Below, piece after piece: positions 1 through 35,539 of a DNA stretch of 35,539 nt. Positions within the stretch are counted from its first letter, which is position 1; every line of letters begins with the position of its first letter. Source of the stretch: Dongia sedimenti (lineage in GTDB: Bacteria > Pseudomonadota > Alphaproteobacteria > Dongiales > Dongiaceae); contig JAUYVI010000016.1 in assembly GCA_030715195.1 (NCBI GenBank), forward strand, positions 1 to 35,539, read 5' to 3'. A model generated the notes under the pieces. That model was given only the letters and a program-made list of their open reading frames with translations, did no database searches and was not told the origin of the DNA. The position numbers and the translations under genes were made by a program.

Positions 1-1539
1 AACACCGGCGCGAACACGCTGACTGGCGGCGCCGGGAACGACACGTTGGATGGCGGTGCCGGCAACGACACGCTGATTGGTGGCAGCGGCAACGACATCT
101 ACGTCGTTGAGAATACGGGCGATGTCGTCACAGAGAATGCCAGCGAAGGTACCGATCTGGTGCAGAGCTCGGTCACGATCACCTTGCTGGCCAATGTCGA
201 GAACCTGACTCTGACCGGCGGTGCGGCGATCAACGGGACCGGCAACGGTTCGGACAACGTGATCGCTGGCAACACCGCCGTAAACACCCTGACTGGCGGT
301 GCGGGTAATGACACGCTCGACGGCGGTGGCGGGGCCGACACACTGATTGGGGGCACCGGCAACGATATTTATGTCGTCGACAACACCAGCGACGTGATCA
401 CGGAGAATGCAGCTGAAGGTACCGATCTGGTTCAGAGCTCGGTGACCTTCGTTTTGGCGGCCAATGTCGAGAATCTCACCCTGACTGGAACAATATCAGT
501 CAACGGCACTGGCAACAGCCTAGCCAACACCCTGACAGGGAATAGCGGCGACAACACCTTGAACGGCGGCAGCGGTGCCGACACGCTGATCGGTGGCGCC
601 GGCAACGATACTTATGTCATCGACAACACCAGCGACGTGATCACGGAAGGTGGGAGTGACACCAGTGATACCGTACTCAGCTCCCTCGTGGATACGACGC
701 TCGGCAGCAATCTTGAGAATCTCACGCTGACGCGCGCGGACTGGGAGGTCAACGGCACCGGCAATAGCCTCAACAACACCATCATCGGCCAGGAGAACAA
801 CAACATACTGACCGGCGGCGCGGGCAACGATACGCTCGACGGGAAGTCGGGCGATGACCGGCTAGTCGGAGGCACCGATGATGACACCTACTATGTCGAT
901 AGCTGGGACGACGTGGTCGTCGAGAATGCGGGAGAAGGCATCGATACGGTCATCTCTTCTGTCACCCATGCTCTGGCTGCCAATGTAGAGAACGTGACGC
1001 TCACTGGTACCGCCGACGAAGCCGACGGCAATGCTCTGAATAACAAGATCATCGGGTCTGCGGTCGATAACTATATCTGGGGCGACGACGGAGACGACGA
1101 TCTCAATGGCGGCGCTGGCAACGACCTAGTCCAGGGCGGCAAAGGGGCGGACACCTATCGCTTCGACCGAGGCGGAGGCACGGACACGCTAGGCGTCTGG
1201 GACAGCGATGGTAGCGCCGACAAGCTGATCTTTGGGGCAAACGTCGCGACCGACCAACTCTGGTTCCGAACCATCAACAATGACGCAGGTGCCACTGCGA
1301 ATGATCTCGAGGTCAGCATCATCGGAACGACCGACAAGATCTATCTGAATGACTGGTTTGCCAGCTCGGCCGACCAGGTCGAGCGCGTCCAGGCCGCCGG
1401 CAAGTATGCGCAGGCCAGCGACGTCCAGGCACTGGTGAATGCCATGTCGTCCTTCAGTCCACCACCTCTCGGGCAGACGACGCTCGACTCCACTCGGGCG
1501 AATGCACTTGCAGCAACATTGGCCGCAAGCTGGCATTGA
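1..1539 (+). CDS. RTX calcium-binding exoprotein, 3' part (5' end outside window)
   Basis: The reading frame is open from base 1, so the true start lies upstream; the first in-window start-like codon (TTG at 46) is not credible. The protein is built of glycine/aspartate-rich nonapeptides of the GGxGxD type, such as GGAGNDTL and GGSGNDIY, which bind calcium in beta-rolls in RTX proteins. Four longer units of roughly 90-100 residues each carry a variant of TDLVQSSVT..LAANVENLTLTG; the third and fourth have diverged. The last ~60 residues lack repeats and end in a small-residue-rich tail (ANALAATLAASWH), as expected for an uncleaved type I secretion signal. The protein is probably exported by an ABC/MFP/OMP system, but no such genes are in view. 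No enzymatic domain is visible in this part, so it may be an adhesin, an S-layer-like protein or the tail of an enzyme. Confidence 0.9.
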   Translation, partial: NTGANTLTGGAGNDTLDGGAGNDTLIGGSGNDIYVVENTGDVVTENASEGTDLVQSSVTITLLANVENLTLTGGAAINGTGNGSDNVIAGNTAVNTLTGGAGNDTLDGGGGADTLIGGTGNDIYVVDNTSDVITENAAEGTDLVQSSVTFVLAANVENLTLTGTISVNGTGNSLANTLTGNSGDNTLNGGSGADTLIGGAGNDTYVIDNTSDVITEGGSDTSDTVLSSLVDTTLGSNLENLTLTRADWEVNGTGNSLNNTIIGQENNNILTGGAGNDTLDGKSGDDRLVGGTDDDTYYVDSWDDVVVENAGEGIDTVISSVTHALAANVENVTLTGTADEADGNALNNKIIGSAVDNYIWGDDGDDDLNGGAGNDLVQGGKGADTYRFDRGGGTDTLGVWDSDGSADKLIFGANVATDQLWFRTINNDAGATANDLEVSIIGTTDKIYLNDWFASSADQVERVQAAGKYAQASDVQALVNAMSSFSPPPLGQTTLDSTRANALAATLAASWH

Positions 1540-1681
1540 TGGTTACTCTGAGTGGTGCTGCAGTTCTGCCGGACGCTCGTCCAAGCTCTCCGGGGTGACG
1601 ACGAGCGCCGGCGGACGGACTAGGCAAAATAAGTGTCCGGCCGTAAGCGTTAAGCGCTCGCCATTGCCTCTGCGCTTTCGC

Positions 1682-1891
1682 ACCGAGTGCATAAGGCGGT
1701 GCGTAGGCGTCGCGGCTGTCGTTCATTCGGCCGCGCATGTAGGGGTCGAGCGACAGACAGAGGTTGCGCAGTAGCAATTCGCCCTCGCTTGGTACCGGCA
1801 CAGGGACATCAATGATACGGAAGTCGTCGGGCACCGGCGCGCCCTGCGGTCTCCTGGCGAGTTGTACCTGCCGGTTCAGAGTCTCGGTCAT
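1682..1891 (-). pseudogene. Truncated NADP-dependent oxidoreductase (MDR/CurA-like), N-terminal fragment
   Basis: From the ATG at 1891 the first ~70 residues match the N-terminus of the zinc-less medium-chain reductase family (CurA / 2-alkenal reductase type). Recognisable stretches are LNRQVQLARRPQGAPVPDDF and LSLDPYMRGRMND. After the family motif ending in ALG (near 1682) the similarity stops. The frame then runs on to a stop at 1454 with unrelated arginine-rich sequence that overlaps the RTX gene antisense. Intact members have about 330-345 residues, so the substrate and most of the cofactor domain are missing. It lies 59 bp downstream of the alpha/beta hydrolase on the same strand and was probably the last gene of that operon before a deletion or rearrangement. 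Confidence 0.75.
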
Positions 1892-1950
1892 AGATCGCTT
1901 TCGTGGGGGTGCGTTGATGCGCCGGTCGCAAAGGACCGGCGCGCTGTGGA

Positions 1951-3171
1951 TCAACGGGCGAACTGTCGGCGCAGGAAGTCCAGCACGTCGGCGTCGGCCC
2001 GGCGGATGATGCTGAAGTGGTCCGCGCCGTCGTAGACCTTGTAGGTAAGAGGCACACCGTCGGCCGTCAGCTTGTCCGCGAACTGCGTCTGAAGAGTCTC
2101 CAGAACGAACGGATCGGCATTGCCTTGAACGATCAGGACGGGCTGGTGCAACGTGTAGCCCGGCGTCACCGCGGGATCGTTGGCCGCCAGGAAGGCGTGC
2201 ATCTGCGGCTGACTCGCCCAATCGGCTTTCAGGCCCTTGAAGGCTTTGCCCTTCGCCTTGACCGCCGCATCGATCGTGCCGATCGCCGCAACCGAGCACA
2301 ACGAACGGAAGCGCGGCAGCGTGGCGGCGAGGTCCGGTCCCATGACCGACGCTTCTTCAAAGGAAGGCTGGGTAACCTTCAGGCCGGTCGCCATCAGCGC
2401 GCCCTGGAACTGCTGCATCATCAGGCCCTGATGCGCGGCCGCTTCGTTCGACGCCGCCTTGCCATCCGCACCGAAGCGCGCAGCGTGCGCTTCGATCGCG
2501 ACGTAAGGCGCCGAGGCAACCGTCCCGACAAAGGTGAGTCCCGCCGCTTCGCCGGCCAGAGGCTCGACACCCAGGACGCCGTGCCCCCCATCCGAATGGC
2601 CGACGACCGCCCAGCGGTCCGACAGGCGCGATTCCGCCGCGCGCGCCGCCACGACGCCTGCAATCAGCGAGCGGGCGAGGCTCGACAAGCTGTAGTAGGG
2701 GTAGGGGGTGCTTGCGTCGGGGCCAAGCCCTTCGAGGTCCGGCGCGACCACGGCATAGCCCGCATCAGTAAACTGTCCGATCTGCCAGGCATAATCGCTC
2801 TTGAACCCGTTGCGGGTCAGGCCACCGTCCAGTTCGGGGGTCTGGCTCGGCGCGCACGTTTTCTGTCCGGGCGTGGTGGTGCCGTGTTCCCAGGCGACGA
2901 TCGGCCAGCCACCCGCCGGGGGCGTGCCCTTCGGCGTCAACAGCAGCGTCGTGGCCGGCACCGGATGTCCACCGACCCCGAGCATGGTGTGGTGCAGGAG
3001 CCGGAGATCGGCGTTGACGCCAGGAACCGCCGGCTGCGCCGTCGTCGATTGCAGCGAGATCGGCGCGGTGCCGGCGTCGGCCGCCGCAACCGGAAGGCTG
3101 GAGACGCCGAGCGCGAGGGCCAGGAAAGCGGGGGCCAGGGATCGAGCCGTCCGCGAGAGGGAATGGGTCAT
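1951..3171 (-). CDS. Exported alpha/beta hydrolase (secretory lipase/esterase-like)
   Basis: A 406-residue protein with an N-terminal signal peptide (hydrophobic segment about residues 11-30, ending PVAAADA), so it is probably periplasmic or secreted. The alpha/beta-hydrolase triad can be placed: nucleophile Ser193 in GHSDGG, an acid at Asp353 in QGNADPFV, and His385 in DGADHFSII. A WEHGTTT segment near residue 94 fits the oxyanion region of secretory-lipase-like enzymes. The substrate is unknown; an ester or lactone hydrolase is the safest call. The gene follows the SDR gene by 27 bp on the same strand and precedes the MDR remnant, so the three probably formed one unit controlled by the divergent HxlR regulator. 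Confidence 0.85.
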   Translation of the reverse strand: MTHSLSRTARSLAPAFLALALGVSSLPVAAADAGTAPISLQSTTAQPAVPGVNADLRLLHHTMLGVGGHPVPATTLLLTPKGTPPAGGWPIVAWEHGTTTPGQKTCAPSQTPELDGGLTRNGFKSDYAWQIGQFTDAGYAVVAPDLEGLGPDASTPYPYYSLSSLARSLIAGVVAARAAESRLSDRWAVVGHSDGGHGVLGVEPLAGEAAGLTFVGTVASAPYVAIEAHAARFGADGKAASNEAAAHQGLMMQQFQGALMATGLKVTQPSFEEASVMGPDLAATLPRFRSLCSVAAIGTIDAAVKAKGKAFKGLKADWASQPQMHAFLAANDPAVTPGYTLHQPVLIVQGNADPFVLETLQTQFADKLTADGVPLTYKVYDGADHFSIIRRADADVLDFLRRQFAR

Positions 3172-3198
3172 GTTGCGTCTTTCTCTTTTGGTTGGGGA

Positions 3199-3924
3199 TC
3201 AGACCTGCGCGATGCCGCCATCAACCGGCAGCTCGGCCCCGGTGATGAAGCTGGCCTCCGCGCTGGCGAGAAACAGCGCGGCGGACGCCACTTCGTCGGC
3301 TCGGCCCATGCGGCCGAGGGGGATCAGCTTCGTCAGGGTCTCGCGCACCTCTTCGGACGCTGCCGCGAACATGGCGGTGTCGGTCGGGCCCGGCGCTACG
3401 ACGTTGACGCGGATGTTCCGGGGCGCAAGCTCGTTGGCCCAAGTGCGCGCGAACGAGCGTACCGCCGCCTTGGTCGCCCCGTAGACGCCATAGCCCTTGG
3501 TGCCGATCTCATCGGCGACAGAGCCCACCAGCACCACCGCTCCACCGTCGGGCATGATCGCGGTCGCGGCTTTGGTTGCGAACAGGAGCGAGCGCACGTT
3601 GAGGCCGAACGCCCGATCGAAGTGCTCCGCGCTGACCCCGTCCAGGGTTGCGAACTCTGAGATGCCGGCGTTGACGACGAGCACGTCCACCCGTCCGGCC
3701 TCGCCGCGCACCGCATCGAAGAAAGCGTCGAGGGCCGTGACGTCGGAAGCGTCGACGCGGCGCATGCGCAACGCGCCGACAGCGTCGCTGACATCGCCCT
3801 CTTCGGCGCGGCGGCTGGTCGCGTAGACGGTGGCGCCCTCCACAGCGAAGCGCCGCGCGATGGCTCCGCCGATGCCCTCATGGCCGCCGACGACGACCGC
3901 AATCTTTCCCGGAAGCCTGCTCAT
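3199..3924 (-). CDS. SDR-family NAD(P)-dependent oxidoreductase
   Basis: A 241-residue classical short-chain dehydrogenase/reductase. The N-terminal Rossmann motif reads VVGGHEGIGGAIA (about residues 11-23), a variant of TGxxxGIG. NAG is at 85-87, the catalytic Ser135 in LVGS and the YxxxK pair Tyr148/Lys152 in YGATK. The C-terminus has the usual ALFLAS...FITGAELPVDGG ending. It oxidises or reduces an alcohol/ketone with NAD(P); the substrate cannot be deduced. It is the first gene of the minus-strand unit SDR - hydrolase - MDR remnant and is divergent from a HxlR regulator, a common arrangement in which the regulator represses the oxidoreductase. Confidence 0.92.
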   Translation of the reverse strand: MSRLPGKIAVVVGGHEGIGGAIARRFAVEGATVYATSRRAEEGDVSDAVGALRMRRVDASDVTALDAFFDAVRGEAGRVDVLVVNAGISEFATLDGVSAEHFDRAFGLNVRSLLFATKAATAIMPDGGAVVLVGSVADEIGTKGYGVYGATKAAVRSFARTWANELAPRNIRVNVVAPGPTDTAMFAAASEEVRETLTKLIPLGRMGRADEVASAALFLASAEASFITGAELPVDGGIAQV

Positions 3925-3951
3925 ATGTCCTCACAGCGCTGGTGATGACAT

Positions 3952-3974
3952 TTAGATATAGTTCTTATATCTAA
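3952..3974. promoter_or_regulatory. 23-bp perfect palindrome, probable HxlR operator
   Basis: TTAGATATA (3952-3960) and TATATCTAA (3966-3974) are exact inverted 9-bp arms around a 5-bp spacer. It lies in the 96-bp divergent region between the SDR gene (start 3924) and the HxlR gene (start 4021). HxlR/MarR-type dimers bind AT-rich palindromes of this size. That this is the operator of the adjacent HxlR protein is inferred from position and symmetry. Confidence 0.7.
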
Positions 3975-3998
3975 GAGCAAGAACGCACCTAGTAGTGC

Positions 3999-4022
3999 TT
4001 AGATATCGAGGTGTATACCTAT
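3999..4022. promoter_or_regulatory. Second, degenerate copy of the palindrome over the hxlR ribosome-binding site
   Basis: TTAGATATC (3999-4007) repeats 8 of 9 bases of the first arm. After a 6-bp spacer TATACCTAT (4014-4022) matches the second arm at 7 of 9 positions. The spacer and arm enclose the likely Shine-Dalgarno GAGGTG (4008-4013) and reach the ATG at 4021. Binding here would block expression of the regulator itself, suggesting autoregulation. Confidence 0.5.
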
Positions 4023-4392
4023 GGCCCTTGCTGTTCTCGAACTGCCGCTCGACGTGGCCAAGACCCGGCCCATCCTCGAAGAGATCGCCAACAAATGGAC
4101 GTTGCTGATCCTCAACGTCCTGTGCACGCGACCGGCGCGATTCAACGACCTGAAACGGCGCCTTGACGGCATCACCCACAAGGCGCTGTCCGATGCCCTG
4201 AAGCGGCTGGAGCGGAACGGTCTCGTCAGCCGCAGAATACTCCCGACGCAGCCGATCGGCGTCGAGTACACGATTACCCCTCTTGGCGCATCGCTTCGCG
4301 AGCCCTTCGCCGCGCTCTACAACTGGTCACTCGCCAACGGAAAGAAGTTGCTGGCGGCACAGTCTGCTTACGATGAAGCGAGGGGAGACTGA
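4021..4392 (+). CDS. HxlR-family transcriptional regulator
   Basis: A 123-residue winged-helix protein of the HxlR/YodB family. The family core is clear: IANKWTLLILNVL (about residues 22-34), RFNDLKRRLDGITHKALSDALKRLERNGLVSR (about 40-71) and the wing VEYTITPLG (about 81-89). The usual N-terminal redox cysteine of YodB-like members is absent; the only cysteine is Cys35. The ATG at 4021 has a good Shine-Dalgarno, GAGGTG, seven bases upstream. Divergence from the SDR gene and the palindromes between them suggest it represses both itself and the SDR-hydrolase unit, possibly in response to an electrophile or substrate of those enzymes. Confidence 0.92.
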   Translation: MALAVLELPLDVAKTRPILEEIANKWTLLILNVLCTRPARFNDLKRRLDGITHKALSDALKRLERNGLVSRRILPTQPIGVEYTITPLGASLREPFAALYNWSLANGKKLLAAQSAYDEARGD

Positions 4393-4625
4393 GCCTTCAA
4401 GGAAGAGGTCTGGGAGCCTTTACGGCTTGAGCGCCCTTTGTCCGGCCAATGCCGCCATAGCAATCAGGGCCGCGAAGACGCTCAACATTCGCGATGTCGT
4501 AGAAGGGTGAGGAAATTGCGGGTAACCCCATCGGGCGACACCCTCCCCGTGTCCCTTCAGTTCGAGCGAATTGAATAGGCCCGCGCCAGTCTCGGCGGAA
4601 AATGTGAGCAGCGCAGGCGTGGGAT

Positions 4626-4649
4626 GGCAGCTCCTGGCGCAGAGCGGAC
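4626..4649 (+). repeat. Dispersed short repeat, copy A
   Basis: A 24-bp sequence with core CTCCTGGCGCAGAGCGGAC. It matches the copy at 21945-21968 at 22 of 24 positions and is related to the copies at 6075, 22433 and 26193. The family core is GGCGCAAAGCGGACAT. Similar short sequences are scattered between genes in many alphaproteobacterial genomes (from memory, not searched). Confidence 0.6.
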
Positions 4650-4657
4650 CTGCGTCT

Positions 4658-4798
4658 CTAAAGTGAATCGCCAGCCTTCGGACGTACCCTCGATCTACCG
4701 CGGGCGTCCATGACCGCCTTGATACGCGCACCGGTCTTTGGAATCTTGAAAGTTCCGATGCGACGATCAAACTCACACTCAAGTCTCCTCTGTGTCAG
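4658..4798 (-). pseudogene. C-terminal gene fragment, family member 1 (unknown family)
   Basis: Read on the minus strand this encodes a 46-residue tail containing EFDRRIGTFKIPKTGARIKA and ARGRSRVRPKAGDSL before a TAG at 4658-4660. The same tail is encoded at 25826-25990: over 45 aligned residues 30 are identical, and the DNA aligns without gaps for about 130 bp. No start codon lies close upstream and the open frame beyond the fragment has no support, so it looks like the 3' remnant of a gene. The family is not recognised; the highly charged helix-like sequence gives no function. Confidence 0.5.
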
Positions 4799-5258
4799 TC
4801 GGCCTACTAGGCCGTCTGGGGTTTCAGCCGCCCAACAGTGAGACTTTGAATTTGATCTCTTCTGGCTGCGCGGATCGCTTATGGCAGCATGTAGCGCGAA
4901 GCGAACCTACCCGACGAGAGGCGCCGCGCGCCGTTGCTATGCTGTGCGATTCGATGGCATCCGCGAAACGGATCCAGCGCTCGGGGCGGCGACGCAGCTC
5001 TGTAGCGCGGAACTGGCAATCCGCGGCTGAGTGCATCGCGCATCATTTCACTCGAAGTTCATGAAGCTCCCTTCCCATCGAAAAATTGATCCGAAGCCGC
5101 CAGACGGCAGCCCCGACGATCTAATCTCCGTGAAGAGAGGCGACCAGGCGCCGCGTGTGAGGGCCTCGGTGTTGCCAAGCCGCATTCGAGAAGAAGTGCT
5201 CGAAGCCTGACCCGGGGAAACTTCACCCGTCGGATTGGACGCTCCCCTGCCGAGGATT

Positions 5259-5858
5259 TCAGGGAGCCGGTTGGATCAGTGGTGCCGGTGCCACCGAGAA
5301 CAAAAAGAAATCCATCCAATTGAGGCCGCTCGAGGTTCCGATCGGTATCGCCCTCTCCGACCTTGCGACCTCGCTCACGCACGGCATAGACGTGAGCTCT
5401 TCAATCTCCCGGCGCACGCCAGCGTCATGACCTGTCTGATAGCTGAAGCCGAGGGCGAAGTATCGTGCGACGACGATCGGATCCTTGATGTTCTGAAGGT
5501 TAGCGATGTCTTTGACCCAGGTTTCCCGCTGGCCGTAGTTGTTCCAGCCTTCGCCTCGACGCCGCGGCTGGCCGGCCCATGCCTTCTTGATCTCGATCAC
5601 CGCCGCTTTCCGTGGTTCGCCGCTCCGCGAAATGAGCTTCAAGTCGAGTCGACCCTGGTTGCGGCCGCGGGCACCCTCGACATGAACCAGGAGGCCTAAA
5701 CCTATTGCGGCGGAATAGATCGCGCATTTGATCTGATCTTCCTTAGGCGTGACATCTTCCGACCCGATCTCGAAGAGAGCGGCGTAGTCGTCAATGGCTT
5801 GAACGAGTCCCTTGCAGATCGCGGACGTAGCAGTGGACTCGAATATGTCTCTTTCCAT
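5259..5858 (-). CDS. Hypothetical protein with PD-(D/E)XK nuclease-like motif
   Basis: A 199-residue protein from the ATG at 5858. A TTG nine bases upstream also opens the frame, but CGAGG is well spaced (9 nt) for the ATG and abuts the TTG. The central part reads GRLDLKLISRSGEPRKAAVI followed by EIKKAW. This gives the D-(x)n-E-x-K arrangement of PD-(D/E)XK nucleases at about Asp72, Glu89 and Lys91, on a predicted strand-strand hairpin. The N-terminal ~60 residues look helical. No partner methylase or restriction-modification gene is adjacent. It might be an orphan nuclease, a Cas4/RecB-like fold protein or an anti-mobile-element protein; the fold call rests on the motif only. It sits in an accessory region with repeats. 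Confidence 0.6.
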   Translation of the reverse strand: MERDIFESTATSAICKGLVQAIDDYAALFEIGSEDVTPKEDQIKCAIYSAAIGLGLLVHVEGARGRNQGRLDLKLISRSGEPRKAAVIEIKKAWAGQPRRRGEGWNNYGQRETWVKDIANLQNIKDPIVVARYFALGFSYQTGHDAGVRREIEELTSMPCVSEVARSERAIPIGTSSGLNWMDFFLFSVAPAPLIQPAP

Positions 5859-6074
5859 CTCGGTCAACCTCGGATACGCGCCTCGAGCTTAGCCTCCCGG
5901 GCAGGGACCATCCGTCCTTGTTCTATGCGGATTGAGTTGGGATCCATTTCTTTTCATTGGAGCTTCTCTCGGCATTGATAGTTTAGGTGGGTCCGTGCGT
6001 GTATTCGCTTTGCCGGAAATGAGGCGTTTTTGGTCGGGCGCCGGCCTCGGCGCCCATCGGGCGGCTGGGATTAG

Positions 6075-6099
6075 GCGGCTATCGGCGCAAAGCGGACAT
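6075..6099 (+). repeat. Dispersed short repeat, copy B (left border of catabolic island)
   Basis: A 25-bp sequence with core TATCGGCGCAAAGCGGACAT. It is almost identical to copy D (22433-22457) and shares the GGCGCAAA..GGAC core with copies A and C. It lies 20 bp beyond the stop codon of the LysR gene that begins the catabolic cluster. Confidence 0.65.
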
Positions 6100-6119
6100 T
6101 CCCATACGTCAGATCCGTC

Positions 6120-7040
6120 TCAAACGCCGGCGGCCTTTCTTGAGATTTCCTTCACGCGCCGGACGAGATGTTCGGTGAAGGCATTGCAGATCGCCGACTG
6201 AGGAGTCCCCCATGGACGATACAGGCTCAACTCGATCTGCAACTGCGGGATAAACGGGCGGAACTCGACAGCGTGGCGCATTTTCCACGCGGAGATATTG
6301 TCGACAACGCTGATCCCCGCACCTTCGGCCACAAACTGCAGGCAAGCCGAAGCCAGCGTGCATTCGATGCGCATGTTGCGCTTCACGCCGGCTTCCTCGC
6401 AGACGCGGTCGACCTGCAGTCGCAGCGGATCCGTGCTGCCGAAGGAGATGAAGTCCATACCCTCCATGTCGGTTGGGCGGATTTCATCCAGTGCCGCCAG
6501 CGAATGTCCTTTCGGGATCGCGCAAACGGCCCTCGTCGCTGCCAGCAATCGCCGCGTGACCGCGGAATTCTCGATCATCGAGGTCACGGCGATGCCCATA
6601 TCGATCTGGCCGCGGCTCGCCCGCTCGATGACGGTCGCTGACGCACGGATGTCGATCGTGATCGGAACATCGGGATGTGCTTCGGAAAATTCCGAGACGA
6701 TACCGGGAAGCACGGTCAAGCCGATGGCGGGCAGTGAGCAGATATTCAACCGGCCGTTCTGGAGGCTGCGAATGTCTCTGGCCGTGCGGGAGATCTGCCG
6801 GGCCGATTCATAGGTGCGCTGCACTTCGGCATAGAGCATGTGCGCCTCTTGCGTGGGCACGAGCCGCTGCCGATGCTTCTTGAAGACCTCGAACCCGGCT
6901 TTCTGCTGGAAGCGAGCCAGGGTCTTGCTGACGGCGGGCTGCGTGAGCTCCAGGGCTTCGGCGGCGCGGGTGGTCGTGCCGTGCGTCATGATCGCCGCGA
7001 ACACCTCAATCTCGCGAGGCTTGAAGTCCTCCTCATTCAT
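6120..7040 (-). CDS. LysR-type transcriptional regulator of the catabolic island
   Basis: A 306-residue LTTR. The N-terminal winged helix-turn-helix spans about residues 6-65 (EIEVFAAIMTHGTTTRAAEA, then TQPAVSKTLARFQQKAGFEV), followed by a linker helix and a substrate-binding domain. Its start (ATG 7040) faces the (2Fe-2S) gene across 114 bp, the classic position for a LysR activator of a catabolic operon. Opine-catabolism regulators (OccR, NocR) are also LysR proteins, which fits the oxidase genes next door, but the inducer is unknown. The intergenic region contains one GTTATGAAG site (minus strand, 7080-7088) and a related CATAACTTA close to the (2Fe-2S) start. Confidence 0.93.
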   Translation of the reverse strand: MNEEDFKPREIEVFAAIMTHGTTTRAAEALELTQPAVSKTLARFQQKAGFEVFKKHRQRLVPTQEAHMLYAEVQRTYESARQISRTARDIRSLQNGRLNICSLPAIGLTVLPGIVSEFSEAHPDVPITIDIRASATVIERASRGQIDMGIAVTSMIENSAVTRRLLAATRAVCAIPKGHSLAALDEIRPTDMEGMDFISFGSTDPLRLQVDRVCEEAGVKRNMRIECTLASACLQFVAEGAGISVVDNISAWKMRHAVEFRPFIPQLQIELSLYRPWGTPQSAICNAFTEHLVRRVKEISRKAAGV

Positions 7041-7079
7041 CTGCCGTCCCCGTTATCCGTGCCCCGAACCGCCGCACTA

Positions 7080-7088
7080 CTTCATAAC
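7080..7088 (-). promoter_or_regulatory. GTTATGAAG site 1 (putative LysR operator)
   Basis: On the plus strand this reads CTTCATAAC, between the divergent LysR and (2Fe-2S) genes. The same nonamer recurs at 13593-13601, 19583-19591 and 19664-19672, all between genes of this island. A related GCATAACTTA lies at 7135-7144, just upstream of the (2Fe-2S) start. Assignment to the LysR protein is inferred. Confidence 0.5.
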
Positions 7089-7154
7089 TTTTCGACTGAG
7101 ACTTGCCTCATCTTGGAATTGGCGCCCTGATTAGGCATAACTTACGCTGATCTC

Positions 7155-7487
7155 ATGAACAATCCAGACAAGAATGCAGCCACGGACGGTCCGCTGTTTC
7201 GACGGTTACGCGATGAACCCAGGACCGTCCGCGTGGAGCTCGACGGCGAGACAGTGATGGCCGGTGCGCGGGATACGGTCGCCAGCCTTCTGCTCGGCAG
7301 CGTGGCACCCGATCGCTATCGCCGCTCCGCGGCATCCGGTCACCCGCGCGCGCCGCTTTGCATGATGGGTGTCTGTTTCGAATGTCTGGTGGAGATCGAC
7401 GGGCAGACCAACCAGCAGGGTTGCCTGGTGCGGGTGCGCGATGGCATGCGCATCCGGCGGCAGATCCCGGAAGCGGGTCGTTCATGA
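7155..7487 (+). CDS. (2Fe-2S)-binding small subunit of amino-acid/opine-type dehydrogenase (HcnA-like)
   Basis: A 110-residue ferredoxin-like protein. Four cysteines in the plant-type [2Fe-2S] spacing are visible: Cys69, Cys74 and Cys77 in CMMGVCFECLVEIDG and Cys90 in QQGCLV. Proteins of this size and motif are the small subunits of HcnABC (glycine to cyanide), opine oxidases and D-hydroxyproline/proline dehydrogenases, where they relay electrons from the FAD subunits. The stop codon overlaps the next gene's ATG (ATGA), implying translational coupling and a complex. It is the first gene of the divergent operon. Confidence 0.9.
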   Translation: MNNPDKNAATDGPLFRRLRDEPRTVRVELDGETVMAGARDTVASLLLGSVAPDRYRRSAASGHPRAPLCMMGVCFECLVEIDGQTNQQGCLVRVRDGMRIRRQIPEAGRS

Positions 7488-8878
7488 CCGCGCTCGACCT
7501 TCTCATCGTCGGCGGCGGCGCGGCGGGTCTCTCGGCCGCTGGCGTGGCGCGCGCCATGGACGTTTCCGTCGAGTTGCTCGACGAGCGGCCGGCGCTGGGC
7601 GGCAACTTCTTCGCCGGGATCGGCGAGCGCACCGATGGCGTCGGAGCGTTCGGGCCGGACTACGCGCGCGGTCGGGCGCTGCTCAACGCGGCCGGTGCCG
7701 CCAAGCTGAGCACGGCCACTCTGGCTTGGCGGCTCGAGCGCGACGGGCGCGCCTTTGCGCTGGGCGAGGAGGGCCCGGTTCGATCGATTGCGCCGAAACG
7801 GCTGTTGATCGCGACCGGCGCCATGGAGCGGCCGATCCCGATCCCCGGCGCGATCCTCCCAGGCGTGATGTATGCCGGGGCCGCGCAGCTGATGCTGAAG
7901 ACCGCAAATGTCGCGCCGAGCGGGCGGTGCGTGCTGGTTGGAAGCGGCCCGCTGCTGCTGCTGCTGGCCAAGCAGTTACTCGACTTCGGTGTTGTGCCGT
8001 CCGCGCTGGTCGAGACGACGCCCCGCGCGGGCTTCGCGGCGGTGCTGCAGGGATTGCCCGCTGCGTTGAATTCGCCGGACCTGCTCCGGAAGGGACTGGC
8101 ACTGCAGCGGGCCATCAAGCGTGCCCGCGTCCCCTGGCATCGCCATGTGACCGGGGTGTCGCTGAAGGGCGGCGAGAGGGTGGAGCAGGTCGTGTTCACT
8201 GATGCAAAGGGCCGCAACCAGTCCATCCAAGCCGACCTGGTCCTGCTGCACGATGGGATCATTCCCAATGATCATGTGACGCGGCAGCTGGGATGCAAGG
8301 AAAGCTGGAACGCCGCACAGCACTGTTTCAGCCCGGTCATTGATCAGTGGGGGGAAACGTCGCTGCCCGGCATCTTCGCCGCGGGCGACTGCACCGGAAT
8401 CTGGGGGGCGCAGGCCGCCGAGCTCTCGGGTAAAATCGCCGCGATCGAGATCGGCCGGCAGCTTGGGTGTATCGACCAGCAGGAGCGCGACCGGAAGGCG
8501 CGGGAACCGCTTCTGAAGCTCAAGCGTCAGCGCGCCTTCCGTCCCTTTCTGGAAGCGCGGTTCCCGCCCTCGCTCGCGCGCGCGGAACAGGCCGCGGCAG
8601 ATACGGTGATCTGCCGCTGCGAGAACGTGACCGCGGGGGAAATCCGCTCGGCGGTGGCTCAGGGCGCGACCGGGCCGGATCAGCTGAAGTCGTTCACGCG
8701 GAGCGGTATGGGCCCTTGCCAGGGCAGAAGCTGCGCGATGGCGCTTGCCGAAATCATGGCCCGGGAGCTGGCCTGCGGTGTCCAGGCGGTCGGCCGTCAT
8801 GACATTCGGCCGCCGTTGAAACCGTTGCCGCTCGGGAAGATCGGCGCAGCTCAGGTTGCGTTGGAGACTGTGCCATGA
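7484..8878 (+). CDS. FAD/NAD(P)-binding oxidoreductase, HcnB/opine oxidase subunit A-like
   Basis: A 464-residue protein from the ATG at 7484, which overlaps the upstream stop; the longer open frame before it belongs to the (2Fe-2S) gene region. The N-terminus has a dinucleotide motif, LLIVGGGAAGLSAAGVA, a second nucleotide motif lies in the middle (CVLVGSGPLLLLLAKQL), and GIFAAGDCTGIWG is the FAD-binding C-terminal signature. Near the C-terminus VICRCENVTAGEI and GMGPCQGRSC form a BFD-like [2Fe-2S] cluster site. This is the architecture of HcnB, OoxA/NoxA and D-hydroxyproline dehydrogenase alpha subunits. It probably passes electrons from the DAO-like subunit to the respiratory chain. Confidence 0.92.
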   Translation: MTALDLLIVGGGAAGLSAAGVARAMDVSVELLDERPALGGNFFAGIGERTDGVGAFGPDYARGRALLNAAGAAKLSTATLAWRLERDGRAFALGEEGPVRSIAPKRLLIATGAMERPIPIPGAILPGVMYAGAAQLMLKTANVAPSGRCVLVGSGPLLLLLAKQLLDFGVVPSALVETTPRAGFAAVLQGLPAALNSPDLLRKGLALQRAIKRARVPWHRHVTGVSLKGGERVEQVVFTDAKGRNQSIQADLVLLHDGIIPNDHVTRQLGCKESWNAAQHCFSPVIDQWGETSLPGIFAAGDCTGIWGAQAAELSGKIAAIEIGRQLGCIDQQERDRKAREPLLKLKRQRAFRPFLEARFPPSLARAEQAAADTVICRCENVTAGEIRSAVAQGATGPDQLKSFTRSGMGPCQGRSCAMALAEIMARELACGVQAVGRHDIRPPLKPLPLGKIGAAQVALETVP

Positions 8879-10008
8879 GTGCAAGATCGCGCTCCGGGGT
8901 CGAGTTCGGGGTCATCGGCGGTGGCCTGGTCGGCGCGGCGGTGGCCTATGGGCTGATGCGCAAGGGCCGGCAAGTCGCGCTGTTCGATGAAGGTGACGTG
9001 GCCTTCCGGGCGAGCCGCGGCAATTTCGGCCTGGTCTGGGCGCAGGGCAAGGGCGACAAGCTCGAAGACTACGCACCCTGGGCCCGCGAGGGCGCGGCCA
9101 TGTGGGGCGATTTCGCCAAGGAGTTGACCGCGTCAACCGGGGTGGATCTCGAGCTGGAGCAGCGCGGGGGCTTCGTCTTTTGCGCCGATGAGGTCGCTCT
9201 GCAGGCGCGGGCCGAGATCATGGAGCGCCTCTACAAGCGCAGCGGCCTGCAGTTCGAGGTGATGCGGCCGGCGCAGATCGCCCGGTTCATGCCCGGCGTC
9301 TCCGCAAATTTCGCCGGGGCGACGTATACCGACGAGGACGGTCATGCGAATCCGCTGAAGCTCCTGCGGGCCTTTCACGCGGCGCTGGCGGCGAACGAAG
9401 GGAGTCTGCGCCGCGGCGCGCGAGTCGACCGCATTGAGCCGCTCAGTGGCGGCGGCTATCGCATCGCCACGGCGGAATCGACGGTCGAGTGCGGGAGCGT
9501 GGTGCTGGCGGCGGGTCTCGGCAATATCCTGCTGGCCAAATGCCTCGGCGTCACCCTACCCATCAAGCCGATGCGCGGGCAGATCCTGGTCACGGAGCGG
9601 TATGAAAAGGTCCTGAGCGTGCCGAGCGAGAATGTGCGCCAGACGCAGGATGGTACGTTCCTGCTCGGCGGCAGCTGGGAGGATGTCGGATACGACACAT
9701 CGACGACCTTCGATGTGACGCGCGACATCGCCGCCCTGGTTGTGCGGTATTTTCCGTTCCTCGAGAAAGTCCGCTTGGTCCGCAGCTGGTCCGCGCTGCG
9801 GATCCTGGCCCCGGACAACGCCCCGATCTATGACGAGATCGCGCCGGGTGCGTTTCTGGTAACCTGCCACAGCGGCGTGTCGCTCGCGGCGATCCACGCC
9901 GACCGCGTCGCGGGGTGGATATCCGCTGGATCGATCCCCAAGGAAGCAGCCGCCTTCAGCCTCAACCGTTTCACCGAGGCCGACCGGCGGGAGTACGCCG
10001 TTGGCTGA
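8875..10008 (+). CDS. FAD-dependent DAO-family oxidoreductase, HcnC/opine oxidase subunit B-like (catalytic)
   Basis: A 377-residue DAO-family flavoprotein. The FAD motif FGVIGGGLVGAAVAYGLMRK begins at about residue 11, and the C-terminal LVTCHSGVSLAAIHADRVAGW is typical of glycine oxidase/HcnC/OoxB-like subunits. This subunit should oxidise the C-N bond of an amino acid, N-alkyl amino acid or opine to an imine. The start ATG overlaps the previous stop (ATGA), and its end overlaps the amidase start by 8 bp. With the two preceding genes it completes a three-subunit enzyme. The length is slightly short for HcnC (about 417) but within the range of relatives. The substrate cannot be read from the sequence. 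Confidence 0.92.
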   Translation: MSARSRSGVEFGVIGGGLVGAAVAYGLMRKGRQVALFDEGDVAFRASRGNFGLVWAQGKGDKLEDYAPWAREGAAMWGDFAKELTASTGVDLELEQRGGFVFCADEVALQARAEIMERLYKRSGLQFEVMRPAQIARFMPGVSANFAGATYTDEDGHANPLKLLRAFHAALAANEGSLRRGARVDRIEPLSGGGYRIATAESTVECGSVVLAAGLGNILLAKCLGVTLPIKPMRGQILVTERYEKVLSVPSENVRQTQDGTFLLGGSWEDVGYDTSTTFDVTRDIAALVVRYFPFLEKVRLVRSWSALRILAPDNAPIYDEIAPGAFLVTCHSGVSLAAIHADRVAGWISAGSIPKEAAAFSLNRFTEADRREYAVG

Positions 10009-11302
10009 CGGGGTCGCGGCACGTTCGGTCGAAACCTCTCTCGCGGCCGTCGCGCGCGACAACGACCGCCTCCGCGCGATCAACCATCTCGATCCGGCAG
10101 ACCCAAGGCGTCGGGCCTCATCAGTCGATGATTCCAAGAGCGCGCGGCCGCTGCTCGGCCTGACCTTTGTCGCCAAAGACCTGATCGACGTCGCTGGACT
10201 GCCGAGCACCTGCGGCTCCAAACTCTTCGATGCGACGGTCGCGACCGAGGACGCGCACTGCATCCGCGCGCTGGAGGCGTCCGGCGCGGTGGTTATCGGC
10301 AAGGCCAACATGCATGAACTGGCGGTGGGCGGCGCCCGCAATCCGTGGTTCGGCCAGGTCATCAATCCACTCTCCGCCGAGCATGGCACCGGCGGCACAA
10401 GCAGCGGTTCGGTCGCCGCCGTTGCGGCCGGCTTCTGCGATTTCGCGCTCGGCACCGACAGCGGCGGGTCCAATCGGTCAACGGCGGCGGCGACCGGCCT
10501 GTTCGGCTTCAAGCCGACCAATGGTGCGCTCTCCGTCGACGGCATCGCGCCCCTGGCGCCCAGCCTGGACACGGTCGGCCTGCTCGCCAGGGACGGTTCC
10601 GTGCTGGCCAAGGCGTTCGCGGCCTTGACCGGGCAAAAGCCTGCCGCCGCCAAGCCGACCCTCGCCGGCAAAGTCTTCGCGCGACCGATCGCTCTGCATG
10701 GACCCGTCGATCCGGCGGTACAGGCTGCGCTCCAGCGTGCCGCCGACGCGATACGATCGGCCGGCGGCAAGATCGTCGACATCGATTTCGGTGACGCGGC
10801 CGGCCTCGCGCAAGCGGGCCGCGATATCCTGCGGCACGAATTTTCCTGCCATTACCGGCAGGTCATTGCTTCGCGGTCCGACCGGGTCGGCAAGGACGTC
10901 CAGGCTTTCCTCGCGGCGGCGGCTGAAGTCTCCGCGGCGCAATACGAGGATGCCATCGCCACGGTCGAAGACCATCGTGGGCGGTGGCATGAGCAGCTGC
11001 TGACGGTCGACGCCATGCTCTCTCCGGCGACGCCCGGGCTCGCGCCGCGCCTCTCCGACGAACACACCAAAGTCGGCGACCGATGGGTGCCGTATGGCGC
11101 GTCCGGTGCCGAGTTCCGGATGTGGGCGAACACGATCGGGATCCCGGCGGTCGCCGTTCCCGTCGCCCGTTCCGGTGGGCTTCCCGCATCCGTGCAAATT
11201 GCCGCTCGGCGCAACGCTGACGGCCTTCTGATCGACCTTTCAGCGGCGCTGGGTCGTGAGATTCAAAAACAACGCGCCGCAACAGACAGAGAGGCAATCT
11301 GA
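10001..11302 (+). CDS. Amidase (amidase-signature family)
   Basis: A 433-residue amidase-signature hydrolase with a Ser-cisSer-Lys centre: Lys59 in FVAKDLID, the GGTSSGS loop at 131-137 and nucleophile Ser157 in GTDSGGSNR. The start is a TTG at 10001 with GGGAG eight bases upstream. The gene overlaps the DAO-like gene by 8 bp, so it is translated with it. Amidase-signature enzymes cleave amides, ureas or carbamates, releasing ammonia or an amine. Here it probably hydrolyses an amide of the imported compound before or after the oxidase. The loop has Thr133 where many members have Ser; GGTSSGS variants exist in active members, so I read this as functional. Confidence 0.9.
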   Translation: MADGVAARSVETSLAAVARDNDRLRAINHLDPADPRRRASSVDDSKSARPLLGLTFVAKDLIDVAGLPSTCGSKLFDATVATEDAHCIRALEASGAVVIGKANMHELAVGGARNPWFGQVINPLSAEHGTGGTSSGSVAAVAAGFCDFALGTDSGGSNRSTAAATGLFGFKPTNGALSVDGIAPLAPSLDTVGLLARDGSVLAKAFAALTGQKPAAAKPTLAGKVFARPIALHGPVDPAVQAALQRAADAIRSAGGKIVDIDFGDAAGLAQAGRDILRHEFSCHYRQVIASRSDRVGKDVQAFLAAAAEVSAAQYEDAIATVEDHRGRWHEQLLTVDAMLSPATPGLAPRLSDEHTKVGDRWVPYGASGAEFRMWANTIGIPAVAVPVARSGGLPASVQIAARRNADGLLIDLSAALGREIQKQRAATDREAI

Positions 11303-11303
11303 G

Positions 11304-12086
11304 ATGAAGAAGATCATATGGGGTGCCTTGGGACTGCTGGGCATGGCGATGGCGACATCCCTGCCGGCGCAGTCCGAGGAGGTCATCCGCTTCGGATTGG
11401 CCGCCGAGCCCTATGCGCCGTTTTCGGTCAAGGACGCTTCGGGCAAGTGGACCGGTTGGGAGGTCGACCTCCGCGACGCGGTTTGCGCCGAGATGAAGGT
11501 GAAGTGTGAATGGGTGGAGGTCGCCTGGGATGGCATCATCCCGGCGTTGCTGGAGAAGAAATTCGACGTCATCTGGTCGTCGATGTCGATCACCGACGAG
11601 CGCATGAAGGTGATCAGCTTTACCGACAAGTACTATTTCTCGCCGGCGGTCTGGGTCGGCCCCAAGTCGGACACCCGCAAGCTCGATCCCGCCAATCCGG
11701 CCTCGCTCGACGGTCTCACCGTCGGAGCGCAGGGGGCGACTTCGCACCAGAACTACATGGAGAAGTATTTCAAGGGCCATGCCGACCTGAAGCTCTATGA
11801 CACGCTGGACGCCGAGGAATCCGATCTCAAGGCCGGCCGCATCGATCTGCTGATGGCTTCCGGGATCCAGATTTCCGACTGGCTGAAGACCCCGGACGGC
11901 GCCGATTACGAGATCAAGGTCAAGCTGCCGAACGACCAGCTGTTCGGCTACGGGGACGGTGGCGGCCTGCGCAAGGAAGATAACGCGCTGCGGGAGCGCC
12001 TCAACGCCGCGATCAAGGCGGTGCGCGCCAGCGGCAAGTACAAGGAAATCACGGCCAAGTATTTCGATTTCGATATCTACGAATGA
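11304..12086 (+). CDS. Polar amino acid ABC transporter, periplasmic substrate-binding protein
   Basis: A 260-residue family 3 solute-binding protein. The signal peptide MKKIIWGALGLLGMAMATS ends near PAQS, after which mature-type sequence begins (VIRFGLAAEPYAPFSVKDAS). The ATG at 11304 is chosen over an upstream in-frame start because of the signal peptide and a Shine-Dalgarno GAGAGG about nine bases upstream. Family features include the GKWTGWEVDLRDAVCAEM and DVIWSSMSITDERMK segments. It follows the amidase by one base, so it belongs to the same transcript. It probably captures the amino-acid-like substrate of the neighbouring oxidase. Confidence 0.93.
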   Translation: MKKIIWGALGLLGMAMATSLPAQSEEVIRFGLAAEPYAPFSVKDASGKWTGWEVDLRDAVCAEMKVKCEWVEVAWDGIIPALLEKKFDVIWSSMSITDERMKVISFTDKYYFSPAVWVGPKSDTRKLDPANPASLDGLTVGAQGATSHQNYMEKYFKGHADLKLYDTLDAEESDLKAGRIDLLMASGIQISDWLKTPDGADYEIKVKLPNDQLFGYGDGGGLRKEDNALRERLNAAIKAVRASGKYKEITAKYFDFDIYE

Positions 12087-12104
12087 GCTTGAGAAGGCAG
12101 AATG

Positions 12105-12133
12105 GCGACATGCCGCTTGGACCGGCATGTCGC
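12105..12133 (+). promoter_or_regulatory. Perfect 11-bp stem-loop between binding-protein and permease genes
   Basis: GCGACATGCCG (12105-12115) and CGGCATGTCGC (12123-12133) pair exactly around a 7-base loop. It lies 18 bp after the stop of the binding-protein gene and 22 bp before the preferred permease start at 12156. Hairpins at this point in ABC operons commonly protect the upstream mRNA from 3' decay, raising the binding-protein:permease ratio. No T-run follows, so it is not a simple terminator. Confidence 0.65.
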
Positions 12134-12155
12134 TCTGCCGAATGGATCGCCGCAG

Positions 12156-12875
12156 ATGGATCTTGGATGGCTCTCCGGGCTTGCCTACGGCGACACAGGG
12201 TGGGGCGATGAGCTGCTGCGGGGCGCCCTGCTCACCCTCTCGATATCCGGCTGCAGCTACCTGCTTGGATTGATCCTCGGGCTCATTGGCGCGGCCGCGA
12301 AATCCTCGCGCAGCAGGTTTGCGAGGACGCTCGCCTGGTTCTACACGACGATCGTGCGCGCCGTTCCGGAACTGCTTCTCATCCTCCTGATCTACTACAC
12401 GAGCACCTCGGCCTTGCGGCAGGTGATTGTCGGCCTCGGCATCGCGCAGGATTTCGAGGTCAACGGCTTCGTCGCCGCATGCCTCTCCCTGGGCTTTGTC
12501 CAGGGCGCCTACAGCACGGAGGTGTTCCGCGGCGCGATCTCCGCCGTTGCGAGGGGGCAGCGCGAGGCCGCCGCGGCCCTCGGCCTGTCGCGCCGGCACA
12601 CCTGGTGGTTGGTCATCTTTCCGCAGATGCTGCAAAGGGCGCTGCCCGGCCTCGGCAATCTCTGGCTGGTGGTGCTCAAGGAGAGCGCGCTGATTTCGGT
12701 GGTCGGCTTCAGCGAGCTGCTGTTCACCGCCAAGATGGCGGGTGGCGCCAGCCACAACTATCTCTTCTTCTTCCTGACCGTCGCGATTGCCTACCTCGTC
12801 CTCTCGGTCGCATCCGCGCGGATCTTCGAAGTGATCGAGCGCCACATCGGACGCCATGAACGGGCGCAGGGCTGA
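12156..12875 (+). CDS. Polar amino acid ABC transporter permease (first)
   Basis: A 239-residue HisM/GlnP-type inner-membrane permease with about five hydrophobic segments. Its EAA loop is EAAAALGLSRRHTWWLVIFP, the contact site for the ATPase. A start at 12102 with a Shine-Dalgarno (GAAGG) is possible and gives 257 residues. I prefer ATG 12156 because the extra 18 residues do not look like a permease N-terminus and are encoded by the stem-loop, whereas MDLGWLSGLAYGDTGWGDEL looks like the family N-terminus. Its stop overlaps the next permease start by one base. Confidence 0.9.
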   Translation: MDLGWLSGLAYGDTGWGDELLRGALLTLSISGCSYLLGLILGLIGAAAKSSRSRFARTLAWFYTTIVRAVPELLLILLIYYTSTSALRQVIVGLGIAQDFEVNGFVAACLSLGFVQGAYSTEVFRGAISAVARGQREAAAALGLSRRHTWWLVIFPQMLQRALPGLGNLWLVVLKESALISVVGFSELLFTAKMAGGASHNYLFFFLTVAIAYLVLSVASARIFEVIERHIGRHERAQG

Positions 12876-13570
12876 TGGATTCCGGCTTCATCGCACTCCT
12901 GGCCGAGAAGCTCGTCGAAGGGCTGAAGACAACCCTGCTCCTGATGGCGATCTGCGGTGTTTTCGGCAACCTGCTCGCCGTCCCCATCGCCTTTGCCCGC
13001 ATCTCGCCGCGAAGCTCGTTGCGCAAGCCTGCCTATATCTTCATCCTGGTGCTGCGCGGCACGCCCGTCCTGGTGCAGCTCTATCTGTTCTACTACGGCC
13101 TCGGCGAGATCCTCAGCCGCACGCCCTCCCTGCGCCACAGCATGCTGTGGCCCTATCTGCGATCGGCATTCGGCTACGCGGCGCTGGCCCTGACGCTCAA
13201 CACGGCGGCCTATTGCGCCGAGATCTGGCGCGGCGCCCTGGAGGGGCTGCCGAAGGGGCAGGTGGAGGCCGCCAAGTCGCTGGGCCTGAAACCCTGGCAG
13301 TTTCGCCTCCTGGTGATCCTGCCGCAGGCCTTTCGCAATGCGCTTCCAGCCCTCTCCGGCCAGAACGTCCTGCTCCTCAAGGCGACGTCGCTGGCCTCGA
13401 CCATCACCATCTTCGAAGTGATGGGCGCCGCCAATCTGGTCCGCTCGCAGACCTTCCGGGTCTATGAAAGCCTGTTCGGCGCGGCGCTGGTCTATGTCGC
13501 ACTGACGGTCGCGATCACGTTCATGTTCTCGCTGGTCGAGCGCTGGGTCAACAAACCTTACCGGCACTGA
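12875..13570 (+). CDS. Polar amino acid ABC transporter permease (second)
   Basis: A 231-residue HisQ/HisM-type permease. It has a hydrophobic N-terminal helix, the conserved RGTPVLVQLYLFYYG segment (about residues 60-74), and the EAA loop EAAKSLGLKPWQFRLLVILP (about 132-151). It pairs with the preceding permease as a heterodimer. The ATP-binding subunit expected in such operons is not encoded after it or elsewhere in the island. The next gene starts a different (peptide-type) importer 168 bp on. The ATPase must come from another locus, or be shared. Confidence 0.92.
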   Translation: MDSGFIALLAEKLVEGLKTTLLLMAICGVFGNLLAVPIAFARISPRSSLRKPAYIFILVLRGTPVLVQLYLFYYGLGEILSRTPSLRHSMLWPYLRSAFGYAALALTLNTAAYCAEIWRGALEGLPKGQVEAAKSLGLKPWQFRLLVILPQAFRNALPALSGQNVLLLKATSLASTITIFEVMGAANLVRSQTFRVYESLFGAALVYVALTVAITFMFSLVERWVNKPYRH

Positions 13571-13592
13571 CTCCCGCTCGCGCGCGACCGGA

Positions 13593-13601
13593 CTTCATAA
13601 C
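13593..13601 (-). promoter_or_regulatory. GTTATGAAG site 2 (putative LysR operator)
   Basis: On the plus strand it reads CTTCATAAC, in the 167-bp gap between the amino-acid permease and the peptide-type binding protein. The site is ~137 bp upstream of the latter's start, suggesting a second promoter of the island there. The rest of the gap shows no gene. Confidence 0.45.
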
Positions 13602-13737
13602 CAAATCATCCAATGTGCCGCGTTCTCCTTATTAGATCGGTGCCCGCCCCATTCGTCATACTGTCCTCGATTGTATGGGTCGCCGTTGGGCATGTTTTCA
13701 GCGCCCCGGTCCGGCCACAGCTGAAAGGGGACCTGCC

Positions 13738-15315
13738 ATGCCTGCTTTCAATAGACGCGACTTCCTTCTGCATGCGCTCGCTGCCGGAACCGTCGCTCCC
13801 GCAATTCTAGGATCCACAAGCAGCGCCGGGCAGGCCTCCGGTGCCGGAACGTTGCGCGTTCCGACCGCGCGCGAGGCGAACGACCTCAATCCCTGGAAGT
13901 ACAGCGGTCTCTGGGTCGTGTCGTCGCTGATCTACGATCCGCTGGTCAGCTATGGTCCCGGCGGTAAGATCGTGCCGGCGCTGGCGGAATCCTGGACCGT
14001 CAGCAATGACGGGCTCGACTACACTTTCAATCTGCGCAAGGGCGTCACGTTCAGCGACGGCACGCCGTTCAATGCCGATGCCGCGCTCTGGAACCTGAAG
14101 CACTGGATCGGGCAGAGTGACCACAGCTGGCTGAGCGTGTCGGCCAATTTTGAGGCGATGCGGAAGATTGATGACGACAAAATAGGCATCAAGCTCAAAG
14201 CTCCGGCATCCGCTGCCTTGATTGAGCTCAGCACGATCAATCCGATGCGCTTCCTGAGTCCGGCCTCCGCGGATGCCGACGGCAATTACGTGAAGCCGGT
14301 CGGCACCGGACGCTGGGTCGTTGTGAGCAGCAACGCCAATGGCACGGAGTTTGCTCGCAACGACAAGTACTGGGGCGAGAAGCCGGCCCACGATCGTCTG
14401 TCCATTCCGGTGATCCCGGAGGGTCGCAGCCGGGTTGCGGCCATGCGCGCCGGCGAGATCGACATGATGGGCGGCAGTTTCGCGGCGAAGATCTCGCCGC
14501 AGGAGGCCGAAACATTGAAGACAGTTCCCGGCGTCACGGTCGTCACCGATATGGGGACCGACACGATTGTTCTGGGGTTCAATCCGACGCGCGCGATCAC
14601 CAAGGATCCGGCCGTGCGCGAGGCGATCAGCCTTTGCCTGGACCGGGTTGCGATTGCCAAGGTCGTGATGGCCGGGTACGCCGATCCCACGGCCAACCTC
14701 TTTCCGCCGAGCGTGCCCTATGCCGGGCGACGCGAGCCGGTTCCCAACCGCGATGTGGAAGCCGCCAAACAAAAGCTCGAGGCGGCCGGCTGGACCGGAG
14801 ACGCGCCGCGGCAGAAGGATGGCGTCCCGCTGGCCCTGGAACTGGTAATCTCGGAAGACGCGGTCCCCGGATCGCGTGCGCTCTCCGAAGTGATCCAGAG
14901 CCAGCTCAACGAGGCCGGCTTCGGCGTCACCATCCGCCAGGTCGATCACGTGACCCGGCACGACGACATCCCGAACATGAAATACGACATGTCGTTGTTC
15001 ATCACCAACGGCGCGCCCTACGACCCGCACGGATCGATCACCATCTTTTTCCTGAGCACGTTCACCTCGGGCACCGACGGCAAGATGTTCGTGGATGCCG
15101 AGCATCTCGATCCGCTGCTGTTGAAGGCCCTGTCGGCCAATGAGGGCGAGCGGGAGGCGGCGTACCAGGCTGTCCTCGACTGGCTCCGGGACAACCACGC
15201 CATCTGCCCGATCTACCACGCCAAGCGGATCTGGGCGCATACCGAGCGCGTCGCCAAGTTCGTGTTTCCGACCACGGAGTATGAGATGCCCGACAAGGGC
15301 GTTGTTCTCGCCTGA
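13738..15315 (+). CDS. Peptide/opine-type ABC transporter substrate-binding protein (family 5), Tat-exported
   Basis: A 525-residue family 5 solute-binding protein (DppA/OppA class). It begins MPAFNRRDFLLHALAAGTVA: a twin-arginine motif (RRDFL) and hydrophobic stretch indicate Tat export. The family signature region LNPWKYSGLWVVSSLIYDPL lies near residue 52. The ATG at 13738 has GGGG about seven bases upstream; the frame is open further upstream but carries no signal-like sequence. It begins the second importer (A-B-C-D-F order). Family 5 proteins bind di- and oligopeptides, opines, nickel or sugars; here a conjugated amino acid is plausible. Confidence 0.93.
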   Translation: MPAFNRRDFLLHALAAGTVAPAILGSTSSAGQASGAGTLRVPTAREANDLNPWKYSGLWVVSSLIYDPLVSYGPGGKIVPALAESWTVSNDGLDYTFNLRKGVTFSDGTPFNADAALWNLKHWIGQSDHSWLSVSANFEAMRKIDDDKIGIKLKAPASAALIELSTINPMRFLSPASADADGNYVKPVGTGRWVVVSSNANGTEFARNDKYWGEKPAHDRLSIPVIPEGRSRVAAMRAGEIDMMGGSFAAKISPQEAETLKTVPGVTVVTDMGTDTIVLGFNPTRAITKDPAVREAISLCLDRVAIAKVVMAGYADPTANLFPPSVPYAGRREPVPNRDVEAAKQKLEAAGWTGDAPRQKDGVPLALELVISEDAVPGSRALSEVIQSQLNEAGFGVTIRQVDHVTRHDDIPNMKYDMSLFITNGAPYDPHGSITIFFLSTFTSGTDGKMFVDAEHLDPLLLKALSANEGEREAAYQAVLDWLRDNHAICPIYHAKRIWAHTERVAKFVFPTTEYEMPDKGVVLA

Positions 15316-15316
15316 T

Positions 15317-16255
15317 ATGGCCCAGGTCGCCCTCCGTCGCCTGTTGAGCGCGCTGATCCTGGTGGCGGTGGCCTCGGTCGCGTGCTTCTCGATAGTCGCC
15401 GTGTTCCCCGGCAACGTCGCGCGGGTGATCGCGGAGATGCGGTCATCGACGGTGTCGGACGAGATCGTGAAGCAGATCGAGGTGCAATACGGTCTCAAGG
15501 ACCCGGTGCCGCTGCGCTATTTGCGCTGGGCGGGACGGGCGGTGCGCGGCGATCTCGGGGAGTCGCTCCGGACAGGTCAGCCGGTGGCGAAGGATCTGGT
15601 CAGGCGCGCCCCGCTGACCGTGATCCTCATCCTCGGCGGCGGCGCGTTCACGCTGGTCATGGGCATGGGCCTCGCGTTCCTGGGGGCGCTCTGGTCCGAC
15701 TCGGTCATCGACCGGATCATCCATGTACTGTCGCTGATCGGGGCTTCGGCTCCCAAGTTCTTCATTGCCGCGCTGCTGGTCTATCTGTTCGGCGTCGTCT
15801 TCCGGATCTTGCCGACCTATGGCTTCGCCGGTCCGGCTTCCTGGATCCTGCCCTGCATTTCGATCGGCATCATTCCGGGATCGATTCTCAGCCGCGTGGC
15901 GCGCGTGGCGCTCGCCGAGGAAATGAGCCGGCAGTACGTGGTGACGGCGATCAGCAAGGGCCTGCCACGGCGCCGGATCCTGGTCCATGACGCGCTGCCG
16001 AACGCCCTGCCGGTCACGATCAACGCCTTTGCCATGCACTTCGCCTTCATGGTGCAGGCGGCCTTGGTGATCGAACCGATCTTCGCCTGGCAGGGTATCG
16101 CCGCCTACTTCGTGGAGGCCGTCCGCTTTCGGGACTACCAGGTGCTGCAGTCGTGCCTCCTGGTGTTCTGCGTCTTCTTCATCCTGGTCAATCTCTCGGT
16201 CGACCTGATCTCCATGGCGCTCGACCCCAAGCAGAGTCGGCAGAGGCTCGCCTGA
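15317..16255 (+). CDS. Peptide-type ABC transporter permease DppB-like
   Basis: A 312-residue permease from ATG 15317, one base after the preceding stop. The N-terminal helix (LLSALILVAVASVACFSIVA) is followed by the soluble segment VIAEMRSSTVSDEIVKQIEV and YGLKDPVPLRYLRW. These are hallmarks of DppB/OppB/GsiC proteins; about six membrane segments follow. The EAA loop AISKGLPRRRILVHDALPNA is the ATPase contact. It forms the translocation pore with the next gene product, whose ATG overlaps its stop by one base. Confidence 0.93.
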   Translation: MAQVALRRLLSALILVAVASVACFSIVAVFPGNVARVIAEMRSSTVSDEIVKQIEVQYGLKDPVPLRYLRWAGRAVRGDLGESLRTGQPVAKDLVRRAPLTVILILGGGAFTLVMGMGLAFLGALWSDSVIDRIIHVLSLIGASAPKFFIAALLVYLFGVVFRILPTYGFAGPASWILPCISIGIIPGSILSRVARVALAEEMSRQYVVTAISKGLPRRRILVHDALPNALPVTINAFAMHFAFMVQAALVIEPIFAWQGIAAYFVEAVRFRDYQVLQSCLLVFCVFFILVNLSVDLISMALDPKQSRQRLA

Positions 16256-17154
16256 TGCCCGCGTGGTTCGACGCAGCACTCTCCTTTGCGTGCCGCCTGG
16301 GATGGCCTGCGATCCTGGTCGTGGCCATCGATCTTGTGCTGGCGCTGTTCGCGCAGCATCTGACGCCTTACAGCCCGACCGCCCAGGACCTGATGTCGGC
16401 GAACCAGACCTTCTCCGCCGCGCACCTGCTCGGCACCGATCACCTCGGCCGGGACACCCTCAGCCGCCTGATAGCGGGATCGCAGACGACGCTGGTCGCG
16501 GTCGCCGTGGTGGTCGTCCTGGCGATGCTGATCGGCGTCGTGATCGGCACGATCTCCGGCTATGTCGGCGGCTGGCTCGACGAGATCGTGATGCGCAGCG
16601 TGGATTTCATGCTGAGCGTACCTTCGCTGATCGTCGCGCTGGCGATGATCGGGATCTTCGGCCTCGGCTACTGGAACATGGTCGCGGCGCTGACCATCGC
16701 CTGGATCCCGAGCTATGCGCGCATCACGCGGGGCGTGGTCGTAGCCACGGTGCATCAGCCGCATATCGAAAGCCTCTGGGTGCTCGGCGCCTCGCGGACG
16801 CGGTTGATCGCCTTCCATCTCCTGCCGGCCGCTTTGCGCTCCATCCTGGTCTATGCCTCGGTCGATGCCGGGGTGCTGGCGCTGGCCATCGCAACACTGA
16901 GCTTCCTCGGCCTTGGCATCCAGCCGCCGATGTCCGAATGGGGTGAAATGTTCGTCGATGCGATGCCCTATCTGGACTTCAGCCCGCGACAGATCGTGCT
17001 GCCCGGCCTCGCGCTGACGCTCACGGTCGCCGGGTTCAACTATCTCGGAGAACGCCTCGCTTCGCTCGACGCGCCCCGTGCCATCTCCGGCCGGACCTTG
17101 CGGAAGCGGCTTGCAACCGCGCAAAGGCTGCTCGTTTCGCGGACGATGCAGTGA
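16255..17154 (+). CDS. Peptide-type ABC transporter permease DppC-like
   Basis: A 299-residue permease. The early HLLGTDHLGRDTLSRLIAGS motif (about residues 57-76) is diagnostic of DppC/OppC/GsiD. The EAA loop is in ESLWVLGASRTRLIAFHLLP. Membrane segments and length are usual for the family. It pairs with the DppB-like permease. The stop overlaps the GTG start of the first ATPase gene (GTGA), so the operon is translationally coupled. Confidence 0.93.
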   Translation: MPAWFDAALSFACRLGWPAILVVAIDLVLALFAQHLTPYSPTAQDLMSANQTFSAAHLLGTDHLGRDTLSRLIAGSQTTLVAVAVVVVLAMLIGVVIGTISGYVGGWLDEIVMRSVDFMLSVPSLIVALAMIGIFGLGYWNMVAALTIAWIPSYARITRGVVVATVHQPHIESLWVLGASRTRLIAFHLLPAALRSILVYASVDAGVLALAIATLSFLGLGIQPPMSEWGEMFVDAMPYLDFSPRQIVLPGLALTLTVAGFNYLGERLASLDAPRAISGRTLRKRLATAQRLLVSRTMQ

Positions 17155-18194
17155 CCGTGCAGCGCCATCCCGCGACATCCACCGTGCCCGGCGCCAGGGA
17201 TCCCCTCCTCAGCGTCAAAGGCCTTTCGGTCCTGCTGTTCACGGAGACCGCGACGGTTCGCGCGGTGACCGATGTCGCCTACACGGTGCATCGCGGCGAG
17301 ACACTGGCCATCGTCGGTGAGAGCGGCAGCGGCAAGACGGTTATGAATCTGGCACCGCTCGGGCTGATGCCCGGCGGTGTGCGGGCGGTGGTGAGCGGCT
17401 CGGTGAGGCTCTCGGGCGAGGATCTGACGCAGGCAAGCGAAGACCGGCTGATGCAGGTTCGCGGCCGGAAGGTCGGCGTGGTGTTCCAGGATCCACTCAG
17501 CGCCCTCAATCCCAATCGCCGCGTCGGGCCGCAGATCGAGGAGGTATTCCGCCTCCGTCTGGGCCTCGATGCCGCAGCTTCCCATGCGCGGGCCATCGAG
17601 TTCCTCCGCATGGTCGGCATTCCGGAGCCGGAGCGTCGGCTGCGCATGTTCCCGCACGAGATGTCCGGCGGCATGCGGCAGCGGGTAATGATCGCGATCG
17701 CGATCGCCGCCGAACCGGAGCTTCTAATCGCCGACGAACCGACCACCGCTCTCGACGTGACGATCCAGAGCCAGCTGCTTGAGCTGCTCATGCGGCTGCA
17801 GAAGCAGCTCGGCATGGCCATGGTCCTTGTCACGCACGACGTCGGCGTGGTGGCGCGGGTCGCGGACCGGGTCGCGGTGATGTATGCCGGGGAGATCGTC
17901 GAGCTCGGCACGGCGGAAGAAATCCTGAAACGGCCGCGGCATCCCTATACGCGCGCCTTGCTGGCGGCGGTGCCGGAACCCGATGCACCCGTCGGCAGCC
18001 GCTTCACCGGCCTCTCGGGCTCGCCGCCCGATCTCAGCAATCCCGCGGTCGGCTGCGCCTTCGCCCCGCGCTGCCCGCTGGTGCAGGGCGAATGCACCCG
18101 GGCGACACCAATGCTGACCCAGGCCGAGGGCAGCGGCCACCTTGCCGCCTGCTGGGTGTCCACGCCCCAGGTCGCCGAAAGGCCGACGCGATGA
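17151..18194 (+). CDS. Peptide-type ABC transporter ATP-binding protein DppD-like
   Basis: A 347-residue ATPase starting at GTG 17151, overlapping the preceding stop. Walker A is GESGSGKT (about residues 56-63), the Q-loop VFQDPLSALNP, the signature MSGGMRQRV, Walker B LLIADEPTTALDV, and the switch His is in LVTHDVGVVA. The C-terminal oligopeptide-transporter extension with a cysteine-containing motif (GCAFAPRCPLVQGEC) is present; in some relatives this binds an iron-sulfur cluster. It energises the importer together with the DppF-like ATPase, and overlaps it by 4 bp (ATGA). Confidence 0.94.
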   Translation: MTVQRHPATSTVPGARDPLLSVKGLSVLLFTETATVRAVTDVAYTVHRGETLAIVGESGSGKTVMNLAPLGLMPGGVRAVVSGSVRLSGEDLTQASEDRLMQVRGRKVGVVFQDPLSALNPNRRVGPQIEEVFRLRLGLDAAASHARAIEFLRMVGIPEPERRLRMFPHEMSGGMRQRVMIAIAIAAEPELLIADEPTTALDVTIQSQLLELLMRLQKQLGMAMVLVTHDVGVVARVADRVAVMYAGEIVELGTAEEILKRPRHPYTRALLAAVPEPDAPVGSRFTGLSGSPPDLSNPAVGCAFAPRCPLVQGECTRATPMLTQAEGSGHLAACWVSTPQVAERPTR

Positions 18195-19159
18195 CCCTGC
18201 TCAAAGTTTCGGACCTGGTGGTCGAGTTCCAGGACGCTGCCACCGGTCGCATCAATCGCGCCTGCAACCAGGTTTCGCTCGACATCGAGGCCGGCGAGAT
18301 CGTCGGGCTCGTCGGCGAGTCCGGCTGCGGCAAGTCCACTCTCGGCCGCGCCATCGTCGGCCTCGAGCATCCGAAGTCGGGGTCGATCGTCTTCGACGGC
18401 GTGGATATTCTGAGCCTGCCCGCCGCGGCACGGCGCCAGGCGCGGCGAAGGGTCCAGTACATCTTCCAGGATTCCCTGGCGGCGCTCGAGCCCCGGCAGA
18501 CCATCGGCTCCGCGCTGCATGAGGCGCTCATCATCCGTGGTGAGCGCAACCCGCGCGCCCGCGCGGCACGGATCGGGGAGATCCTTGCGGCAACCAATCT
18601 AAACTCCGGGATCCTGACACGGCGTCCGCGCGAGCTCTCGGGCGGGCAGCGCCAGCGCGTATGCATCGCGCGCGCTCTCCTGGCCGAACCCAAGCTGCTC
18701 ATCTGCGATGAGCCGGTGAGCTCGCTCGACACGTCGCTGAGGGCGCAGGTGATGAACGTGTTTCTCAACCTGCGCGACGAACTGGGCGTCGCGATCGTCT
18801 TGATCGCGCACGACCTCGCGCTGGTACGGCAGGCCAGCGCCCGGGTCAACGTCATGTATCTGGGGCGCATCGTCGAAAGCGGTCCGAGCGGCGCGCTCTA
18901 TGCGCAACCGCTCCATCCCTACAGCCGGGCGCTGACCGCGGCGATCCTCGGCATCGACCCCGAGGTGGAGCGGCATCGCGAGCAAACGGTGCTGAAAGGC
19001 GATCTGCCCAGCCCCTTCGCGCCGCCCAGCGGGTGCAGCTTCCGCACCCGCTGTCCGGATGCATCCGACCGCTGCGCGGCGGCGGAACCGGCTGCCCTTG
19101 TCCGTGAAGGCCGCTCGGTCCGATGCAAACTCTACGACGAGACCGCGGCTGTGAACTGA
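18191..19159 (+). CDS. Peptide-type ABC transporter ATP-binding protein DppF-like
   Basis: A 322-residue ATPase. Walker A is GESGCGKST, the signature LSGGQRQRV, and Walker B LLICDEPVSSLDTS, with the switch His in LIAHDLALV. The C-terminus has the family's FRTRCPDASDRC motif. It is the last gene of the A-B-C-D-F importer. Its 3' end overlaps the 3' end of the convergent RidA gene by 28 bp (19132-19159), so a double-stranded terminator or antisense effect is possible where the two transcripts meet. Confidence 0.94.
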   Translation: MTLLKVSDLVVEFQDAATGRINRACNQVSLDIEAGEIVGLVGESGCGKSTLGRAIVGLEHPKSGSIVFDGVDILSLPAAARRQARRRVQYIFQDSLAALEPRQTIGSALHEALIIRGERNPRARAARIGEILAATNLNSGILTRRPRELSGGQRQRVCIARALLAEPKLLICDEPVSSLDTSLRAQVMNVFLNLRDELGVAIVLIAHDLALVRQASARVNVMYLGRIVESGPSGALYAQPLHPYSRALTAAILGIDPEVERHREQTVLKGDLPSPFAPPSGCSFRTRCPDASDRCAAAEPAALVREGRSVRCKLYDETAAVN

Positions 19160-19491
19160 ATCTCGACCTGGATGTCGGGCAGGCCCAGGACCGCCTGCAC
19201 GGTCGCCCGTGCCGGAGGTTCGTTGCGGTCGATCCATTCGATCCAGGCGGCGTTCATGCGGTCAAAATCCGCGATGTCGCGCAGCCAGATCGTCGCGCTC
19301 AGCACCGCGGCGCGGTTGGATCCGACCGACTCCAGGAACCCGTCCGCCTTCGCGAGGATCTGCCGCGTTTGCCCGACGACATCCTGCTTCCGGTCGTCTG
19401 CTGTCAGGCCGGAGAAGTACGCCACCTTTTCATGCACGACGACACGGCTCAAACGCTCTGTCTTCCCGATACGCTCGATCTTCACATCCAT
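19132..19491 (-). CDS. RidA family enamine/imine deaminase
   Basis: A 119-residue protein of the RidA/YjgF/UK114 family. Signatures are YFSGLTADD (position of the usual SGQ/SG motif), ILAKADGFLESVGSNRAAVL and ARATVQAVLGLPDIQVEIQF. The arginine in PPARATVQ corresponds to the carboxylate-binding Arg105 of E. coli RidA. It hydrolyses reactive enamine/imine intermediates to keto acid and ammonia. This is exactly what an amino-acid oxidase produces, so it fits the island. The ATG at 19491 is preferred over an upstream in-frame start at 19647, which would add 52 residues unlike the family. It is transcribed opposite to the transporter genes and divergent from the cyclodeaminase-like gene. Confidence 0.9.
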   Translation of the reverse strand: MDVKIERIGKTERLSRVVVHEKVAYFSGLTADDRKQDVVGQTRQILAKADGFLESVGSNRAAVLSATIWLRDIADFDRMNAAWIEWIDRNEPPARATVQAVLGLPDIQVEIQFTAAVSS

Positions 19492-19582
19492 CTCCGCCTG
19501 GTTAGAAATGCTGGCCAGCTTCCTTTTGCGGAAGCCGGCCCCCGCGGTCAAATAACCGGACCGCACCGGTTCATCGCCGAGA

Positions 19583-19591
19583 GTTATGAAG
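19583..19591 (+). promoter_or_regulatory. GTTATGAAG site 3 (putative LysR operator)
   Basis: The nonamer lies 92 bp upstream of the RidA start, in the divergent RidA / cyclodeaminase-like region (19492-19741). It is 81 bp from site 4, in the same orientation. Confidence 0.45.
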
Positions 19592-19663
19592 GACGCGCGC
19601 GCCGCGCCCCGACAAGCTGCGCGCGGCTTTCTATGAAATTGCCACAAGAGCAGCGTGCAACGG

Positions 19664-19672
19664 GTTATGAAG
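19664..19672 (+). promoter_or_regulatory. GTTATGAAG site 4 (putative LysR operator)
   Basis: The nonamer lies 69 bp upstream of the cyclodeaminase-like start codon. Between sites 3 and 4 a short GC-rich hairpin (GCCGCGC 19601-19607 with GCGCGGC 19621-19627) precedes TTT, a possible weak terminator or attenuator; I give that little weight. Confidence 0.45.
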
Positions 19673-19741
19673 TTTCGAGGGCAGTGCGGCCAGCGCCCGG
19701 TGCTATTCCTTGTTGCGCCGAAAATCTCTCAAGGATCGCCG

Positions 19742-20761
19742 ATGTCCGCGTCTTTCCCTCGGATCGCACGTCCGGCGAGCGGCCTGCTCGTGATCGACGG
19801 CGCCACCGTGGAAGACCTGGTGAGTCCGTCCGAGGCGCTGCCACTGGTCGAGGACGCGCTCAGAAAGACCTCCAGCGGCGTCGCGCAGCAGGATGTCCGG
19901 CGCACGCTCGGCCTCCCGGGAGAGGCGGGGACGTGCCTGTCACTGATGTATGCGTCGCTGGCGGACCGGCCGCATTTCGGTGCCAAGGTCCAATCGGTTT
20001 TCCCGAAGAACTTCGAACAGCAAATGCCGTCCCATCAGGGCGGTGTCATTCTCTTTGAAGCGGAGACGGGACGGCCCGTCGCCTTGATCAACGCGACCGC
20101 GATCACCGGGCTGCGGACGCCGGCCGCGACCGCGGTTGCCACCCGCACCTTGTCGCGGCCGGAATCTTGCGAACTGGCGATTCTGGGCTACGGCGAGCAA
20201 GCTGAGCGGCACATCGCCAGCATCGCCCTGGTGCGGCCGATCTCCCGCATCCGCGTCTGGGGGCGGGACTTCCACAAGGCCGCGACCTTTGCGAATGCGC
20301 AGAGGGAGAAGGGCCATCAGATCGACCCGATGCCGACGGCACAGGCCGCGGTCGAGGGCGCCGACATCGTCTGCACCGTCACTTCCGCGCAATTGCCGGT
20401 GCTGCAGGGGGCGTGGTTGGCGCCCGGCGCCCATGTCAACGCCGTCGGGGCGAGCGTGCCGGCGCTGCGCGAGATCGACCTCGATTGCGTCACGCGCGCC
20501 CGCATCTGGGTCGACTACATGCCGATGGCGCTGACGGCGGCGGCGGACATCTTCGAGCCGCTCTCCGCCGGGCTGATCGATCGCGCGCGGATCGTCGGTG
20601 AAATCGGCGCCGTGCTCAACGGCCAGGCACCGGGCCGTGGCGACGACCAGGAGATCAGCCTGTACCGCTCGCTCGGCGTTCCGGCGCAGGACATCGAGTT
20701 CGCCAACTTCGTCTATCGCCGGGCGCGGGAACTCGGCCGCGGCGTCGAAATTTCACTGTGA
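19742..20761 (+). CDS. Ornithine cyclodeaminase / mu-crystallin family protein
   Basis: A 339-residue protein from the ATG at 19742, with AAGGATC seven bases upstream. Family landmarks are FGAKVQSVFPKN (substrate-binding region), ALINATAITGLRTPAATAVA, the dinucleotide motif LAILGYGEQAERHIASIA (GxGxxA-like) and the later DIVCTVTSAQLPVLQG and HVNAVGA. Members include ornithine cyclodeaminase, delta1-pyrroline-2-carboxylate or other ketimine reductases, and alanine dehydrogenases. Next to a RidA and an imine-forming oxidase, a ketimine reductase or cyclodeaminase acting on the oxidase product is the best guess. Opine operons also often carry an ornithine cyclodeaminase. Its stop lies 9 bp before the ATG of the PLP enzyme. 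Confidence 0.9.
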   Translation: MSASFPRIARPASGLLVIDGATVEDLVSPSEALPLVEDALRKTSSGVAQQDVRRTLGLPGEAGTCLSLMYASLADRPHFGAKVQSVFPKNFEQQMPSHQGGVILFEAETGRPVALINATAITGLRTPAATAVATRTLSRPESCELAILGYGEQAERHIASIALVRPISRIRVWGRDFHKAATFANAQREKGHQIDPMPTAQAAVEGADIVCTVTSAQLPVLQGAWLAPGAHVNAVGASVPALREIDLDCVTRARIWVDYMPMALTAAADIFEPLSAGLIDRARIVGEIGAVLNGQAPGRGDDQEISLYRSLGVPAQDIEFANFVYRRARELGRGVEISL

Positions 20762-20769
20762 GGGTTCGC

Positions 20770-21918
20770 ATGCTTCCCAGCCAGCGACATCTGTTCTCGA
20801 TCCCCGAAGACGTGACCTACCTGGATGCCGCCTACATGTCGCCGATACCCCGGAGCGCCGCGGAGGCGGGGGCGAAGGGCGTGCAGGTGAAGGCGGCGCC
20901 TTGGGCCATGACCATCGGCTCCTATTACGACGAGTGCGAGCGCGCCCGGACGCTGGCGGCCTCGTTCATCGGCGCGACGCCCGACGACATCGCCATCATC
21001 CCGGCGACCAGCTACGGCATTGCCGTCGCCGCCGCCAATGTCGCGGTCAAGCCTGGCTCAGTCATCCTGATGATGGAGAACGAGCATCCGTCGCATCGAT
21101 ACGCCTGGTACGAAATCGCGCGGCAGAAGGGCGCCGCGGTGGTGACCGTTTCGCGGCAGCCCGATGAACCCTGGGCGGCGGCGCTCGCGGCGGCGATCCG
21201 CAACGCAAAGGCGCCGGTCTCCGTGGTTGCCGGAACCCTCGTTCACTGGTTCGAAGGGATGACCGTGGACATCGCTGTGGTCGCGGAGGCGGCCCGCGCC
21301 GTCGGCGCGAGCCTGGTCCTGGACGGCACGCAATGGGTCGGCGCGGTTCCCTTCGATGTGTCGCGTGTCCGCCCGGATTTCCTGTCCTTTGCCACCTACA
21401 AATTCCTGCTCGGTCCGTACCGCCTGGCATTCCTCTACGCCGACAAGGCCTGGCAGGAGAAAGGCCGGCCGATCGAGTTCCATTCGTGGAACCGCATCGG
21501 CGGCGATCGCTCCGACTTCTATCTGGAAACGATGCCGGATTATCTGCCCGGCGCCCGCCGCTTCGACATGGGAGAGCGCTCCGATTTCGCAGTCCTGCCC
21601 ATTGCGATCAATGCGATGGAGCTGCTTCAGGGCTGGGGCGCGCCGGCGGTATCCGAGCGGCTCTCGCATCTGAACCGCCTGATCTGGCGCGAGGCGGAAC
21701 GGCATGGTTTCGGTGGTCCGAGGGCGGATCTGCGGGCGCCGCATATTTCCGTTGTGGAGCTTGGCGAACGGTTTCGCGGCGAGCTCGCACGCCAGCTCAA
21801 GGAGGCGAAGGTCTTCGTGACAATCCGCGGAACGAAGATGCGGATCACACCGCACATCTACAACGAAGACGAAGATGTCGCGAAGCTGTTCGCGCTTACC
21901 AATAGCGTGACATCATGA
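20770..21918 (+). CDS. Class V aminotransferase-fold PLP enzyme
   Basis: A 382-residue fold-type I PLP enzyme related to kynureninase, isopenicillin-N epimerase and cysteine desulfurase. VTYLDAAYMSPIP starts the fold, DGTQWVGAVPFDV carries the cofactor Asp185 and Gln188, and Lys211 in FATYKFLLGPY forms the Schiff base. ATG 20770 has GAGGG five bases upstream; a GTG at 20758 overlapping the previous stop is the alternative. It closes the island and probably transaminates, racemises, or lyses a C-C/C-S bond of the amino-acid product. The reaction cannot be chosen from sequence alone. Confidence 0.88.
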   Translation: MLPSQRHLFSIPEDVTYLDAAYMSPIPRSAAEAGAKGVQVKAAPWAMTIGSYYDECERARTLAASFIGATPDDIAIIPATSYGIAVAAANVAVKPGSVILMMENEHPSHRYAWYEIARQKGAAVVTVSRQPDEPWAAALAAAIRNAKAPVSVVAGTLVHWFEGMTVDIAVVAEAARAVGASLVLDGTQWVGAVPFDVSRVRPDFLSFATYKFLLGPYRLAFLYADKAWQEKGRPIEFHSWNRIGGDRSDFYLETMPDYLPGARRFDMGERSDFAVLPIAINAMELLQGWGAPAVSERLSHLNRLIWREAERHGFGGPRADLRAPHISVVELGERFRGELARQLKEAKVFVTIRGTKMRITPHIYNEDEDVAKLFALTNSVTS

Positions 21919-21944
21919 GTTGGCTTCACGGTAGCGACCGCGGA

Positions 21945-21968
21945 GGCAGCTCCTGGCGCAAACCGGAC
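21945..21968 (+). repeat. Dispersed short repeat, copy C (right border of catabolic island)
   Basis: A 24-bp sequence with core CTCCTGGCGCAAACCGGAC, 22/24 identical to copy A and in the same orientation as copy B. It begins 26 bp after the stop of the PLP enzyme. Confidence 0.65.
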
Positions 21969-21990
21969 TAGCAGGTTGTGCGTGAACCAC

Positions 21991-22398
21991 TCAGGCGATA
22001 TGGCGCCCATTAAGGCGAATTTGGCCGGTACCCTTGGTCGATTGCACGACGATAGATATGTCGTGTCCCAGGGCTGTGAGTACGGTCATTAGGATTGAAA
22101 GAGAATAGGTCACTACATTGCCTCGGAGAATTCGAGAGATATCTATCGCCCCAATTTCAAGGGTATCGTCGTGGCTCTGAAGTACGTGAAGCACAGCTTC
22201 AGGTGTCAAGTTCTTAGATTCAGTGAAGGTCCTGAGCAGAGACACCAGTTCAAACTTGATCCTCATCTCCTTCGGATCGGAGTACCCCCGTTCATCGAGG
22301 AAGCTTAGCTTCCCTCGAACGGGTTGACCGTTTTCAAGCGGATCGTCTTTCCAGCTATCACCAATCATTCTCGGCAACCGGTCTTGGTTAGGTATCAT
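21991..22398 (-). CDS. XRE-type HTH regulator (HTH_37-like, antitoxin-like)
   Basis: A 135-residue protein from ATG 22398. Residues ~46-118 fit small Xre proteins of the HigA2/HTH_37 kind: MRIKFELVSLLRTFTESKNL, then LEIGAIDISRILRGNVVTYS and ILMTVLTALGHDISIVVQ. In these the SxILRG-like helix recognises DNA and the family ends in LGxDVxIVV. The open frame extends upstream to 22875, but that part includes a dispersed repeat and has no recognisable domain, so I end the gene at 22398. No clear Shine-Dalgarno is seen; ATG 22368 is an alternative. Such proteins are often antitoxins paired with RelE-like toxins; no partner toxin is seen here. Confidence 0.65.
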   Translation of the reverse strand: MIPNQDRLPRMIGDSWKDDPLENGQPVRGKLSFLDERGYSDPKEMRIKFELVSLLRTFTESKNLTPEAVLHVLQSHDDTLEIGAIDISRILRGNVVTYSLSILMTVLTALGHDISIVVQSTKGTGQIRLNGRHIA

Positions 22399-22832
22399 CA
22401 AGTTTAGCGATCTGTATCGAGTACGACCAGGGGCTGCTATCGGCGCAAAGCAGACATAACGTGGTGGCAACAGTTCTAGCTGCTTCAGCATTTTGATGCG
22501 TCGATGAACTTGGCGGCCCGTCGAGCGCCACCCGGAGACTCTCAACCAGTAGAATTCCCCGATTTCGCTGCTGGCGGCTGTCGCGCCGTGGCTCAATCGC
22601 GCCCGTCTCTCGAGAGGGGATCCATGGAGGATATCCCAAGAACGACGCTGATCATTCTGGTCGTCGCGGGACCCGCGCCGCGCCAAGCATCGCGTCTTGG
22701 GTTCGGCCCTCCGTGCAAGCCGATTTGCGCAGTTCTCGTGAATCCATTTTATCAACACTCGGTCTTTGTAAGATCCGGTATTTTCACCTATGATTGCATT
22801 GAGATTCGAGATCTCCAGCGAAGGGCACCGGA
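22399..22832. other. Region upstream of the XRE-type gene without a recognisable gene
   Basis: About 430 bp between the XRE-type gene and the PI-PLC-like gene. It holds dispersed repeat copy D (22433-22457) and presumably both promoters. The minus-strand frame continues openly through it, but with no domain, no signal sequence and arginine-rich composition. It may be a decayed 5' part of the XRE gene or chance. Confidence 0.5.
22433..22457 (+). repeat. Dispersed short repeat, copy D
   Basis: Core TATCGGCGCAAAGCAGACAT; differs from copy B (6075-6099) at two positions over 25 bp. It lies 35 bp upstream of the preferred XRE start. Confidence 0.65.
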
Positions 22833-25241
22833 ATGCAGTGTTTTGCACAGCTGAGGGCTTGCGCGATCCTGGCACTGTTCGCCTGCCTTGCAGGATTGGG
22901 CCAGCCGGCGTCGGGAGACGTCATCGACGATCGAATTCGTGTCGGTTTCGAGAATCTGTGGCCGACCCGGGTGGTTATCGTGGACACCAGAGACCGCTCG
23001 CTGCCCGGAACGCCGATCGGGGTCGGTCGGCACGTGAGAAATCGGTCGCTGTATCTGGATCCGGATGTCCTTTACGAGCTCTACCCCGAGCGCAACCCCT
23101 ATCTCAATCTTGGACGTGACGTAACGCTTCCTCCGGAAATCGGCGAGCCGATCAGAGCGTTCAAGACGATCGCGAAGAGCGCCAGCACGGCTGGACCTGA
23201 AATCGATCAAGATATCGCCATCCCTGAGTTCGACATTATAGGCGTCAACACGTCCACGAAGCGGATGCATTTCGCGATTCGGAGAGACAGAAATCCATTC
23301 TGGACGCTCGTTGGCGGCCTCGCGCCGCTCCAGCACCAAGTGTTCAAAAGCGATGTCGAGCATATAGGAACGGTCCTCTACGGAGTGGAGGAGGGAGCGC
23401 AGCTTCGGGAAGGTTCTACCCCGCTGACCTGCGACACATATGTCGTCAAGCCTGGAAGGAACATCTTCACCTATTTCGATGCCTGCCAAATAGTTTCCGG
23501 CGCGGTCACGCAGGGCGGCATCGAGGTCGATATCGTCAACCGATGGCCTAACCCGGTCGTACTGGCCGAGGTCGGAGCGCCGGTTAAGGGTATCGCGCTT
23601 GTGCGAGACAGGGATCACGCGCTTCAGCTGAAGCCGAACACGGATTACGCGGTCTACGAGGGCTATAACCCAGCCTACGCGCTATTCCTCGCGAGCCGAA
23701 TGCCCGCGAGCCCGATCAAACTGACGGACAATCCGCCCTTGATGGCCTTCAAGACAGGCGGCGGAAAGATGCGCGTTCCCGATATAGAGAGCCGGATGCT
23801 GGTCGTGACCAACAGCGCCGAGGAAACGGTCGTGGTCTCACAGGTCCTGCCCGGCGCCGTGCCGGTGACGTTGCGCAGCGTCGAGCCGGGCCATACCGAG
23901 TATCTCTTCGCGTCCGCCAATGTTGGCTATTCCCTCAAGCCGACGCTGGTAAACGATGAGTCGTGCGAACAGCAGCTGTCGCTCCAGGAGGGATGGAATT
24001 ATCTGGATTATCCTGCGCCGGAACTGCCTTGCACCATGCGGGGCGCCGTAAAGCTGGCCGTAGACGGCGACCTCAGGTACGACCAGCAGTCGTACCTGAT
24101 GGCACATAACGCCGCGGAGAACCACGCGGATGGATGGCGCTACGCACAGCAGACATACAGCATCGGCGAGTTGCTCCGAGAGCACGGCGTCCGCGCATTG
24201 GAACTCGATCTCAAATACTATTCCCGGGCTGCGTTCGCAGTGGACCTAAACGCCAATCCCCAGGTCATCGTCCCGGCTATTCCCGAGGACTTCTACGTCT
24301 GCCATGAAAATTGCGACGCATCGCTGGCGCTGCTCCCGACCCGCCGGCTTCGGCCGCTGGCTTCCGTTCTAACGGAGATCCGGCAGTTTCTCGACGACAA
24401 TGCATCCGAAATCGTGACGGTATTCATCGAGCTTACGACCGAGCGGGGCGAAGACATCGAGCGGCGCGGCGATCAGCTGATGAGCCTGCTGAACAATGCC
24501 GGTCTGTTTCCCTATATTTATTGGCCGGACAGCCCCTATGCCGATTTCAACGACTGTATCCGGACGGCGCAGGCCACCTACGGTGCGGCCGCGATTCCGA
24601 CCGCGAATGTCTCAATCGGACCGAGCCACGACTGGCCGCTGGTCTCCAGCATGGTCTCGACAAACCGCCGGCTGGTCCTGTTCATCAACACCGGCGGAAT
24701 GTCGTCGGCCGCGTGTCTGCCCTACACCTGGCGGTACCTCTGGGAGAACAAATACAGCAACTCCGGATCGCTGATCTTGCGTCCTGCCGAGAATGGATAT
24801 CTCTACGGCTTTGAGCCCGACGAGCAATTCGTGCTGCTGCGCTCGGATATTCTGCGCGATCCAACTTTCCTCTTTCAGCGCAGTGAAAGCTTTCGCAGCG
24901 GGATCAACCAACGCACGCTCACGCGGTTCAACCATTTCGAATTCATGACCATCGGCGACCAAACAGCCGACAACAGCGAAAAGTCGATCCTCGCGCGCAT
25001 CCTCGCATGGAAGCTCACCAATGTAGTGCCATCCGACGGACGGGGATACGGTCGCGGCCTTCCGAATTTTATCGCCGTGGACTTTGTCGAGGCGGGACAG
25101 GGTAGCGAGGTGGTCGCGGCGCTCAATGCATGTTGGCCGAAGGGCGAGCGATTCTGGGTCGCCTGTATCCGCTCTCGGATGCAGCAATTGCAGCGCGACG
25201 AAACAAGAATGCAGGCTCCAGGGGGCATCTCAGGCAATTGA
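22833..25241 (+). CDS. Secreted PI-PLC-like phosphodiesterase with duplicated N-terminal modules
   Basis: An 802-residue protein with a signal peptide (residues 1-28) and AAGGG seven bases before the ATG. The C-terminal part (about 415-790) resembles the PLC-like phosphodiesterase TIM barrel. His425 in SYLMAHNAAENH and His491 in YVCHENC fit the general acid/base pair, with ALELDLKYY between them and RLVLFINTGG...PYTWRYLWENKYS later. The N-terminal ~400 residues look like two modules repeated in the order A-B-A-B. Modules A (about 33-113 and 229-309) share N.WP..VV, NPY/NPAY and AFKT. Modules B (about 129-217 and 314-394) share an initial P(E/D) strand, one cysteine and a G-x-N-x-x-x-Y motif. 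The substrate is probably a phosphoinositide-like or other cyclisable phosphodiester outside the cell. The N-terminal modules are not recognised and may bind a surface or lipid. Confidence 0.8.
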   Translation: MQCFAQLRACAILALFACLAGLGQPASGDVIDDRIRVGFENLWPTRVVIVDTRDRSLPGTPIGVGRHVRNRSLYLDPDVLYELYPERNPYLNLGRDVTLPPEIGEPIRAFKTIAKSASTAGPEIDQDIAIPEFDIIGVNTSTKRMHFAIRRDRNPFWTLVGGLAPLQHQVFKSDVEHIGTVLYGVEEGAQLREGSTPLTCDTYVVKPGRNIFTYFDACQIVSGAVTQGGIEVDIVNRWPNPVVLAEVGAPVKGIALVRDRDHALQLKPNTDYAVYEGYNPAYALFLASRMPASPIKLTDNPPLMAFKTGGGKMRVPDIESRMLVVTNSAEETVVVSQVLPGAVPVTLRSVEPGHTEYLFASANVGYSLKPTLVNDESCEQQLSLQEGWNYLDYPAPELPCTMRGAVKLAVDGDLRYDQQSYLMAHNAAENHADGWRYAQQTYSIGELLREHGVRALELDLKYYSRAAFAVDLNANPQVIVPAIPEDFYVCHENCDASLALLPTRRLRPLASVLTEIRQFLDDNASEIVTVFIELTTERGEDIERRGDQLMSLLNNAGLFPYIYWPDSPYADFNDCIRTAQATYGAAAIPTANVSIGPSHDWPLVSSMVSTNRRLVLFINTGGMSSAACLPYTWRYLWENKYSNSGSLILRPAENGYLYGFEPDEQFVLLRSDILRDPTFLFQRSESFRSGINQRTLTRFNHFEFMTIGDQTADNSEKSILARILAWKLTNVVPSDGRGYGRGLPNFIAVDFVEAGQGSEVVAALNACWPKGERFWVACIRSRMQQLQRDETRMQAPGGISGN

Positions 25242-25270
25242 CGCAAAGGCGGCGTCAAGCGAGAGAGTAG

Positions 25271-25724
25271 ATGGAGGACATCCAGCGAGCATTGCTGATC
25301 GGGATATTCGTTTCGGTAATGCTGGGATGCCTTGCCTCCGTTGTGCTCCGCTCGATGGCGTCCTATTCCGAAAAGGTCGGGCTGTGGCGCGAGAAGTGGA
25401 GCGTCGCGGGAATTGGCAGGAGAATGAGATACGCGACATTGGCCTTGGGCGATCGGCTTCATCCTCATGTTTCACGTCTGCTCCAATGCGATCCTCTCAT
25501 TGGTCCCGGATCATTATGGCTTCCAAAACGACGGCGAGGGGCTGGCGTTTCCCGAGTATGTCTTCGGGCTTGCGGCTATTTGCCTCGGCTACACGGTCGC
25601 GCGGTGCCTCGAGAGCAACGACGATTTGCGGTACAAATACGCCCGGTTGTCGGCTTATAGCCGAACCGAGGGAAAGATCCGGGATGCTACAACCGCGGAC
25701 GAATTGGATCGGCTGATTCCGTAA
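25271..25724 (+). pseudogene. Small inner-membrane protein with two apparent one-base deletions
   Basis: The ATG at 25271 opens a frame with a membrane helix (ALLIGIFVSVMLGCLASVVL) and a cytoplasmic stretch ending EKWSVAG. Sense then moves to a second frame (GNWQENEIRDIGL) and again to a third (AIGFILMFHVCSNAILSLV ... ATTADELDRLIP, stop at 25722-25724). Both moves occur at a GGG run (25408-25410 and 25447-25449), and one extra G in each would join the three frames into one 151-residue protein with about three membrane segments. Either the gene is broken twice, or the assembly has undercalled two homopolymers. It lies 29 bp after the PI-PLC-like gene on the same strand, so it is probably co-transcribed. 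Family not recognised. Confidence 0.7.
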
Positions 25725-25825
25725 GCCAACCGTCGGGAAGAGGCCAAGTCGTCCCTTATGCGGATTGCCGGTGAACATCGTCGCCTGGCCACCCTCGCGA
25801 ATGACCTCAGAGAAGACCAGAGATC

Positions 25826-25990
25826 CTAGAAGGAATCGCCTACCTTGGGTCGGACCTTGGATCGACCGCGCGCTTCCATGACGGCGTTGATCCGCGCGCG
25901 GGTCTCAGGGCTCCTGAGAGTTTCAATACGGCGGTCGAACTCAGCCTCGAGTTTCCTCTTGGCGCTGCGATGGCGCTCTTCTCGTTTCTC
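25826..25990 (-). pseudogene. C-terminal gene fragment, family member 2 (unknown family)
   Basis: On the minus strand it encodes RHRSAKRKLEAEFDRRIETL, then SPETRARINAVMEARGRSKV and RPKVGDSF before a TAG at 25826-25828. It is 67% identical (30/45 residues) to the fragment at 4658-4798. In frame, a stop lies at 26006-26008 and no ATG, GTG or TTG follows before the conserved part, so no intact start exists. Substitutions between the two copies fall often at third codon positions, showing that the ancestor was a real coding gene. Confidence 0.5.
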
Positions 25991-26192
25991 ATCGTTACCA
26001 TGGCCCTAGCTCATCACAGACATCTCCGCAGGGCTCGCATCGTCAGGATAGCCGATCCAAGGTAAATAGGCAGTAGCCGTGGCGCGCTAAGCTTAAGGAC
26101 AGACTAGATGTAGGCTATATCCTTCTTTTGTCGTCCCTGATGCTGGCTAGAGCCATCATGCAAACGAACATCAGCGTTGCTTATGTTACCCC

Positions 26193-26214
26193 GCTTCTGG
26201 CGCAGCGCAGACGT
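26193..26214 (+). repeat. Dispersed short repeat, copy E
   Basis: Core CTTCTGGCGCAGCGCAGACG, the most diverged of the five copies. It lies 42 bp upstream of the antitoxin-domain gene. Confidence 0.5.
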
Positions 26215-26256
26215 AACGGATAAGCTAGATGAACTCGACGGTAGCGGGAGTGCCTC

Positions 26257-26475
26257 GTGGGATCAGAGAACCAGACGTCGCTCAAGGAACGTCGGGCCTC
26301 GATCCAAGCTCGCGCCGCAGCGCTTCAAGGTAGCGAAGCCGCGGGTAAGAAGTGGCTGACCGCCCCCGCGATAGGCCTCAACGGTGAAGTGCCTGCAGAT
26401 CTACTTCGTTCGCAGCAGGGCGCCGAACGGGTTGAAGAGCTTCTCATGCGACTTGAGTACGGTGTCTACTCTTAG
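26257..26475 (+). CDS. Short MbcA/ParS/Xre-type antitoxin domain protein (DUF2384-like), orphan
   Basis: A 72-residue ORF starting with GTG, with GGGAG about seven bases upstream. The C-terminal ~40 residues, KKWLTAPAIGLNGEVPADLL followed by GAERVEELLMRLEYGVYS, match the toxin-binding C-terminal domain of Xre/MbcA/ParS antitoxins, whose consensus ends in a V..LL.R.E.G.. stretch. Full antitoxins are about 120-160 residues with an N-terminal Xre-like HTH. Here only a short charged segment (KERRASIQARAAALQGSEAA) precedes the domain. No RES-domain toxin follows. It is either a minimal antitoxin or the remnant of a toxin-antitoxin locus. Confidence 0.65.
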   Translation: MGSENQTSLKERRASIQARAAALQGSEAAGKKWLTAPAIGLNGEVPADLLRSQQGAERVEELLMRLEYGVYS

Positions 26476-26578
26476 CTTCTACGCCGTCACAGTGACTGGC
26501 GGTGTGTCGGCTGAGCTTGCTAACGTGACTTCATGCTTGAGCCGCAAGTGAGCCGCTAACGGAAGGCAGTTCGCGATC

Positions 26579-26959
26579 CTAAGACCTCTTGCGTCGATTT
26601 TGCACCGTTAGCAGTGCGCGAGACTGTTCCGTCAGAATTTCGACGTTCTGATCATCGAGTTTGTCTAAAATCGCCGCAATCGCGCGTAAACTTTTTCTCG
26701 GTGGTCGCGTGCCCACCGTACCAGCTCGAACAAGGTCAAGGAGATCGACGCGAAGTGCGGCGGCGAGCTGTGCAAGCGTGACCAGTGAAGGGACGACGTC
26801 ACCCTTTTCAAGATTGGCCAGAGCCTGCTTCGCAACACCGGCAGAATCCGCGAGAGCGGTCAGCGAAAGCTCTCGTGCTTCTCTCAGATCACGAACGAAG
26901 GAGCCTAGCGCGGCAGCGTTGTATGCGGTGGTTCTTGCCAATGCTCGATCCCGGGGCAA
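26579..26959 (-). CDS. XRE-family HTH transcriptional regulator
   Basis: A 126-residue protein. A classical lambda-repressor-like HTH covers about residues 20-78: GSFVRDLREARELSLTALAD, SAGVAKQALANLEKGDVVPS and LVTLAQLAAALRVDLLDLV. The rest is a helical, charged tail. The start is a TTG at 26959 with AAGGA seven bases upstream; there is no ATG in the region before the HTH. Its promoter side contains an array of ~19-20 bp direct repeats, which could be its operator. No partner gene is seen. Confidence 0.8.
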   Translation of the reverse strand: MPRDRALARTTAYNAAALGSFVRDLREARELSLTALADSAGVAKQALANLEKGDVVPSLVTLAQLAAALRVDLLDLVRAGTVGTRPPRKSLRAIAAILDKLDDQNVEILTEQSRALLTVQNRRKRS

Positions 26960-26983
26960 GCGACGATCCTTGTCTGGGGTAGG

Positions 26984-27075
26984 GACTTATTCTCAGTCGC
27001 GTCTAGTCCGGTAGCAGTAGTTCTGAGATTTTCGAGCACTAATTTGAGATTCGACCACTTATTCTGAGACCCGAC
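26984..27075. repeat. Array of four imperfect ~19-20 bp direct repeats
   Basis: Units are at about 26984-26999 (GACTTATTCTCAGTCG), 27017-27036 (GTAGTTCTGAGATTTTCGAG), 27037-27055 (CACTAATTTGAGATTCGAC) and 27056-27075 (CACTTATTCTGAGACCCGAC). The last three are contiguous. They fill the gap between the XRE gene start and the carboxypeptidase stop. Such spaced direct repeats can be multi-site operators or transposon ends of the TniA/Tn7-like type; the sequence style reminds me of the latter but I cannot verify it. Confidence 0.55.
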
Positions 27076-27095
27076 AATCCCAGCGGAGACGAGGC

Positions 27096-28508
27096 TCAGT
27101 TCGCCTTGGCGAGGCCGTCGTCGGTGGTGAACACCATGCAATCGGTGCGCTGTGCCTTCAGCTGCGCGCAGGCCTTCTCGGCGTCGGCCTTGGTCAGGCC
27201 GGTCACCCGGGCGCGGTAGAGCTTGTTGCTCTCGTCGATCGCGATCCTGGAATCGGCGAAGATCTCCGGCAGCGAGCGGGTCGCCCGCACCGCGGCCTTT
27301 TGCGCCGGGGCGTACTGCGCATACGCACCGACCTGCACGCCGTAGCCGGTATTGCCCGAGCGCCAGACGTTCTCGATCGCCTGGGAATCCGGCGGCGTCG
27401 CATCGGCGAACTGGAGCTGCAACCCGCTGCCGGGCTTCAGCACCGGCAGCAGCGGATCGCCGCTGATGCTGGCCGGCATGATTGCGTCGTCTTCTTCATT
27501 TCCGGCGACCACCGGCTGCCCGGCATCGACCGGCGCCATGGCGGCGGCGGCGATCATGGCGGCCGGCACCGAGACCGGCGCCGCGGCGGCGACCACGGCC
27601 GGCGCCTTGGACGGTCCGGCCGAGTTCGGCGCCGACAGCGCCAGCATCGTGCCGCTGCCTGACGCCGGCGTCTTGAAGCCCTTGGTCATCATCGCGACCA
27701 TCTGCTTGTCGCGGAGATAGGGGGTTGAGCCGCCCAGGACCACGCCGACCAGGCGTCGCCCGTTCTGCTCGGCCGAGGAAACCAGGTTGAAGCCCGACGC
27801 CCGGATGTAGCCGGTCTTGATGCCGTCGGCGCCGTTCAGCTTGTTCAGCACGCGATTGTGACCGGCATACTGGACGCCGCGATAGCTGAACCGCTCGGCC
27901 GCGAAGTAGTGATAGTACTCCGGGAAGTCGCGCAGCAGCGCCACGGCGAGGATCGCCTGGTCGCGCGCGGTGGTGCGCTGGCCCGGATTGGGCAGGCCAT
28001 TGGCATTCAGGTAGGTGGTGTTCTTCATGCCGAGCGCACGCGCCGTCTGGGTCATCTTCTTGGCGAAAGCCCATTCGCTGCCGGCCAGACGCTCGCCGAT
28101 CGCGGTGGCGGCGTCATTCGCCGATCGCACGACCACGGCGAGGATCGCGGTCTCGACCTTGATGCTCGCCCCTTGCGAAACCGCGAGGTTGGTCGCGTCC
28201 TGGGAGGCGGCATGATCGGAGAAGACGATCGAATCGGTGAGCTTGATCTGCCCGTGCTTCAACGCATCGAACAGCAGATAGAGCGTCATCATCTTGGTGA
28301 GCGACGCCGGATAGGTCGAGACGTCGGCATTGCTGGAGGAGATGACCGCGCCGGTCACCGCGTCGACCATGATCGACGACGCCACAGGTTTGGCGAAAGC
28401 TTGGCCGGAAAAAGACATGAGGGCGAGGAGCAGCCCGGCGACCAGCCAGGCAAGGCCGTGGAACGGCAAGGTTTTTCCGTTTGTTACACGGCGCGGCTCA
28501 TCCGCCAT
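27096..28508 (-). CDS. D-alanyl-D-alanine carboxypeptidase with SPOR domain
   Basis: A 470-residue low-molecular-weight penicillin-binding protein (peptidase S11). The signal sequence/anchor is around residues 17-39. Active-site motifs are SLTK (Ser69, Lys72), SAN (129-131) and KTG (231-233). A long Ala/Pro-rich linker (about 290-380) leads to a C-terminal SPOR domain (about 390-465, containing YGVQVGAYAQYAPAQKA) that binds denuded glycan at the septum. It trims the terminal D-Ala of peptidoglycan stem peptides in the periplasm. The DacA/DacC-SPOR architecture is common in alphaproteobacteria. It is transcribed away from the lipoprotein gene, with a 139-bp divergent promoter region between. 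Confidence 0.95.
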   Translation of the reverse strand: MADEPRRVTNGKTLPFHGLAWLVAGLLLALMSFSGQAFAKPVASSIMVDAVTGAVISSSNADVSTYPASLTKMMTLYLLFDALKHGQIKLTDSIVFSDHAASQDATNLAVSQGASIKVETAILAVVVRSANDAATAIGERLAGSEWAFAKKMTQTARALGMKNTTYLNANGLPNPGQRTTARDQAILAVALLRDFPEYYHYFAAERFSYRGVQYAGHNRVLNKLNGADGIKTGYIRASGFNLVSSAEQNGRRLVGVVLGGSTPYLRDKQMVAMMTKGFKTPASGSGTMLALSAPNSAGPSKAPAVVAAAAPVSVPAAMIAAAAMAPVDAGQPVVAGNEEDDAIMPASISGDPLLPVLKPGSGLQLQFADATPPDSQAIENVWRSGNTGYGVQVGAYAQYAPAQKAAVRATRSLPEIFADSRIAIDESNKLYRARVTGLTKADAEKACAQLKAQRTDCMVFTTDDGLAKAN

Positions 28509-28647
28509 GGCAGTAACCCCGACTATATTCTGGAATTCCCTCGTTGAAGACCAATTCTAGGGAAAACCATTAACCTTGTCTATAGCCCGAACGGGGTTTA
28601 GGAGTCGTAAACTGCCGAAAGATCCAGTTTTATCATCGAGGTAGAGG

Positions 28648-29400
28648 ATGGCCGCAGAAAGCGGAGCGAGCGTGGGGCGGAAGGCGGCGGTCATCGCCCT
28701 GTCACTTTTGGGCCTCCTGGCCGGCTGCGCCTATCATGGCGATTCGGTGACCGACATCGACAATCCGGCGGTCCAGAAATTCGCCTGGTTCAGCTTTCTG
28801 GACGGAAACGACATCCGCCAGGCCTGCGCCGCCCTGGGTCCCAAGGCGCCCGCCCGCTACCGCCTGATCTACAACGGGCAGTATGAGAAGCAGCTCCGGG
28901 TCTACGAGATCGAGGCCACGCCCTCCGGCGGCGCCAACCTGCATGTGCGCACCAAAGGCGGCACCAATCTGGCCGATTGGTGGATCCGGGACACCGCCGA
29001 CCTGCTGGCGCCCTGGCGCTGGCGCGAGTCGACGGCGGCCTTGAGCCCCGAGGAAATGGCGCAGTTCCCCAAGGCCTTGGCCGATTCGGGGTTCGGCTCC
29101 GGCGCGCCGCAGGGCCTGCGCCTGCCGTCCCAGGACTTCTACTGGGTGGCGTCGGGCTGCGAGGCCGGTCAGTTTCATTTCTATGCCTGGCGGGCCAAGC
29201 AGGGTCGGCTGGACGACGCGAAGTTTCAGGACTTCCTGCTGCGCCATGACGGTACGGGGCTGGCGCTTCGCCAGCCCTACGTCCTGGGGCCCGAGGAGAG
29301 TTCCTACCGCCCGGCCGGCGGCAATGGACGCAATCCGAGCTCCAATTTCACGCTTCAGGTCCGAGGTGAAGGGATCGGTGGCCTCATCAACGCATTTTGA
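28648..29400 (+). CDS. Hypothetical lipoprotein
   Basis: A 250-residue protein with a lipoprotein signal: hydrophobic segment AAVIALSLLGLL and lipobox LLAGC with Cys27. The body is mostly beta-like with a YNGQYEKQLRVYEIEA segment and a WRAKQGRLDDAKFQDFLLRHD segment. I do not recognise a named family. It is probably an envelope protein. It faces away from the carboxypeptidase and lies ~290 bp upstream of clpS. Confidence 0.8.
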   Translation: MAAESGASVGRKAAVIALSLLGLLAGCAYHGDSVTDIDNPAVQKFAWFSFLDGNDIRQACAALGPKAPARYRLIYNGQYEKQLRVYEIEATPSGGANLHVRTKGGTNLADWWIRDTADLLAPWRWRESTAALSPEEMAQFPKALADSGFGSGAPQGLRLPSQDFYWVASGCEAGQFHFYAWRAKQGRLDDAKFQDFLLRHDGTGLALRQPYVLGPEESSYRPAGGNGRNPSSNFTLQVRGEGIGGLINAF

Positions 29401-29487
29401 TCGAGGCGGTCCCGATACGGACGGCCTTGCTTTTGGTCACGCGGAACCAAAGCCCGATCCGGGTTATGGTCTTGGAGTGGCTGCGAG

Positions 29488-29514
29488 CCAATGGGCGCGA
29501 CCCAATGGGCGCGA
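29488..29514 (+). repeat. Tandem duplication of a 13-14 bp unit
   Basis: CCAATGGGCGCGA occurs at 29488-29500 and again at 29502-29514. It lies in the 289-bp gap between the lipoprotein and clpS genes, which otherwise contains no gene; the clpS promoter should be in the AT-richer part at about 29560-29620. Confidence 0.6.
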
Positions 29515-29689
29515 AAAGGGGGATGCGGCTTCGGCATGGAGGGGGTGTGGCGGCGGGATTTGAATGTGGATCATCAACTCCCATTTAACCCAATGTGTGC
29601 TTCCCATAGTATGATGGTAGCGACCCGGCCGTTTCCGCCCGCCTCTGCGAGGCACAGGAACCGGTCGCACTGACGATGCGGGATTAGGG

Positions 29690-30055
29690 ATGGATCGGCG
29701 GATTTTGGCCAGCGGCGACGACCACGACGGTGAGAACGGCAAGGGCTCCGGCAACGGCAAGCCCAACACCGGCACCATCGTCAAGGCGCGGCCGAAGACC
29801 AAGAAGCCGTCGATGTATCGGGTCCTGCTGCTGAACGATGATTACACGCCGATGGAATTCGTCGTGCATGTACTGGAGCGTTTTTTCGGCAAGAGCCGCG
29901 AAGCGGCCACCGAGATCATGCTGCACGTACATCACAGGGGCGTCGGGGTCTGCGGCGTATATACGTACGAAGTTGCGGAAACCAAAGTGGCACAGACGAT
30001 CGAGTTCGCGCGTCGCCATCAACATCCGCTCCAATGTACGATGGAGAAGGAATAG
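29690..30055 (+). CDS. clpS: ATP-dependent Clp protease adaptor protein ClpS
   Basis: A 121-residue ClpS. The core fold starts at [20 protein letters not shown] (residues 42-61), with the N-degron pocket residues Asn49, Asp50/51 and the His cluster in MLHVHHRG (77-84). The N-terminal ~40 residues are a flexible extension that, in ClpS proteins, enters the ClpA pore. ClpS binds N-end-rule substrates and delivers them to ClpAP. It lies 59 bp upstream of clpA, the usual arrangement. Confidence 0.96.
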
Positions 30056-30114
30056 GCCGGCTCCGGATCGTGACACCGATCCCACTCCGGTGAGTTGGAA
30101 AGGAACGACGCCCA

Positions 30115-32427
30115 ATGCTTTCGCCGACGCTGGAACAGACGCTGCACCGCGCCCTCGCTTACGCCAATGAGCGCCGGCACGATTACGCAACCCTCGAACA
30201 CCTGCTGCTGGCCCTGGCCGACGACCAGGACGCCATCGCGGTCATGCGCGCTTGCAACCTCGACATCGAGAAGCTGAAGCGCGAGCTCACCGACTACATC
30301 GACAACCAGCTCTCCAACATCGTCGGCAAGCATCACAACGAGGCGAAGCCCACCGCCGGCTTCCAGCGCGTGCTGCAGCGGGCGGCGATCCACGTCCAGT
30401 CCTCGGGTCGCGAGGAAGTGACCGGCGCCAACCTGCTGGTCGCCCTGTTCTCCGAGCGCGAGAGCCACGCCGTCTATTTCCTGCAGGAGCAGGAGATGAC
30501 CCGCCTCGACGCCGTCAACTATATCAGCCACGGCATCGCCAAGGTTCCCGGCCGCACCGAGCAGCGCCGGGTCCGCGGCGCCGGCGCCCCTGGTGACCCG
30601 GAAAATCCGGAGCAGCAGGCCAAGAGCGGCTCCGAGGCGCTCGAGGCCTATTGCGTCAACCTCAACCAGAAGGCCAAGAACGGCAAGATCGATCCGCTGA
30701 TCGGCCGCGAGGCCGAGGTCAACCGCACCATCCAGGTGCTGTGCCGCCGCACCAAGAACAATCCGCTCTATGTCGGCGATCCCGGCGTCGGCAAGACCGC
30801 CATCGCCGAAGGCCTGGCGCGCCGCATCATCAACGGCGACGTGCCGGAAGTCCTGAAGAACTGCACCATCTTCTCGCTCGACATGGGGGCACTCCTGGCC
30901 GGCACCCGCTATCGCGGCGACTTCGAGGAGCGCTTGAAGGCCGTGGTGAAGGAGCTCGAGGCCACCGAAGGCGCCGTGCTGTTCATCGACGAGATCCACA
31001 CCGTGATCGGCGCCGGCGCCACCTCCGGCGGCTCGATGGATGCCTCCAACCTGCTGAAGCCCGCGCTGCAATCGGGCCAGCTGAAGTGCATCGGCTCGAC
31101 CACCTACAAGGAGTACCGCCAGCACTTCGAGAAGGACCGTGCGCTGGTCCGCCGCTTCCAGAAGATCGACGTCAACGAGCCGTCGCTGGAAGATTCGGTG
31201 AAGATCCTGCGCGGCTTGAAGCCCTATTACGAGAAGCACCACAAGGTGCGCTACACCAACGAGGCGATCCGCGCCGCGGTCGAGCTCTCGGCCCGCTACA
31301 TCGGCGACCGCAAACTGCCCGACAAGGCGATCGACGTGATCGACGAGGTCGGCGCGGCGCAGATGCTGGTGCCGGAATCCAAGCGCAAGAAAACCATCGC
31401 GGTGAAGGATATCGAGGCGGTGATCGCGACCCTGGCCCGGATCCCGGCCAAGACCGTCAACAAGGACGACAAGGTCACGCTGAAGAATCTCGATCGCGAC
31501 CTGAAGACCATGGTGTTCGGCCAGGACAAGGCGATCGATGCGCTCGGCGCCTCGATCAAGCTGGCCCGCGCCGGATTGCGCGAGCCGGACAAGCCGATCG
31601 GCGCCTATCTGTTCTCAGGCCCGACCGGCGTCGGCAAGACCGAGGTTGCGAAGCAGCTCGCCCGCTGCATGGGCATCGAGCTCATTCGCTTCGACATGTC
31701 GGAATACATGGAGCGGCACACCGTGTCGCGCCTGATCGGCGCGCCTCCGGGCTATGTCGGCTTCGACCAGGGCGGGTTGCTGACCGACGCGATCGACCAG
31801 CATCCGCACGCCGTTCTGCTGCTGGACGAGATCGAGAAGGCGCATCCCGACCTCTTCAACATCCTCTTGCAGGTGATGGACCACGGGAAGCTCACCGACC
31901 ACAACGGCAAGTCGGTCGATTTCCGCAACGTGATCCTGATCATGACCACCAATGCCGGAGCTGCGGCCATGTCGAAGTCGGCGATCGGTTTCGGCCGCGA
32001 CAAGCGGGAAGGCGAGGACACCGCGGAGATCGAGCGCATGTTCGCGCCCGAGTTCCGCAACCGCCTCGACGCCGTGGTCACCTTCGCCAACCTGCCGGCG
32101 GAAGTCGTGGCCCAGGTCGTGGACAAGTTCGTGATCCAGCTCGAGACCCAGCTGGCCGACCGCAACGTCACGATCGAATTGAGTGACGCGGCGCGGAAGT
32201 GGCTGGCGACCAAGGGCTTCGACCCGCTCTACGGCGCGCGGCCGCTGGCCCGCGTCATCCAGGAGAACGTGAAGAAGCCGCTGGCCGAGGAGCTGCTGTT
32301 CGGCAAGCTCGAGAAGGGCGGCACGGTCCGCGTCGATCTGGACACCGAGATCGACAAGCTGGTCTTCAAGATCGTGGAATCGAAAGCCAGCCCGACCGAG
32401 GAAACCGTCGACACCGTGGATGCCTAG
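30115..32427 (+). CDS. clpA: ATP-dependent Clp protease ATP-binding subunit ClpA
   Basis: A 770-residue AAA+ unfoldase (E. coli ClpA is 758). The N-terminal Clp-N repeat domain covers about 1-145. AAA1 has Walker A GDPGVGKT (about 221) and Walker [10 protein letters not shown] (about 288). AAA2 has Walker [11 protein letters not shown] (about 501) and Walker [12 protein letters not shown] (about 568). The pore-loop region is [11 protein letters not shown], and SAIGFGRDK supplies the hydrophobic IGF/IGL loop that docks on ClpP. It unfolds proteins and feeds them to ClpP; ClpS directs it to N-end-rule substrates. ClpP is not in this window. Confidence 0.97.
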
Positions 32428-32433
32428 TCTCTC

Positions 32434-32559
32434 ATGACGATAGCCACCATCATCGCCATCCTGACCGGCACCGCCGCAGCCGCCGTGGCTGCGGCGGCCC
32501 TGCCGAAGCCTCAGGCCCGGCCGGTCCCGGCCAAGGCCCGCAAGGGCAACCGGCGCTAA
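32434..32559 (+). CDS. Possible 41-residue single-pass membrane microprotein
   Basis: ATG at 32434, seven bases after the clpA stop, encodes an N-terminal hydrophobic helix (TIATIIAILTGTAAAAVAAA) and a basic proline-rich tail (PKPQARPVPAKARKGNRR). The composition fits a small membrane protein co-transcribed with clpA. Against this, part of it is made of a strong stem-loop (32471-32497), so it could be a chance frame over an RNA structure. No ribosome-binding site is obvious. Family not recognised. Confidence 0.35.
   Translation: MTIATIIAILTGTAAAAVAAAALPKPQARPVPAKARKGNRR
32471..32497 (+). promoter_or_regulatory. Perfect 11-bp GC stem-loop after clpA
   Basis: CCGCCGCAGCC (32471-32481) pairs exactly with GGCTGCGGCGG (32487-32497) around a 5-base loop. 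No T-tract follows. It could act as an mRNA 3' stabiliser or Rho-linked end for the clpS-clpA transcript, or be a by-product of alanine codons in the small ORF. Confidence 0.5.
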
Positions 32560-32574
32560 CCCAGCAGACTCGTC

Positions 32575-32646
32575 ATGCCCGGGCCTGACCCGGGCATCTG
32601 GCGCCGCCCCTCACTCGCTCGTCATCCCAAGGCTTGGCCTTGGGAT
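32575..32646. repeat. Two adjacent intergenic palindromes (REP-like)
   Basis: ATGCCCGGG/CCCGGGCAT (32575-32583 and 32589-32597) and ATCCCAAGG/CCTTGGGAT (32624-32632 and 32638-32646) are perfect 9-bp inverted repeats, each with a 5-base loop and each preceded by CGTC or GTC. Palindromes of this form are common between genes in alphaproteobacteria. They lie between clpA and the convergent monooxygenase gene and may end both transcripts. The rest of the gap to 32794 shows no gene. Confidence 0.65.
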
Positions 32647-32794
32647 CCACGAGTTCCTCACCGCGTACTTTCAATCGATCATCATGCTGATCGACCGGTG
32701 CAAACTGATCACCGATGCGTGGACCGCGAGTTCCGCTGCCATGACGGATGCCTCAACCGTACGCGTGGACTCTCACACGCCGTGCCGTGCGCGA

Positions 32795-33100
32795 TCATGG
32801 GCGCCGCGAGATCATGGTGCAGAAGGTGAGTTCCATTTCCCGGGCCAGCATTTCCGGGAAGCGTGACATCACCGCTTGGGTATAGGGTCGCTCGAAATGC
32901 GCGTTGAGATCGGCGCGCGATCGCCAGTTTTCATAGATAATCCAGACGCAAGGATCCGAATTGTCGTGATGGACGTGATAGTCGACCGATCCGGCTTCGG
33001 CACGGGTCTGGTCGACCAGCCCGCGCAGGTTCGCGCCGAGTGCATCGGCGTGCTCCGGCTTCGCGGTCAGCTTGGCGATCAAAGTCAGCTGAGTGGACAC
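32795..33100 (-). CDS. Antibiotic biosynthesis monooxygenase (ABM)-domain protein, putative quinol monooxygenase
   Basis: A 101-residue ABM-fold protein (YgiN/ActVA-Orf6 class) from GTG 33100, with GGGAG seven bases upstream. Landmarks are TLIAKLTAKPEHADALGANL, EAGSVDYHVHHDNSDP, the strand CVWIIYENWRSRADLNAHFE and a C-terminal helix with FPEMLAREMEL. Members are small dimeric, cofactor-free oxygenases of quinols or dienoic compounds, or simple stress proteins. It is the last gene of a minus-strand set (VOC, SDR remnant, ABM) divergent from a LysR gene. Confidence 0.88.
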   Translation of the reverse strand: MSTQLTLIAKLTAKPEHADALGANLRGLVDQTRAEAGSVDYHVHHDNSDPCVWIIYENWRSRADLNAHFERPYTQAVMSRFPEMLAREMELTFCTMISRRP

Positions 33101-33185
33101 TCCGTGTCTCCCTTGTTTGATGTTGTTGCTCGGGCTTCTTCCGGCGCCGAGGCCGCTAAGGCCGCGTCGCAAATCGGGCGGTGCG

Positions 33186-33398
33186 TCAGGTCGAGGCAGG
33201 CGCCGGATAGACCGCTTCCCACTGGGGGTCCGGGCTGGTCGCAAGGGTCGAGCCTGGACCGACCAGCGTGGACACGGTGGCGATCGCGATCCGGATATGT
33301 CGCTCCGCCAGCGGCTCGACCAGCGCCTGAACGATATTGCGCGGCACCGCCTTGCCGATCCCCGGACCGGCGCCGATGATCATGAGGGACTTGCGCAT
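33186..33398 (-). pseudogene. SDR-family oxidoreductase with large internal deletion
   Basis: The 70-residue frame starts as an SDR (MRKSLMIIGAGPGIGKAVPR, a GxGxGIG nucleotide motif). It then jumps straight into sequence like the C-terminal part of such enzymes (RNIVQALVEPLAERHIRIAI followed by ATVSTLVGPGS). The ~110-150 central residues with the catalytic Ser-Tyr-Lys are missing, and the end is truncated. The joint near residue 18-21 suggests an in-frame deletion. It sits between the ABM and VOC genes and presumably once formed an operon with them. Confidence 0.7.
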
Positions 33399-33436
33399 GG
33401 CTATATCCTGGAGAACGCACGCAGCCAGGCGAGCGA

Positions 33437-33898
33437 TCAGGCGAGCACTTCGGCCAGTTCGATCAGGTTGCCGAACGGGTCGCTGAAAAAGGCGAGGCGG
33501 CGGCTGATTGCGGCCAGCTCGAACGGTTCGGCGACGATGGTGACGCCGCGCGAGCGCAATTTCGCGACCGTTTGATCGACACTGCGCACGTTCAGGCAGA
33601 AATGGTGATAGCCACGATACTTCAGGCTGTCGCCGAGATCCGTATAGGGGCGCACTTCCACGGGCGCGGGCACGCCGCCGCCGAGGATCTCAATGTAGAA
33701 GTGATCGTCGGCCGCCGGTGCGAGATAGGCGAGCTTCTCGTCGGCATAATCCCATTCCGCCACCACGCGGAAGTCGAGCTTCTCGACATACCAGCGCTTG
33801 GCGGTTTCCAGGTCCGGCGTGCGTACGGCGACGTGGTGCCCGCGCATATCGGCGAAGGGTGAAGCGCCATTGCGGGCGGGGGGAAGGAAGTCGGCCAT
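33437..33898 (-). CDS. VOC-family (glyoxalase/dioxygenase fold) protein
   Basis: A 153-residue protein from ATG 33898, with AAGGAG seven bases upstream. Two beta-alpha-beta-beta-beta units are visible: MRGHHVAVRTPDLETAKRWY and YHHFCLNVRSVDQTVAKLRS. The C-terminal FFSDPFGNLIELAEV is the typical VOC ending with a metal-binding Glu; candidate metal ligands are His21 or His22, the His pair in GYHHF and that Glu. It may be a glyoxalase, isomerase or ring-cleavage-type enzyme. It is the first gene of the set divergent from the LysR gene, 117 bp away. Confidence 0.9.
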   Translation of the reverse strand: MADFLPPARNGASPFADMRGHHVAVRTPDLETAKRWYVEKLDFRVVAEWDYADEKLAYLAPAADDHFYIEILGGGVPAPVEVRPYTDLGDSLKYRGYHHFCLNVRSVDQTVAKLRSRGVTIVAEPFELAAISRRLAFFSDPFGNLIELAEVLA

Positions 33899-33998
33899 GT
33901 GGATCTCCTTTCGACGGTCGGCAGCCCTGCCGGCCTTGTGAGGGGAGAAATAGCCCTTCCTGATTAGGCGGATTAGCGGCATAATTCTGAAATAAGTC

Positions 33999-34013
33999 CT
34001 GAACTGCATTCAG
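33999..34013. promoter_or_regulatory. Small inverted repeat before the second LysR gene
   Basis: CTGAA (33999-34003) and TTCAG (34009-34013) flank a 5-base spacer immediately before the LysR ATG at 34016, in the VOC/LysR divergent region. It fits an autoregulatory LTTR half-site pair, but is short. Confidence 0.35.
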
Positions 34014-34015
34014 TA

Positions 34016-34900
34016 ATGCGCGCGACCGATCTATCCGAACTCGCGGCTTTTGTTGCGGTGGCCCGGCATCGCAGCTTTCGTCGCGCCAGCGAGGAACGCG
34101 GCGTCACCGCCTCGGCAATCAGCCATGCCGTCAGCAGCCTTGAGACGCGCGTCGGTATCCGCCTCCTCAACCGCACGACGCGCAGCGTGTCGCTGACCGA
34201 TGCGGGCGCGATGCTGCTGGCGCAGCTCTCGCCGGCATTCGACGAGATCGGCTCCGCGCTCGATGCGCTCAACCGCTTTCGCGACACGCCGTTCGGCAAG
34301 GTCCGCATCAACGCGCCCAATTCGGTCGCGCCGTTCGTGCTTGGACCGGTCATGGGACCACTGATTCAGCAGAACCCCAATCTCGAACTGGAGATCGTCG
34401 CGACCGACCGCCTCGTCGACATCGTCGATGAAGGGTTCGACGCCGGCATCCGGCTGGGCGAAAGCCTGCGCGCAGGCATGACAGCGGTCAAAATCAAGCC
34501 GCGTCTACGCTTCTCCGTGGTGGGCTCCCCGGCCTATTTCAAGACGCATCGGGTGCCGCATACTCCCGCCGACCTGCAGCGGCATGTCTGCGTCCGAAAT
34601 CTCTATCCCAGCGGCGCCGCCTATGCCTGGACGTTCAGTCGCCATGGCAAGACCATAGAGTTCGAGCCCACCGGCCCCATCTCGCTCGACGATCACGAAC
34701 TCATGGTCGATGTCGCGCTGTCCGGGGTCGCTCTCGCCTACGTCTGGGAAGCTCGCGCCCGTCCGGAGGTGGTGAGCGGGCGTCTAGTTGAATGTCTCGC
34801 GCCCTGGTCTGCGCCGGAGGAATGGCTCTATCTCTACTATCCGACGCGCAAGCACATCTCGGCCGGCCTCCGTGTGGTCATCGATGCGTTGCGCGCCTGA
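34016..34900 (+). CDS. LysR-type transcriptional regulator
   Basis: A 294-residue LTTR of the large CrgA/DsdC-like group. The HTH covers about residues 5-62 (ELAAFVAVARHRSFRRASEE, then TASAISHAVSSLETRVGIRL and LNRTTRSVSLTDAG). An effector domain follows, with FGKVRINAPNSVAPFVLGPV and the ending of the group, LYLYYPTRKHISAGLRVVID. It is divergent from the VOC - SDR remnant - ABM set and probably controls it. The inducer is unknown; neighbours suggest quinones, aldehydes or aromatic compounds. Confidence 0.94.
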   Translation: MRATDLSELAAFVAVARHRSFRRASEERGVTASAISHAVSSLETRVGIRLLNRTTRSVSLTDAGAMLLAQLSPAFDEIGSALDALNRFRDTPFGKVRINAPNSVAPFVLGPVMGPLIQQNPNLELEIVATDRLVDIVDEGFDAGIRLGESLRAGMTAVKIKPRLRFSVVGSPAYFKTHRVPHTPADLQRHVCVRNLYPSGAAYAWTFSRHGKTIEFEPTGPISLDDHELMVDVALSGVALAYVWEARARPEVVSGRLVECLAPWSAPEEWLYLYYPTRKHISAGLRVVIDALRA

Positions 34901-35039
34901 TTACGGCATCGGGTGTTTTCGCACTTTGTGCATGAACTGTGGTCGGAGATTTCCGTCCTCTCTGGACCTGGGGCAGACACCGGTTGAGCCGCCCCCGTCC
35001 CCTTGCTAGCCTGGATCTCTGATCCAAGGACCCATCCCC

Positions 35040-35402
35040 ATGACCGAGCCAGCTTTAGGCGCCAACGCGCGCCTCTCTGATTTCTCAGCAGACCAGGAGC
35101 TGCTGGCGGAGATCCCGGCCGGGATCGCCGACCTGCTGCATGACCGCGCGCGCGAGCGTTATCTTCGGCGCGTCTGGCAGACGGTGTCCCTCGTGGCGGT
35201 GGTCGGGCTCGTCGCCTCGATCACGCCGTCGCCCGCGCTCACGCCGGCGGAACAGCTCGCCGGCGCGCTCGCAGTGCTCGCCTTCCTCGGATACCTCGCC
35301 TACGGCTTCACCTGGGCCTGGCCGGAACGCTGGGAGCACCAAGCGCTGCTCGAGGAAATCGAGCAGCGCCGCCGCGACGGCAAATGGCGCTGGGAGCGAT
35401 GA
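35040..35402 (+). CDS. Hypothetical small membrane protein
   Basis: A 120-residue protein with two hydrophobic segments, TVSLVAVVGLVASI (about 48-61) and LAGALAVLAFLGYLAYGFTW (about 73-92). The N-terminus is acidic and soluble and the C-terminal helix is charged (ALLEEIEQRRRDGKWRWER). Family not recognised. It follows the LysR gene by ~140 bp that shows nothing else. After it, to the window end, no gene is visible. Confidence 0.65.
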   Translation: MTEPALGANARLSDFSADQELLAEIPAGIADLLHDRARERYLRRVWQTVSLVAVVGLVASITPSPALTPAEQLAGALAVLAFLGYLAYGFTWAWPERWEHQALLEEIEQRRRDGKWRWER

Positions 35403-35539
35403 TCCATTGGGCGTGCCCGCGCCGCCGCGCATCCCGCCGAAATAGACTCGAATTCACGCATGGGTAACGTCAATTGTTGTGTGTCAGGAGGAAGAGGGTA
35501 CTGACGCCCTGAGACTTGTTTTCGTGGGTGAAGACGGCA

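What the first reader, a model, noticed from the sequence alone, without database searches (positions are those of the whole stretch)
6120..21918. Self-contained catabolic island: three-subunit amino-acid/opine-type oxidase, imine-handling enzymes and two importers
HcnABC/OoxAB-like subunits make an imine by oxidising a C-N bond. RidA, a cyclodeaminase/ketimine-reductase-family protein, an amidase and a class V PLP enzyme are the enzymes needed next, and two ABC importers could bring in the substrate. A LysR regulator heads the set. The combination resembles opine catabolism (LysR + opine oxidase + ornithine cyclodeaminase + importer). The amidase, RidA, PLP enzyme and Dpp-type importer make it different from the octopine/nopaline operons I know, so it may degrade an undescribed conjugated or N-substituted amino acid.
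Basis: partly seen in the sequence, partly recalled or inferred. Interest (0 to 1): 0.75.

Follow-up and report, generated by a model that had tools for sequence, protein, structure and literature searches.

The report
Conserved opine-type amino-acid catabolism island
A 16-kb gene island carries a set of genes that 17 other bacterial loci also keep together, probably to import and break down an opine-like (N-substituted, perhaps arginine-based) compound; the compound itself is unknown, and two very different oxidases can fill the same slot.

Summary
The island at 6120-21918 is real: LysR, a gamma-alpha-beta flavin dehydrogenase, amidase, an Occ/HisJ-type importer without ATPase, a NikA-like/Dpp importer, RidA (minus strand), an OCD-family reductase and a class V PLP enzyme. 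A genome scan with the PLP gene alone gave 17 loci: all carry RidA, OCD-family, LysR and an oxidase, 16 the amidase, 13 the Occ-type binding protein. None of 20 loci with 40-46% PLP relatives does. The oxidase is exchangeable: three-subunit only in 4 loci plus the window, a distantly related single-subunit enzyme only in 7, both in 6. The beta subunit forms its own clade outside OoxB and NoxB. The binding protein keeps the arginine-side residues of NocT/OccJ but lacks the amine lock of arginine binders. Best reading: an undescribed octopine-like module for an N-substituted (or D-) arginine-type amino acid; substrate and the roles of amidase, reductase and PLP enzyme are inferred. Carrier CG5 is published as growing on octopine but has a second candidate cluster. 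RidA does not separate this from octopine operons.

The parts
6120..7040 (-). LysR-type regulator, divergent from the operon
   Evidence: HTH_1 + LysR_substrate; related gene in 17/17 module loci
7155..7487 (+). gamma subunit (HcnA/OdhC-like), [2Fe-2S] ferredoxin
   Evidence: Fer2_4 E 3.1e-22; C-X4-C-X2-C-X12-C
7484..8878 (+). alpha subunit (HcnB/OoxA-like), FAD and BFD-type [2Fe-2S]
   Evidence: Pyr_redox_2, Fer2_BFD, SO_alpha_A3; GxGxxG and CxC-X32-CX4C
8875..10008 (+). beta subunit (HcnC/OoxB-like), DAO family
   Evidence: DAO E 3.3e-57; own clade 100/99; RxW motif
10001..11302 (+). amidase-signature hydrolase
   Evidence: Amidase E 1.1e-67; 16/17 module loci
11304..12086 (+). periplasmic binding protein, HisJ/LAO/OccJ/NocT group
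   Evidence: SBP_bac_3; binding-site residues
12102..12875 (+). amino-acid ABC permease (OccQ-like); start uncertain
   Evidence: BPD_transp_1
12875..13570 (+). amino-acid ABC permease (OccM-like)
   Evidence: BPD_transp_1
13738..15315 (+). NikA/CntA-like binding protein of the Dpp type
   Evidence: SBP_bac_5 E 5.1e-83; TIGR02294 337.8 bits, cut-off 393
15326..16255 (+). DppB-type permease; start uncertain
16270..17154 (+). DppC-type permease; start uncertain
17151..18194 (+). DppD-type ATPase
   Evidence: ABC_tran + oligo_HPY
18191..19159 (+). DppF-type ATPase
   Evidence: ABC_tran + oligo_HPY
19132..19491 (-). RidA-family imine hydrolase, catalytic Arg kept
   Evidence: Ribonuc_L-PSP E 2.4e-20; R94 invariant in 8 of 8 aligned
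19742..20761 (+). OCD/mu-crystallin-family reductase, not octopine-type OCD
   Evidence: OCD_Mu_crystall E 1.1e-65; best solved match a pyrroline-2-carboxylate reductase; GAS for GGD
20758..21918 (+). class V PLP-fold enzyme; starts at 20758 (overlapping the OCD stop) or at the ATG at 20770, where the annotated homologues begin
   Evidence: Aminotran_5 E 1.1e-23; 59-78% identity across 14 module loci aligned

Best explanation
A LysR-controlled catabolic module of the opine-dehydrogenase kind. An Occ/Noc-type binding protein (and here also a NikA-like/Dpp importer) brings in an amino acid whose alpha-amine is substituted, probably with an arginine-like side. A heterotrimeric FAD/FMN/[2Fe-2S] dehydrogenase oxidises its C-N bond to an imine. 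RidA speeds imine hydrolysis. The OCD-family reductase and the class V PLP enzyme, two adjoining genes, process the released imino/keto acid, and the amidase hydrolyses an amide or lactam in the substrate or a product. Shown: the gene set, its conservation, the cofactor motifs, the exchange of the oxidase gene. Inferred: the substrate class (from binding-site residues), the enzyme activities and the order of steps. Weakest: what amidase and PLP enzyme do.
For: RidA, OCD-family, LysR and an oxidase in 17/17 loci found with the PLP gene, in differing gene orders; control 0/20. Either of two distantly related FAD enzymes fills the oxidase slot, and the choice differs among closely related Mesorhizobium-type modules. 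Two GxGxxG, two [2Fe-2S] motifs and the RxW motif that PMC4575208 assigns to FMN are kept. Residues Glu36, Tyr39, Trp77, Arg102, Gln165 (NocT numbering; PMC4192606, PMC5740067, passages) are kept in 12 of 12 module binding proteins compared (of 15 held) and in 0 of 11 control proteins; Asp161 of LAO, which holds the free alpha-amine, is Ser, Ala or Gly. RidA keeps its Arg; RidA and Rid2 hydrolyse imines from an amino acid oxidase (PMC4433059, passages). CG5 grows well on octopine (PMC10745273), and its module trio is one of only two strong OoxB homologues in that genome.
Against: No biochemical data on any module protein. The other CG5 cluster (L150) could explain growth on octopine. The OCD-family protein is not octopine-type and no arginase family was matched in the island. 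L093 (Kaistia), L100 and L102 lack a complete Occ-type importer in the DNA held. The keto-acid side of the pocket differs from OccJ at 4 of 5 positions in the window. The Glu36 match depends on a one-residue gap in the alignment, and one unrelated protein of the same genome keeps 4 of the 5 residues. Loci with both oxidases may mean two substrates rather than one slot.
Confidence: 0.5

Rival explanations
1. D-amino-acid inversion, like the DauA/DauB pair: the FAD enzyme turns a D-amino acid (for example D-arginine) into the imine, RidA makes the keto acid, the OCD-family reductase aminates it to the L-form, and the PLP enzyme and amidase degrade it further.
For: D-Arg dehydrogenase + Rid + DauB chemistry is described in PMC5619798 (abstract and passages). 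That DauB belongs to the OCD family is recalled, not fetched. The binding protein lacks the L-amine lock. The single-subunit enzyme is closest to a solved 'Glycine/D-amino acid oxidase', 7fgp.
Against: The characterised relatives of the trio act on opines, D-hydroxyproline, L-proline or glycine (PMC4575208, passages). DauA and DauB sequences were not fetched, so kinship was not tested either way.
Confidence: 0.25
2. Cyclic imino-acid catabolism (hydroxyproline, pipecolate or proline type): the oxidase makes a pyrroline/piperideine carboxylate and the OCD-family protein reduces it.
For: Best solved match of the OCD-family protein is a delta1-pyrroline-2-carboxylate reductase; D-hydroxyproline dehydrogenase is a related trio (PMC4575208).
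Against: No proline-racemase or DHDPS-type match in the island and none named beside the module on pAtS4e; amidase and PLP unexplained.
Confidence: 0.12
3. Hydrogen cyanide synthase (HcnABC) from glycine that happens to sit in a catabolic island.
For: Same gamma-alpha-beta make-up (gene order of hcnABC recalled); best NCBIfam match of the beta subunit is glycine oxidase ThiO, 136 bits, cut-off 251.
Against: In 7 of 17 loci a single-subunit FAD enzyme is there instead; two importers and RidA are not needed to make cyanide. HcnC itself could not be placed in the tree.
Confidence: 0.05

Closest known systems
Flavin-containing opine dehydrogenase OdhABC / OoxAB / NoxAB
   Same: Three tandem subunits with two FAD motifs, the RxW motif and two [2Fe-2S] motifs; order C-A-B as given for B. 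thailandensis (PMC4575208).
   Different: Beta subunit about 39-40% identical to OoxB and NoxB and outside their branches; in other loci a distantly related single-subunit enzyme stands in its place.
Octopine (occ) operon of Ti plasmids
   Same: LysR, OccQMT-like importer parts, oxidase trio, RidA, OCD-family gene (L116).
   Different: OCD-family gene 28% identical without the GGD motif; amidase and class V PLP gene added; no ATPase beside the importer in the window; NikA-like importer added.
NikA/CntA metal-chelate importers
   Same: SBP_bac_5 protein whose best NCBIfam matches are NikA and CntA; best solved match 4wed, then NikA proteins.
   Different: Below the NikA cut-off (337.8 of 393 bits); NikA's metal-binding His416 (number and role recalled) is not kept in the alignment.
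D-arginine DauA/DauB system
   Same: FAD oxidation, Rid, then a reductase (PMC5619798).
   Different: Sequence kinship not tested; importers, amidase and PLP enzyme are extra.

Membership tests
Flavin-containing opine dehydrogenase (Odh/Oox/Nox) | three tandem genes gamma, alpha, beta | tested here: met
Flavin-containing opine dehydrogenase (Odh/Oox/Nox) | cofactor motifs: two GxGxxG, two [2Fe-2S], RxW | tested here: met
   same in the OoxABC and NoxABC references; the spacing found in alpha is X32 (X33 in NoxA), whereas the text of PMC4575208 prints X15-20
Flavin-containing opine dehydrogenase (Odh/Oox/Nox) | beta subunit inside the OoxB or NoxB branch | tested here: not met
   own clade 100/99
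Flavin-containing opine dehydrogenase (Odh/Oox/Nox) | opine dehydrogenase activity | not testable with these tools
   needs enzyme assay
Octopine catabolic operon | octopine-type ornithine cyclodeaminase | tested here: not met
   27-28% identity, GAS for GGD; no listed NCBIfam cut-off reached
Octopine catabolic operon | OccJ octopine-binding signature, ten residues (PMC5740067) | tested here: not met
   6 of 10 kept in the window
Octopine catabolic operon | arginine-moiety residues of OccJ/NocT | tested here: met
   5 of 5; Glu36 rests on a gap placement
HcnABC hydrogen cyanide synthase | beta subunit in the HcnC clade | not tested
   no labelled HcnC was fetched
D-hydroxyproline dehydrogenase pathway | epimerase and DHDPS-type deaminase beside the trio (recalled) | tested here: not met
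   no such Pfam match in the island; none named beside the module on pAtS4e
NikA nickel importer | NCBIfam TIGR02294 cut-off 393 bits | tested here: not met
   337.8 bits
OCD/mu-crystallin family | PF02423 above its cut-off | tested here: met
   222 bits, cut-off 24

The most novel reading that the evidence does not exclude
A previously undescribed opine-degradation pathway, scattered through Rhizobium, Agrobacterium vitis, Kaistia, Hoeflea, Martelella and Mesorhizobium, in which a heterotrimeric opine dehydrogenase and a distantly related single-subunit FAD enzyme do the same step and displace each other. The single-subunit enzyme would be the homomeric opine dehydrogenase whose discovery, PMC4575208 says, may strengthen its view of how such enzymes arise. 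The released imino acid is handled by a ketimine reductase and a class V PLP enzyme instead of arginase and ornithine cyclodeaminase.
Probability: 0.35. Interest if true: 0.7.

Novelty: new variant of a known kind. Interest (0 to 1): 0.52.

Why it matters
It gives a compact, testable gene set for an unassigned nitrogen compound, and a natural experiment in which two very different flavoenzymes swap in one pathway. One carrier was isolated from a grapevine crown gall, so the module may widen the list of compounds over which gall bacteria compete.

Tried and rejected
PLP enzyme as a guide to function: its 40-46% relatives lie in other contexts (8 of the 68 neighbouring proteins scanned are phosphoglycerate dehydrogenases), so they say little. 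AlphaFold model of the PLP enzyme: mean pLDDT 62, too poor for a fold search, which was not run. Curated NCBIfam names: none of the matches listed for nine island proteins reaches its cut-off (three of the lists were capped at 25, the tenth protein given was a spurious frame; permeases, ATPases and RidA were not in that call). Empty site: the DacF-ClpS-ClpA side matches 6 of 6 other genus genomes, while 22833-25241 has one 26-base match in one of them and 3199-5060 gives only short matches; exact borders were not found. GC as a mark of foreign origin: dropped, see observation check. Mesorhizobium nickel paper PMC5315480 (passages) has an opine dehydrogenase compared there with the NAD-dependent Arthrobacter enzyme, so it was dropped. 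Paper searches listed no paper that I recognised as describing this gene set, in an open-licence library that lacks most subscription papers and all figures; most listed papers were seen as titles and abstract starts only.

L099 (Rhizobium sp. G21) has its beta subunit, OCD-family, binding-protein and amidase genes each matched in two pieces; it was counted as carrying them, its binding protein was left out, and only its longer beta-subunit piece entered the tree. L091 and L106 (A. vitis) were also left out. The Kaistia beta subunit was found after the tree and is not in it. Four of the 11 other SBP_bac_3 matches of the genome did not reach the cut and are not among the controls.
Full report
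What is there. The window is a whole contig (C8) of a 6.13-Mb genome. Open reading frames and Pfam place LysR (-), then gamma, alpha and beta subunits, amidase, binding protein, two permeases, a NikA-like binding protein and DppBCDF on the plus strand, RidA on the minus strand, and an OCD-family gene adjoining a class V PLP gene on the plus strand. The importer with the SBP_bac_3 protein has no ATPase gene of its own in the window. In six other loci (L090, L092, L094, L095, L096, L099) an ATPase lies beside RidA; in L090 it is 46% identical to OccP.

Not shared within the genus. The beta subunit has no close relative in 16 of 16 other genus or family genomes. The neighbouring block DacF-ClpS-ClpA (27096-32427) matches 6 of 6 other genus genomes, whereas 22833-25241 has one 26-base match in one of them and 3199-5060 only short ones. 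So the island sits in an accessory stretch beside conserved genes. GC does not mark it off from the conserved block.

Conserved as a unit. A scan of a collection of 84,980 species genomes with the PLP protein alone gave 17 loci, two of them from A. vitis: Rhizobium, Agrobacterium vitis, Kaistia, Hoeflea, Martelella, Mesorhizobium and unnamed Hyphomicrobiales. The scan finds only close relatives, so 17 is a lower bound; in a separate draw of 385 genomes of the class no other genome had a PLP match above 46% identity. By tblastn, RidA, OCD-family and LysR are in 17 of 17 (PLP by construction), amidase in 16 (not L102), the SBP_bac_3 protein in 13, close relatives of the NikA/Dpp importer in 3 (L093, L100, L102). 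The same set is on plasmid pAtS4e of Allorhizobium ampelinum S4 (L067; identities). Clustering of all frames in 17 loci (L067 and L090-L105) gave no widely shared gene outside the module: of the clusters in three or more loci without a module match, nearly all members overlap a module gene by more than half, the only exceptions being one member each in four clusters. Gene order and strand differ between loci. As a control, 20 loci with 40-46% PLP relatives show none of the OCD-family, RidA, LysR, amidase or oxidase genes at 1e-10 within the 6.8-19.3 kb held.

Two oxidases, one slot. In A. vitis and A. ampelinum the FAD enzyme beside RidA is only 21-24% identical to the window's beta subunit; both belong to the same broad FAD family. 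Over the 17 loci: three-subunit only in 4 (L097, L098, L101, L102; the window is a fifth case), single-subunit only in 7 (L091, L092, L096, L103, L104, L105, L106), both in 6 (L090, L093, L094, L095, L099, L100). For Kaistia (L093) the trio lay just beyond the fetched stretch and was found by a genome search, in the same order gamma-alpha-beta-amidase as in the window. The genomes of L092, L096 and L103 have no beta-subunit match at 1e-30; those of L091, L104, L105 and L106 have matches of 36-44% identity elsewhere, which were not placed in the tree. Window, L097 and L101 genomes have no single-subunit match at 1e-30, and L098 and L102 only 29-32% ones. On a tree of the PLP protein the three states need six changes, and they differ among closely related Mesorhizobium-type sequences (L101 and L102, both from assembled metagenomes, against L103-L105); the deep forks of that tree are weak. 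This points to displacement of one oxidase by another for the same job, though the six loci with both could instead use two substrates or two enantiomers.

The dehydrogenase. The window, four other module loci, L113, OoxABC and NoxABC (8 of 8 examined) carry C-X4-C-X2-C-X12-C in gamma, CxC-X32-CX4C in alpha (X33 in NoxA), GxGxxG in alpha and beta, and RxW in beta. PMC4575208 (passages) describes alpha4beta4gamma4 opine dehydrogenases with FAD, FMN and [2Fe-2S], notes subunit exchange, and says that finding a homomeric opine dehydrogenase may strengthen its hypothesis. In a tree of 38 beta subunits all 10 module sequences then held plus Sinorhizobium mexicanum L113 form one clade (100/99); OoxB (pTi1D1609) and NoxB (pTiC58) lie outside. 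L113 is a smaller cluster: NikA-like importer, RidA, trio, LysR, with no amidase, OCD-family or PLP gene among the annotated genes of the 17 kb.

The substrate. The binding protein's best solved matches are HisJ, LAO, octopine- and nopaline-binding proteins. With NocT and OccT in the alignment, 12 of the 15 module copies held were compared; 12 of 12 keep Glu36, Tyr39, Trp77, Arg102 and Gln165, which hold the arginine side and carboxylate in NocT and OccJ (PMC4192606, PMC5740067; passages). LAO has Asp, Tyr, Phe, Arg, Leu there. Of 11 control SBP_bac_3 proteins (seven from the same genome, four from other loci) none has all five; the best has four. Two proteins beside other opine-type trios have five and four. 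LAO's Asp161, which holds the free alpha-amine, is Ser in the window and Ser, Ala or Gly elsewhere. At the keto-acid side the window has Ser97, Ala117, Ser169, His170, Ser207: three as NocT, one as OccJ and LAO, one as none of them. This suggests an arginine-like compound without a free L-alpha-amine: an octopine-family opine, or a D-amino acid.

RidA, OCD-family and PLP. RidA keeps the arginine needed for imine hydrolysis; PMC4433059 (passages) reports clustering of Rid genes with FAD amine oxidases and PLP enzymes and hydrolysis of oxidase-made imines. The OCD-family protein is 27-28% identical to octopine/nopaline OCD and has GAS where they have GGD (that the Asp is catalytic is recalled); its best solved relatives are pyrroline-2-carboxylate reductase, mu-crystallin and alanine dehydrogenase. 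The PLP gene begins within nine bases of its stop codon or overlaps it, so the two are probably made together. The PLP enzyme matches the cysteine-desulfurase/kynureninase side of class V weakly.

A published strain. L090 is titled Rhizobium sp. CG5 with accession JABAEF; PMC10745273 (section 9 and passages) lists JABAEF000000000 among its accessions, reports that the non-virulent grapevine-gall isolate CG5 grew well on octopine, and says it has two clusters with the essential genes. In this genome only two strong OoxB homologues exist, the module's (by coordinates) and one on contig C6. The C6 cluster has another importer, OoxBCA-like genes and RidA but no OCD match in 18 kb. So the module was probably drawn as an opine cluster in that paper's figure (not seen), but which cluster serves octopine is unknown.

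Verdict. The module is certain, an opine-type catabolic role likely, the exact substrate open. It is a new variant of a known kind.

Noticed in passing
22833-25241 (+): 802-aa open frame with no Pfam match even at E 1; in 6 other genus genomes only one 26-base match.
   Followed up: partly
46-1539 (+): RTX-type calcium-binding repeat protein (HemolysinCabind, six stretches) at the contig start.
   Followed up: no
L150 (Rhizobium sp. CG5, contig C6): Second opine-type cluster with OoxBCA-like genes and RidA beside a different importer.
   Followed up: partly
L112, L114, L122, L125: Clusters with two FAD oxidase genes around one gamma-alpha pair, three of the four with RidA beside them, recalling the B1-C-A-B2 order of B. 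japonicum.
   Followed up: no
L119 (Agrobacterium fabrum pAt2788b), 1646-3040: Another opine-type trio with RidA has an amidase gene next to its LysR gene; 28% identical to the window's amidase.
   Followed up: partly
L070, L074, L079, L080, L084, L087 and others: Distant PLP relatives lie beside phosphoglycerate dehydrogenase (8 of 68 neighbour proteins scanned; loci read from identities); function unknown.
   Followed up: no
G000 contig C6, 10551-11761: The genome has a second alpha-subunit-like gene and an adjoining DAO-family gene.
   Followed up: no
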